NCBI GenBank assembly: GCA_011033025.1
Contig: WFMF01000043.1
Location: 744,001 to 808,000 of the forward strand
Source of the DNA: Beroe forskalii
Lineage: Eukaryota > Ctenophora > Nuda > Beroida > Beroidae
Reading direction: 5' to 3'
DNA length: 64,000 nucleotides
Shown here: one piece after another, positions 1-64,000 of the stretch
How positions within the stretch are numbered: the stretch's first letter is position 1
How the letters are laid out: each line of letters opens with the position of its first letter
Translations under genes and position numbers: made by a program
The notes under the pieces: model-generated
What the model saw: the letters and a program-made list of their open reading frames with translations, nothing else
Databases searched by the model: none
Told to the model about the DNA's origin: nothing

Positions 1-480
1 ACTGAAGAGGCGTTTTTCTATTTGCTCAGGTCGTCTGGCTTATGGGGGCTGCCGCCCCCAGACCCCTGCACATCATTCAATTTCAGTGACAGTCTTGATT
101 TTGCTTCAGCCAAATTCGTTTGAAAAATACGAGAATTGAATTTAAAATACTGAAGAGGCGTTTCTTCTATTTGCTCAAGTCGTCTCAGATCAATTTATTC
201 TTTCTTCATTTCATGTAGAGTGTTTTGAATAACTCTAAGAACTTTTCAGTCATGATTTTAATCTTTCTTCTATGGGCTTTTGCAATTCTGAGGGCGTTGC
301 CGGTTTCGGATCTTTATATCTTTATTCTTTCTTCATTTCACGTCTAGTATTTTGAATCTTTCACTCTTTCAGTCACAATTTTAATCTTTCTTCTGATTTT
401 TTGATTTTGACTGTGAGGGCGTTGCCGGCCGTTTCAGATCTTAATGCTTTATTTCATGTGATGTGATTTATAAAGCTGTC
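1..480. repeat. Degenerate tandem and dispersed repeats
   Basis: A motif beginning CTGAAGAGGCGTTT occurs near 2 and again near 153. A block of about 130 bp that starts ATTCTTTCTTCATTTCA and ends GAGGGCGTTGCCGG is present twice between 190 and 440. The G/C-rich palindrome GGGGGCTGCCGCCCCC at 45-60 also appears, in the opposite orientation, in the repeat family at 12230-13300. No coding region is seen. Confidence 0.6.
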
Positions 481-945
481 AGTAATTTTCTGTCATGATT
501 TTAGACTATATTCTTGAAGTACCTATTTCGATAATTATGTGAAACTCAGAAATATTACTGGAATGATATCAACATCTAATCGCTAAAGTAATGACTTGCT
601 TTACCTATTATTCAAATTATTTTATTACAAAAGTTGGAAGTTGATGAACAACTTGGTTTGGGGTGGGATCACCAAGTGTTCCACAGTTGTTTCAAAAGAC
701 TCACCCGCCAAGTGCTGTATACAGGACTGTGTAGTCGGAGTGCCTCCTTGAAACATTGTTCCAGGTATATCAAGTGGCTCAGATCATCATATTGCAGTTC
801 TTGTTGTTGTCCATATAGACATCTTTAACTTCATTTGATATCTTTTGTGCCACGTCCTTGTTCTTAAGACATTCCCAGAGCAGGCAAGACAGGCTACCTG
901 ATGTAGTTTCCATTGCAGTTTCCATTGCAGAAACAGTATATCACT
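481..945. other. No gene recognised
   Basis: AT-rich sequence with only short open frames. No domain, splice pattern or RNA gene could be supported. Confidence 0.5.
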
Positions 946-1020
946 CAGTTGCAGTATATCACTTTTACATCAGTTGCAGTATATCACTTTTACATCAGTT
1001 GCAGTATATCACTTTTACAT
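946..1020. repeat. 25-bp tandem repeat, three copies
   Basis: Three near-perfect head-to-tail copies of a 25-bp unit that starts CAGTTGCAGTATATCAC. A fourth, partial copy precedes them near 930. Confidence 0.85.
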
Positions 1021-1102
1021 TCGTTGCTTATTAATGCTCTCTTATCAGTACGCTTATCAGCTCGTTTGATATAGCAAGATTTACACCGTTTACAGTGTGG
1101 CT

Positions 1103-1982
1103 ATGTGTACAAGTACAAAAGATGCCCAGCACCGAGAAATGCAAGAGTTGGTAAAGAATAATTGTGTTTCATTCCTCGATAAAGCTTTCAATGGACTAGG
1201 GATTACCAGCACGGGACAGCTGACCAGTGACCACGGCTATTATATTGAATGCGAGGCAAGACGAAACCGCAATACTGTTGCGTGAATCCGTGTGCCTGAT
1301 CAGCAGTCTTGTGCGGCACATGACGGACTACAAGAACACGTCTCACAGTGTTGGAGCGGAGTTGATCGAGGCTCAGAAGACTATCATCAAGCTTCAGTCA
1401 GAACTATTGTCAGTGAAAGACAAGCAGATGGACAGTATCAGAACTACTGTTGAGACGTCAGTGTCGAGCACAGTGAAGGAAGAGATCAAATCCTACAGCG
1501 CAGCAGTTCAAAGCAGTGTGAAGGAGAAGCCTGTCAGCCAGACAATACTGAAGAAGGTGGTTCAAGATGTCGTTCAGGGAGAAGATCGTGCCAAGAATGT
1601 GATGATCTTCGGCCTCGAAGAAGAAACTGAAGAAGATTTGGGTATCAAGGTGAACGAGATTCTTCAGTCATTGGGAGAGAAACCCCGTATTGAAGCTTGC
1701 CGTGTTGGACAGAGGAAACCCAGCGGCGGAACTGCAAGGCCTGTGAAGGTCACAACAGCAGCTTCGTCCACAGTTGCGGACCAGATACTTGTCAAGTCAA
1801 GGAAACTTGCTTTCTTAGATAAGTATAAGAAAGTGTTCATCAACCCGGACAGATCTCCAGAGGAAAGAGAACAGCGGAGGGAGCTGGTGAAGGAGGTAAA
1901 ACGCTTGTCAGAAGAGGACAAGGAAAAGAGACACTACATAAGAAACGGGCGAGTATGTAGCGTTCAAAGGAGTACAACATAG
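1103..1982 (+). pseudogene. LINE ORF1-type coiled-coil protein, frameshifted
   Basis: Two overlapping frames make up one protein-like region. The first starts at the ATG at 1103 and stops at 1285; the second is open to 1982. The C-terminal part reads AKNVMIFGLEEETEEDLG, then GEKPRIEACRVG, RPVKV and FINPDRSPEER. It matches the relative at 14884-15797 in the same order. A preceding heptad-like stretch rich in K, E, Q and S suggests a coiled coil. Proteins of this shape occur as ORF1 of CR1/L2-like non-LTR elements in marine invertebrates, where they are thought to bind RNA. Joining the two frames needs one shift between about 1227 and 1285. No reverse transcriptase follows, so this is a detached or relic ORF1. 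A domesticated gene is a less likely alternative. Confidence 0.55.
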
Positions 1983-2244
1983 TGACACGTGTACTATGTG
2001 ATAATCAGCAGGAGACTCGCTCGGTGGCAAATTTTGATTTTGAATCTGATTAACTGAGTTTGTATGTGTTTTTAGTTTCTTGATGTGAGTACACAAGACT
2101 TGGTAGTCTTCACGATCATTTAGAAATTAACATTGATCACGTAGAGTTAAAATCTCTTTTAAAATCATTTTTGGTGTGCTGTGCCCTGTAAAGGGATTTT
2201 ATGTTAGGCATGTATTATATATTATTTTTCTTTCAAAGCCCTTA

Positions 2245-3180
2245 AAAAGTAGAAAATCATCAACCATATCTTCGAAGGATAGTCCTGCATCAACATTAGC
2301 TTTAATGATGTGAGTTAGCATGTCTGCTGGAACTGCTCCTTGGTGGATCCTATTAAATCTTCCCTTTAGATGGAGCCCTGCAAAGCCATGCAAGGAATCT
2401 ACTACTTCTTTGAAAATCCTCTTCTCATTTTGAAACTTCCATGGCATGCCAAATTCAAATTTGTTGAAGGCATAAGTTTGAAGCACTGTCAGCAATTTAG
2501 CCACTGACACCCTTTTATAAGACTCATCATTGAACAGGAAATCCTCATGCAGATTAAACCCACAATTGCACACTACCTCCAAGGTGATCCTCATCATAAT
2601 GTTGTGTATCTCAATTGTTTCACTCTGCTTCCTCATCAGATACTGACAAAACCTCTTCGCAACCTCACTCATTTGCTTGTGGAGCTGACAAAGAAACTTC
2701 TTATGAAATGCCATATATGTCCATGATATGTCGTTTAGCATACCATATCTCTGTACCGGGGTCCTGAAATAAGCTCTTCCTCCCCAGTATCCTGTGCCCA
2801 TGAACATAGTCTGTACATGTTTCCTTTGCACTCTGTTTATAGTAGATCCTGTGATCTTTCAGAAACTTGGAGTAAATGCTTATGTCTGTTGTTTACAGAT
2901 GGGCTTGGTTATTGAATCCGAGGAACACTACACAGGTTTCAGTTCCACCATTATCAGAACCACCAGCCCTCCTTAATGCTTCAAAGATCTCAGACCAGTT
3001 CCAGTGGTTTTCTTGAGCTGTTTGTTGGCAGAGTTGAGAATGTCCCCGACACCAAGTTAAGGATATTGGTATGGGAGGGGAAGGGATATGATAGTATTTA
3101 GCTCTCTTCAGATAGGTTAGAATGTGATAAATGACAAGGGAGATAACACATAGTACTGTAATGAGTACTAATATAATCAT
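2245..3180 (-). pseudogene. Cytochrome P450 pseudogene, CYP46-like N-terminal half
   Basis: The frame opens at 3180 with a hydrophobic anchor followed by the proline-rich hinge HIPSPPIPISLTW, as in the intact P450 at 29645-31150. It reaches an in-frame TAA at 2893-2895. Alignable sequence continues past this stop (TDISIYSKFLKDHRIYYK), then shifts frame near 2790-2830 and resumes with AFHKKFLCQLHKQMSEVAK, VVCNCGFNLHEDF and FGMPWKF. Similarity stops at FEDMVDDFLLF, just where the I-helix oxygen-binding motif should begin. The I-helix, ExxR and heme-cysteine regions are all absent. One nonsense codon, one frameshift and a 3' truncation make this a clear pseudogene. Its lack of introns fits either a retrocopy or decay of an intronless paralogue. 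Confidence 0.8.
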
Positions 3181-3288
3181 CCTATTGGTGGCTTGGTATA
3201 TGAGTATTATATTGAAACACTGATTTGTCCTGTATAATAGAAAGCTTTAAAAATTTGGTTTATGGATGTGAAATTCCCACTCACCATT

Positions 3289-4115
3289 GGGGGTGTCACT
3301 GTCCCAATTGTCCCAAACTCAAGAAAAAGTGGCTTGGGACAGGGGCAATTAGGACAAATGGGACAATTGGGACAAATGGGACAGAGAAAATGGAACAAGT
3401 AGGACTCAAAAAAGTGAATGCGGACTGGGACAATTGGGACAAATGGGATAATTGGGACAACTGAGACAGAGAAAAATTAGACTCTAAAAATGAATTCGGA
3501 CAGTTACAAATGTGACAAAAGTTACAGAGACAACTGGGGCTTACCTTAACCTACCTTAACCTCCGAAAATATAGTTGGCCTATAATACAGTCAAAATTGG
3601 ATTTAAAAGTGGAAAAATTCTACACCAAGCGATTTTGCATGGTTTCCATGGATTTTTTGCATGAACAATCGATCTAACAACTTTCCACACCTCTCTGAAT
3701 GTGCGCAATTGCAATGACCATATTTATATTCGACTTGTTAATGAACATGTGCCCTAAAATGCTCAGGAACAAATAATAGGCAAAAAACCGATTTTTTGGG
3801 TAGGTGCAAGACCTGATTCATGCGATTTTCCTATCTGGGCTCAGGAAGGTTGTAAAGACTTCATCTTGGGTGGGAAAATGTTCGCAATGGCCATGCTTAT
3901 GTACAACTTTTGATGAACATGTGAACTAAAATGCTCAGGAAAGGAGTTATGGCCAAAAAACTAAAATTTTGGTACCCTCAAGCCCTGATTAAGGCGAATT
4001 TTGTATCTCAATCCAGAAAGATCGCAGAGACTTCATTTTGGGCAGAAAATGTGCACAATGGCCATGGTTATATAAGACTTGTTAATGAACATGTGCCCTA
4101 AAATGCTCAGGAAGC
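3289..4115 (+). repeat. Left inverted arm: GGGACAATT tract plus ~170-bp monomers
   Basis: The arm begins GGGGGTGTCACTGTCCC, runs through a simple array of GGGACAATT/GGGACAAAT units (3340-3475) and then enters about two and a half monomers of roughly 170 bp. Each monomer carries AATGGCCAT and CCTAAAATGCTCAGGAA landmarks, at about 3713, 3887 and 4058. The same succession occurs in reverse orientation at 17900-19039. Confidence 0.8.
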
Positions 4116-5110
4116 CCCTGGGAAGTTCCGGGGAAGTCACCGGAAAGTCCCTGAGAAGTTCGTGGGAAGGTCCCATGGAGCCCTCGTGAGGCCCTGGAAG
4201 CCCCAGTGAGGCTCCATCGGTAGAGTACCAAAGTACCAAGTTCCCGCAATTCTCAATGAGTTATTGATAAATTTGCTTGACTGTGTGATGTTTGACTAAT
4301 GCATCCATAATTTTTAATTTGTACAACAGATAATATAAATAAATATTAAATATTCAAACTAAAATTGTAGCATTGATTAATAACAATATCTCAATATATC
4401 CCAACACAATATTTTGATATTTTGATAAATTCAAAAAATTTGAAATATTAGTTGTACCATGAGACTCAAAAACAATGCATCACAATACTTCAATGATGAA
4501 CAAATAATATTAAATCTTTAAATTAATATTTAAGTACCAACCTATATAAGCATTTCATAAACTCAGGATTGCCCAAAAGATATGGAAAAATATTTACAAG
4601 ATACCTTGACAAAACTTGGATGCAGAGATCAGAAAAAATCTGGATGAATCTCTGCCTTATGATGCACACAAAATGGCATCATAAAAGATGTTCATATCTG
4701 TTACTTCAGTCCAAGCACCATCTTCAATCAAGAATAAGGATACTTATTTGAATCTAAGCACTTTTTTCAATATTAATGATTGAAGACTATAACTCATATC
4801 ATAACATAGTTTGATAAACATGCATAATAGGGTGGAATCTGGGTATTATTTCCCCTACCAAACAAAAAGCTATTGGTAAGGGTTAGAAATGGACAAGTCC
4901 TAAAAGTGTTTGGAAAGTTTGAGCAAGTACCAGATACCTACTGTAGTTGCCATGTCCTCAGACAACAGGGGGGCTGGTTTTCTGTGCCATGTGTGGTAGC
5001 TATAATGGCTGGAAGTTCGAGAGCACTTTAGTCAGTTGGCAAACATGCAAGGAAACAGGCGGACGTTTCCAAGATTCACAATCAGATAGTGTTCATCTCT
5101 TATCCTAAAG
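4116..5110. other. No gene recognised
   Basis: A short degenerate G/C-rich tract of AAGTCCC/GGAAG-like units (4110-4210) is followed by AT-rich sequence up to the 3' end of the receptor gene. No coding or RNA feature could be supported. Confidence 0.5.
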
Positions 5111-5116
5111 TTTATT
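5111..5116 (-). terminator. Polyadenylation signal of the receptor gene
   Basis: TTTATT on the plus strand reads AATAAA on the minus strand, about 20 bp beyond the receptor stop codon at 5135-5137. Confidence 0.6.
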
Positions 5117-5134
5117 ATCTTTTTATCACTACAA

Positions 5135-8100
5135 TCATTCACAATTTTTGTAACATAACAGTGATATTTTCTTACCGACATATCTCATGCCATCAACGAC
5201 GAAAACGAAAAGTGTGTTAACCTTCTTTAGGATGAAGTCGTCATATATCATTGGGTTGGTAACAGAGTTGATGGGCAGCACCAGTATGGAAATAATGGAA
5301 TAAAAGGGTGTGGCATCAACAACATCTAAAGTATGACAGAGACAAATGAGCAAAAACGGAACCCAACACACCAAATTGGTAAGAATGATTCTTGTGATGG
5401 ATTTCTGCAATCTTTCAGCTCTGGAATCCCTCACATTTCCATCATTGGTAGCCATCATGCCATGAAGGCGTTTTGCTGTTCTGTTGGCAAACATTAGAAT
5501 CATCATGTAGCAAATTGCAATGACACAGGTGCTGGCAAGGTTAACCATCAAGTTGATCCAAACAAACAGGAATTGGGGGTCATTAGTTTTCACAAAATAT
5601 TTGAATAGACATACCCCAGCATTTCCATAGAAATGTATTTTCTTCCTACCAATTTCTCCATAGTTATCAGTAAACATGTCGTTCAGAAGCCTTCCAATTT
5701 CATCCCAACTCAAGTCTTCCCGTAACCTATTGCCATAATAGGCCCTGAACACGTTGATGTGATTCTGCTTGCTTACAGCTGCCAGAAACAAGTTCATATT
5801 ACGGCTATAACTGAGTCCATTCACAAAAAAGTCCTTCAGGCCATCTGCTAAGGGTATGAATGACAGTGTAGCCGCATAGATTACAACAAGACTTATTATG
5901 CAAGTCAGGGCAACTTTTTGATGTTTTTCCAGGTGGTTGCCACTTATTCTTTTCAAGCTTGTGACTCTAAAAATACTTAGGCACATCATCGAGTAAAGCG
6001 AGATGCAAGCACCAAAAGTGCTTATTATGCCCAGAAATGCACAGAAATCGCCACTTAGCCACTCGAGCTGACTCTTACAGTACCGATTACGAATTAAAAT
6101 TGTATCCATAACTGCAGTCGTCACCAAGTAAATTCCTGTGAGAAGATCACCAGTAGAAATTAAAATGCGAAACACTTTATTTACTGCAGCAAATGAGTTT
6201 GCACTTGAAGAATCCGTGATCAATCTTATTATAACTATGACATTAAAACCAACTGCCAAAACCCCGATAGTCCAAGCCAATACTCTCAGCACATTGTTTG
6301 ATAGTATGGAATTGCTGCACTCATCGTTACATTCATCGGAATAATCAATGCAATCAAAGACCTCGTCACATTTCTTATCTATGCTAATAAATTGCTCTGT
6401 TTCTCTGCACCGGAAGTTGTTGGCGCAGCCATCCTCATCAGAATAATCCTCACAATCCTTTACAAGATCACAGACTTTGTCATAGCTTATACAACTCATG
6501 TTGTTACTGCACTTGAATAGGTCATTATGGATTCTTCCTCTGGTTTTCACAGCAACTGTAAGCATTCCATCCCCAGATAGAGTAACAAACTTTTCAAAAG
6601 AATCTTGCTGGCAACTGGTTGGTTTCAGGGGTTTCAGTGGACATTTTGCATCTAAACAGTTTCCTACACAACTCAAATAGACATACAGCTCCCCAAACAG
6701 GTGCCTGCAGATAATCTTGCGGCTAGGAACTCGGATATGGGTTCCTTGTGATGCACCGAATGTAGGGTAGTTTGGGTTTTTGAATGTCTCTTGGTTGCAC
6801 GGTTCAAGCAGATTAATTTTTTCCAGACCCGGCAAACAGTGCAGCATGTAAAGTGAATCTTTCAACTGAACTGGTGATACAAATGGTCTGGCAGTGAACC
6901 TGGCAGCATGACAAACCGAAGTTTCCTTTTCACACTCCATCACTCCATCACACAGCTGCAACAGTTCCACGTACTGATCAGGGGGACTCTGTACTACAAA
7001 TGAAGACGTTCTCACAGGTTGTGTTGTCAGAAACATACCGGAATAGGTCGAATATTTGGCACGTTGGCCAAATGTCTTCCACCTCGTCATCACCTGAAAC
7101 ACAATCCGGGATGCCATCATTTAACCAGTGCACGGGGATTTGTAGTTCTGTATGATGCCGGTACCTCCGATGACATTTTGCCACTAGTAAGGATTGGCAT
7201 CTTGCCCCGCCCTCATCACTGCCATCCTCACAGTCCAACACTCCATTGCACATCAAGTGTTTGTGAATGTAGCACGAGGGTGATGCTGCTTCACACATTT
7301 CATCCAGACCATCGTCACAGAACGTGGACTTCCGCAAGTTCTTACACAGCACAGCCAATGAGACTGTGGAGGGGTACCCTCTTATGTTGCACTGCAGAAC
7401 ACCTCGCCAAGGATCGGAGCAGTTGGTTTGGTCCTCGTATCCACCGCAGAATGAAAACTCTTCATCAGAGTAACGAGCTTTTTTTTCGAGGGGTCCACAT
7501 CGAGTGAAGTTGAAAATGGGACGTAAGGGCATGTCCAATGTTAACCTACAATACTTATACGGATCTTCTTTCACCGAAAGTTGTTTGGTTCCATCTCGAA
7601 AGCAATTCGTTTCGTCTCTGAGGTTATCACATTCTCCATCATTTTCATCACAAATCCTTGTCGGCTTTATGTAAACCTGTCTACCGTCTTTCTCACAATA
7701 TAATCCATACTGGAAACCGTTGCACATGGATTCATCAACGCAGTTGTTCTGGTTGCGCGTGTTTCTGCACATCAAGTCACACGTATCATTATCTGATATT
7801 TCTTGGCCATCAATGATGTCGAAATCTTTGCAAGCCCCTGTGACATTTAGGCCAAAACACTGCTCTGAATCTCGGCTAGAGATAGAAACCTTGCTTGTAG
7901 CGAAATCGCAGGTAATGATGTCATAGAGGGAACGCGTGACCAACTTCCATCTTTCAGGCGATTCAAGTGGTGGCCTCTTGGGATATAAGGTCATTTTGAG
8001 ACACAGGGAATCAGTGCAGAGTGCTCCTACCTGGTTGATGAACTTATTTGACTCCCTGATCCCACAGCTCTGATAATTGTAGGGATCATCAGAACATCTC

Positions 8101-8657
8101 CTTGTCAAGTACGTGTTTTCAATGACTGAGTAGTATTCGTCTTTATCAGGGCTGCATTTGAACACCTTCACTGTACGAAAGCCAGAACATTGACTTTTGA
8201 GGAACCCGTAGTGAGGTACCAATCTACAATCATCGGGATTTGGAGGTCTGCACACCACAGCCAGGCAGAATTGCTCTTGGAAAATGCCAGTGAATGGACA
8301 ATCCAGATGCTTTTCAATCTTGAACCTACAATCTTCAATTGTTTTTGCAGAAGAAGGACAATCTGTATCGGTCATGATAGCTTTATTGTAGCTCGTGGTC
8401 CAAGATATGTAATGCAACCCAAACCAATCGACAGCATCTGTGAAACCCATTGCCTTGCAGACCACTTGTGCAATGTTCTCGAGATTACCCTTGCCACTCA
8501 AGCAGATGTAACCTTCCCCTATAATTGTTTTCACTTTCACAAAACCAGAATTTAAAGATCGACTATTTTCCTCTCTACCTGGAACTTCCAGAGAGAATTT
8601 AATGAATCCTTCTGTGATGGGAGCCATGAACAGGGCCATAATGATGCCATAGAGCAT
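5135..8657 (-). CDS. SRCR- and LDLa-containing seven-transmembrane receptor, one frameshift
   Basis: This is an intronless reading frame of about 1,170 codons. It starts at the ATG at 8657, whose product opens with a signal peptide (MLYGIIMALFMAPITEGF). Residues about 40-140 look like a scavenger-receptor cysteine-rich domain (GEGYICLSGKGNLENIAQVV, TDTDCPSS). Several LDL-receptor class A-like modules follow, including CNGVLDCEDGSDE and two classical modules near residues 715-775 (CDLVKDCEDYSDEDGC; CDEVFDCIDYSDEC). Seven hydrophobic helices then run from about residue 790 to 1135 and end in NPMIYD, the TM7 NPxxY equivalent, so it is a class A receptor. The layout resembles the LDLa-bearing GRL101/relaxin-receptor group; no leucine-rich repeats were noticed. 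The frame breaks once: five C residues on the coding strand (6981-6985) give a premature TGA at 6978, and one C fewer restores an uninterrupted LDLa module. Ligand and coupling are unknown. Confidence 0.85.
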
Positions 8658-9149
8658 CTTATTTTGCTTGATATCTGAAGAGTGAAGAATGAAGATTTAA
8701 CACCCGATTAAAAAGATAAACATTATGTGGCTTATACAACCAACCCTCAGGAACAATATGATGCTATCTCTAAGTGATTCAAAAGTTCATCAATTCATTC
8801 CATGGAATTTGCGATAAGGCTGGTTCAATTGAGATCAATAATTTTGGGTTATCTGGGTTAATGACCAATATTTTAATATGTTTTTGGCTAGAAATGATTG
8901 ATGAGCATCGTAGCTAGCAGAAAAAAATTTACAGAATTTGCCTGTAATTACAGTACATGCACGAACTTGTATCACGATTTTCCGAAAATGATGTTATAAA
9001 TCTATCTCCTCCAGTATTATTGGAGAATCGTCCTGAAACTTTCGAGATATGTTCCGAGGATTAAAATGAAGAGATTTTTCGAAAGGATTTTTTCTCTCCC
9101 CATTGGCCTTTTTGTGTATATACAAAAAGACAATGAAGAGGGTTGGCAG
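8658..9149. other. Receptor upstream region and a repeat copy
   Basis: AT-rich flank with no recognised promoter motif. The last 60 bp (CTCTCCCCATTGGCC to GAGGGTTGGCAG) is related to 52487-52545. That relative reads straight through the point where the hAT-like element is inserted here. Confidence 0.5.
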
Positions 9150-9621
9150 TAGGGTTACCGAATCGGACAAATATTCGATATTCGAAATATTCGATATTCG
9201 AATATCGAATCATCGAATATCAAAAATAGGTATTCGATATTCGAAGCTGTTCGAATATCATGATATTCGAAACTATTCGATATTCGCTCAGTATTCGATA
9301 TTCGATATTCGATATTCGAAAGTTTCGAATATTTGGGATATTCGATGCGATTCGATATTCGCTAGCTATTCGGTATTCGATATTCGATATTCGAAAGTTT
9401 CGAATATCATGATATTCGATACGATTCGATATTCGCTCAGTATTCGATATTTGATATTCGATATTCGAAAGTTTCGAATATCATGATATTCGAAGCAGTA
9501 TTCGATATTCGATACTTGGAATTTTACTATTCGATATTCGATATTCGGATTGTGCGAATATCGAATACCGAGTACTAGCGAATATTTTCGAATATATTCG
9601 AAAATATTCGAAAATATTGGA

Positions 9622-9728
9622 CTAGTTGATTGGGGTATGTTGAGTTGATTGGGGTGTGTTATGACTTGATTGGGGTATGTTGATCAACTCATAGCATACC
9701 CCTATCAACTCATAACATACCCCAATCT
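9622..9728. repeat. Inverted TTGATTGGGGTATGTT repeats
   Basis: Copies of TTGATTGGGGTATGTT run on the plus strand at 9626-9680. Inverted counterparts (AACATACCCCAATC and similar) lie at 9690-9727, forming an imperfect hairpin at the left edge of the LINE fragment. Confidence 0.6.
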
Positions 9729-10313
9729 CACATACTGTATCTCAGTGTGGGGTGGGGTATCTGACAACAAACTTTCTAAAGTATTCTCTATACAAAAAAG
9801 ATGTGTACGACTCCTTTTTGGCAATGAATTGACTTTTGACCACCATGAATACTATTTGACATGTGCTAGAGCAAGAACATATTCTGAACACATGGCTCCA
9901 AAAACTTTATTCTTGAACACACCAAGCCATTATTCAATGCGAATGGGCTCTTGAATTTGAGAAATATGTATAAGTATTTCGCATTACTCGAAATTTTCAA
10001 AGTTCTAAAATTTAAATCCCCATTCCCAATTGCCGAATTGATGAAATTCGGCAAACAAAGTAGTAAAATTTCCTTATTACTGCCGACTGTCAACCTCGAC
10101 ATCAGCATTCAGAGCTTTGTGTTCAGTGCTTGCAAGCTTTGGAATCAATATTCAAAACACTTGTTTGAGTCATGTACAGCAAATATGAGTGGGATTGTGG
10201 TACCCGGTTCTGTAAAAAATTCCGATTTTTCCACATCAGCAACTGTCATAAAATCAAAACTAAGAAATTTTCTTCTAATGGAACAAAAAGCAGGGTGTGA
10301 GATCACATGGTAA
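9690..10313 (+). pseudogene. 3' end of a non-LTR retrotransposon reverse transcriptase
   Basis: The first frame reads YPNLTYCISVWGG then VFSIQKRCVRLLFGN, the conserved segment after the reverse transcriptase palm in jockey/CR1/RTE-like elements. After a frameshift near 9950 a second frame continues with NMYKYFALLEIFKVLKF, SACKLWNQ and TSATVIKSKLRNFLL, the usual C-terminal tail. All catalytic motifs are missing because the copy is 5'-truncated. It lies inside the hAT-like element, so it either inserted into that element or was carried by it. Confidence 0.8.
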
Positions 10314-10330
10314 AATAAATGTGGAGTGAC

Positions 10331-11235
10331 TGGCACTCTGCGACTGTAAATAGATCCAAGGGCTGCTTTTCTTTGACTTCTAAATCTTTAAACATGACAC
10401 ACAACCTCAATATCTCTCTCTCAAATAATTCCGATAAACAAACAAATTTCATGAACGAAATCAGGGCTTCTCGGGATCAGATAGAGGTAAGTAGGTAATA
10501 AGACAACAGGTCCAGCAGAAAAGACTGCTATTGTAACACGAAATAGGTAGGGGCAGGTATAGGTATAGGTAAAAATTTTTCGTGTGATTTCCTAGATGTT
10601 TGTCTTCGTGTTTAAATTATCTTGTCTTGTACTCAAATCTGGTATATATTTCATGGAAGAGGTTTTAAAGATTTAAATAAAGAATTTAATGATTTTTTTA
10701 AATTTATTCCTTAATTTATTTATTCTAGGTAGCCTATATTTTACATATCAATGTTCATCCCTATACAAAACTGTAATGAGCCTTTGCAGATAAAGCAGCT
10801 AAAATATTTTAAAAATTTTACTTAATTTTCCCAACGAATATACAAGTTAAATGCATCTTATGCTCACTTGAAGTTGCAGAAGTGAGTCACAATTGGCACT
10901 GCGGCTATAGTTTGGATTTGGAGAGGTCATTGTCCAAGTTACAGACAGGGAATGTCCGTTGGCCCTTATGCAGACTATGGGTGTGGGGCTAGTTTGTCTG
11001 ACTGGCTGTATAAAGTGATATTGAATTAGTCACATTACTCTCAAGTATTGTGACATAACTGCTAAGGCCATTACAGTCTTCAGAATATTACCAACCTAGT
11101 TAGATCATCAGAGCTCATTTTAAGAAAGGCAGCATTATTTCTCAGATATAAGATATATTTACTCTATAAGTTGATTGTAAAAGTGCCAAGAAATTAATAA
11201 AGAATTGTTTACTTGAATAAAGAATTGTTTACTTG
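10331..11235. other. Interior of the hAT-like element, no gene
   Basis: Probable 3' untranslated tail of the LINE copy (GGTATAGGTATAGGTA near 10555), then AT-rich sequence without recognisable coding content. A short direct repeat (AATAAAGAATTGTTTACTTG) lies at 11200-11235. Confidence 0.45.
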
Positions 11236-11712
11236 AATCAACTTCTAATGTTTTCGAATAATTTCGAATATATTCGAAAATATTCGCTACTCAGTATTCG
11301 ATGATTCGATATTCGCACAATCGAATATAGAATATCGAATACTAAAATTCCAAGTATTCGATATTCGATGATTCGATATTCGCTCAATCGAATATCGAAT
11401 ATCGAATATCGAATAGTAAAATTCCAAGTATTCGGTATTCGAAGATTCGATATTCGTTCAATCGAATATCGAATAGTTGTTATTCGATATTCGATATTCG
11501 GTATTCGCTCGAGCGAATACCGAATATCGAATATATTTTCGAATACCCTGATATTCGAAACTTTCGAATATCGAATATCGAATATCGAATATTTTGCGAA
11601 TATCGAATCAGGGCGAATATCAAAATATTCGATCTGACCGAATAACGAATATTCGAATATCGAACCCAAGTATCGAATACTTTCGAATATATTCGGTAAC
11701 CCTAGTTGGCAG

Positions 11713-12230
11713 AGATCCTGGTCTGGGAGGGTGAGAAATGGGATATGTGTATATCAGGTCCAGTTTTGCAAAACAACTACTGTAATTTCTGGAAAGTGCC
11801 CGGATTGCTCCTTTATAATATCAGATATCAGTCGCAAAAATGTCCCTCCGTCCCCATATCACATAAATCTTCAAAAAAAACGAATTTCTTAATTCATGGA
11901 GCTGTCGGTTTGTCAAAAGTATAAATCTTAAAGGTTGATCTGGCCCATACGTGCCGCATGCTCGAACTCCTAAATTATGATAAGTTCTAAATTTGAAGGC
12001 TGTTGAAGAAATCGTGTCTTAAAAATTTAAAATCTTAGGTGTGAGTTGGGCGGTGGATACGAGGAAAAGGCCCCATATCCAAAAAATTTAAAATTTCCAC
12101 ACAGACCAATTTTCATGCTTTCTTCGCTCGCTTCGCTTGCAAAGGACGTTCTCAAATTTTGCAATTTTTTTTCTATCACTTTATTTGTATCACTTTATTT
12201 TAAGAGAAAAACCAGGCAAAACCAAGCATG
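11713..12230. other. No gene recognised
   Basis: Low-complexity AT-rich sequence with short open frames only; nothing could be supported. Confidence 0.45.
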
Positions 12231-13380
12231 TTTCTGGGGGTAAGCCCCCAGAAGCCAAGTCAGACGTTCTATGTAAATGAAATTGAGTAATTGACGCCTG
12301 ATAATGATTTTTACCCTAAATTTAGCCGAATGTCAAGGTGCTGGGCATAGGAAATCTAAGGCAAAATGAATTTGAGATGAAAAGCAGGGGTCTGGGGGCG
12401 GCAGCCCCCAGAAGCCAGACGTTCTGAGTAGACAAAATTGGGCAGTATTAACGAAGACCGACCGGGATAAGTGGAACCTTGTCGGAACCTAATCGGAACT
12501 TAGTCGGAACCTTGTCGGAACTTAGTCGGAACCTAGTCAGACCTTAATCGGAACCTTGTCGGAACTTAGTCGGAACCTAATCGGACCTTACTCGGAACCT
12601 AGTCGGAACCCAAATTAGCTGTAATTAGGGCAACTAATCAGATGGCAGGTCTGATTGCATCTCAAAACGTAACCTAATACCACACTGAATTTGATATAAA
12701 TAGAGGGATCGAGGATGTTAAACTATCAGTTTCAATATGCCTTCCAGTCAGCACAGATCAGCCTGCACGAGGAGATCACTGGTATCACCGCAACAGAAGA
12801 CCTCCAGGACCTTCCTCTTCAATCACCAAGTCCTGAAACAGACAGTCTCCTGCAGCTCCTGCAACGGCCAGATGACCCTCCAGCCCTGTGCAGCCGTATA
12901 CTGTGTTGATTTAATATTGATTTAATTGATGTTTTGAATCTTGATGTTTTTGAATCTTTTGTTTCACTTCCGCCTTCAATTTCCGCCAATTTCCGATTAG
13001 GTTCCGACTAAGACATGTTCCGATTAGGTTCCGACTAAGTTCCGACAAGGTTCCGATCAAGTCCGAGGTTCCGAATTCCGACAAAGTTCAACTGATTAAG
13101 TTCCGACAAGGTTCCACCTATCCCGGTCGGTCTTCGTTAATACTGCCCAAAATTGTAACCTCATAGTGATTTTTACCCTAATTTTAGCCGAAATTTCAAG
13201 GGACATTATGCAAGAAACCTAAAGAGGAATGAATTCCGAATGACAAGCAGGGGCCTGGGGGCGGCAGCCCCCAGAAGCCACACGTTCTGATTAGATGACA
13301 TTGTAACCTCATAGTGATTGTTACAAGAAACCTAAAACGGAATGAATTTCGAAGTCTTGCAATCTAAATAAGTTGAGCTT
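12231..13380. repeat. Tandem repeat family with GGGGGCGGCAGCCCCC palindrome
   Basis: Units of about 150-180 bp share GATTTTTACCCTAA, TTTAGCCGAA, CTGGGGGCGGCAGCCCCCAG and AGAAGCCA. Copies lie at about 12235-12433 and 13149-13295, with a partial copy after 13300. The array is split by the MITE at 12440-13148. The same palindrome occurs at 45-60. Confidence 0.7.
12440..13148. mobile_element. MITE with 6-bp target duplication
   Basis: The termini GGGCAGTATTAACGAAGACC and GGTCTTCGTTAATACTGCCC are perfect inverted repeats, flanked by AAAATT at 12434-12439 and 13149-13154. Subterminal arrays of GTCGGAACCTAATCGGAAC run inward from both ends. The middle (12715-12925) is GC-richer. In one frame it reads QTVSCSSCNGQMTLQPCAAVYC, a zinc-ribbon-like tail that may be left over from the parent transposase. 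Superfamily is not assigned. Confidence 0.8.
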
Positions 13381-14046
13381 TACTGTCCTTTGCCAAAAAT
13401 TTCCACCGAAATTATGAAATTTCCTCATTCTTCCTAAATTTCCACACAGATATCTGCTGGTCTGCTGCGGTTATTGGCGATGGGGAAAAGGCTTCGGTTT
13501 TGTACTAGGTTTCTGGTTCAGTACCAAACTGCAATACTGCATAACTATTAGACTTTCTACTGAATTCGACTAAGTTTGAGAAATACTATTCGCTGTGAAA
13601 AACGAATATTGTTTTTGGAACAAGAAACAGCATTGAAACACAAAACAAAAGCACGAAATTTGAAAATCAGATAAAAAGTGATATCAACTTAGTATAAACA
13701 ATAAACATTCAAGAAAATACATCACGTGAATAAACGGTGACACAATTTGATGCGAAGCGTAAACCAATCCAACAAAATGGCGCGAAATCTACAACGAACT
13801 GAGTACAACAATGAACGCGCGCAAGAATTTTAGAAGAAATGGCACGTGCCAATTCGTGTTCTCGGTGGTCACGCGCAGCACACGCATCGGAACAATATTT
13901 GTATATTTATACTCTTATTACTTTATAACGACTTTATTTTGTATTATCTTATTATGATGCTAAGGTTACATCAAGCACCACGGGGGAGGGAAATTAAGCG
14001 CCTGCATACGGCCTGCGGGAACAAAAATAATTGTGTCGGTGCAGGC
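13381..14046. repeat. AT-rich spacer and a dispersed repeat ending
   Basis: No gene is seen. The end of this interval (GGGAAATTAAGCGCCTGCATACGG at 13987-14010, then GCAGGCGCA) recurs at 53362-53418, so it is the edge of a dispersed element. CACGTG sites and GCGCGC tracts occur in both copies. Confidence 0.5.
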
Positions 14047-14262
14047 GCATAGTCTTAGTAGAAAGGCCAAGGTCGGTTAAATCGACCAGGCCGGTGGCAG
14101 CCATGCTGAGCATAGAGACTATCCCTAATACGCTAGGCCAAGGGTGTGAACTCCTGGGTGGTTTTTAGGCCACCCGACTGCCGGGCTATATCCGGAGCTG
14201 AGAGCAGCCAGTCTGTCCAGAACCTCTCTGGACCGGCAAGCTGCCAACGCCCGTGGATTGGA
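14047..14262 (-). repeat. Dispersed repeat, copy 1 (second copy near 49560-49765)
   Basis: Read on the minus strand this segment carries AGTCGGGTGGCCTAAAAACC, CCAGGAGTTCACACCCTT, GCATGGCTGCCACCGGCC and TTAACCGACCTTGGCC. The same succession is on the plus strand at 49610-49760. It has no reading frame and no recognised tRNA boxes. It may be a SINE-like or MITE-like family. Confidence 0.65.
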
Positions 14263-14573
14263 TTGGATTGAAACTCTCCCGTGGGAGAGTTGCCTCTTTT
14301 ATGGGCGTTAAAGAAAATAATATAAATAATAAATTAAGATAAAATTAATGGCATCATTATTAAGCACCTCAAAAGTCCATGCTCCCCTCGAAAACGCAAT
14401 CCGTCTGAAAATTTAGAAATCAATTAAGATTTGTTGTAAATATTCCAAGGATAAATATTTACGCAAGAAGTACTCAAAATTAACGAAACTTCACTCACAC
14501 AGTCCTTCTGCAAAGACTAATAATCACAAACGTCAAACCACATGTTCCACCAATAAGATGTCAAAGTTCACAT

Positions 14574-14800
14574 GTGGCCAGGTAGCGCAGTGGTTAGGGC
14601 GTCGTACTTTCAATCGCGAGGTTGGTGGTTCGATTCCCGGCCTTGCCTACCGTGCTAAGGGTGAGAACTTTCACCTAAGCGGCCATACGGTTCACTCAGC
14701 CGAGCGTACAGGAGACTGTGCGGGAGGGTTAAATGAGGAGCTGCCCATTGCAGCGAAGTCTCGGGCGAAGAAAGTATGGATTACACTTCCTTAACCGTCA
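14574..14800 (+). mobile_element. tRNA-derived SINE
   Basis: The head is tRNA-like. An A box (TAGCGCAGTGG) lies at 14583-14593 and a perfect B box (GGTTCGATTCC) at 14627-14637, with the spacing of an RNA polymerase III internal promoter. A non-tRNA body continues through GGAGGGTTAAATGAGGAGC to about 14800. The head could in principle be a true tRNA pseudogene, but the conserved-looking tail favours a SINE. Confidence 0.75.
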
Positions 14801-14883
14801 CTGGCCTGTTTACTTGAATCCTTCGATTTCTGTCATTGGCTGTTACAGCTGTTGGAATAGAAGTAAAACCTTCGAAATAAAAA

Positions 14884-15797
14884 TCACCCCGTACTGACCA
14901 CCTCTCCTGCTTTGATGAAGTGTTTCCTCTGTGGTTCCTCAGCAGTCCTTCTTTTCAGCTCCACCACCAGCTTGCGATGCTTCACCCACTCTTCTGCTGT
15001 CCTGTCAGGCGACAGGAAGACTGTCTTGTACTTCTCAGACTCCCGCAACTTCCTGGACTTCAACAGTAGGCGTAGCTGTTGAGCGACAGTGGTGCTGGAC
15101 AGGATAACCTTGACTGGCCGAGCTTTTTACGACTTACTTTTCCCAAGACGGGTAGCCTCGAATCTAGGTTTCTCTTCCAACTGTTGAAATACCTCACTTA
15201 TCTTCTCAGACAGATCCTCATTTTCACTCACCGGCAGTCCAAACATCATGACGTTCCGACCAAGCTCGCCCTCAACGATAACTTGCTTCGCTTCCGTCTT
15301 AAGGGTGTCTGTTCCTAGCGTAGCACTTCCACAGCTGTTGTTGATCCCAGACTGCATCACATCACTGTATGATTTCTGAACACTGGACTGAACAGAGGTT
15401 TCGACGGACTTTAAGACTTCACTGTATGACTTGCTCACATTTGTCCCCACTGACTTCTGCACTGATTTTTCGATTTCAGCCCGTGAAGAGTTTCGGTGTA
15501 CTTCTCTAGCGTCTGCTTCTGCACCTCGATCACGTTATCCTGCAGCTTAACAACGTAGGCCTGATGCTGAGAAATCTGCACTCTCTGATTGATGAAAATC
15601 TCGTGCTGCCGTTCTATCAGTCTCAACGCCCCTACAAGGTGTGCAGCCAGTACGTCCTTGTTACAGGTCCTCATCAACGCACCCTGTTCAATATCTCCGA
15701 CAGTGTAGACTTTACAGAGTTTCTTCACTTCAGTCATGAAGTCTTTCGAGTCCTTCTCCACTTCGCTGAAGCGGAATCGTTCTGCTACGGATGGCAT
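14884..15797 (-). pseudogene. LINE ORF1-type coiled-coil protein, second copy, broken
   Basis: The frame starts at the ATG at 15797 (MPSVAERFRFSEVEKDSKDF) and runs through a coiled-coil-like stretch. It changes frame near 15465-15475 in a run of A, then continues with GRNVMMFGLPVSENEDLS and EEKPRFEATRLGKS. An in-frame TAA follows, after which the same frame carries on with ARPVKVILSSTTVAQQLR, VFLSPDRTAEEW and KHFIKAGEVV to a final TGA at 14884. Domain order matches the copy at 1103-1982. One frameshift and one nonsense codon make it a pseudogene. No reverse transcriptase lies downstream; the next feature is the SINE. Confidence 0.6.
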
Positions 15798-17899
15798 TGT
15801 ACAATCGCAGATGTACAATCCCTGTGTATATTTCACAAAACAAGTGTTATTTAGCACTTATCAGTGTAACTGTGATTTGCTGATAAGAGACGCAACGAAA
15901 TGAAAGTATGATAATATCAACTGAAATGATAATATCAACTGGCATCAATCAGACTGCAAAGCAAGACAAGGCTTGCCTGCATATTCGGTGCAGGCGAAAT
16001 TCTCACAACCAAAAATATTCGATTTGGAATTCGGTTCCGAGAAATATTTTTAAGATCATTTTCAGCAAATGGCGATACAAGTTCGTGTGCTTACTATATT
16101 AGTATATTATGTGACGTTTATCGTCGCAAATTTCAGTTGGCATTCAGATAAAATTGGAAACTATTTGAAGAATGAAATTGTGCTCCCAATTTTCGAAATA
16201 GATGAACATTTATGAAAATCCATGGTGTAAGGCCTTTCATTATTTTGGCTAGCCCCAGGCACTTGATAGCTGCTGGAATAAAGTTGTCCAAATTTCACAT
16301 TTAATTCCTGTAGATTGCAATGGTGCCAATACTCTCCAAGTCTACAATTGAGGATGACAGCTGGCCAGTCTTCTTCAATATGATCCTCCTTAACGTTTCC
16401 CATAGTCAGGGACTGATAGGGATGAAAGGCATGGAAGGCATCTAATCCCTTGATGGCTGCATCAGGAATACTTCAACTCGTCGGTGCTGCCTGCCCCAAA
16501 TGGCAGCCTCATCACATCAACACACAACACCTCCCTCCTCCCTCCCTCCCTACACCATCCCACCAACCCATCTATCATCATCTGAAGGTAAATCGCAGGA
16601 AATTCTACCCATTCACTCTAACGCTAGGAATTTTTCATTTCAATGGCATACCTTTCAAACACCAAATTCATTATTACCAAATTCCGATTTTCAAAAGCGC
16701 GCAACTCAGGCTAGAAACAAGATTTTTTCATTCCGTAAAGTTTTTCTGGTAGCTTTGTTTTGTTTTTGTTTTTGTTTTATTGAATATGATAAATCAAGAA
16801 AGGACTCAGACTAGAGTCCTGAAAAGACTCGAATATGAGCTAGACCAAACCTAGACCAACAGTGGCACCACCCTGTATTGGAGTATAGCTACGGGTGGTA
16901 CCTGAAAGGGCATAGATTAAACATCAACAGTTCACAGTTCGGTCGTTTGTCAAGAGCTGCTGACAGATAGAGACTTTGGTTCCGTACCAACACTGAAAGG
17001 ACGAAACTTGAACAAGAATTATACAGACACGCATGGCTTTACCCTCTTGCAATTCTTACATCTTTAGGTCGAAATAAATATCTGGTAGCTACAATGCTCC
17101 TCTATCATTTTTAGCGTAACTCTATTTTTTGCCATCAACCCCCCCTGTCCCCTTATGTCCATCAGAATCTCTAGAATTTTCTACTTTTGGCGAACTTATC
17201 ATACTAATCTCGGGTACCGAAAAATGACAAATATTACAACTTTATTATCGCAGGCATGCAAGCTATTTGAACCTTTGAATCAAATTTAACGCGTAATGTG
17301 TAACGTTACGTTTCCTTGAATTGAAAGCATATACAAGGAAACATAGTATTACAGTATGACATGCTATAAAGAGGCTTTATTTGAATTCTTTGTCCTAACC
17401 TGGCGCTTGCTCACCCTATGCAAAAGCTTTACCAATCACAAAAGAAATCGAAACATGTGTAATTGCGTATTATATTTATTATCAGTAAGCACTTAAAAAG
17501 TAAAGGGAAGACTATTTTAAATTATTGATGGGTCCGTCAGGAGAAATAATCTGTGTCACATGCTCTCTGGGCTGAGTTTTAGTTATTATATTAAATTTCA
17601 GCATTTTTAATAACAGAAAATTCTTATTCCCATACAATAATGTCTTGACGTAAAGCTCCAAGTTTTAATAAGTTTTACAATATGCAAGTAATCATGAGGT
17701 AATCAATGATGAGTTCGCAGAAGTTAGATTATGTGTTTCTGTGAATTATTTGATTTCAAGGGAAAGGGTTGCTGGGAATGTGAATTTCAAAATGACACTT
17801 GCAATTGTGTGCCCTTTTTCTACCAACCTGCAAAAAGCACGTTATTTGTTGTTGTTGTTTTTTAAATTAAAATCCATAATATTGAAACCAGGAAATGTT
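15798..17899. other. No gene recognised
   Basis: Two kilobases of AT-rich sequence. Small features are a CTCCCTCC-rich tract near 16525-16550 and a GTTTTTGTTTTT run near 16757. Short open frames here carry no recognisable domain. Confidence 0.45.
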
Positions 17900-19039
17900 T
17901 AACCACTATGTACTGGAAAAAATTTCTCAACCGAGATAGAAAAATTATTGTATGTCAGGCTTTTCAGGTGCCAAAAATGAGCTTTTTGCCCATACCTAAC
18001 TCTGTTTCTGAGCACTTTAGGGTATATTCTGTTCGTTAGCAAGTCGTACATGAACATGGCCATTGCAAATATTTTCCGCCCCAAACGAAGTCACTATAGA
18101 TAGTAAAATCGTGTAAACTTTAAATAAATTATCTTGTCTTGTACCTGCCCAAAAATCAGTTTTTCGCCCATAACTTTGTTTCCGAGTATTTTAGAGCACA
18201 TGTTTATCAATAAGTCGTATATAAACATGGCCATTGCGCACATTTTCCGCCCAAGATGAAGTCACTCCCTGAGCCGAGATAGGAAAATCGCATTTATCAG
18301 GTCTTGCCCCGCCCAAAAATCACTTTTTTGCCCATAATTCCTTTCCCGAGCATTTTAGGGCACATGTTCATCAAAAAGTCGTATATACACATGGCTATTG
18401 CGCACATTTTCCGCACAAGATGAAGTCTCTACGATCTTCCCGGACTGAGATACAAAATTTGCCTTAATCAGGGCTTGTGGGTACCAAAATTTTAGCTTTC
18501 GCCCATAATTCTGTTCCTGATCATATAAGGGCATATTTTTGTTAGCAAGTCGTAGATAAACATCGAGGCCATTGCGAAGATTTTCCGCCCAAAACGAAGT
18601 CTCTACAACCTTCCTGAGCCGAGATTTTTAAATATCACTCAGCTCCGGCTCAAAGAAAAAATGGATTTTTTGGCACTTTCAACACCCCGGAGAGGCGTGG
18701 AAAGTTGTTAGGTCGATTTTTCATGCAAAAAACCATCGCTTGGTGTAGAATTTGACTGTATTACTATTTTTAGTCAAAATTCAAATTTCGACTATAAATT
18801 CGGCAAACCATAATCGAAATTTTGGGCTAAAAATCACCAAAAATGCTGACTAAAATTTTGGCTGACCATATGCCCAGACCCTCTGTCACTAACATTTTAC
18901 GACTATAATAATTCCGACTATATTTTACCCGACTAAAATATTGGAGGTTAATAAGGTAGTTGTCCAAATTGTCCCAAAAACCAGTCCCAAACTCAAAAAA
19001 GTAAATTGGGACAGGGACAATTGGGACAGTGACACTCCC
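17900..19039 (-). repeat. Right inverted arm with four ~170-bp monomers
   Basis: Read on the minus strand the order matches the arm at 3289-4115: GTGTCACTGTCCC, GGGACAATT units, CTACACCAAGCGAT, then monomers. The ATGGCCAT landmark lies near 18056, 18227, 18391 and 18561, giving spacings of about 165-171 bp. Each monomer keeps GCCCATAA, CATTTTAGGGCACATGTT and CATTTTCCGC. Confidence 0.8.
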
Positions 19040-19048
19040 TCAACCATT

Positions 19049-19400
19049 AAGCTAATTGAGCTTATATTTCAAAATAATATCATGGCAGGCAATAAAGTGG
19101 CAATAAAGTGTCTTGATCTTTCAAGTGTAGCATATTATAAAGTTATAATAATAAATAAATTAATTAAATCATTTCTTACACGCTTAGACATTGTCAAATA
19201 AATATCTGAGAGGGAAATATTTTAGCCATTTAAGCGTGACCTAAATTTAAACGGAAGACTATGATTACTATATAATAGAGTTATTTTTTTGCAAACAAAT
19301 TCGAATTATATAGAAAACAAATCTGTGCTCCTTTCATTGTGCTAAGGAAAACAATTTGAAAATTTGACACAATAGTTTGGTCTGAACAGAACCTCTAAGC
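19049..19400. other. No gene recognised
   Basis: AT-rich sequence between the right arm and a hairpin element. Confidence 0.4.
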
Positions 19401-19407
19401 ATCAGTT

Positions 19408-19738
19408 CCAGGATCATATTTGATATTGCCCACATATTGTCCGCAATATCCTGAAAGTTTCATCAAGATTGCTAAAAAACCTCGGAGATATGTGCCTTTT
19501 TGTATCGCAAAAAAGTGTGTATACGCAGCTTTTACACACTCTGCAGGTGAAATGTAAACCGTGCTTATATCCATATTTGGACATGTAAAACTATGCAAGC
19601 TTGCATAATGTACCCTTAACTGTGCTTTATGTACACTTTTTGCGATACAAAAAGGCGCATATCTCCGAGGTTTTTTAAGCAATCTTGATGAAACTTTCAG
19701 AATATTACGGGCAATATATGGGCAATATGATCCTGGAG
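19408..19738. repeat. Long hairpin (foldback) repeat
   Basis: The arm at 19408-19520 (CAGGATCATATTTGATATTG ... TTTTTGTATCGCAAAAAAG) is complementary to 19630-19738 (CTTTTTGCGATACAAAAAG ... GGCAATATGATCCTGG), with a loop of about 110 bp. The open frame across it is a by-product. Confidence 0.75.
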
Positions 19739-20748
19739 TAGCTAAAATACTGCGCAAAAATGAGACAAATTGCTGACATATACCTAGAGGCCCTTCTAGG
19801 GTGCTAAATAATTCATCGAGACGAGCAAAAACCCTTATTGACCATACTGAGACTTTGTGTTGGAAAAAGTTTGGAACAAACATGAGACAAAATGCTGACA
19901 TACTGCGAAAATGAGACAAATTAATGCTGACATAAGCTTAGGACGTTTTGTTTTGAGGTTTCATTGGTAGTTCTAAGTCAATGCCGGACGAAAAATCGGT
20001 TCTAGTTGCAGGTAAAACATGTCAGCAAATTGTCTCATTTTTGTTCCACTTTTGGCGAAACATCATAATATGCGTTGATCGGAAAGAAAGTGGTAAAAGA
20101 TCGGTAAAATTAAGATCTGTTTCGCGCGCCGCGTCATTTGATAAATTAAAACGCGCGCGCGCGAAAAGCGCGCGTTATGCGCACAAGTTATTAAAATTAT
20201 TTTGAGGCGCGTGCGCAAAATTCCAAAATTGAAGGGTAAAATAAATTGCCCCAATGCTCCACCTTAATTCGATTCCAGACGAAATACGAATTTAGTCAAA
20301 AGTACATATATGATGGCTGGTACTTGATAAGTAAGACTCAAGACCTATGTAGGATACTGATTTCTGTACTGCTATCAGATCAAAGTAGCCATGCTACACT
20401 CAGCTTTTGCTCTCAAAGAGAAACCCTGTGAAATCCCAGACAAAAAGGTGTCAGTTGGTCATAATAGAGCAGTATGACGAACTTGGAACTGGTTTCAGTT
20501 CGTCTTTCAGTTTTAGTTTCCTAATTTCTAATCTACATCTTGGCTGTAATCATACTCGTCCCAATAGCAATGGCCTGTTCAGAACCCCTCATACTAGTTG
20601 TTTAACATGTCGTTACACAAGGATCTCCACTGAGGTCACCGATTTAGGTTATTACTATTACAACAAACGCTAAATTAATATCCTCTGTGAAATAGAAATT
20701 TTTCCTCGGAATTGACAATTGATGCCAACACAGTACTGTACAACTTAC
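19739..20748. other. No gene assigned; short repeats and GC-rich CGCGCG tract
   Basis: ATGAGACAAATTGCTGACAT recurs at about 19760, 19880 and 19910. A GCGCGCGCGCG tract lies at 20150-20175. Further exons of the gene at 20749-21754 could lie here or beyond, but none was recognised. Confidence 0.4.
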
Positions 20749-21754
20749 CTGGTTTAGGAGTATAGGGAAAGTTCTTGAGGGGCGCCCCAATGCTCTTCAC
20801 ACTTTGTAGTATTTGGGATGTGGAGGAGGAGAGAGTGCTTTGGGAAAAGGGTAGCAGGTTTATGAGATACGACGCAGCAGCAACCCTGGAAAATGTATTT
20901 GGTGAACAAAGCATTATTTAACAAATACATTAAGACACGCACCTATTGGGTCCATTTTGGGATACTCCCAGAGGGCGTTAGCCCGAGGGATGTATCTGGT
21001 TGTGGCCCGAGCCCGTAGGGCGAGGGTCTAAACCAATATTGACCCGATCAGGCAAGTGTCTGTATATTATAGACCCGCATGAAAACGTCAGAGGGTTCTA
21101 TAAAGTTTGAATTTCTAAAAGAATAATACGTTCTTTTTGTTTGATTTGCAGTAGTAAAACAAGCCAATATCATGAATATCAACACATGTCCTATAATGAA
21201 ACTAAAATCTATCGATTCCTAAGCAGCATAAGTAAGTAACTATGCAATGCTGTCATACTTGGAGGTAACAGGTTTTTGGTTGACATAGTTGAATATTATT
21301 TTGTTGAAAGGGTTGAGTTCCTGAGGCTGCGCCATCTGACACAAGAGAAAGATACTGTTAATCACTTCACAGTCACTTTCTAACAAGTACTCGTGTTGTA
21401 GCAACACAGAAATGCACTGCCCCATCTGAAATTTTTACTTGACTTACTTGACTTATTGTAGTGAAGAAGTTAGAAAGTAAATTAGAGAAGTAAAATGTAT
21501 TAATTCTTCAAATTAATTCTCAATGCAGCCAGCAGCGTCAGTTTAGTTAGAATTTCCGTCGATGTAGTGATGTTGAAGAACAGAATATGTAGGGTATCTT
21601 CGAATCGATTTATCAGGAAATGAAATCCCTTTGAGTTTACCTTGAAATGAAGACATTTCGGGCAGAAAAGCTCAAACTTTTTCCATAAATTCTCCAACGT
21701 CTCTTCTGTTTTCTTAATGATATCAGTAACATCTATCATGTCAGAAGGTTCCAT
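20749..21754 (-). CDS. Three exons of a spliced gene, possibly CNOT11-like (partial)
   Basis: Three minus-strand exons fit by splice sites and phase. Exon A (21641-21754) starts MEPSDMIDVTDIIKKTEETL and ends at AAG|GTAAAC, phase 0. Exon B (21259-21425) follows TTTCAG and ends at AA|GTATGA, phase 2. Exon C (20749-20885) follows TTTTCCAG and ends at CAG|GTAAGT, phase 1. The A+B product includes LHFKMGQCISVLLQHEYLL and QELNPFNKIIFNYVNQ. Its spacing resembles the N-terminal helical region of CNOT11, a CCR4-NOT deadenylase subunit (an HF-x-x-G ... LLQ-x-x-x-LL ... NPF pattern). Exon C (SYLINLLPFSQSTLSSSTSQ) does not obviously match that family, so the name is tentative. The open phase at exon C means more exons must follow downstream. 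It lies about 370 bp beyond the AIMP1 stop, on the same strand. Confidence 0.45.
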
Positions 21755-22123
21755 GATTCAAGCTAATTATAACAAGACGTTAGAAAAAAGATAACAGAGA
21801 TGAGAAATTATCAAAATGAACTGAAGCGTCAATAGATGATATCGTCTTATCATGTAGAATAGAATACATGAAATCAAAATTACTATTTAAACGAGAGTAA
21901 AACTCCAAATGGGTTAAAGAAATACCTTAAAAGCCAACAAGTGTGTTACAATAAAGGTGTAACAATGTTACCAGTTACATGTTCAAATGAAAAACTCAGA
22001 GATAATGCAATAAACCCAAGAGACTTAAAGAAAATAAATATTAACAGAAAGACAACAACTCAGGAATAAGCCACATGATGTAAATAAAGACGTAATTTAT
22101 AGATTCATATAATTCTCTCGGAG
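21755..22123. other. Spacer between the CNOT11-like exons and the AIMP1 3' end
   Basis: AT-rich, 370 bp. It should hold the AIMP1 3' untranslated region and the promoter of the downstream gene. No canonical AATAAA on the minus strand was noticed. Confidence 0.4.
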
Positions 22124-23437
22124 TTACTTGATCTCACACTTCCTCATGGAGGGCGCCGTGACCCCCTTGCCATTGATCTTCCACTGCACGCCCTTGTACA
22201 TCGCATACCCATCCTCAGACACCAGGAAATCTGGCTGAATAGCTTCGAATATCTGGAGAGCATGGAAATGATAAAATATGCCACGTAACTGTGGAGGGTG
22301 ACTGATGATACTTCCGATTACTTTTCAAAGCCCTTTGTGGTACCGGGAGTCAAGCGGTTTTAATCAATCAATTATTGCATTTGGTAGTGCAATTTACAAC
22401 TAAAATGTTTGATTAAACTCCTACTTCCGAGTTCTGATTGATCAAACGTATTAAATCTAAATTAAAAAGGTTATTTTCATTTGACTGCCAAGGAATTTTG
22501 ATATTATCTTGATTTCATCATGAAATGAGGTATGAGATATTGCTGACCTTTTTCTTGGGGTTGAGCTGAGAGTCGGGAGTTCCAGGATACCCCTCTACTG
22601 TGACCACATCGCCTGGTTTGGAGTCAGGGGTGGGACCAGGATCTCACAGTTGTCCGGACTACTGGCACACATCACCATGCCGTACGAGAAGATACCTGCG
22701 TGTTGTCAGAAGTCGGAATTCAAGAATTTCTAGAAGTTCCAGATCTAGCAGTGATGGAAAGTTTGAAGTCACAGAGTTTGTGGTGTTGCCGAGTCACATA
22801 CTATTGTCAAGTCACAACAAACACTGGTTTCACGTCACAGCAAATACTGGTGTCAATTCACAACAAATACTGGTGTCAACTGTCACAACAAATACTGGTG
22901 TCAAGTCACAGCAAATACTGGTGTCAAGTCACAACAAATACTGGTGTCAAGTCACAGCAAATACTGGTGTCAAGTCACAACAAATACTGGTGTCAAGTAA
23001 CAGCAAATACTGGTGTCAAGTCACAGCAAATACTGGTGTCAAGTCACAGCAAATACTGGTGTCAAGTCACAACAAATACTGGTGTCAAGTAACAGCAAAT
23101 ACTGGTGTCAAGTCACAGCAAATACTGGTGTCAAGTCACAACAAATACTGGTGTCAAGTCACAGCAAATACTGGTGTCAAGTCACTAAAAATACTGGTGT
23201 CGAGAAGTCAGAATTCAAGAATAGCAACACGCATCTATGAAAGTAGTTGTGCTGTAAGAGCCATCACCTCTCATTTTGGCAGGTTTTAGGTTGCACATGA
23301 CGACACAGGGTCGCTGCTGCATTTCCTCCAGAGAGTAGTTCTTGACCAGACCACTGAGAATCTGCCGGGGTTCTGCCTCCCCGCAGTCTATCGTTTCAAC
23401 GTAGAGACCATCAGCCTCAGGGTGATTAGTGGCGGAC
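22124..23437 (-). CDS. AIMP1: AIMP1 / EMAP-II, exons 4-6 (C-terminal tRNA-binding domain)
   Basis: AIMP1 is a scaffold of the multi-aminoacyl-tRNA synthetase complex; its C-terminal EMAP-II domain is an OB-fold that binds tRNA. Exon 4 (23268-23437) encodes [20 protein letters not shown] and [10 protein letters not shown]. Exon 5 (22548-22695) encodes [18 protein letters not shown] and LNPKKK. Exon 6 (22124-22252) encodes [20 protein letters not shown], then [10 protein letters not shown], to a TAA. These follow the human protein almost motif for motif. Junctions are canonical: CCAG before exon 4, AGAG|GTGATG to CGCAG|GT, AAAAAG|GTCAGC to CTCCAG|ATA. Exon 5 is one base short: after EILVPP a run of four C (22627-22630 on the plus strand) needs a fifth to keep frame. 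Exons 1-3 lie at 59039-60158, across a ~35.6-kb intron. YARS C-terminal domain is the main alternative; KPAKMRG and IQPD favour AIMP1. Confidence 0.88.
22796..23203. repeat. 23-bp minisatellite in an AIMP1 intron
   Basis: About 17 head-to-tail copies of a 23-bp unit, AAATACTGGTGTCAAGTCAC plus ARC, with alternating A/G and some T-for-A variants. It lies wholly in the intron between exons 4 and 5 (22696-23267). Open frames through it only reflect the absence of stops in the unit. Confidence 0.9.
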
Positions 23438-24854
23438 CTGGAAGGGTGAGAGAGGTCAGGAAGAGGGATTGGGGATAACACATGTGTATGGTGGCTCAAA
23501 CCCGCCACCAGAAAAAAATGAAAATTTTTTTCAAATTTTAAAAAAAAATTTAAAAAAATATTTTTTTTAATTTTAAATTTTGTTTTAATACTCTAGTAGC
23601 TGGCCCAAGATGAGTATGCATATGCTCTTTTAGGCAGTTTCTCAACAGGATATGTTAGTTTGATGCCTAAGAAAGCACCCTGGGGTACTGCCGCATGTCG
23701 GAAGTGGTAGGATCACTCCGAAAATGACCACGCCCTTTTTTGCTTGTCGCGACCATGGGAAAATTTTTGAAACCCCATTCTTTCTCTAATATAGCCATGT
23801 TGGGTATCAAAATAGGGGTTTTCGAGGACGCTGAATCGATTCCATGCATTATTTAATGCCTCAGCTATACCGTTTTTGAGATATCTTCAAAAAACCATAT
23901 CTTCGATGGGCGTGTGTATGAAAAATGATTATGAAATGAAAAAAGATACTATTTTCCACCATGTGGTCAAGTAGATAATCAAAATAGGGCTTATCTTGGT
24001 CACTGAGTCGATTCCGGGTGTTACTGAAGTCCTCAGAAACTTGTTTGATACGAAAAAGTCAAAAATACACTTTTTCATGGTGTATGAAAGTATGAGAAAT
24101 TATGTTCTCCGACATTAAAAAGTCCAATGCATTCCATTACTACAGTTGTTGAATGTTGAATGTATCAAGATAGACATAACTGAGGCTACTAAGGTAATAG
24201 GCTTGCCAACCTCCTTGCTGAACCTGCCCGTGGAGCAGGCCAGGTGGCTCCAATGGAAGATGCTGAGAGACGACGTATGTAGCAAGGAGTTTCTCCTTTA
24301 CAGGGGAGATAGGCCACTCCAAGCAATCCAAGAAACTCCAGACAGCTTACCCCAGCTTTAGGTGATCTTCCAGCCCTCCGACAGAGCACTCTTCAACAGG
24401 TGATTGATAAACGAAGCGGGCACAAGACAGCCTTGGGATTGGAAAATCTACTTCTTGTAACCGCACTACCTCAAGAACCTTCACTCTTCAATCCTGTTTC
24501 AAAATTTCTAAAACATACCAGGCTGAGCTCAGGCTTAAAGTTTATATGATGCAGGATACATTCTGATACAGTAATACAGGTTACATGTTGACAGCAGCAT
24601 CACATGCCTAACAGAGATAGAGGAGCAGATGGACACAGGAACTCAGCTGCTTGATTTACAGGCAATCGGAACTTCCTTCTCAAGATAACAAGATCTCTTC
24701 AAAGGGTTAACCCATGTCCACAATGGACAGGAAACCCAGGAAACATAGCAGCCCTATCAGAAGCTGGAATCAACAGGCAGTTTCCAACGGCAGTGGTGAG
24801 TCACCACTGATACAATAGTGAAGGGAAGCACAGCAAAACCACTTTAACGCTACA

Positions 24855-24902
24855 GAGCTCTACTTACAGAGCTCTACTTACAGAGCTCTACGTACAGAGA
24901 TA
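24855..24902. repeat. Short tandem repeat ACTTACAGAGCTCT
   Basis: Three to four copies of a 14-15-bp unit containing ACAGAGCTCT in the core of the inverted-repeat element. Confidence 0.7.
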
Positions 24903-26111
24903 ACACTTCATGGTATTTTTTATTATTATTTGAGACGGTAGGCTAACTAAAGCCTCCGTAACGCCCCCAACCCCACGGATCTGGAGGAAATATATGCACT
25001 CTTCATGGTATTACTGGTATAGTATACTGGTAAAGTGTGCAGTTTGGTCGCATGATTCGTTTCTTTCATAGTTTCATCTCAAGACTCTTGAAAAATTGAT
25101 TGATTCTAATCAGTTTTATCCAACTTAGCAGTTGACTTACGAATAGGAGCAAAGTAAACACGAGGACTGTAGAGAGTACAAGCACACCGTTGTTCAGTCC
25201 CAGTCTTCAAGCAGAAATGAAGTAGACAGTCACTAGATATAGGACTCCTTACATTTGGGCTACAGCTAATCTAGCTTGAAGACAGATTAAAAACCAGGAT
25301 GATTAACCTGTAAAACCAGGAGAAAAAAAGATGTACAGTGTACACTGTACATTCTACTGCTGGCAACCTGGCTTTCACTCCTAAAGTGAGTTGTGGTCCT
25401 GCATCATTCCTGGGACAGTTTTCACCACCTCCGTTATCACTTGCAGCTGCAGCCCTTGAGTCTATTCCTCTACCCACCGTAATACTGGGCACCCACCTAC
25501 CCTTTGCTGCTTTTGCTCCAGCACTATCCCGCTTGCAGTCCTGCTTCTCTCACTGCCTCTTTCGTCCACTGCTTCTCTCCCCACCTACTCCTTCTTTTAC
25601 TTGGTTGTCAATTCTTCTTCTTGCATGTTCCATTTTTTTTCTTTTCGTCAGAGGAGGACAGCATCAGATGATCTCTTACTGATAGATCCCGTTCATTCAT
25701 CCTAGGAAGGACTTAAAACAAAATCATTCAGGCGTATTATTTCCCCCTTTGCGGCTTGAATTTCGTTTATCAGTGTTAATAATGTACTCTTGAGACTTGA
25801 CTCATTGTTAACTGATAACCCAGCTTTTTGCATCAGGCGTACAATAATTTGCCTTATGGTAGTTATTGGAGAACTTGATATTTTTATAACAGCTCCCAAC
25901 CCCCACCATCTGTCCCGAAATAGTGAAGATAGACAGCAAGCAATAAGGAGCACAGACAAGCATGGAAGAGCGCTTCAGTCAGCAGTCAGGAGGAGAAACG
26001 CTCCAGTCTAGTGTCTACCATCTACAGTCTGAAGTTCACAGGATACTCTCTTTCATCTAAGAAGCGTTATCTTTGCTTTCAGAGGATACCTACCCAGAAA
26101 CACTGTTGTGC

Positions 26112-26202
26112 AATACCACAGAAATAACCAATCAGGAAGTCTATCAATATTGTTAGACTTCCTAATATCATAGACTTCCTGATAGGTCATTCCTGTGGTA
26201 TT
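26112..26202. repeat. Imperfect hairpin
   Basis: AATACCACAGAAATAACCAA followed by TCAGGAAGTCTA (26112-26143) is complementary to 26171-26202 (TAGACTTCCTGATAGG ... CCTGTGGTATT), with a 27-bp loop. The loop contains a further TAGACTTCCT copy. Confidence 0.7.
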
Positions 26203-27075
26203 ACTCGAGTGTTTCTTTTCCTGGTAGTAGATATGGATGACCTGCATTGTCTCCAGATCTACGTCCCAGTACCCTGCAGTTCTCCTCAGTTACTTGCTCT
26301 CTCCTAATCATCTTGATTTGCCACTATCTGCCTAGTGAGTTGCTATGTACCACTCACCATGCCTCTGGTTCTGTTGACTATTCGTTTTTCTCTATTGAGG
26401 TGGACTACCCAAAATTTTTGGAACAAGCGAGTCATTTTCATTCAATAGCTTATCAGCATTCAATATCAAATCATGGAGTACCAAATTACTAAGGTCAAAG
26501 GATCAAGTCTCACTTTCTTTGGTCTCAGAGGCAATGAAAAAGTGTATTTTTGACTTTTTCGTATCAAATAAGTTTCTGAGGACTTCAGTAACACCTGGAA
26601 TCGACTCAGTGACCAAGATAAGCCCTATTTTGATTATCTAGTTGACCACATGGTGGAAAATAGTATCTTTTTTCATTTCATAATCATTTTTCATACGCGC
26701 ACCCATCGAAGATATGGTTTTTTGAAGATATGGTTTTTTGAGGCATTACATAATGCATGGAATCGATTCAGCGTCCTCGAAAACCCCTATTTTGATACCC
26801 AACATGGCTATATTAGAGAAAAAATGGGGTTTCAAAAATTTTCCCACGGTCGCGACAAGCAAAAAAGGGCGTGGTCATTTTCGGAGTGATCCTACCACTT
26901 CCGACATGCGGCAGTACCCCAGGGTGCTTTCTTAGGCATCAAACTAACATATCCTGTTGAGAAACTGCCTAAAAGAGCATATGCATACTCATCTTGGGCC
27001 AGCTACTAGAGTATAAAAAAAATTTTTAAATTTTTTAAAAAAATTTTGAAAAAAAAATTAAAAAATTTAATAACT

Positions 27076-28302
27076 AAAAATCATGGCTCAAACTCGTGGC
27101 GGGCTCAAACCCGCCACGAAAACTGAAACTGAAAATGAAAATCGTTTTTTATTCAAATCACGTACGAACTTTTTGTGCGCCGCGCAAAAATTTTTAAAAT
27201 TAATTTGAAAAACGAAATCGCTTCATCTTGAAACATCATGAAAAACGCGTTTGGCGTTCACGCGTTACGTTAAGTTCATAATGTTGTTAGCAAAATGATA
27301 TGAGCAGCAGCCAAATTCAAGTCCCAACGGCAAAGCTCTCGACCAGTCCATCAACCTTTCCAAGTCGACGCGATGATACCCCTTTCATTCCCACTGGGCC
27401 AGAGCTGGGCTATCTGTAATCCTTCTGTGTCATTCTTCTCAATGGGCGGGGCTGTTGCAGTCACCTTATTTCTCAATTTGCATCACAGGACAGAGCCGCC
27501 TGTTGTTACCCATTGAGACGACGCCTGCCATTCTCCTCAATTATGTAGAATTGAATAGAATGACAGGCGATCAGCAGGCGGCCCAGCCCATTGACTCATT
27601 GAATAGAATGACAGGGGATCCATCCTCTGAGAATGATGTCATGCTACACCAGCCATTGAGGGGAACTACAGGCGGCTCCACCATTTGGAGAATGTGATGA
27701 AGCCCCCGCCCATTGAGAAGAATAAGAGGACAATCAAACTGTTTAGGAGTTTAGTACCTTCAATGGATAGGGCCATCAGTCATTGTTATCAATGGGCGGG
27801 GATGCCTGTCATCCTTCTCAATGGGTGGGCTGCCTGTCATTGATTTACTAAAAATCCTAAGCAGGCGGATTCGTCTCTTATTCTTCTCAATAGGTTGGGC
27901 CGCTTCACATTCCTTCAAATGGGTGGGGCCGCCTGTTATTCCCTCAATAATGGGTAGATCCCTCGTTATTCTATTCAATGGGCTGGGGTGCCTGCTGATT
28001 GCCTGTCATTCTACAAGTACACAATTGAGTAGAAAGGCTGATGGACTGGTCGAGAACTTTACTGTTGGGACGTGAATTTGGCTGCTGCTCATATCATTTT
28101 GCTTACTTATACATTATGAACTTAACGTAACGCGCGAACGCCAAACGCGTTTTTCATGATGTTTCAAGATGAAGAGATTTCGTTTTTCAAATTAATTTTA
28201 AAAATTTTTGCGCGGCGCACAATAAGTTCCTACGTGATTTGAATAAAAAACGATTTTCATTTTCAGTTTTAGTTTTCGTGGCGGGTTTGAGCCATGATTT
28301 TT
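27076..28302. mobile_element. Nested 1.2-kb inverted-repeat element
   Basis: The ends AAAAATCATGGCTCAAAC and GTTTGAGCCATGATTTTT begin inverted arms of about 290 bp, matching between 27083-27375 and 28015-28300 (landmarks TTTTTGCGCGGCGCAC and GATGGACTGGTCGAGA). Between them are irregular repeats of CAATGGGCGGGGCTGCCTGT in both orientations. It uses the same GGCTCAAAC terminus as the host element and sits in that element's A/T-rich right arm. No target duplication could be settled because the flanks are A/T runs. Confidence 0.7.
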
Positions 28303-28509
28303 AATTTAAAAATTTTTTTTAATTTTTTTTTCAATTTGAAAAAAAAATCTAAAAAAATTAAAAAAAAAATTTAAAAAAAATTTAAAATTAAAAAAATTAT
28401 TTTTTTCAATTTTTTTTCAATTTTTTTTCAATTTTTTATTTAATTTTTTTTTAATTTGAAAAAATTTTTCATTTTTTCTGGTGCTGGGTTTGAGCCACCA
28501 TACATGTGT

Positions 28510-29644
28510 GTTATGTGTACACATGGATTGATTGATAAGAACGCGTAAAATACTGTACTTACGATAGAAATTCTATGAAAAGTAAATTGCGCGCACGTTC
28601 ACCCTAAAGTCCGCGTCTTTATCAATCTCTTCATCGATCGAGGGATGCCTGTGCACGCATATGGGCAATCCGAAAAAATAATCAGAGGGCTGAGGCCACA
28701 GGGAAAGGCAGTGGGGTGGGACAGGGTAAGAGGTGAAAGTGAATAAGTAGTCAATAGTTATGGGTAAAAGTGAGGGTCAATGGTTAAAGTTAAATAAAAG
28801 TGAGGTGTAAAGGGCAAAAGTGGGGGTCAATGCTTAAAAGGGGTAAAAGTGAGGGTCGATGGTTAAAGTTAAATAAAAATGGGGTATAAGGGGTAAAAGT
28901 GGGAGAACACTTCCTTGGAAAATCCCATTTCACGTTGATGAGCAGTATTGAGGTTGGTAATGGATGACCACCATCCAATTATAATGATAACAAAGGGCTT
29001 AACATAGACGTTCAATGAATAACTGCGAGAGACTATTCACGTGACACGTTGCGTTATTAAACGAACAAAGGGATTAATAATTAGTTTAATTAACGAAGTG
29101 ATTGCAATAAGCGATCGAGTGGGTTACACAAAAACCAGGATTTGGCTTTGCAGTATAAACCATCCAAGGTTTGCAATTTCGTGTTTGTGTGCAGAGTTTT
29201 CGTTTTAAAATAACGGTTTGAGTGACTTTGTCGTCCTATCTATTTAATTCCAACTAATTCTAGTACAAAGCTTAGTAGTAGTAGTAGGAAATTAGTACTA
29301 TTCCAAATCAGTTCTATTTTTGAAACAATTTAATAGCCAAAAGAACTTTTGAACCGATGGCGATTGTATGGGAAATGGGAAATTCTCCAAAATAGCAATT
29401 TGTATACTTGTAAACTTGTAGTTGCTGTTTTTATGGTGGTACGTTGTAGTTTTCTCTACGATTTTAATTGATCAATCAGGGCACAGATTATCTTAATTTC
29501 ATAAGTATTTTTTGATTCACTGATTTATATATATTCATGGCGTATTGCACAACAACGCTGTGTCCTGCTAATTCCAGCAATGTACGTCACTTAGAACCAT
29601 TTTGTCTGCTAATGTAATGTAACACCAGTTCTCTCCACAGGGTC
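28510..29644. other. Intergenic sequence upstream of the P450
   Basis: A repeat of about 90 bp (GGGTAAAAGTGAGGGTCAATG type) lies at 28755-28905. A minus-strand open stretch at 28573-28689 is preceded by a good acceptor (see findings). CTCTCCACAG immediately before the P450 start could be a splice acceptor for an upstream non-coding exon. Confidence 0.4.
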
Positions 29645-31150
29645 ATGTATTTATCACTGGGTGTCGCACTGATCTTTCCAGTTGCAAGCTATCTGATAAT
29701 CAACTTCCTTCTTTTCCTGCAAAGGCGGAGTTTCCGACACATTCCATCCCTTCCCATACCCTGGAGCTTCCAATGGTTCAAAGGCCACGAGCCCGAGTTT
29801 TCTAGAAGAGTACAGGCGGACAGAAACAAGCACAAGGGTATAGTGATGGGCGAAATGGTACCCGAAGGCAACTCCACAATCAACATCCTCTTCCTGTACA
29901 ACCAAGGCCTGATTCTGGTGACTGATGTGCCCATCATTGCAAAGCTCATGACGGATAGGAAGGTCTACACGAAGAGACCGCTCTTCGGGATCTGGGATTC
30001 CATGGACGGGGTCCGCATTGGTGGGAAATACGGACTCATTGGAGACATCGGAAGCGAGGTGTGGGCAGCCAAGCGACGGGTTGAGGACAAAGCCTTCAGT
30101 AAAGGAGCCCTCAAGGAGACGATGGAGGGAATGATTAGGATAAGCCATAGTTTCATTGATGCCATGCAAAGGAAGGCTGATGCAGGTGAAACTTTTGATA
30201 TGAACGGTCCCCTAACGCTGTCAGCAATGCAGACAATCGCAAAGTGTGGCTTTGAACTGACCGATGAGGTTATAAAGGAACAAACTGATTTGATTCTAGA
30301 TGCTTTAAACGCTGCTAACGTGTGCATGGGACTTAACATGAAGGACCCAGTAGGCTTCAGGATGCCTTGGAAATATAAGCACGAGAAGGCGGAGATGAGG
30401 AAGTATGTGGTGCCAGTACGGGAGTTCATAAAGAGGACATTGACTGCAGACATGGAGAGAGTTAGGAACAAGAACACTATTGTGGCACACCTCATCCGAG
30501 CACACGATGTCTCGGATCAGCTAACTTTGGATGACATAGTGGATGAGTGGGTGATTTTCTTTGCAGCCGGAATGGAAACCACTGCAACCACCATGGCAGG
30601 AGTGGTTTGGCACCTTGTCCGGCATCCTGATGTCTATCAGAAGGTACAGGACGAAGTTGATAGGGTCTACGGTGACAAAGAGGACCTGGAATTTGACGAT
30701 CTGAACCAGTTAGTTTACCTGGAAATGGTTATTAAAGAAAGCCTTAGATTGAAAGGACCAGCACCTGTTGTTGCCAAGCAAATGGCTGATGACATGAGTG
30801 TCACAGTTAACGATTGGTACTTCCCAAAGGATTCTAAATTCACCATCCTGGTTCACAAGATACACAGAGATCCTTTGTACTGGGATGATCCCCTCAAATT
30901 TAACCCAGAAAGATTCGCTCCTGGAAAGCAAATAACCCCCTTTTCTTACATGCCCTTCTCTGCTGGTCAAAGAAACTGTGTTGGTAGACATTTTGCCATG
31001 GTAGAAATGAAAGTATTACTATCACAGCTGGTTAGAAACTTTGTTGTTACCAATGGCAGACCTAGCGAAACTGACCTGATTTTGACTGGGGATTTTACTC
31101 AATATCCAATGGGAGGTATCTATGTGAACATTCGCAATAGGAACGTATGA
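29645..31150 (+). CDS. Cytochrome P450, CYP46-like, intronless
   Basis: A 501-residue microsomal-type P450 monooxygenase with every family hallmark. These are an N-terminal membrane anchor and proline hinge (RHIPSLPIPWSF), the I-helix oxygen-activation motif FFAAGMETTATTM near residue 307, the ExxR motif KESLRL at about 365-368, FNPERFAPGK, and the heme loop FSAGQRNCVGRHFA with the axial cysteine near 445. The overall pattern is closest to CYP46A1 (cholesterol 24-hydroxylase)/clan 4-type enzymes, so a sterol or other lipid substrate is plausible but not shown. The gene lies on the opposite strand within the giant AIMP1 intron. CTCTCCACAG just before the ATG may be a splice acceptor. The coding region has no intron, stop or shift. 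A broken relative lies at 2245-3180. Redox partner would be cytochrome P450 reductase in the ER. Confidence 0.93.
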   Translation: MYLSLGVALIFPVASYLIINFLLFLQRRSFRHIPSLPIPWSFQWFKGHEPEFSRRVQADRNKHKGIVMGEMVPEGNSTINILFLYNQGLILVTDVPIIAKLMTDRKVYTKRPLFGIWDSMDGVRIGGKYGLIGDIGSEVWAAKRRVEDKAFSKGALKETMEGMIRISHSFIDAMQRKADAGETFDMNGPLTLSAMQTIAKCGFELTDEVIKEQTDLILDALNAANVCMGLNMKDPVGFRMPWKYKHEKAEMRKYVVPVREFIKRTLTADMERVRNKNTIVAHLIRAHDVSDQLTLDDIVDEWVIFFAAGMETTATTMAGVVWHLVRHPDVYQKVQDEVDRVYGDKEDLEFDDLNQLVYLEMVIKESLRLKGPAPVVAKQMADDMSVTVNDWYFPKDSKFTILVHKIHRDPLYWDDPLKFNPERFAPGKQITPFSYMPFSAGQRNCVGRHFAMVEMKVLLSQLVRNFVVTNGRPSETDLILTGDFTQYPMGGIYVNIRNRNV

Positions 31151-31176
31151 ATGCGTTATTGGCAATGACTTCTATT

Positions 31177-31182
31177 ATTAAA
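31177..31182 (+). terminator. Possible polyadenylation signal of the P450
   Basis: ATTAAA, a common variant signal, begins 27 bp after the P450 stop codon. Confidence 0.45.
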
Positions 31183-33040
31183 GTACATTTAAGGTAACAG
31201 AATATAATCTACTATTAATCGAAAGAGGCAGTTCAAGGTAGGAGCCTCCACCCTCCCAGAAAATCTGACATACTGGGAGTTGAAAACCCGCGATTTTTTT
31301 GCAGGGTGGTAGAAAAAAGGTGTCTTCGTATTGCTACATTCTTCTTTTTGCGTAAAGGCTTTAGATTTTCCGTAATTAATGCTCAAAGTTGGACAAAGGG
31401 TCGCGAAAAACAAGATCGAGTTATAGGTTTGATTCACCAGTTGCGCGCGTGGCTATGGATACATGCGCTAGCGCGCAAAACTGCACGTGCATTTTAACGA
31501 ATCTACCATTTCGTTATTGTGTATTTTGGAAACGTTTCCATTGTTGAAATTCATAATTAACGTTCCCAATGGAATTTTCGAGTTTGGTAAAAAGAGTACG
31601 ACTGCAGGAGACAATCAATATTTTAGGGGAGGAGAAAAGGTAAGAGTTGAACATTATGTTCCATAGTGAACATCAGCAATAATTCATTCATGTGAAGATA
31701 TTAATTGTAGTTTCGATGGTTTGCTGCGATAAATCGACGAATGAAAAATTCATATTTTTGAAGCAAGAAGTGGGTTAAAAACAGATAAAATTGCGAACAA
31801 TTTTGATTTCAATGAGCTTGGATTCAAATTTGTTGCCCATCTATTCTCCTAATCTTAACTTTAGATTAAAAAAGATTTTTCTTGAGTTCTTCTTAATTAC
31901 CAACTGTTTGCTCGAGGTTAATATGCAATCGTAATTTTTTTTCATTTATTTTCAAAGCCTATGTGAATATTTCGCAATTTCGTTACGTTGCATTCCCACC
32001 CCCAGTAACAAAAATTGCATCAATGACTTACTTAGTGTTAGATATCACATTTGACACTTCCAAACTTTAAAAAACGCAATTGATCATGTTTCAGTTTCAT
32101 ACGTTTTACAAACATTTGTTTTTGTCAGTAATTTCTATAATTCAATATTTACGAAATCTGCGTTGTGATCCGTGAATTTTGAAAATACTGTGTATGTCCA
32201 TATTTTAAGAAACCAGTTCCTGGTAAGGGCAATTATATGTTACCATTGTGGTACTCTGTAGCCAGCATTGAAATGGTCGGGTGTCCTACATGACTTAGAA
32301 GGCCCAACGGGCCTTCTAGTATGATATAATTTATATATATAATATATTCTGTTACCTTATCAAATGTCTTAATACTTTAATAACAGTAACTTCAAATTCT
32401 GTTTGTCTCCTTTTTTCGAAAATATGAATTATTCATTTGAACTATTGTTCTCTTTATTTTCTGCCAATTGCATTTCAATTCGCAATGAAGGGATTTCCTG
32501 CGAAGAAGGGTCATCTGGGACCTGGGTGAATACTGAATAATTAGATATATTCGTGCTGCACAATTCGCATCTCAAAATAACCTTGAGTGGATAGTTCATT
32601 GATTGTGCTAGTGCTCATTCTATATAATATGTAAGAATGAGTTGAGAGTCCAGATTATCAAACTGTGGCCCAGTGATCAGTGGAATATGTTTGGCTGGGA
32701 ATCTAGGTACTGTAGAAAGTGGCTGCATTATTTTTGGTAAAAACTGGCTGGTTTTTGCAAGCCACGGCTCAATGTGGCAGAAATTTATCCAGTGATTACC
32801 GGTTTCTGCTGGCAAACCGATAGAAGCAACAGCGTTTTTCGATTCATAATGAAGACCCTCTTACGTTTTTAGTATGGTCATCATTAATAATTGAAAAATT
32901 CCGACCAAAGTCAAATATAGACCATGTCGTGGTTACTTTGGGAATGAAATGGCTAGTTTGAAAATGCAGCAGCTTGTATCCAGAATGTAGTGGCTGGGGC
33001 CGCTAGATTGGGAATACCCGCAATAAATCTCTTGCTTCTC
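31183..33040. other. No gene recognised
   Basis: AT-rich. GGCCCAACGGGCCTTCTAG at 32302-32320 matches the edge of the repeat family at 36960-37385 and 44040-44605. The stretch 32690-32990 (GACCAAAGTCAAATATAGACC, TGGCTGGTTT) resembles the nested element at 57735-58296. Confidence 0.45.
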
Positions 33041-35517
33041 TACTTACTTACTTTGTTGAGTTTCGTAGATTCCTCTATCAGGCCATCGCAGCTCATACCC
33101 GAGCAGAAGGAGCTGTCTTGTAGCCATTCCATTCCAGAAGTGAGTTCCCGTTTCTTGTACTGTCCGGGGACATCAGGGAAGGAAATGACGAACGCTGTGA
33201 GCAACGACTTGAGCGCCCAGGATATCCTCGATTGTGTGCAGACTGGCTGGGATTGTGTTCCATAATCACAGCAAATGAACTGTCAAAAAGCGTCTGGTTG
33301 TGTTGACTTCACGTTCTAGAAAGGCTGGGCACCATTGCTCTGTAGCCATGTCGTGGTGTAGTGAGAACTTGATGCTGGTATCATTTGGACACTTGCCGTG
33401 CAACACTTTCCACATGTGTATAATGATGTACCGTTCTCTTCTTCTTTGTAAGGACATCAGGTTCAGGGCTTGCAGCCTTTCCCAGTAGTTCAAATGACGA
33501 ACACTTTTGAATTTTTGCAGTGAATGTACGCTGCACACTCTCCAATTCCTGAATATCAGCACGTTTTGGGGTGTTCCATAAGGGACAGCAGTACTCGAGG
33601 TGACTTCTGACAAGAGATTTGTAGACTTGTAGAGAGTCATCAACGTCAGTTTGTCTCTTGTCTTGAATGCACTTAAAACCCAAGCCGCGACTTTTCGAGC
33701 ACGTTCTGCGATCACATTGACATGAGAGCTCCAAGAAAGGTCCGCTGAGACAATAACCCCAAATCCTTAACTTCTTTTGAGGGGTAGAGCATGTTACCAC
33801 TTGAAACTTGATATGTTTGTGTCAAAACAGCAAACGGTAGGTTGAGCAGGGACAGTGTCTATGAACAAGAAGCTCAAACTTATCCTCATGTAGTGCCATA
33901 TTGTTGCACTTCGCCCAATCAACTACACTGTTGAGATCATGTTGCAATGTCTCAGTATCATCGAGTTTGAAGATATGCCGCAGTATACGAGTGTCATCTG
34001 CGAAGAACCTTATGATCGATCCTGTTACACATAGCTGCATATCGTTGATGAAAATGATGAACAACAGTGGGCCTAATACAGTCCCTTGTTTACTCCACTC
34101 AGGATGACAGCAGTGATTGATGAAACTCCATCTAACACTACACGCTGCTCGCGGTCAGTCAGGAACGAACCCATTTCACCAAGTTGTCGTGAAATCCAAG
34201 CCTTTTCATTTTCATGAGCAGAAGTCGATGGTCCACTTTATCGAAAGCTTTGGCGAAATCGAGGTAAATTGCATCTGTGTCAGCATTCTGAACTAAGCCT
34301 TGAACTATATCATCGACATGACTTAGTAGCTGGGTAAGGCAGCTTCTTCCCGCTCGGAAGCCGTGTTGGCTGTCACCAAGGATGGTTTTCCTCGATGTAG
34401 TCAACCATAACTTTCCGGAGAACACGCTCATAAATTTTATGATGTGGGAAGTGAGAGCAACGGGTCTGTAGTTTGCCGCCTTTGCACGGTCACCTTTCTT
34501 GTACAAGGGGGGTGATGTATGTTTCGTAGAATTTTTGGCACGATACCACACTCAAATGATTCCTTCCAAATAATCCTTATTGGGCGACACAGTTCTCTGA
34601 ACAGTTCTTCAAGAGTATCGCTGTGACACCATCAGGTCCACTGGAAGAACTCAGGGGGATACTGTTGATTGCAGAGATGATATCTTCATCACTAAAATCA
34701 AAGTGTGGCAATTCCTGTGGGTGCTGTATTGAGGGCGGAGAGAAAGAAGGATCCTTAAAACACTTGGAGAGTCTGGGTCACTGAAAACTGAGCAGAACTG
34801 CTCTTGCAATAAATCAGCCATCTTTTGGGGGTCTGTGGTGATTTCTTGCTTTTCATTGAACAGCATATTGATACTTGAACGTATCTTTGAGAGAGACTTA
34901 GCATAGCTGTAGAAAAACTTGGGATTTGTTTTGATTTTTTCTAGAGCTCTAGCCTCCTTTTCATCCATACTCTTGTTGTGGGCACACATGATGTCATACT
35001 GAAGTAGGGCAACAGTGTTTCTCACATTCCTGATATGGTCCTCTGGAGCGTTTCTGTCAATGAGGGCCTGCAAACGGGCCTGCTGCCTTTTTCGCCTGCG
35101 CCGTAAAGCATTGAAATTTTTAGGGCGACCAGTGGGGACACTTTTTCGTGGGACACACGAAGAGCAAACTCGAAAGAGTGTATCCGTGAAAGTTGCTGGA
35201 AACTCCTCGAAAGAGCATGTGGAACGAAGAAGCGACCAGTCTACTTCTTCTAATTTGCTCCGTAGCATGTCAAAGTCAGCTTTGTAGAAGTCGAGTGATC
35301 CGAAGGAGCTTTTGTCAAACGAAGGGACCTCAGATTTCTCTTCAGCCAACGGATTCCAAGCCAGTATGACATCCACTAACTGGTGATCTGACATGGTTGT
35401 TGACTCTGATCGGACATTGGTTACAAGTCTGTCATTGTTCGTTATGAACAAGTCCAAAGTATTGGTACCTCTGGTGGGGCACTTCACATACTGACTCAGT
35501 AAGTTGCCTGACATGAA
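33041..35517 (-). pseudogene. CR1/L2-like LINE, 5'-truncated reverse transcriptase
   Basis: The minus strand carries a decayed ORF2. From 5' to 3' it shows the end of the endonuclease region (TSDHQ-like MSDHQLVDVILAW near 35390), then FEEFPATFTDTLFRVCSSCV and NPKFFYSYAKSLSK. The reverse transcriptase follows: NYRPVALTSHIIKF, QHGFRAGRSCLTQLLSHVDD and LDFAKAFDKVDHRLL near 34250, with the catalytic FADD box at 33993-34004. The C-terminal tail includes VRSHLEYCCPLWNT and IIHMWKVLHGKCPND, then FPDVPG, ending near 33050 in a short AAGT tandem typical of LINE 3' ends. Several frameshifts break the frame. It lies in the AIMP1 intron, in the same transcriptional orientation. Confidence 0.9.
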
Positions 35518-36732
35518 TAAAAGAAGTCTCAGTCCTTCTTATTATAAAATATGTTCATATTTTCGGCAATTTTGGCTTTTACTCTTACTGGGATCATTTA
35601 AACGTACAATATCAACTTTTAGAGATTCCGTTTGTCATTACGAGGGAAGAGTACCAGAGGCGTAAGTGATATTTATTTGCTCAGTGCCACGCTGGTTTAA
35701 TAGCTAAATATATAGTAGAATAAGCAGTTGCTTCATCAAATATACTTTCTGATAAATTCCGATTCCCCTCTCATTTGCGACAAAATGAGAAGTAGCGACA
35801 AAACTTAATTTCACGTAATTTTGTCGCAAATTATAGGAAAATCAGAGTTTTAATCAGAAATCATCTGTAAAACATGCGACTCATGAATATCGCCCCATCC
35901 CAATATCTTAATAGCTCGAATAGATAAAATAAGTGAATGTCACTTGGCAAATAAATCCTCAACCTCATCATACAAGGTTATTACAAAAGTATCTTCTGTG
36001 ACCCAAAGTAAAACGAACTCAGCCCAGGAGGACGAAACTTTGAGGCAAGTCCCCCGATATTTTCTTATTCTATCAAAAAAACATTCTTTTTAGTACTTCA
36101 GTACTTATTCCTGAAAAATTATATATGAACTGATTTAGAGGCATGACAGAAATGACGAAAAATGAATGCTACCTCTTACAATTATTGCATATAAGTTATA
36201 TTTAGATTATATTCGCATTTATCTTATACGTATATTTTCTTTTGATTGACCATTATTAAGGAATAATTGGTAATCAGACTGACTGGGACGGAAGATATAT
36301 TCCAGATGGATTGTTTTTAAAAACGGTGGCAGAGGTCGGTCGATGATCAATGCTGAGTCGGTGGTAACATTAGTTACTGTAATTTTGAAATTGACCGTTC
36401 ACAAAAGAGAAGGTTTACAAAAGTGTACAATTTAACCGAGTCGAATATAGGTACTTAGGTACCCATATGTGTGCAGACCGCTCGAGGTACATAGCAGATT
36501 ACAAAGACAGTGAACAAAACAAAATTGTCCAATGTCAGTATCAGTAGGATAATCAGTTTTCAGAACTAACATCATCTTGAAATCAAAACGGAACAAAACG
36601 CATATGGTTCAGCATGACTAAGCAAACAAAATATCATATCATCTACAGTAACAGTGTTACAGTATAATTCTTCCCCACAAAAATCTTGAAAATATATCAT
36701 TCATAAAAGAAACAAACAAAAATTTATATATA
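35518..36732. other. No gene recognised
   Basis: AT-rich sequence. A short inverted pair around TTTGTCGC (35780-35830) is the only structure noticed. Confidence 0.4.
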
Positions 36733-36960
36733 TCAAATATTCATTTTATCAGAGTTTTTATTGTTAATCAACTCAAAATCAATATCAATAACTTTCCATG
36801 CACGATGGATGAAAGTCCTCTTTATGGTCCTACTTCCACGAAAAGCCTCCAATGTTGTGCGTAGGAGTGAGAAACGAAGACGTCTCCGGATGAATGCCAT
36901 CACTGAGCTGTAACTTTCGTTCCTTTTCCCAGCACGACAAAGACTAACCGACGTGACGAA
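36733..36960 (-). pseudogene. Retroelement-like C-terminal coding remnant
   Basis: The minus strand is open for about 75 codons to a TGA at 36733. It encodes LCRAGKRNESYSSVMAFIRR, then FSLLRTTLEAFRGSR. Tails of this form (KRN-x-x-YS ... RRR-x-x-F-x-LLR ... RGSR) close the coding region of reverse-transcriptase-bearing elements in cnidarians and other invertebrates, as far as I recall. No upstream domain is preserved here. The assignment is by pattern only. Confidence 0.4.
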
Positions 36961-37385
36961 GTTCTATTTTTCTATTTTTCACTCTGCTCCTTCATAAAAA
37001 TGAATATTTGATTTCGTTGTCATAACTTTTGATCTGATTGGAATTTTTGATGCAGTTAAAGGTAACAAATCACTTTGAATTGTGTTTAAAATTTGCAAAC
37101 GAGGTCTACGTAGCTGTTTGAGCTGTGTATTTGCAGTCCCAACGGGTTTGCTAGTCTCTTATATAACGTCGCAAATCGTGTTTGTTTTTTGAACGTCACG
37201 CCCCATGGCAACGTGCGTGCAGTGGGAAAATGCATGTGCAGATTAATTGCGCGCGTTCATTTCGGTTGAATGCTGTTTTCATTTCGTTGCTCCGTAACTT
37301 TTGATCTGATTGGAATTTCTTGATGCGGTAAAAAGTATTCAATCAATTTGAATTGCGGGATTTGAAATTTTCGAACGAGGTGCAG
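36961..37385. repeat. ~280-bp dispersed repeat (CCCCATGGCAACG family)
   Basis: Carries GTCACGCCCCATGGCAACG, TTTCGTTGCTCCGTAACTTT and GATCTGATTGGAATTT, then GAACGAGGTGC and a CCCAACGGG...GCTAGT boundary. The same unit occurs at least twice at 44040-44605. Confidence 0.7.
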
Positions 37386-39520
37386 TAAGGTTTTTCTTTT
37401 CAGGTAGCCACAGGCCCACCCTAGGATGCTGGGTTTTTTCGTCGTTCAGGCCCACTTCCTTCCACCACTGTCCCACTTTTAGTATAAACTTGATCACAAA
37501 AACAGGCCCATTTGAGACATCACAGGCCCATTTGAGATGATGCAAGCCAATTTGAAACAGCACTGGCCAATTTATGACAATGTATGCCCATTAATTGATA
37601 CATCTCAGGCCCATTTGTTATGTATAATATGTATAATGTATATAACTTCACGGACATTAATGTTATTATTGCTCGTGGAGTTTTAGGTCTGTTAAATAAC
37701 TTGACAAAAGTTGGATTTTGCAAGTTGAAATATTTTCGTAGGGTGAATTAAACCAAACCTGTGCTTTTTACTAATCCTTCGTACTTTTTATCCTGTTGAG
37801 CATTTCATGATGATTCCCACTCGAACGAAAATACGGAAAAAATTGTAATTTGCAAGTGTCCCAGGTATAAAAAATTGTAACTTCTGTTATATAAAATTTC
37901 TCATCAGCAGAAATTTGCAAATTCTCAAATCATGCGACATAGGCGTGTTTTATAAAGTTCTGAATATTTGAAAGATATTATTGGCTGACTGCCTTTGCCT
38001 CAAGAAAACAGAATTTGAACAGTGTTGAGCTGTACATTTTACACATTCAGAATGAGTCGAGTCTCATAAAGCTCGAAAATCTAAACAGCCTAAAGAGCTA
38101 AAGGACTAGTAAGGTTTTTCTTTTCAGGTAGCCACAGGCCCACCCTAAGGATGCTGGGTTGGTTTTCGTTGTTCAGGCCCACCACTGGCCTACTTTTAAG
38201 CAGAAACTTGATCACAAAAACAGGCCCATTTGAGTCTTCACAGGCCCATTTGAGATAATACAAGCCCATTTGAAACAGCACTGGCCAATTTATGACAATG
38301 TATGCCCATTAATTGATACATCACAGGCCCATTTGATACATAATATGTATATAACTTCACGGAAATTAATATTATTTATGTCCATTTGAAACAGCACTGG
38401 CCAATTTACTTGACAAAAGTTGGATTTTAATTGAAATATTTTCACAGGCCCAGGATCGTTCACATATTATATTAATCACCTAAATTAATATTATTTATTC
38501 CAAATGATTTTAAGTCCATGTTATTAACAAATACAACTACTGACAAAAGTTGATTTTGCAAGTTGAAATATTTTCGTAGGGTGAATTAAACCAAACCTGT
38601 GCTTTTTACTAATCCTTCCTACTTTTTATCCTGTTGAGCATTTCATGATGATTCCCACTCGAACGAAAATACGGAAAAAATTGTAATTTGCAAGTGTCGC
38701 AGGTATAAAAAATTGTAACTTCTGTTATATAAAATTTCTCATCAGCAGAAATTTGCAAATTCTCAAATCATGCGACATAGGCATGTTTTATAAAGTTCTG
38801 AATATTTGAAAGATATTATTGGCTGACTGCCTTTGCCTCAAGAAAACAGAATTTGAACAGTGTTGAGCTGTACATTTTACACATTCAGAATGAGTCGAGT
38901 CTCATAAAGCTCGAAAATCTAAACGGCCTAAAGGGCTAGTAAGGTTTTTCTTTTCAGGTAGCCACAGGCCCACCCTAGGATGCTGGGTTGGTTTTCGTTG
39001 TTCAGGCCCACCACTGGCCTACTTTTAAGCACTGGGTTTGGTTGTTAAATACGCATTTTTCAAAAAGTACAATACGTATTTTTGGCAGAAACTGTCGTAC
39101 TTTTTCGGCTAAAATTTTGAAACTTGATCAAACAAAAACAGGAATGTATTGGTCGCGCCATTTGAATGTTAACTCACAGGCCCATTTGAGATAATACAAG
39201 CCCATTTGAAACAGCACTGGCCAATTTATGGCAATGTATGCCGATTTATTGATACATCACAGGCCCATTTGAGACATAAAAAAGCCCAAATGAGACAACA
39301 CGGACCCGTTTGAGACAAAACAGGTCCATTTGAGACAACACATGCCAATCTTGGACATTGCAGGCCCAAACTTTTACAGTTTTACCAACCCCTACCCCCT
39401 TTAACCTTTTACCGAAAACTCCTCGGATTTCGAAATGGAAGACAAAATTTCAAAATCAAGAAAAAAGCTCGTTCTAGGATGCCAGCCACCACCGCATCCA
39501 GGAAAGAAAAACCTTAGGAA
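37386..39520. repeat. Tandem segmental repeat, three units, CAGGCCCATTTGAGA-rich
   Basis: Units begin AAGGTTTTTCTTTTCAGGTA at about 37388, 38109 and 38941. Each contains a string of AGGCCCATTTGAGAYA-like repeats. The first two also share a ~410-bp block (GACAAAAGTTGGATTTTGC to AAAGGGCTAGT) at 37695-38105 and 38530-38940. The last unit ends TCCAGGAAAGAAAAACCTTA near 39514, the inverse of the unit start, so AAGGTTTTTCTTT is a terminal inverted repeat. Another copy is at 43665-44013. Confidence 0.75.
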
Positions 39521-40593
39521 AAATAGGTGGTATTCGTCATCCTAACTTACCTCTTTGAGATATGATGATGACGTCATCAAAACGCATATTTTACTTGCAC
39601 GCCTATAAGCTTGGGTACATTGTTTTAATTCGTTTGGTTCTTCAATTTTTCTCTCCTTTTGTTTGTAATTCAAAGCAACAATGGCAGTAAGAATAATGCA
39701 GCAATGACGGAATGATTATGTAATGATTCGAAAAGGGGATAATTTGACCGTGTTCAGAGTTGATGTTCATATCAGTATGATGTCATGTTAGAATTTAGAA
39801 TTAGATTTTACTGAAAATTGGAAGTCGTTGATTGAATGATTGGGATAAGAAAAAATTTCCCAAGACTTGTCAAAATCTAATATAAAGCAATGTTATGTTT
39901 GACACTTTCCAATAAATCTTGAGCAAAAGTACATAATTATAGGGCTCCTCAATTTTGAAGTCAAAACATTCAAAATGAAAGAAATATACAAAAAAATCTC
40001 AATTTAGATTGGTTTGTGTTTAAGTAAGACACCGCTCAAGTCTCAATTCCCAAGTCACTATTCCTAATTTCAAGTAAATAAAAGAAGCCGTGCCTGACTT
40101 GACAGCCATTTTACGTATTACATTTGTCTCTTTCTTTCCTCGTTTTCGCCTCGAAAGTTTTCAATTCCATCTAAAGGCGTGGGCTAAGTCAAAGTCGAAG
40201 AGAATTTACTCCTGATCACTTTGTTAGAATTTTCTAATGCCCTAATGATATACAATACCCCTACACCCTGATATCAGAACCCTATCATCTGTATGCTCTA
40301 ATGTTAGAGTTTCCCTTTCATCCTGAAACCAGAATCCCACTATTAGAATATTCTAATCTCATATTGATTCCAATATTAACCTGAAACCAGAATTTTTATC
40401 ATATTTTGTATATATATTCAGTATTTAGGTGTGTATAAAGAAATGCGAAATAAACTTTTGTTTTATTCTGAACTTTTGTTTTACAGTATTCTGAACATGG
40501 CTAATTTCTCAATTTCATGCAAGATAAATTAAGGCTAATATTTTGATCTTTAAATCGTAAGAAACTGTTCATATCTCCATTCTCCAGCTGTTC
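39521..40593. other. No gene recognised
   Basis: AT-rich sequence with a weak ~50-bp periodicity of AGAATYYCTAAT-like units (40225-40390). A likely acceptor (TTCTCCAG at 40580-40587) leads into the secreted-protein gene. Confidence 0.4.
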
Positions 40594-40596
40594 ATG

Positions 40597-40881
40597 ATGA
40601 ACTTTCCCCTGAAGTTTACCCTGCTTATCCTCGTCATTGGCTTGGCTAGCTGCCAATCCTACTCCAAGAGTCAAGGAATTTGTATATATACAGACGGGGG
40701 ACCAGAAAAGAACCCCTTCTACCAAGATCGGCTGTGTTTGGGCCGGTGTGACAGGGACGCAACCTGCACTGGCTATACCGTGCCAAAGAATCCTGACTTT
40801 CCCATGTGTATGACCTACCATGGTACAGCTGCGTCTGGAGATGGTAACGAAATGGCTGAGTGTTTCTCCAAGACGGCTTGA
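40597..40881 (+). CDS. Small secreted cysteine-rich protein, PAN/apple-like
   Basis: The product is about 94 residues (95 if the upstream ATG at 40594 is used). A strong signal peptide (FPLKFTLLILVIGLASC) is followed by a mature chain of about 75 residues with six cysteines at positions 30, 48, 52, 58, 72 and 90 of the longer form. The core LCLGRCDRDATCTGY with a later C-x-x-YHG is the pattern of a compact PAN/apple-type module, so a role in extracellular binding is possible. The start at 40597 is preferred because the paralogue at 41548 has only that methionine. The acceptor-like TTCTCCAG at 40580-40587 suggests an upstream non-coding exon. A related gene lies 2.3 kb downstream on the same strand. 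Confidence 0.65.
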   Translation: MNFPLKFTLLILVIGLASCQSYSKSQGICIYTDGGPEKNPFYQDRLCLGRCDRDATCTGYTVPKNPDFPMCMTYHGTAASGDGNEMAECFSKTA

Positions 40882-41547
40882 AAGAGTTGGGAAAGGTATC
40901 TAGGAGGGGCATGCTGAGTGAGAGGAGCCTCTTGAACTGTGATCTTTAGGACATGGTCATATGACTCTCAGTAGAAAAGCTATCTTCAATTTTAACAGCA
41001 CTTTTTCTAATTCACAAATTGATAAATGGCCTTACTAGGATGCATGGGACTAGTATACACGCTCCCCTAAGGGGTTGGGGTAGGCCCCCTGTTTTGAAAG
41101 GCCGCTCCTGGAAATTAAAGGGAGGCTTGCCACTACATCAGTACATTGTATTTTTCCTAGCTTTTATAGAATAATGTATGCGTCCAAGACTTCTCAGTTC
41201 TCAATTTTCAATACGATTGAAATTTAAAGTCAATGTATAAGAAAGCATTTTGTTTAGTGAACATCAGATGTGACATAAAGCAGAACTCGAGCTTCAATTC
41301 TTACTTTCGAAGTAACTATATCTACTGTCCCTTCTTATTTCTTTATTTGACAGGGTCAGGAAAGATGAAAGATTTTGCTGATCTTCTGTGCCCATCTTTT
41401 CTCTTTTCTTAGTAAATTAATTGGGTCGACAGTTTTTAATCGCTGACATTTCATTATAAGGTGTAAATGTAATTAATTTCTTTTCAAATTTAAGAAGAAC
41501 CCCTTCTAATCTTTTTTATCTCCATTCTCCAGATCACCATTAAAATT
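40882..41547. other. Spacer between the two secreted-protein genes
   Basis: AT-rich; no separate gene seen. The last 30 bp (TCTCCATTCTCCAGAT) matches the sequence just upstream of the first paralogue, showing that the duplication included the acceptor region. Confidence 0.5.
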
Positions 41548-41580
41548 ATGAATATTCCCCTGAAGTGTACCCTCCTTATC
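41548..41580 (+). pseudogene. Detached 5' coding fragment of the second secreted-protein gene
   Basis: The fragment encodes MNIPLKCTLLI, equivalent to MNFPLKFTLLI of the paralogue at 40597. It is cut off from the rest of its gene by the transposon at 41581-42920. The reading resumes at 42921 with LILVIGLASC. Confidence 0.85.
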
Positions 41581-42920
41581 GGGGGGGCCAACCCCATAAA
41601 CCCCCAAAAATTTAACCCCCATTTGCCTTTTTCGATATCCACTTGAGGGTTTATGGGGGTTTAATTTCCCAGGTACCATTTCCAAAATGATCAAAATTTC
41701 AGACAAAAATGGCTCAATTGTGGTGAAAATGTGTAATTCTTGTGATCCTTGCTCAATTTTAAAGGCGAAGAAAGGAAGAAAAGTTAAGCCAAAAATCTCT
41801 AAAAATGGTACCATTCTAGAAAAAGGTCGAAAATCATCAACAAAAAATGGTACCATTTCAGAAAGGGCCAAAAATGGTACCATTTCAGAAAAGGTTCGCA
41901 AATCGTCAACAGAAAATGGTACCATTTCAGAAAAGTGCCAAAAATCTTCAACAAAAAATGGTACCATTTCAGAAAAGGGTTGAAATTTGTCAACAAAAAG
42001 TGGTACCATTTCAGAAAAGGGTCGAAAATCATCAATCGAAAATGGTACCATTTCAAAGAAGGGCCAAAAATCGTCAACAAAAAATGGTACCAATTTAGAA
42101 AAGGGCGAAAAATGTCCAACAAAAAATGGTACCATTTCAGAAAAGGGTCGAAAATCATCAACGAAAAATGGTACCATTTCAGAAAAGGGCCAAAAATGGT
42201 ACCATTTCAGGAAAGGTTCGCAAATCGTCAACAGAAAATGGTACCATTTCAGAAAAGTGCGAAAAATCTTCGACAAAAAATGGTACCATTTCAGAAAAGG
42301 GTTGAAATTCGTCAACAAAAAATGGTACCATTTCAGGAAAGGGTCGAAAATCATCAATCAAAAATGGTACCATTTCAAAGAAGGGCCAAAAATCGTCAAC
42401 AAAAAATGGTACCAATTTAGAAAAGGGCGAAAAATCTCCAACAAAAAATGGTACCATTTCAGAAAAGGGGTCGAAAATCATCAACGAAAAATGGTACCAT
42501 TTCAGAAAAGGGCCAAAAATAGTACCATTTCAGAAAAGGTTCGAAAATCATCAACGAAAAATGGTACCATTTCAAAGAAGGGCCGAAAATCGTCAACAAA
42601 AAAAGGTACCATTTCAGAAAGGGGTCGAAAATCATCAACGAAAAATGGTACCATTTTGAAAGAGGGCCAAAAATGGTACCATTTCAGGAAAGGGTTAAAA
42701 ATCGCCAACAAAAAAATGGTACCATTTCAGAAAAGGGTCGAAAATCCCCAACAAAAATGGTACCATTCCGTTAAAAAAGCCAAAAATCGTGCGGAAATTA
42801 ATCATAAAACAGCCAAATTTAACTAAATTAAGCCCCCATAAACCCCCATAAACCCCCAAAAATTAAACCCCCATTTGCCATTTTTCGATATCCACCGGGG
42901 GTTTATGGGGTTAGCCCCCC
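41581..42920. mobile_element. TIR transposon inserted in a signal-peptide coding sequence
   Basis: The left end GGGGGGGCCAACCCCATAAA and right end TTTATGGGGTTAGCCCCCC are inverted repeats continuing into CCCCCAAAAATTTAACCCCC-type sequence. TTATC flanks both sides (41576-41580; 42921-42925) and occurs once at the matching place in the intact paralogue (40619-40623). The interior is almost wholly the tandem array at 41811-42770. No transposase is present. Confidence 0.85.
41811..42770. repeat. Tandem array of the palindrome AATGGTACCATT
   Basis: About two dozen units carry AATGGTACCATTTCAGAAAA, a perfect 12-bp palindrome plus a spacer. Typical spacing is about 41 bp, with some short units. A higher-order repeat of about 321 bp is visible: AAGGTTCGCAAATCGTCAAC occurs at about 41892 and 42213. 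Both strands stay open for over 270 codons because the unit lacks stops in several frames; no protein is inferred. Confidence 0.9.
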
Positions 42921-43213
42921 TTATCCTCGTTATCGGTTTGGCTAGCTGCCAATCCTACTCCAAAAGTCAAGGTTCCTGTGTTGCTGTGAGCGCCAGACAA
43001 GCCTTTGAGTCATGCTACAAAGACTTGGACTGTGCAGGGCGGTGTGATGGGGATGAGAGCTGCACGGGATACGCTATTGGGGTGAGTTTGAACACGTGTG
43101 CTACGTACCATGATACCACAGTGACGGGGGATGAAAAGGACTTGATGGAGTGTTTTGCTAAAACTTCTACTATGGTGAAGGAGATGGGAAATGTACAATT
43201 CGTTTATGAATGA
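42905..43213 (+). CDS. Small secreted cysteine-rich protein, second paralogue with transposon-derived start
   Basis: From 42921 the sequence matches the paralogue at 40597 (LILVIGLASCQSYSKSQG) and continues with CYKDLDCAGRCDGDESCTGY, then CATYHD and LMECFAKTS. It keeps the six mature cysteines plus one more, and has a short C-terminal extension. Its original start is stranded at 41548. The right terminus of the transposon supplies an in-frame ATG at 42905, giving MGLAPLILVIGLASC, which is still a short plausible signal peptide (102-residue product). Whether this start is used, or the gene is dead, cannot be told from sequence; no new stop or shift is seen in the mature part. Confidence 0.55.
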   Translation: MGLAPLILVIGLASCQSYSKSQGSCVAVSARQAFESCYKDLDCAGRCDGDESCTGYAIGVSLNTCATYHDTTVTGDEKDLMECFAKTSTMVKEMGNVQFVYE

Positions 43214-43664
43214 GAGATCTCGTGGTGAGCGTAGATATAATGAAACTGTGAAACAGAGATTGTCTCTAGATATAGTGAGATTATGAAGCAGAGAAGCAAT
43301 TATGACTCTTATCTGGGAATTATATAGTGATAAAACACAGAAAATATTGATACAAACGTAGCACTCCAAAAAAAATAAAGCTTGTTATATCAACAAGCTT
43401 GTAATATCAACAATAAATATCCATGTTTCAACTTGTATCCCTCGAATCCTTTATCTTCCAGTACACCACCCTAGTCACATAGTCTATTATCTCCGCCAGA
43501 GTAGCTACACTCGCCCCAATGAACAACCCAAGGTTGGAGAGTCCGTGTGCTGATGTATGCCTCACTCCCTGGAGGGATGGCTAGTCCGTATTCAGAGGAG
43601 GCTCTATGTAGTCGTGTAACATGACCTTGATACCTGCACTCTCGGTCGTTTTAGTGTACTCACA
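43214..43664. other. No gene recognised
   Basis: Probable 3' untranslated region of the preceding gene (AATAAA at 43373-43378), then unassigned sequence. TCCTCCCTGGAGGGATGG-like short palindromes occur near 43570. Confidence 0.4.
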
Positions 43665-44013
43665 AAAACAGGCCTATTTGAGGCATCACAGGCTTATTTG
43701 AGATAATACAAGCCCATTTGAAACAGCACTGGCCAATTTATGACAATGTATGCCCATTAATTGATGCATCACAGGCCCATTTGAGACATAAAAAAGCCCA
43801 TATGAGACAACACGGACCCGTTTGAGACAAAACAGGTCCATTTGAGACAACACAGGCCAATCTTGGACATTGCAGGCCCAAACTTTTACCAACCCCTACC
43901 CCCTTTTACCGAAAACTTCTCGGATTTCGAAATGAAAGACAAAATTTCAAAATCCAGAAAAAAGCTCGTTCTAGGATGCCAGCCACCAGCGCATCCAGGA
44001 AAGAAAAACCTTA
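43665..44013. repeat. Further copy of the CAGGCCCATTTGAGA repeat
   Basis: Matches 39170-39515, including GACAACACGGACCCGTTTGA and the right terminus GAAAGAAAAACCTTA at about 44000-44013. Confidence 0.8.
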
Positions 44014-44039
44014 GTGCAGCCCCAAGTGAGCTGTGAATT

Positions 44040-44605
44040 TGCAGGCCCAACGGGCCCGCTAGTGTTACTCATAAAGTCGCAGATTCTGTTTGTAGTTCTG
44101 TATGTCATGCCCCATGGCAACCCACGTGCAGAAGGAAAAGTAAACGAGCCAATTCATTGCGCGCACGTTCATTTCTGTTTAATGATGTTTTGATTTCGTT
44201 GCTCCGTGACGTTTGATCTGACTGGAACTTTTTGATACAGTACAAGTTAATATTCAATCATTTGAAAATTTGCGAACGAGGTGCTGCGTAGCAGTGCCGA
44301 GAAAGCTGTGTACTTGCTGGCCCAACAGGCCTGCCAGTCTAACTTATTGAGATTTCGCATTTTGTGTTTTTTCTGAACGTCACGCCCCATGGCAACGCGC
44401 ACGCAGAAGGAAAAGTAAACGTGCCAGCATTTCTGTTTGATTTAATGCTGTTTTGATTTCGTTGCTCCATAACATTTGATCTGATTGGAAATTTTTTGAT
44501 ACAGTAAAAAGTATTCAATCATTTCGAAAATTTGCAAACGAGTTGCTGCGTAGCAGCGACAAGTGAGCTGCGTATTTGATGGCCCAACAGGCCTGCTAGT
44601 CTAAC
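44040..44605. repeat. Two tandem ~280-bp units (CCCCATGGCAACG family)
   Basis: Units starting near 44065 and 44345 share ATGCCCCATGGCAACSC, CAGAAGGAAAAGTAAACG, TTGATTTCGTTGCTCC and TTTGATCTGAYTGGAA. Each ends at a GGCCCAACAGGCCTGC boundary. They are related to 36961-37385. Confidence 0.75.
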
Positions 44606-45370
44606 TTATAATTTGGCATTTCGTTTTTCCCCCACCTTTACCCTTTGTTTTTTCTTGATCATTTCTAGACATAAAAGATGATTCCGCGGATTGGATGCAA
44701 ATTCGTGAAATCCGTGCACCCGCAATATGAGAGACTCTATTGAATGAAGTTGGGGAAGGGATTTCTTGAACGAGACTGGGAATGATTTAATTAAAATTGG
44801 TTGATAAGATTATGGTAGTTTGTTTAGGCCACTTTAGGGAAACTTAGCTGTTCCAGGATGCCAAAATGGGGCGAAAGGACGAATATCAAATAAAACTTAT
44901 TAACAGCAATATAGTGACCAAAAACCGTTTATTTAAATCAGTTTCTCAATTTTTGTGTTATTTCAATTTGCATATACTTTGCATATTTTCATAATATTCA
45001 TAGTATAACATTTTCAAAATACAACAGTTGAAGGTATTGTTTCAAAATTGTCATGTGCAACATTGCAGTATGGCCAGGTTTTTAACTGACAATACTGTCA
45101 TTGTACTGAAGGTCACTCAATTGTCCATAAATGACGAGTCTTTTATATGTGACTGAATATTTTACTATTCCATGTTGTAATAAAACAGCAATTTAATTAC
45201 ATATAAAATGGTAGAATTTCAAAGCTATTCACATTTCTTACTCTAATTAGTCCATGCGTCCATGTTACTACATCTAAGCAACTTGACTATGCGAGGGCCG
45301 AGGGCCTCCTGGCACCATGCTTCGATTCCTCATTTAACAATTTATCCATCGAATTACTGTGCGATACCCA
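44606..45370. other. No gene recognised
   Basis: AT-rich spacer; nothing could be supported. Confidence 0.4.
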
Positions 45371-46783
45371 AAACCAAAAAGGATTTGGTTGTGATGGTCC
45401 GCGGTGGTTTTAAGGCGTTCTTTACTGTAAAACCCATGATATGAGAAAGAACGCGACGGTTAAAACTGCTGCAACGTCACAATATACAGCATTCACGTAA
45501 CATTAATGCATCAAGAAAGTGCCGTTGTGGCAGTTTCAACCGTCGCGTTCTTTCTCATATCATGGGTTTTACAGTAAAGAACGCCTTAAAACCACCGCGG
45601 ACCATCACAACCAAATCCTTTTTGGTTTTGGGAAAAAATATCACCCTTTTTCTGTGCCCAGATATTGAAATTTGGTGTCAAATCGCGCGTAAAAATTCGC
45701 GTTACCTAGCATTACTGATGACGTCACAAATACGTCATAAAATCAGATAAGCTATCTGAGACCCATTCATTAACACAATTGGGACTATGACCGACAACAT
45801 ATCCAAAGATGAAGTTCTGGGGTTGTCCCGTTCTCTCTCCACTAGCTTCACAAGTTTTGCCACTTTTTGGGATTTTTTTCGTGTCAAAGTGTTTCAAACA
45901 ATCGCATATATCTCAGTGATGCTGGGGAGCTTAGAACTTTTCAACCACATTTTAAAAAAGTACATTAAATTTCCTTTCCACGCTAGGAGGAGCATTTTTT
46001 CCTATCTCGAAAGCTTCATACCGAAAAATTGCGTTGAAAAACGCCCATTTTTGGGAAAATCGACATTTGAAATTCTTAGTTTTGTGACGTCATTATGACG
46101 TCATCATCGTGACGTAAAATAGTTTTTAAGGGCATTTTTCGCAAGTTCTATCCTTCTACTTTCCAACGCTGGGTCGATGAGCTCTGTATCTTTTACCGTT
46201 CCCGAGATATGGCCGTTTAAATAGGGTATACTTCTTGCACTAAAAGCGTCATCTCTCTATATTATGTATCAGCGTCGTAACCCTTTTTAACAAGAACACC
46301 CTCAATTTTGGCGATTTCAAGTAGTTATAACTCAGCCATTTCTGAACGAATTGATCTCAAATTTTAAACTCCGAGCGCGCACAGCGAAGGCGCGGAAACT
46401 CAATTTTCAATTGATTTGATCGTCGGGAAGGTTCCGTAAAAATTTTGAAATTTGGCGAATCCACAAAACATATATATGGGGGCTGGCAAGCGCAGCGATG
46501 CGTACGCATCGCGTTTACGATTTCAGTGCGAATAAGTTGTCATAACTTGGGCATCTTTTATCCAATCGATCTGAAATTTTGACGGTTGCACCTTTGACCC
46601 TCATACATGCGACTTATAGATTTTGGTGGAAATCCAATAACGGGAAATTGCCCAAATTTCTTCGTGAAATGAGGGGAAATACATGAGATTTCTCTCGTTA
46701 GAATCACCGTCCAATGCTCGCCCTCGGGCCCTTCGGGCCCTCGGGCTCGCAAACCGCCGCGGGGGGCTTGCCAGCCCCCTGAT
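45371..46783. repeat. 1.4-kb dispersed element, copy 1, with terminal foldback
   Basis: The left end is a long hairpin. The arm CCAAAACCAAAAAGGATTTG onward (45371-45475) is complementary to 45525-45634, with GGTCCGCGGTGG and ACCCATGATATGAG as landmarks. The body continues to GGGGGCTTGCCAGCCCCCTG near 46781. The last ~300 bp is bounded by GGGGGCTGGCAAGC (46478) and its inverse GCTTGCCAGCCCCC. A second copy lies in the same orientation at 49943-51859. Open frames in it have no recognisable domain. Confidence 0.75.
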
Positions 46784-47985
46784 AATTTTACGACTAAGAA
46801 AAGATTGAAATTGAGGCAAGTCTCTCACCGGAATCGTACGTAAATTCAGTCATACACCTTGATGTATGACTGTCTTCCACTGCTTGGCTGTTTGAGAGTT
46901 TACACCTCTGCCTCGCCTCGGTACATTGAAATTTTTGTGGCATCAAAATTATCCAGCATTTCGGAACTTTTGAAAATATGCCCATGATAATACTTTTTTC
47001 TAACAGAAACCTACCTGAGATACCTGAACCCCTTACGAAATATTGTCGCCCTGATAACGAAATCCTTGATTAATCCCTAGTTGGTAGTTACTACCTACTT
47101 ACCTTCCCTGAATTCACCAACTTTCTAACTTTCGCACGCAGGCCGAGTTTGGATCCAAGATATTTCCACTGTAACATCCGCAGGGGCCACTTTTGTTTGT
47201 TGTTTTGTATTTTCACTAGTTAAACACTGCAATTGCCCAGTTCCACAACACGAATAAACAAAGCAAGCTGTTTTTTTTAATGCAAAGTACTTTCAAATCG
47301 GCATTGTCATTCAAACATTCTGGTGCAAATGTCAGAACCGCCAGGCTTACCGCCCGCTCCTTAAGAGTATTTTAAAACAAACTAAACATCAATCAATCCA
47401 ACCATTCAACTCTCAAACCATTGATAATTCAATTATTTCCATACATTAACATATAATGACAAGTTTTTATACGGCTTATCTTATTCCTAAAAGATTTTAT
47501 GTGTCTATTTTAATTCCGAATCACCTGTGTGTAATTTATGTACCACACTCAGCCTTTTATATTTGATATTTCACTGATAACGGTTCATAATTTATGATAA
47601 TTTATGATAATGTTATGATAAGTATTCTAGTGCATGTAACTTGTAATGTAGCTCTGGTCCCACTTAACACGCAGCTAGTAGACTGTTTTCAAATAAAACT
47701 TTGCTTTTACAGTTATAAAACGGCTTAAAACGGTATCTTTAAACACAAGAATATAATTCAAGGAAACGTCAAAGGATAGTCAAAGGACCCATGATGCTCT
47801 GCCCAAAACAACACCAACAATAACAAAGTATACGAAAGTACAAAGACAACAGCAACAGCAATAATATTAACAACATTTACAACAATTATTACCCTGCAGT
47901 GTAATTACTTTTCGAATTTTTGAGCAAAATTAATCATGTAAAATCACCGTACCCAGCAGTTGAATTACTGTCAAGTGTGTAATTA
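46784..47985. other. No gene recognised
   Basis: AT-rich sequence; a few CAA/ACA-rich low-complexity stretches near 47810-47890. Confidence 0.4.
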
Positions 47986-48066
47986 CTATACCTCAACTGT
48001 TGAATTACTATTCAAGTGTTGAATTACTATTCCCAACTGTTGAATTAATACTGTTGAATTACTACT
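47986..48066. repeat. Degenerate TGTTGAATTACTA tandem repeat
   Basis: Four to five copies of ACTGTTGAATTACTATTC-like units, 17-20 bp each; looser relatives extend back to about 47900. Confidence 0.7.
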
Positions 48067-49159
48067 CATTTTCTGAAACGGCCATTTGCACGATCCTAAC
48101 CCATTTGCTATCTCTGTGAGCAAGTAAATAGGAGCATAATGAGCTCCCATGATATCTGTCATCGCACTTTTCATATAAAAACGTATAGGTATGCTGTTAA
48201 GGTAAACAAGATAAGGAGCTCAATGTGTTCTGTACGATGTATGTTATTAATGGTACATTCGGTACTGGTAGCACAATATAAAGTAGATAAGGAGCTCATG
48301 TATAAAATACGATATATGGGGCAACACAAGATGAAAGATAAAGTAGATGAAAAGATTAAGGAACACTAGTTACACTACCTTATCGTATATATGGCGCCAC
48401 GTAGACGCGCTTGATAACTCCATCCGTGTTTCAATGTTTATTTATCGAGTGTTTGAGAGATAACGCAGACTTGTGGCGCCATATGTATGGTGTAATGCTC
48501 CGTTATATCAACTTCATGTACATTTATTTCTGTGCGCCGTCATTTCTATCTGTGAGTGTTCGGTTCTTATTTTAGATCGGGTTGAAAATAATGATCATGG
48601 TGCAATACTTATTGATCAACAAATGAGTGTATACATGTGCATTTCGATACATTCTTAAGATTTAGCTTACTACAATACTACATTCTAAAGATTTCGCTTT
48701 CTACATAAGTACATACAATCGTGTTCACTACGAGATTCGCATAAGATTGTACCTCTCAAGTTGAGTCAGTTTTTAATGGTTGTGATTTGAATTATTTTGT
48801 TTTCGATTGAGTACTTTTTCATACTTGATTCATGCTTTTATGGCAATGAAAGATCATAAAAATTTTTGTAAAGTACCTACATAAACTACGTCATACACTA
48901 ACAGTATACATCAATGCTGGGTGCTGGTTCTATTCTTTGGAATTTGAATATATTCGCTGAATTGACCCCGACACGATGATGATGTTGACTTTTACACATT
49001 CATCGGTGGCAATTTTTTTTCAAAATTTTCGCCTGTTTCAATTATGAAATAGGACACCTGTTCTCTATAAAGCATTGCCTTCGAATAATTAATAAGTTCA
49101 TTCGTACTAATATTATGTTTTAAATTTCCTTTGATTGCTGCATAAATGGCAGGTAATAA
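48067..49159. other. No gene recognised
   Basis: AT-rich. TATGGCGCCAC at 48390 and its inverse GTGGCGCCATA at 48473 form a widely spaced inverted pair. GATAAGGAGCTCA occurs twice (48210, 48290). Confidence 0.4.
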
Positions 49160-49322
49160 TACAGTAAATACACACTTGGGTGTAATTATCAATTGCACTC
49201 GCAAGCTCGTGCAATTACTCCATTAAATGCACTCGCAAGCTCGTGCATTTATTGCATGAATTCCACTCGCAAGCTCGTGGAATTAATGTGGTAATTACAC
49301 ACCCAAGTGTGTATTTACCGTA
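49160..49322. mobile_element. 163-bp MITE containing three hairpins with covarying stems
   Basis: The inverted ends TACAGTAAATACACACTTGG and its complement CCAAGTGTGTATTTACCGTA differ at one position. Inside are three tandem copies of CACTCGCAAGCTCGTG, each extended by a different but self-complementary flank: TTG/CAA, AATG/CATT and ATTC/GAAT. TA at each end is compatible with a Tc1/mariner-type target. Confidence 0.75.
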
Positions 49323-49942
49323 TATAACACTATTGTTGCTTCCTTCTGTTCCAGACATTATCTTGGAACTGGGCTTTGTCCATTGAGCCCAGCTAAATCC
49401 CAATCGATGAGAGTATGATTTACACAGTCTGGCTGGGTCAGGCCACCTTGTGATCCACTAGACGAAGGGAGATGGTACATAGCTATCTTCGGCGGAAAGC
49501 CGACCTAATTTGCAGGCAATCCTTGACTTGCTTTGCAGTCTGTTTGAAGCCACGGGTGTTGGTGGAATTCCAGACCTGTGTGGTCCAGGACTGGGTTCTG
49601 GGTCTCAGCCCAGGATATAACCCCGTAGTCGGGTGGCCTAAAAACCACCCAGGAGTTCACACCCTTCGCCTAGTGTACTAGAGATAGTTTCCATGCTCAG
49701 CATGGCTGCCACCGGCCTGGTCGATTAAACCGACCTTGGCCCTTCTACTAAGACTAAGTCCTTTCAAATCATCATCAGTGCAAAAGTCATTGAGTTCCCT
49801 ATTTAAATTACCGGTTAGCTTGAAAACCTTTTATAAGTTTATACAAATATCATAGAAATTGCATCTGAATGAATTGGAAACCATTGCATCATTGTTTACC
49901 AATTAGTGATGATAGATTAATGGTTTAATATATCAAATTTCC
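49323..49942 (+). repeat. Dispersed repeat, copy 2 (main part 49560-49765)
   Basis: The segment 49610-49760 (AGTCGGGTGGCCTAAAAACC, CCAGGAGTTCACACCCTTCG, CATGGCTGCCACCGGCCTGG) is the plus-strand counterpart of 14047-14262. The flanks contain no recognised gene. Confidence 0.65.
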
Positions 49943-51859
49943 AAAAACCAAAAAGGATTTGGTTGTGGTGGTCCGCGGCGGTTTTAAGGCGTTCTTCACA
50001 ATAAAACCCATGATATGTCCAATAGAACGCGATGGTTAAAACTGCTGCAACGTCACTCCAAAATGTACAGCTTTCACGAAACTATTATGCTTCGAAAAAG
50101 TGCCGTTGCGGCAGTTTTAACCGTCGAGTTCTATTCCACATCATGGGTTTTACCGTGAAAAACGCCTTAAAACCGCCGCGGACCACCACAACCAAATCCT
50201 TTTTGGTTTTTGGAAAAATATCATCCTTTTTCTGTGCTCAGATACTGAAATTTGGCGTCAAATCGCGCGTTACCTAGCATTACTGATGACGTCACAATTA
50301 CGTCATAAAATTAGATGAGCTATCTGAGACCCATTCATTAGCACACTTGGGACTATGACCGACAACCTATCCAAAGATGAAGTTCTGGGATGGTCCCGTT
50401 TTCTCTAACTCATCCTTACCGTTTTTGCTATTTTTTGCGATTTTTTCGTGTCAAAGTGTTTCAAACAATTGCAAATATCTCAATGATGCCGGAGGGCCCG
50501 GAACTTTTCGACCCCATTTTTGGAAAGTACATTAAATTTCCTTCCTGCATTATCATAAGCATTTTTACCTATCTCAAAAGCTTCATGCCGAAAAATTGCG
50601 CTGAAAAACGCCAATTTTCGGGAAATCAAAATATGAAATTTACGACTTTGTGACGTCATAATGACGTCATCAAAATGACGTAAAATGCTTTTCAAGGGCA
50701 ATTTTTGCAAGTTCTATTTTTCTACTTTCCAACGCTGGGTCGATGAGCTCTGTATCTTTTACGGTTCTCGAGATATGGCTTTTTAAAGAGGGTACACTTT
50801 TCGCCTAAAAATGTTCTCTATTGGTATGTTATTGTCAAAACCCTTTTCAACAAGAACAGCCTCAATTTTGGCGATTTCAAGTTGTAATAACTCAGCCATT
50901 TTTGAATGAATTGATCTCAAATTTGAAACTCCGAGCGCGCGCACAGCGAAGGCGCGAAAACTCAATTTTCAATCGATTTGATCGTCGGGAAGGTTCCGTA
51001 AAAAAATTTGAAATTTGGCGAATCCACAAAAACATATATATGGGGGCTGGCAAGCGCAGCGATGCGTACGCATCGCGTGTGCGATTTCAGTGCGAATAAG
51101 GCCCATATTCACCAAATTTGCGTTAAGTGGGAACTTTAAGGACGAATTAAAGTAGCACATTAAAGTATCAGTTTTAAAGTTGCCACTTAAACAAAAGTCG
51201 TATTCGCCAACACGATGAAATCTCGGACTTAATTTTTCAGTGCGACCTCCCACTTTTTTAAAGTTAAAGTGGCAGCTCGTAAGTTAAAGGTTGACGTTGA
51301 GGTACCTTACAAAAAGCCGGTTTAAGGACGAGCTAAAGTGCCACCTGATCCCAATTTTATTTGGTGAATACCAATTTTATAATTTTTAAAGGTCGTACTT
51401 TAAGTTAAAGTAACAAGGATGACCTCACACTTAAACACAAATTTGGTGAATACGAAAACGGAAGCTGCCACTTAACTTCACTTTATGGACGAGCTCACCC
51501 TTACAAGGCCGTTTAAGTATGAACTTTTCGATTGGTGAATACGGGCCTAAGTTGTCATAACTTGGGCATCTTTTATCCAATCGATCTGAAATTTTGACAG
51601 TTGCACCTTTGACCCTCAAACATGCGACGTATCGATTTTGGTGGAAATCCAATAACGGGAAATTGCCCAAATTTCTTCGTGAAATGTGGGGAAATACATG
51701 AGATTTCTCTCGTTAGAATCGCCGTCCAATGCTCGCCCTCAGACCCTTCGGGTCCTCGGGCTCGCAGCTCGGGCCTTCGGCCCTCACACTGTTAGGTTCG
51801 CCGTCCAATGCTCGCCCTCGGGCTCACAAACCGCCGCGGGGGGCTTGCCAGCCCCCTGA
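49943..51859. repeat. Dispersed element, copy 2, with a MITE inserted
   Basis: Matches 45371-46783 from the CCAAAAACCAAAAAGGATTT hairpin to GCTTGCCAGCCCCCTG, with point differences throughout. It is longer than copy 1 mainly because of the MITE at 51100-51547, and by some local duplication near 51740-51810. Confidence 0.8.
51100..51547. mobile_element. 448-bp MITE with TAA target duplication
   Basis: Begins GGCCCATATTCACCAAA and ends TTGGTGAATACGGGCC, flanked by TAA at 51097-51099 and 51548-51550. The paralogous sequence at 46528-46538 (GCGAATAAGTTGTC) is the uninterrupted site with one TAA. A TWA duplication is typical of PIF/Harbinger elements. The interior is made of inverted AAGTTAAAGTGCCA-like repeats and has no transposase. 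Confidence 0.85.
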
Positions 51860-51934
51860 TCTTACTCGATACTAAAACCCTTCATTAAACATTCTTCATT
51901 TTAATCAAGTCATATTTCCATAAGGTAAAACAAA

Positions 51935-52141
51935 ATGTTTACAACCATCATCCTTGCTCTGATTGCGGCTGTATACGGAAGAACCATGATGGAAACAGAA
52001 GAAGGACTTTATATGGCAAATGAAGAAGTCGTTTTAGAAGGGTCTTTCATGTCGGAAGCAGAAGAAGAATTGCTGAGCAATTTTGATTCAGCATCAGCGG
52101 AAGAGGAACAATTTGACAGCCTCGCATGGTGGCAGGGATAA
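51935..52141 (+). CDS. Small acidic secreted protein, hypothetical
   Basis: The 68-residue product has a clear signal peptide (MFTTIILALIAAVYG) and a very acidic mature chain (TEEGLYMANEEVVLEG, SEAEEELL, SAEEEQF) ending in DSLAWWQG. There are no cysteines. A C-terminal glycine after an acidic propiece can be amidated in secreted peptide precursors, but no dibasic cleavage site precedes it, so that reading is weak. It lies in the AIMP1 intron just after the second dispersed element, on the opposite strand to AIMP1. I do not recognise a family. Confidence 0.45.
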   Translation: MFTTIILALIAAVYGRTMMETEEGLYMANEEVVLEGSFMSEAEEELLSNFDSASAEEEQFDSLAWWQG

Positions 52142-53129
52142 CCTAATGAGTTCATCCAGTCTTGGTGTGATGGGAAGAGGGAGCGGTCCGGCCATTATTT
52201 GGCGTCAACTTAAAGGCAGTGCAAATCATGAACTTGCAATGTGTAGTATAAATTTTGTTTGCCGAAAATAATGAAATATTTAATTTACTGAGAATATGTG
52301 CGTTTTATTGACTACCGTGACGACGAAAATTGTTAGACGGAGACCAGGAAATTCAAAACATTGCCTGTACAGTGTACATGAAAGAAGTCATAAAATATAA
52401 ATTATCAATGGTTTTACAGCTATAATATGTGCTTTGGAGGCGTAAGACGCAGACTAGGCTTTCCATTATCGGTAACAAATTTTTTCCCTCTCCAATTGCG
52501 TTTTTGTTTTACAAAAAGGCAAATGAGAGGGTTAGCAGAGATCGTGGTTTGGAGGATTTTGGGAGAATTTGTGTATACTACCTTTATCCGTACTGTGGGG
52601 GAGAAATCTCTAAAAATTGGGGAGAAATCTCTAAATATGGGGGAGAAATTTCCACAAATGGCGTAAGAATTCAAGCAACTGCTCCTTCATAATATCAGTC
52701 AAGTCGGGGTATTTTGGAGTTTTTGGTGTAGTGGCATCGAGTGAAACTGTAAACTTCTGTTAGCTGACAGGAATTTGGGTTCGATGCTCAGGTCATTCTA
52801 ACCTTGAAATTGATTTTTTTTATAAAATCTCGTCAGATCGATTTCATCAAATCTTTTCACGCTGAAATAATGAATTCAAAATATTTACAGTATCATTTTT
52901 CACGGTTTTTATTGGAGTTTGAAACATTTAGCTTTTTTCACCTTGAGCAACTGACAATGAATTAATGATTTGAGTGCGACGATGGATCATGATGATTGGT
53001 CCAAGGAATTGAGTAGGATTTATCCCCGTAATTATATCCAAATCTGCAATCTTTTTCATTCCGGTACCTGCTCATCATTTCTATTGTCATGTTTATTGGC
53101 CTCTTCAATACATGCAAAAGGAGTCGGGA
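52142..53129. other. No gene recognised; contains hAT empty-site relative
   Basis: The stretch 52487-52560 (CCTCTCCAATTGCG ... GAGGGTTAGCAGAGATCGTGG) is related to the two flanks of the hAT-like element at 9150-11704 joined together. GGGGAGAAATCTCTAAA occurs three times near 52598-52655. Confidence 0.5.
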
Positions 53130-53420
53130 TTCAACAATAAGGTGCGACGGCTTGATGTCAAATTGTCAACAGCAAAGAAAATGTAATGCGTAACAAAAAT
53201 GAACCCCGTGGTTATGAAACTTGGAATGGGGCGCAACAAAACGAATCTTAAAAGAGTTGTACGAATTGTGGTGATTGCGCGCGCGTAGAATTTGCCACGT
53301 GCATCCGGACCGATCAATCGCCCACGTGCGTGCGCGCTTTAAATCAAGCACATAGGAGAGGGAAATTAAGCGCCTGCATACGGGAACAACGGACAACATG
53401 AAAAGCACCGGCAGGCGCAA
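53130..53420. repeat. Dispersed repeat edge shared with 13740-14046
   Basis: GGGAAATTAAGCGCCTGCAT at 53362-53381, with CACGTG sites and GCGCGC tracts upstream, parallels the end of 13381-14046. Confidence 0.5.
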
Positions 53421-53424
53421 TTCT

Positions 53425-53770
53425 TGTTTATCTAGATAAACCGATAATTATTTCGGTTTTATCTAGATAAAATCTATCAGTTTTTAAAAACTTTTTTGCC
53501 ACTGTCAATCTGGTTACTTTCGCTAAATATACGTCAGTCTGATATCATGGTGATTGTTGATACACCCGACTGTTGTTATTGATAACACTATGTCCAAAAA
53601 TTGTCAATGATACGTAGTAGTGGTGCTTCCGATTGGTATCTGAGTTCATTCAGGTTGATATCATTGATTTGTCAGTGTTAGACTGATGCAATTTATCCGT
53701 CAGAACGGTATTAGGAATACTATACAGCAGACTAGGTCAGAGATGCGCCCGAAAGGTATCAATCATGCAT
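53425..53770. repeat. TTATCTAGATAAACCGATAA palindromic motif and flank
   Basis: TTTATCTAGATAAACCGATA lies at 53428 and TTTTATCTAGATAAAA at 53458. The same two motifs recur at 55996-56040. They may be ends of one ~2.6-kb element, but the arms are not cleanly inverted. Confidence 0.45.
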
Positions 53771-54025
53771 CAGATTGGTGTCAGTGATACGGCAGACTGG
53801 TGTCAGTGATACGGCAGACTGGTGTCAGTGAAACGGCAGACTGATGTCAGTGATACGGCAGACTGATGTCAGTGATACGGCAGACTGGTGTCAGTGATAC
53901 GGCAGACTGATGTCAGTGATACGGCAGACTGGTGTCAGTGATACGGCAGACTGGTGTCAGTGATACGGCAGACTGGTGTCAGTGAAACGTCAGACTGGTG
54001 TCAGTGATACTGCAGACTGGTTTCA
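53770..54025. repeat. 22-bp minisatellite
   Basis: Eleven to twelve copies of GTGATACGGCAGACTGGTGTCA with few substitutions. Degenerate copies reach back to about 53600 and forward to about 54200, and again near 55860-55940. Confidence 0.9.
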
Positions 54026-54979
54026 GTCATCTATAGCAGATTGTTAGTGTCTGTAATACGTCTGGCCAATGTTAAATATCTGATGTGTGTCTGTGACACG
54101 ACAGAATAGTGTCACTGGTGCCAGATTTGTGTCGGTATCAGTTATCCATTAAACAAGTGTCAGTGATACATCAGGATAGTTTCAACTACTTATACATCAA
54201 ATAGATGTCAAGGTTTACAAGGTTTAAATGTTAATAAAAACCAACTGAAGTTGGTTGTTATATTTTACAGAGTCACTAAACAACAAACATCCTTTATTAT
54301 ATTAATTCAAAATATTTCATGTCCCGCATATTTTCGCAGTTGATATCATGATCTCAAACTCTAAAAAAGTAAGTGTAAATTCACTATCAACTCACATTGT
54401 TTCCAAATCAAGTTCGCTCAAACTGTATATAAAAGGCTTTATGAGATTATATTCAGTCTATCCATAATAGTCAGTACACAATTGTCACTTCCCAATTGAT
54501 TCAGCTCTTGCTTTCAAATTGAAATGATTGATTATAGGAAGTTTTCTCATGATATTTACCAGATGATCTGTTGGATCTATTCAGATGCCCACCAGATCAG
54601 TTGTATCATCATGAATAACACACTTTCCAGTTAAATCTCAAGTTATGCAAAATAATTAAGTGATTTCTCAATTAGCTCACTTCAGTTGTTTGGTTGAATA
54701 ATGACTTCTCAGCGCAATGTTTCGTTCACCTGTTTTGTCTGCATTAGTCTTCTCACAGGGTTATAGGATGATAAGTTATCATAGGGCACTTCTATGCTGA
54801 GGTGTTACCGATTTTTGGGACATAGGCTGTGAATAAGTGAGGCCCATTTATGCAGGATACTCCATCATAGTTGATTTGGCAGTGAAATCGAGCTGATGTA
54901 AATGTGTGAGTGTAAGGTATGATAATTATTGAATCAGCGCATAGGTGACAGACTGTGACACGCCATTTTTACCTTCATT
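54026..54979. other. No gene recognised
   Basis: Degenerate minisatellite remnants, then AT-rich sequence with no supported feature. Confidence 0.4.
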
Positions 54980-55357
54980 TTAGTTTTGTGATATGCCATT
55001 TGCTATGTAAATAGTGAGTGTGTTTGCTCGTTTCTCTTTTTCCTTTAACTCGTTCATATATTTGCGTCTGGTTTCAATGACATGACATAGAAATGTGCAC
55101 ATGCAGTTGATTATATATTCACGTCTTTGACTTAGTGAGATATCCTCGTCACTAGTGGCTGTGTGATGGTCGTTGAATGCAGTATGATTGTCCAGGTTGG
55201 TGGAGACATATGGTGATAGGAGAGTGTGAAAATTAGCTTTGAGTTGAGATTGATCAATAGGCGTGTCAGATTGAGGTCCTGGAGCTTTATTCAGTCTCGT
55301 GATGTTTATTGCGCAGGCTACCATACAGGTCACAGTCATTGATTGCGTGAAGTTCAT
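54980..55357 (-). CDS. Hypothetical protein, possible secreted helix-rich product
   Basis: The product is 125 residues from an ATG at 55357. The N-terminus (MNFTQSMTVTCMVACAINIT) is mildly hydrophobic and could be a weak signal peptide. The C-terminal third, including CMCTFLCHVIETRRKYMNEL and KEKEKRAN, looks helical and charged. There are several NxT/S sites. I recognise no family. It lies between two blocks of minisatellite-like repeats in the AIMP1 intron, so it may belong to a transposable element or be chance. Confidence 0.25.
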   Translation of the reverse strand: MNFTQSMTVTCMVACAINITRLNKAPGPQSDTPIDQSQLKANFHTLLSPYVSTNLDNHTAFNDHHTATSDEDISLSQRREYIINCMCTFLCHVIETRRKYMNELKEKEKRANTLTIYIANGISQN

Positions 55358-56248
55358 CTTCTATCACGTTAACACCCATTGATGTGTTACACCATGAACA
55401 AATACGCGCTTCTCTCGGTATTTTATTGTATCTTCCACATTCAATTTCCAGATCGTGAGAACTAATTCTGAATTTGGTTGTGTTATATCTTCGCGAAAAT
55501 CCCTTTGATATATCTAAATATGGTTCTCTTGCAAATTTTTTCTTGCACGCGTGATAGAATGATAGTTTAGACGATTCGGATTTTCATATTCCCAGCAATT
55601 AGTGAAGTGTTCAGTTAGTGACTTTACTATTGTCTGTACGCGGAATTTGCAACTTGGTAGCGGTTGAATTCTTGATTGACTTTTTGGCGTATTTTTGGTT
55701 TGAACTGTGGATTTTTCAACACACGCGACGCAGTAACGTGATCTTGGTGATAAATATCATCCAGTTTTAGAAGAGGCTCAATGTTTTTGTACCAGGGGAG
55801 ATTTAATGCTTTTTGTTCACACAGGGCAGCTTTGATAAATGTGCTCTTGGATGTCTGTGGTATGTCAGACTGGTGTTGGTGATTGGTAAGAAAGGTACCA
55901 GTGACATGCTTGACTGGTGGCAGTGATCCTTCAGACTGGTGAAATTTGAAACCAGTCCAATTTTACAAGCACTTTTCAACGCCAGCTATTTTGCTATTTT
56001 ATCTAGATAAAAATAATTTTTATCTAGATAAACCGATAATTTATTTTGACGAATTATCGGAGATAATTATCGGTTTAGATTATCGGACTGGAAAGCCTAA
56101 CGCAGACAATATGAAAATATTTTACAGACTAACAAGAGCTGGTCTCTATGTAAAATCTATAAATGTCGACAGCGCATTGCTCAATCATCAATGGCATATA
56201 ATTAATTACCTATACGCTATTACGCTAAACACAAACAACTGAAAAATT
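55358..56248. other. No gene recognised
   Basis: AT-rich. It contains degenerate TCAGACTGGTG units near 55865-55940 and the TCTAGATAAACCGATAAT motif region at 55996-56090. Confidence 0.4.
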
Positions 56249-56749
56249 GGGCATAGATCCGTTTGCCACTTTGTCCAGGCGCCAGTCTAATGCAGGTCTA
56301 GCGCCGGTTTAATGCAGGTCTAACGCCAGTCTAGTGCAGGTCTAATGCCGGTTTGGCGCCGGTTTTGTGCAGGTTTAGCGCCGGTTTAGCGCGGTGCCAG
56401 CGCCAGTCTAATGCAGGTCCTGTGCCACTCTAATGCAGGTCTAGCGCCGGTTTGGTGCAGGTCCAGCGCCAGGTACAGCGCTGGTGCAATGCAGGTCTAG
56501 CGCCGGTTTAATGCAGGTCTTGTGCCAGTCTAGTGCCACTCTAATGCAGGTCTAGCGCCGGTTTGGTGCAGGTCCAGCGCTGGTTTAGCGCGGGTGCAGC
56601 GCTGGTCCAATGCACCTCGGATGCTATCTCAATATTACTAATGCATTTTTTTACAGATTTGGCGCCGATTGAATTATGCAGGTTTGACGACGTTTCATGC
56701 ATGTTTGGCGCTGTTTTGATGCAGTTGCAATGCCATTCCAATGCAGGTT

Positions 56750-57312
56750 AGTTACCACTGTTAGCCATGGTAACGTCCGTTAGGGACCACCGATAACCAT
56801 GGTAACGTCCGTTAGCTCCCATCGGTAACCATAGTAACATACGTTACTACGTTAGTGACTACCTTTTACCATGATAACCCACGTTAGTTACCATCGGTAA
56901 CCATGGTAACCCATCTAAGTTACCACCGGTAACCATGGTAACGTCCGTTAGCTCCCATCGGTAACCATAGTAACATACGTTACTACGTTAGTGACCAGTG
57001 ACCACCGTTTACCATGATAACCCACGTTAGTTACCATCGGTAACCATGGTAACCCACCTAAGTTACCACCGGTAACCATGGTAACGTACGTTAGCAACCA
57101 TCGGTAACTATGGTAACCCACGTTAGTTACCAGGTCGGTAACCATGGTAACGTACGTTAGTAACCACCGGCAACCATGGTAACGTTCGTCAGTTATGAGT
57201 TACTACAGATAACCATGGTTATGTACGTAAGTTACCATCGGTAACCATGGTAACGTATGTTAGTTACCACCGGTAACAATGATGAAGTACGTTAGTTACC
57301 ACCGGTAACCAT
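56750..57312. repeat. Palindrome-rich array (GGTAACCATGGTAAC)
   Basis: About 15 units of roughly 35 bp, GTTACCACCGGTAACCATGG plus TAACGTACGTTA-type spacer. Each holds one or two overlapping palindromes (GTTACCATGGTAAC, TAACGTACGTTA). It forms the centre of the 56249-58444 element. Confidence 0.85.
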
Positions 57313-57734
57313 TTAAATCTATTATTATTATGAAGAGTCATGGGCATAGAATTGAACATGCTAAACCTGCATGAAACCAGCGCCAAACCCGCATTGGAAT
57401 GGCGTTGCACCTGCATTAAACAGCGCCAAACATTCATGAAAAGACGTCAAACCTGCATAATTTAATCGGCGCCAAAATCTGTATGAAATGCATAAGTAAT
57501 ATTGAGATAGCATCCGAGGTGCATTGGACCAGCGCTGCACCCGCGCTAAACCAGCGCTGGACTTGCACCAAACCGGCGCTAGACCTGCATTAGAGTGGCA
57601 CAAGACCTGCATTAAACCGGCGCTAGACCTGCATTGCACCAGCGCTGTACCCGCGCTCAACCGGCGCTGGACCTGCACCAAACCGGCGCTAGACCTGCAT
57701 TAGAGTGGCACAGGACCTGCATTAGACTGGCGCT

Positions 57735-58296
57735 CCCAGTGGAATAATTTTGAAAAGTGGCTGGGAATCTGTAACCAAGAGTAAAAAGAGGCTTTTTAGC
57801 TCGAGGTGAACGCCAGCTGGTTTTGTCATGTTTTCACTGAAATTACCGAAATTTAAAAAAATAAGTTTGATTGCTACCTAGAGAAACAATAGAAAAGTGC
57901 AACAATGTTTTTCATTGAATATTGTTATTATTTTAAAATGTTTATGATGACCACTTAAATAGTTTTCACTAAGAAAGTTTGACCAAAGTCAAACACAAGG
58001 AAATATCGCGGCTGGTTTGGGAATGCGGTGGCTGGTTTGGGAATGCGGTGGCTGGTTTGGGAATGTGATAGCTGGTTTGGGAATGCGGTGGGAATGCAGC
58101 TGCTGGATTCGGATTAGGCACCGGGAATGATCAATTATGGTATTCAACTCTATAAATTTCATAATTTTGAGTCCATTAATTACAGAATGTGTCCAGAATT
58201 AAGCTTATTTCGTTCGAATTTAAGCTTTTTTTCGATTTCTTATTTGGAAATTTGACTGGGAATTTAATTCCTATATTCCCCATATTATTCCACTGG
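57735..58296. mobile_element. Nested 562-bp element in the right arm
   Basis: Ends CCCAGTGGAATAATTTT and ATTATTCCACTGG are flanked by the direct repeat ACTGGCGCT (57726-57734; 58297-58305). It interrupts the GCGCC repeat arm. A 20-bp tandem (GCTGGTTTGGGAATGCGGTG) occurs three to four times at 58012-58090. The CAGTGG terminus resembles hAT elements. Related sequence lies at 32690-32990. Confidence 0.7.
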
Positions 58297-58444
58297 ACTG
58301 GCGCTGGCACCGCGCTAAACCGGCGCTAAACCTGCACAAAACCGGCATTAGACCTGCACTAGACTGGCATACGACCTGCATTAAACCGGCGCTAGACCTG
58401 CATTAGACTGGCGCCTGGACAAAGTGGCAAACGGATCTATGCCC

Positions 58445-59038
58445 GAAAAATTTAACATGAAAAATTTAAAATTACTTATTTCAGAACCCATTCGATCTGA
58501 TGACCATCTAGTCATCTACTCATGCTTTTCTGATTGTCAATCGATGGCGCTTCTCTTCTGGGAGAACTGCAGGACACCGATGGCAACTGGGTTGATTTCA
58601 CACAAGATTTACATGTTTTTCGACAAAATGGAGGGGCGATGGGCCCGAATGGACGAGGAGATGACGGAAAAACTCGAAATAGCATACGTTTTTCGGCCAA
58701 AACTTGGCCATTTTTTGAGATATTGACTTCAAATTTTTATGGTAACTCAGGGGACCATTATCTATCGATCAAACCCCTCAGATCCCGCCCAAGTCGCTTT
58801 TGAAAAAATGAGCCCATTTTGGGCGCATTTTTGGCGCTGGTACCACAGCAGCGCCAGCGGGACTGGGGGTACCAAACCCGGCCAAAAAATTGGCCCACGG
58901 GGTGTACCTTTTGGGTCAACCATTATCTCATAACCGTGGTTTCCAAAAAAATTGGCCTTAACCCCCCTTAATGGGCAACTACTAATCTAGTCTCAGACGG
59001 GATTCCCCTCAAAACTGATAATAAGTAAATTCAATTAC
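58445..59038. other. No gene recognised
   Basis: Moderately GC-rich sequence with several open frames but no recognisable domain. GGCGCTGGTACCACAGCAGCG near 58831 is a local inverted feature. Confidence 0.4.
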
Positions 59039-60158
59039 CTGATAAATCCAACTCTCATATCAAGTCGAGATACGTCCACATTTTCTGCTGCTTTAACAAC
59101 TGGTGCAGGTCCTTTCCCTTGCTTCTTGACATTTTCTTTCTGAAAATAATGCACTTTTATTCAATGATAAGAGAAAGTTAAATTACTTTGGTAGGTATGA
59201 TATGCTACAATTTGCTAATAACCATGCATACCTATATTATATGAATTTTAATTGGCAGATATACCCTCAAAAGACAACTATAAACACTAAAAAGCATGAA
59301 AGAGGAAAATTATGTAATCATACCTTTTTCTTGTTGGCTTGTTGAACATTTGCTTGATTTGAAACTTTCTCAGTAGTTGCTTGAGATTGAACATTTGCTT
59401 CAATGGCCGGAATTCTGATGGGACTAGGAAGAGGATTAATTCTTTGGGCAACTTGACCCCTTCCATTCATCTCTTCAGCATCAATTAACTGTAACTTAAG
59501 ATTCCCTACTTGCTGCTTCAACTGCTCATTTTCTGTCTGAATAATAGGAAAGGATTTGGTTATACAAGAATATATCAAACATGAGAAACACTATAACTGT
59601 GCTTCTCAACACAAACCCGGATTCCGAATCAAACTTCTAAATTCATATTTGGAGTGAATTTAAAATTATGAAGCCTTTTTTTGGAAGAGATGAAAGTGAA
59701 AATTTTCACTTATGAAAAATAGTATTATTGGGTCTCAAACTGGTGACCAGCACATGAAAAGTCAGTATGATAAGCAGGTCAAAAGAACCATTCAGTGGAA
59801 AGGGTTCACTTCATTCATTTTTCATAAATAATGAATGTTGTGCATTACATACATGCAGATTGCTCAATTATCAAAGTGCTCGAAAAACACACAGAGATTT
59901 CCTGCTTGTACATGAACATATACATTTAGTTGAAAGCTCACAATTTTGTACACCTTTGTCCAGGCCTCTGCCAATTGAGGGATCTGTACAAATATGAGTT
60001 ATTAAACAGTCCAACTGCTCATTTTCTGTCTGCAGCTGTCTTTTATATGCATCTGTATTTTTGACAAGAGGTCCATTACTTTTTAATTTCATAATATGAC
60101 CCTTTAACAGCTCAATAGCAGCATCAATTTCTTTTGCTTTTGCAATCCTTGAAGCCAT
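59039..60158 (-). CDS. AIMP1: AIMP1 / EMAP-II, exons 1-3 (coiled coil, linker, start of OB-fold)
   Basis: Exon 1 starts at the ATG at 60158 (MASRIAKAKEIDAAIELLKG) and is a leucine/lysine-rich coiled coil, the part of AIMP1 that docks into the synthetase complex. Exon 2 (59324-59536) continues it with QTENEQLKQQVGNLKLQL, then a low-complexity linker ending NKKK at AAG|GTATGA. Exon 3 (59039-59139) follows TTTTCAG and encodes KENVKKQGKGPAPVV and VDVSRLDMRVGFI, the first strand of the EMAP-II fold, ending at CAG|GTAATT in phase 2. Phase and sequence fit exon 4 at 23437. The 3' edge of exon 1 is unresolved: CAGACAGAAAATGAGCAGTT occurs in both exon 1 (60015-60035) and at the start of exon 2, and no good phase-0 donor stands between them. 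The weak CTT|GTCAAA near 60066 is one option. Confidence 0.88.
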
Positions 60159-60304
60159 CACTCAGCTCAATATATGTACATATAAATTGTTTAGGTCACA
60201 TTAATTGAAGTGAATGATCATGGCAGTGAAATACAGAATTCAAATTCCATAATTATTAACAGTAGCAACTTCTATGTAGTAATGTATGAAAATTCATTAT
60301 GACA

Positions 60305-60651
60305 TAATAATTATGAGATGCATTAAAGAAGCCCATTTTCTGCCTATAAGGGAAAGAATTGACTTCAAAATTGCCTTAAACACCTTCAAGTGCATTAATA
60401 ACATTGCCCCTGAATATCTAAGGAATTGTATTGAAGTCAAACAGCAGCCTCCTAAAATACTGAGAACTGAGCTTGACTACTTCCTACTAGAGGTGCCACC
60501 TGTTGCTAACTATCAAAGGACTTATCGAGGATTTAAATACGCTGCCCCCCATGTATGGAATGTGTTACCCTATGATATTCGAACTGAAAATGATGTTTCA
60601 AGGTTCAAAACCAAGCTAAAAACATATTTGTTTAAGAAGGCTTTTGATTAA
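60305..60651 (+). pseudogene. 3' end of a CR1/L2-like LINE ORF2
   Basis: An open stretch of about 115 codons to the stop near 60651 reads AHFLPIRERIDFKIALNTFK, then NIAPEYLRN, LLEVPPVANYQRTYR, GFKYAAPHVWNVLPYDIR and FKTKLKTYLFKKAF. This is the standard C-terminal segment of many CR1/L2-like reverse transcriptases. Everything upstream, including the palm, is missing, as in 5'-truncated LINE copies. It starts about 150 bp upstream of the AIMP1 start codon, on the opposite strand, so it may border or overlap that promoter. Confidence 0.85.
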
Positions 60652-60933
60652 ATGTACCAAGTGAAATTATGGACATTTTGAAAGACTTTATTCCTATGAG
60701 TCGCTTTTGATGGCTTGGGTTAAATTATGAGTAGAAATATTTGTAGTTTTGAATCCATTATGGGCTTTAAGGCGATTAATTGAATGATGGGTTATTATTA
60801 ATATAGTACCACTCCTGTGCAATTTAGTGCCATGCAATTATTTTAAGAGCATAACTGGTCGTGGTACTATTATATGCTAATCTAATGCCCCAGAAGTGTT
60901 GCACTCAGCCAATTCCTCACACCAATTAATTAA
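60652..60933. other. LINE 3' tail and spacer
   Basis: AT-rich sequence after the LINE stop codon; no other feature is seen. Confidence 0.4.
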
Positions 60934-61095
60934 AGGATCGTTCACATATTACGTAATCAATTTTTGGCCGATTTCAACCCCCCTCCCCCTCGTAATCAAG
61001 TTTACAGTAGTTGTATTTGTTACAATAACATGTAACGTAATCATTTGGTAACCCCCTCCCCCCTCTAGGTGATTACGTAATATGTGAACGATCCC
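60934..61095. mobile_element. 162-bp MITE (GGATCGTTCACATATTACG family)
   Basis: AGGATCGTTCACATATTACG and CGTAATATGTGAACGATCCC are inverted ends, with TAA on each side (60931-60933; 61096-61098). The centre has C-rich CCCCCCTCCCCC-like tracts on both sides. A fragment of the same end occurs at 38453-38472. The TAA duplication fits PIF/Harbinger. Confidence 0.8.
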
Positions 61096-61098
61096 TAA

Positions 61099-61261
61099 TC
61101 AACACTGGGCTTTGCCCCAAGAGATAGGTTCAACAATTGGCACTCCACTTCCCATGCAATTTATTACAGCAACAGTACCACCATTTGATTAGCATTTGCC
61201 ATTTAGCATATATTATTACCCTCCTGTGGCTCGAACTCCAGTATTATAATTATCAATATAT
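61099..61261. other. Short spacer
   Basis: AT-rich, nothing supported. Confidence 0.4.
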
Positions 61262-62778
61262 CACTCCTTTATAGAAATACTGTATAGTGGCGAAATAATA
61301 GAGCTACTACTACTAGAAGGGGGATGGACCTGCGAGGGCCCAGGCGGTGCCCAGGAGAGGAAGCTGCTGGCCGAGACAAGCGCTTCCGAGCTCCCAGGCG
61401 CCCGGATGGGACGAGAGTCCCATTCCTCCCCGTTGCCATCCTGTCGGAACAGAATGGTGTTCACAACCCAGCGGCAGGGTCGAGCCCCTCCTTCTGTGGC
61501 CAGAGCGAGGGATGCCTCCACGACATCCTCTGGGGACGGCTTGAGTGTATCCCTGTTACTGAAGGCTCAGTCCGGTGAGGGACAAGGCCTTAAGTAGTTG
61601 CAGAATCGTTGCATACTCTCTTAGGTACCAGGCGACCAGTCCTGTGGGCGTAGCTGACGATCCTGTTGAGTTTGAACCTGTCCACGATGTCGGTACCTGC
61701 ACAGTTGTAGGTGTCGAAGTACTCGGCCCTAATACTGCCTAGGGAGGGGCATTTCCCCAGGAAGTGCGATACCGTTTCATCTTCGCTTTTGCAAAGGGGA
61801 CAGGTTGCAGGGACAGCGGGGTTCAGTTTCTTGAGGTGGTAGTTTAGGACTGTGTGGCCTGTCAGGAGTTGAGTAGCCACTCTCAGATCCTTCCTACCCA
61901 TGCTGGATAGCTCCTTTGCAAATTTGTCCCTCCACATCATGTTGAACATTCTGGGAGGATCAGCTTTGTAGGAGCTTATCCAGTCCTCTTTGGTCTCCCT
62001 CCTCATTGCGGCAAAACATACCCCACGCGGTATGGGGAGTAAGACCCTGGATGCGCTGTCATTTGAGTTGGTTGCCCCAGCTTTCGCTGTCTGGTCGGCC
62101 AGCTCATTCCCCTTGTACCCACTGTGAGCTGGAATCCAACTAAGTGTGACCTCGTTGGTGTTTCCAAGTGAGTTGAGGGAGTTTGATGCCCGAAGTCGCA
62201 CCTTGCTCTTGATAATCGTAGCATTTATTGCCTGAATAGCTGATTTGCTATCACAATTTATCAAGATTTTGGTGTTACTCAGTGCATGTTCCTGCAGTAT
62301 CTCCGCCGTTTTAGCAACAGCAAAGACTTCTGCTTGGAACACAGTACTGTGTAGCCCAAGATGGAAGGATTCGCAGCAGTCCAAGTGGCTCCAGGATGGT
62401 CCACCTTTGAGTTTGATCACTACTCCTGCTCCCGTGTGGTTGTTGATTTTAGAACTGTCTGTATAGCAAACGACATCTAAGTCCTCACCCTGCGGCTCCT
62501 TGTACTCCTCCCAAGATGGGACCAGCACAGTGAACCGTTGGTTTATACTGAGTATTGGTTTCATCAGATCTTGTTCTTTGGAAGTTAAATCCTTGGGCAG
62601 GGCCCTGATAAACTTCTCATTCTCACTGATGTGGCTGGTGATGTGCGCTGAAGGCTTTCCAGGCAGAGGGAAGCACCAATGACCTTGGCACTTCAGGCAC
62701 ATGGTTTCCTTTGCAGCGACCTCCCTAGTCCACAGCGTGATTGGGGTAATCCCTGTGACGACATCCAGCGCTGAAATT
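61262..62778 (-). mobile_element. I-clade-like LINE, 5'-truncated, RNase H end
   Basis: On the minus strand the copy begins within ORF2 at about 62778 and ends after a GC-rich 3' untranslated region in a short TAG trinucleotide run (61303-61315). The ORF2 remnant is described separately. The base composition (GC-rich 3' region, 61325-61580) differs sharply from the surroundings. Confidence 0.75.
61590..62778 (-). pseudogene. RNase H domain and zinc knuckle of a LINE ORF2 (open, truncated)
   Basis: An uninterrupted frame of nearly 400 codons. It enters with PISALDVVTGITPITLWTRE, the spacer after reverse transcriptase, then a complete RNase H fold. The catalytic acidic residues are D82 (VVCYTDSSK), E125 (VFQAEVFAVA), D151 (NCDSKSAIQA) and D203 (HSGYKGNELADQTA), numbered from the ATG at 62702. 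It ends with a CCHC-type knuckle (CPLCKSEDETVSHFLGKC). RNase H downstream of reverse transcriptase is typical of I, Loa and R1-type LINEs. No stop or shift is seen, so the copy is young. It lacks the reverse transcriptase itself and cannot act alone. Confidence 0.85.
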
Positions 62779-63744
62779 GGAAATTTTTTAGTCGGTTGGC
62801 CGGTTGGCCGTTTTTCTATTTTTGATATTTACCGCTCTTTAGGGGGGTCCAATCAAAAAACTCCCAAAGAGAAAGTTGCTTGCAATAGTTCTAAGAACAC
62901 ATCTGAGTACATCTGAGAAGACACTAACATCGAAATACCGAAAAAAGTGCGAAATTTAAGATAATTTAGCTCATTTTCGTACAGTCTACTACGTTAAGCA
63001 ACTCAAAGACCAGGATCATCCTACTGTTAACATCTCAATAGGTTCACCAAGAGGTATTGAATATGTTCCAGTGGCCGGGAAATTACTGGAGTGCTTGAAA
63101 GGAAAATCTACTTGCATGAGGGCTCTTTAATTCTGATGAAAGGGCTTGCCAATTAAGACTGCGGCAGAGTCCTGTAAGGAATGGCTCACCCTGAGCTTAA
63201 GTTGCCTTTCCAGAATCCTGTCAACCCCAAGGCCGTGCAACCAGTAAAATCCACTCCTGCTCCAACTTTTGGGGCCTTTTCACCACTAATATCACCTTTT
63301 CACAACTAATATTACCTCCTTCAACACCAGCGCTTCCTTCAGCTTCACCTCCTGCCTTCATTCTTCCACCGTCCTTCTTTCCAGTTCAGCGCTCTAATTT
63401 AGCCATGAAAGTGCCCCTGCCCATCTAGAATCTAGTCTCCCTGCCTCATACTATAGTACCATGGATTCCTCAGCCCTGTCTCGCCTTAGTACCTTGGTCT
63501 CCTCCTCAACTTCCTCATGATCAGCCACTGCTCCTCAACTCCGTTTTGAGTCTTCTACCCAGTGTCCTCCTCAGTCTTTATATCCTGTCCTGCAGCCCCT
63601 TTCCGCAATGGATTCCTTGTCCATCCCAATCGAATGTTGCAGAAACCACCAACTCCCCCTCCTGCTGCACTCAGATCTATCCCTCTACCTGGGTACAAAC
63701 CTTGGTGCCTTGAAGCTTGCTGCTTGCATATCCTGGATATGATG
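62779..63744. other. No gene recognised
   Basis: A pyrimidine-rich stretch (63290-63680) with CCTCCTCAACTCC-like motifs. AGATCTATCCCTCTACCTGGG here resembles GAGTCTATTCCTCTACCCACC at 25459-25480, so a weak shared repeat is possible. No domain was recognised in the open frames. Confidence 0.4.
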
Positions 63745-63919
63745 CAGGGGCATAGCCAGATTTCTGAAACGGGGTGGCGAGTTATATTCAAAACCTTTTT
63801 TATGATTTATTTTGCTGGCTCAAAGCTCTCATTTTATCAAAATGAACAACATTTTCATATCATCTGTCCAAAAAGGGGAGGCAGCTGCCTGTGTCGCCTC
63901 CCCTTTGGCTACTCCCCTG
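63745..63919. mobile_element. 175-bp hAT-type MITE
   Basis: Ends CAGGGGCATAGCCAG and TTGGCTACTCCCCTG are imperfect inverted repeats flanked by the perfect 8-bp duplication ATATGATG (63737-63744; 63920-63927). CAGGGGCRTAGCCA termini with 8-bp duplications are typical of hAT MITEs. Confidence 0.9.
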
Positions 63920-64000
63920 ATATGATGGTACATCGGGTCCCCAAGCTACAACAGATCCCTACCTTGACCAGATAAGACTCCATGGTTAATGAGGGCCTCA

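Follow-up and report, generated by a model that had tools for sequence, protein, structure and literature searches.

A single AIMP1 gene, interrupted by an intron of 35.6 kb that holds a cytochrome P450 gene in antisense orientation, is the well-supported reading of the 64,000 nucleotides of Beroe forskalii DNA analysed here (the window, part of contig WFMF01000043.1 of assembly GCA_011033025.1), based on the phase of the exon 3/4 junction, the gap-free homology across it and a search of the 216-Mb assembly that turned up no further 3' half of AIMP1. It is very probable that the third intron of this ctenophore gene was lengthened by repeated transposon insertion and is spliced in cis, that the genes nested in it are independent antisense units, and that the defects in the sequence mostly stem from assembly or polishing. 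The exon anatomy, the splice phase, the repeat content, two clean insertions differing between contigs and the selection acting on the P450, on which this explanation builds, were observed directly.

The six AIMP1 exons all lie on the minus strand, and both their anatomy and the alignment to human AIMP1 agree with the initial annotation, which took exons 1-3 (59039-60158) and exons 4-6 (22124-23437) as consecutive parts of one gene. Exon 1 (60030-60158) runs from the start codon to CTGCAG and encodes a coiled-coil N-terminus that aligns with human AIMP1, exon 2 (59324-59536) follows, and exon 3 (59039-59139) ends in phase 2; exon 4 (23268-23437) encodes the start of the EMAPII OB-fold, with a tRNA_bind match, and is followed by exon 5 (22548-22695) and by exon 6 (22124-22252), which contains the stop codon. 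When exons 1-5 were joined up to a frameshift in exon 5 (227 aa), human AIMP1 (4r3z) was the first match (E 1.1e-42), with an alignment that begins at query residue 7, thus including the N-terminal coiled-coil, and that is gap-free across the exon 3/4 junction. The EMAPII-type tRNA-binding OB-fold was recognised by PF01588 (E 3.9e-27) and by matches to EMAPII structures. Only two regions of the assembly matched the EMAPII exons, the AIMP1 locus and a YARS1-like gene, and the N-terminal coiled-coil sets AIMP1 apart from YARS1. A DNA search of the assembly turned up exons 4-6 just once, while exons 1-3 are present twice, in the window contig and in a contig of 11,695 bp (C101).

Intron 3 (23438-59038, minus strand) measured 35,601 bp, in line with the claim that the two halves lie about 35.6 kb apart on one strand, compared to 133-572 bp for the 17 other introns measured. 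Its ends (CAG/GTAATT...TTCCAG/G) confirmed that the exon 3 donor and the exon 4 acceptor match, with GT and AG in place and phase 2 on both sides, and the exon 3 donor is identical in C101. We infer that the whole intron would be removed by the ordinary spliceosome.

The initial annotation had taken both halves of the gene as intact, and thereby missed two defects. In exon 5 as assembled, the reading frame shifts by one base near 22620-22636 and is therefore not continuous (CDS length 890, i.e., 3n+2): the spliced ORF stops at codon 238, and the conserved C-terminus is read in a different frame. Moreover, exon 1 ends at 60030 without a GT after it, and the donor of intron 1 is not GT in either contig. 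Both observations would be expected if this AIMP1 copy were decaying, with a protein cut before its conserved C-terminus and a giant intron reflecting relaxed constraint. We regard such decay as unlikely, although it is the most probable of the alternatives, since the assembly yielded no AIMP1 besides this one, conservation relative to human AIMP1 is still good past the frameshift (E 5.8e-16) and the joined exons contain no further frameshift or stop. In addition, only one of the 443 coding bases of exons 1-3 differs between the contigs, a near-identity that could also arise from polishing of both contigs with RNA reads. The most likely sources of the exon 5 frameshift are an error in the assembly and a private null allele.

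The odd donor of intron 1 was most likely produced by polishing with RNA reads. In the window, the first 18 bases of this intron equal the start of exon 2, and within a patch near its 5' end (60015-60023, minus strand) five of nine bases differ from C101, all five being those of the exon 2 start. We considered that intron 1 might derive from a transposon and be flanked by a target duplication of 21 bp (repeat at 60029), but C101 has only the first 6 bases of the repeat, and since the repeat differs between contigs that are otherwise 98% identical, this origin was rejected. Among 18 introns checked in AIMP1 (5, with intron 1 of the window and C101 counted once), the YARS1-like gene (3), CCT6 (7) and CCT2 (3), four have sequence of the neighbouring exon in place of a splice dinucleotide, which suggests that the assembly was polished with RNA reads. 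The junctions in this set were placed so as to keep the protein continuous relative to human CCT and YARS1, and the set comprises introns with both ends resolved within the stretches analysed, leaving out, e.g., the first and last introns of CCT2. Alternatively, the missing GT and AG could be real, with many introns bounded by short direct exon repeats and either removed non-canonically or maintained by conversion from spliced cDNA, a recent conversion then accounting for the difference between the two AIMP1 contigs; we consider this improbable. If polishing is responsible, splice sites elsewhere in this assembly should be treated cautiously, and each edit marks a junction that was transcribed.

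Repeats make up much of intron 3, with ten segments counted that cover about 19,899 of 35,601 bp; the initial annotation had claimed at least eight transposon copies. An element with inverted ends of approximately 0.5 kb (95% alike) occupies 23569-27032 and has relatives on C1080 at 90-94%. It is followed by three repeat families, at 27016-28505 (27 other places of at least about 0.8 kb among the matches listed, 84-93% alike), at 31204-32335 (8 other places among the matches listed, 88-94% alike) and, with an internal 42-bp tandem array, at 41592-42920 (more than 30 other places among the matches listed, 77-97% alike). A broken non-LTR retrotransposon lies on the minus strand at 33269-35538, with RVT_1 matches in two ORFs in different frames. 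Two elements have both terminal inverted repeats and a target duplication as judged against C101: a 2,196-bp transposon (56249-58444) with at least 60 bp of perfect inverted repeat, an 8-bp target duplication and an empty site in C101, and a 3,645-bp transposon (52455-56099) with the 11-bp inverted repeat TAGGCTTTCCA and an 8-bp target duplication, which is missing from all three units of C101. A stretch of about 1.9 kb (49939-51858, ends approximate) is absent from C101 units 1 and 2; it was dismissed as a third clean insertion, as it has no target duplication and parts of it (51858-51548 and 51100-50824) recur in unit 3. An Rfam search of the window gave no match at the gathering threshold.

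C101 carries AIMP1 exons 1-3 followed by an intron that differs from that of the window, and most likely represents the other haplotype. It also has a TTAA-flanked (piggyBac-like) insertion upstream of the gene, where the window has the empty site. Ending inside intron 3, C101 cannot serve as a full alternative AIMP1 and is silent on the far end of the intron. Its first 1,000 and last approximately 1,260 bases had no window match at E 1e-20, leaving room for a diverged duplicate. A search of the assembly for a second copy of 24600-33200 returned only repeats and a P450 paralogue (C402) and no allelic contig, while a search with 35500-45400 missed the window itself and is uninformative about allelic copies. 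Taken together with the repeat content, the two contigs suggest that the intron grew through successive transposon insertions.

A misjoin that brought the AIMP1 halves together, or inflated the intron, would be in keeping with the local assembly errors seen here, i.e., the replaced splice dinucleotides, the exon 5 frameshift and the apparently unpurged C101. However, the halves of the only AIMP1 found stand in the correct order and on the same strand in a window with zero Ns, and C101 independently has the same repeat pieces past exon 3. Nor does the intron contain a long, near-identical internal duplication of the kind that a falsely doubled stretch would leave; among the non-tandem repeat pairs listed, the longest three are 86, 95 and 97% alike. 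We therefore find a misjoin improbable and retain the reading of a genuine, transposon-lengthened intron.

As proposed, the intron holds an intact P450 gene on the strand opposite AIMP1, a single-exon ORF of 501 aa (29645-31150, plus strand; PF00067, E 2.2e-72) whose coding sequence lies wholly inside 23438-59038. The best PDB match of this CYP46A1-like protein was CYP46A1 (171 bits), and its PFSAGQRNC aligns with PFSLGHRSC of CYP46A1. We take this stretch to be the heme-binding region, which is intact. Compared to the C402 paralogue, there are no gaps over 501 codons, differences at the three codon positions number 57, 35 and 154, and dN/dS is 0.15-0.18; the coding sequence is under purifying selection. 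With a protein identity of 82%, the two are too different to be alleles. The six closest other P450 matches in the Beroe genome are likewise single ORFs (513-548 aa).

The claim of two secreted cysteine-rich genes held in part. Both ORFs were found on the plus strand and look secreted, ORF 1 (40594-40881) having no Pfam match and an AG six bases before its ATG. Its paralogue, ORF 2 (42905-43213), begins within the high-copy repeat at 41592-42920 and is probably 5'-truncated. The P450 and at least one cysteine-rich gene are probably independent antisense transcription units that entered, or were trapped in, the AIMP1 intron.

Ctenophores employ spliced-leader trans-splicing, and trans-spliced leaders are common in Hormiphora californensis (PMC8527503). 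A search of the Beroe genome gave 32 spliced-leader-like matches, each with 3 mismatches, compared to 0 for the reversed control; none was found within the window. An AG stands four bases before the P450 ATG, and the 5' end of the P450 mRNA could be matured there, plausibly by spliced-leader trans-splicing. For AIMP1 itself, this mode of splicing in ctenophores (PMC8527503) and the leader-like sequences make it conceivable that the halves are separate, leader-capped transcripts or are joined by trans-splicing rather than in cis across 35.6 kb, but this is highly improbable, as exon 4 has no in-frame start near its beginning (the first Met comes at roughly codon 40) and its phase fits the exon 3 donor.

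The initial annotation implied that a gene within an intron is rare, whereas in Hormiphora californensis 1654 host genes are published as containing 2357 nested intronic genes, 1109 of them with transposable elements flanking at least one side (PMC8527503). Since nested genes are common in comb jellies, the AIMP1/P450 locus is a well-documented example and not a new kind. What appears to be new is C101, most likely the other haplotype, with the same exons 1-3 and a different intron; a search of a set of open-access papers found none on AIMP1 with a nested gene and intron, nor on AIMP1 with ctenophores. Two contigs, probably two haplotypes, with different insertions beside the same exon make visible how a giant, gene-carrying intron grows, and they offer a way to test whether the expression of a housekeeping gene responds to a large change in intron length or to an antisense P450.

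Human AIMP1/p43 (PDB 4r3z) shares the helical N-terminus and the EMAPII OB-fold with the ctenophore protein and aligned with it over nearly full length in two pieces, the difference being the exon 5 frameshift of the latter as assembled. Among solved structures, CYP46A1 (cholesterol 24-hydroxylase; PDB 7lrl and 2q9f) is the closest to the nested P450 by sequence. Elsewhere, intron retention, exonization and cryptic polyadenylation of a host gene can result from the genes nested in it and from intronic elements (PMC3192792). The closest likeness is to the nested genes of Hormiphora californensis, which also lie wholly within one host intron (PMC8527503), although the top 0.5% of introns by length were excluded from that survey, in which an intron as long as AIMP1 intron 3 might thus go uncounted. 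In contrast to Hormiphora, a second contig is available for part of the Beroe intron, and setting the two contigs side by side reveals insertions that are present in only one of them.

The AIMP1 gene is encoded on the minus strand by six exons (exon 1, 60030-60158; exon 2, 59324-59536; exon 3, 59039-59139; exon 4, 23268-23437; exon 5, 22548-22695; exon 6, 22124-22252), and the initial annotation, which had described a gene split by a 35.6-kb intron, was right in its main reading: the best match of the translated exons 1-5 (to the frameshift) was human AIMP1 (E 1.1e-42), and this alignment is gap-free at the exon 3/4 junction. The exon anatomy then proposed also holds, although a frameshift in exon 5 and the non-GT donor of intron 1 had been overlooked. 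The coding sequence (890 bases) meets a stop at codon 238, in exon 5, and conserved sequence continues in a different frame, the part 3' of the frameshift matching AIMP1 too (E 5.8e-16). Elsewhere in the 216-Mb assembly, the tRNA-binding domain had a single further match, on contig C233, which we read as a putative YARS1 judged by eye from its exons, and a DNA search with 22001-24600 identified no second copy of AIMP1 exons 4-6, only repeats. Intron 3 (23438-59038) measures 35,601 bp and has the ends GTAATT and TTCCAG, while the remaining 17 introns placed in the AIMP1, YARS1-like, CCT6 and CCT2 genes range from 133 to 572 bp. Repeat sequence starts approximately 44 bp from exon 4, and ten repeat segments of the intron total 19,899 bp, on the evidence that they have copies elsewhere, show homology to reverse transcriptase or are lacking in C101, a second contig with AIMP1 exons 1-3; repeat copy numbers are lower bounds, as only the best candidates were scored.

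The copy of exons 1-3 on C101 (11,695 bp) is 98% identical, and, save for one insertion, this contig runs colinearly with the stretch of the window between 61840 and 58445; its first 1,000 and last approximately 1,260 bases gave no match in the window at E 1e-20. Since a high heterozygosity of about 3.2% has been published for Hormiphora (PMC8527503), the simplest reading is that C101 represents the second haplotype; it may instead be a duplication. A 2,196-bp element in the window, with perfect inverted ends of at least 60 bp and an 8-bp target duplication, corresponds to an empty site in C101, and a second window element, of 3,645 bp and likewise with an 8-bp duplication, is missing from all three C101 units of a tandem array. 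This array (C101 6408-10440) lies in the AIMP1 intron and has a unit of approximately 1,350 bp; two full copies are 96% alike, and a partial third follows for approximately 740 bp at 94-95% before diverging. Thus, with insertions and array unlike in the two contigs, the length and content of the AIMP1 intron adjoining exon 3 differ between C101 and the window contig (C503). The stretch 49939-51858 (approximately 1.9 kb) has no target duplication and is missing from C101 units 1 and 2; parts of it occur in unit 3, and it was therefore rejected as a clean insertion. Pieces related to the tandem unit are also found in the window, split there by transposons. Located 5' of exon 1, a TTAA-flanked C101 element of approximately 2 kb (2079-4112) with inverted ends CCCATTAAGGAC is piggyBac-like; the window is empty there (60754-60770). 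Directly upstream of AIMP1, the window carries a retrotransposon, seen as an ORF of 412 aa (61590-62828, minus) that matches RNase H and zf-RVT.

The P450 gene reported as intact inside the AIMP1 intron on the opposite strand is indeed a single ORF of 501 aa (29645-31150, plus; PF00067, E 2.2e-72), with CYP46A1 as the nearest solved relative. Compared to its paralogue on contig C402, it shows 82% identity across 501 codons, gap-free, with dN 0.095-0.101, dS 0.55-0.65 and dN/dS 0.15-0.18. Within the 4.5 kb compared, DNA likeness between the two loci is limited to approximately 1.54 kb about the coding sequence plus one 36-bp upstream match. Apart from the nested gene itself, the six closest genome matches lie on C402, C648, C1 (three) and C603, each a single ORF of 513-548 aa, and many weaker ones are partial or contain stops. 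Another P450 fragment (2199-3246, minus) lies approximately 19 kb past the AIMP1 3' end. Two overlapping ORFs of 661 and 572 aa in different frames (5135-8696, minus) have an LDL-receptor class A match and a sub-threshold scavenger-receptor match. Two secreted cysteine-rich genes had also been proposed within the intron; the ORF at 40594-40881 was recovered, whereas the second starts within a repeat and is probably truncated. CAG stands shortly 5' of the ATG in the P450, its C402 copy and the ORF at 40594-40881 alike, suggesting possible trans-splice or 5'-UTR acceptors. The leader motif published for Hormiphora (PMC8527503) had 32 matches in the assembly, with 3 mismatches each, and the reversed control had none.

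GT or AG is missing in 4/18 introns placed, namely AIMP1 intron 1 (affected at 60015-60030), introns a and c of CCT6 (L053) and intron b of the YARS1-like gene (L001). In AIMP1 intron 1, ACAGAA follows CTGCAG in both contigs, and the intron start equals the exon 2 start over 18 bases in the window and six in C101. Within 60015-60023, five of nine bases differ between window and C101, all five window variants equaling exon 2, and the rest of the 493-bp intron holds 6 differences. At the three non-GT donors the intron matches the following exon over 18 (6 in C101), 6 and 6 bases, and at the single non-AG acceptor the last 4 bases are those of the previous exon. In contrast, the 14 canonical introns have 0-3 bases in common with the next exon, except CCT6 intron f with 6, itself starting with GT; at their other end they match the previous exon by 0-6 bases, and the 4-base acceptor match is therefore weak alone. 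Most simply, the assembly was probably polished with RNA reads mapped unspliced, in which case the edits themselves would show that the AIMP1 exon 1/2 junction is transcribed and spliced. The canonical sites of intron 3 are neutral in this respect, and AIMP1 splicing over 35.6 kb as well as P450 expression are predictions from sequence. On another contig (C558), chaperonin exons occur twice, near 175 kb and 215 kb, inverted and approximately 40 kb apart.

COX1 had a single match in the assembly, on a 13,339-bp contig with every ORF of at least 80 aa on the same strand, and its frame yields residues at positions we take to be conserved under genetic code 4, not code 5 (AGA = Arg). Two long unnamed ORFs follow nad5, which was read by eye. 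Two unidentified ORFs after ND5 are described for Beroe forskalii, and code 4 is thought to be used by ctenophores (PMC6991124). Together with the leader-motif matches, these mitochondrial features mark the host as a ctenophore, perhaps a beroid.

A survey of nested intronic genes in one ctenophore, omitting the longest 0.5% of introns, reports 2357 such genes in 1654 hosts, 1109 of them flanked on one or both sides by transposable elements (PMC8527503), and hence the AIMP1/P450 arrangement is of an already known kind. This locus contributes a giant intron with different content in two contigs of the same assembly, owing to clean insertions of transposons.
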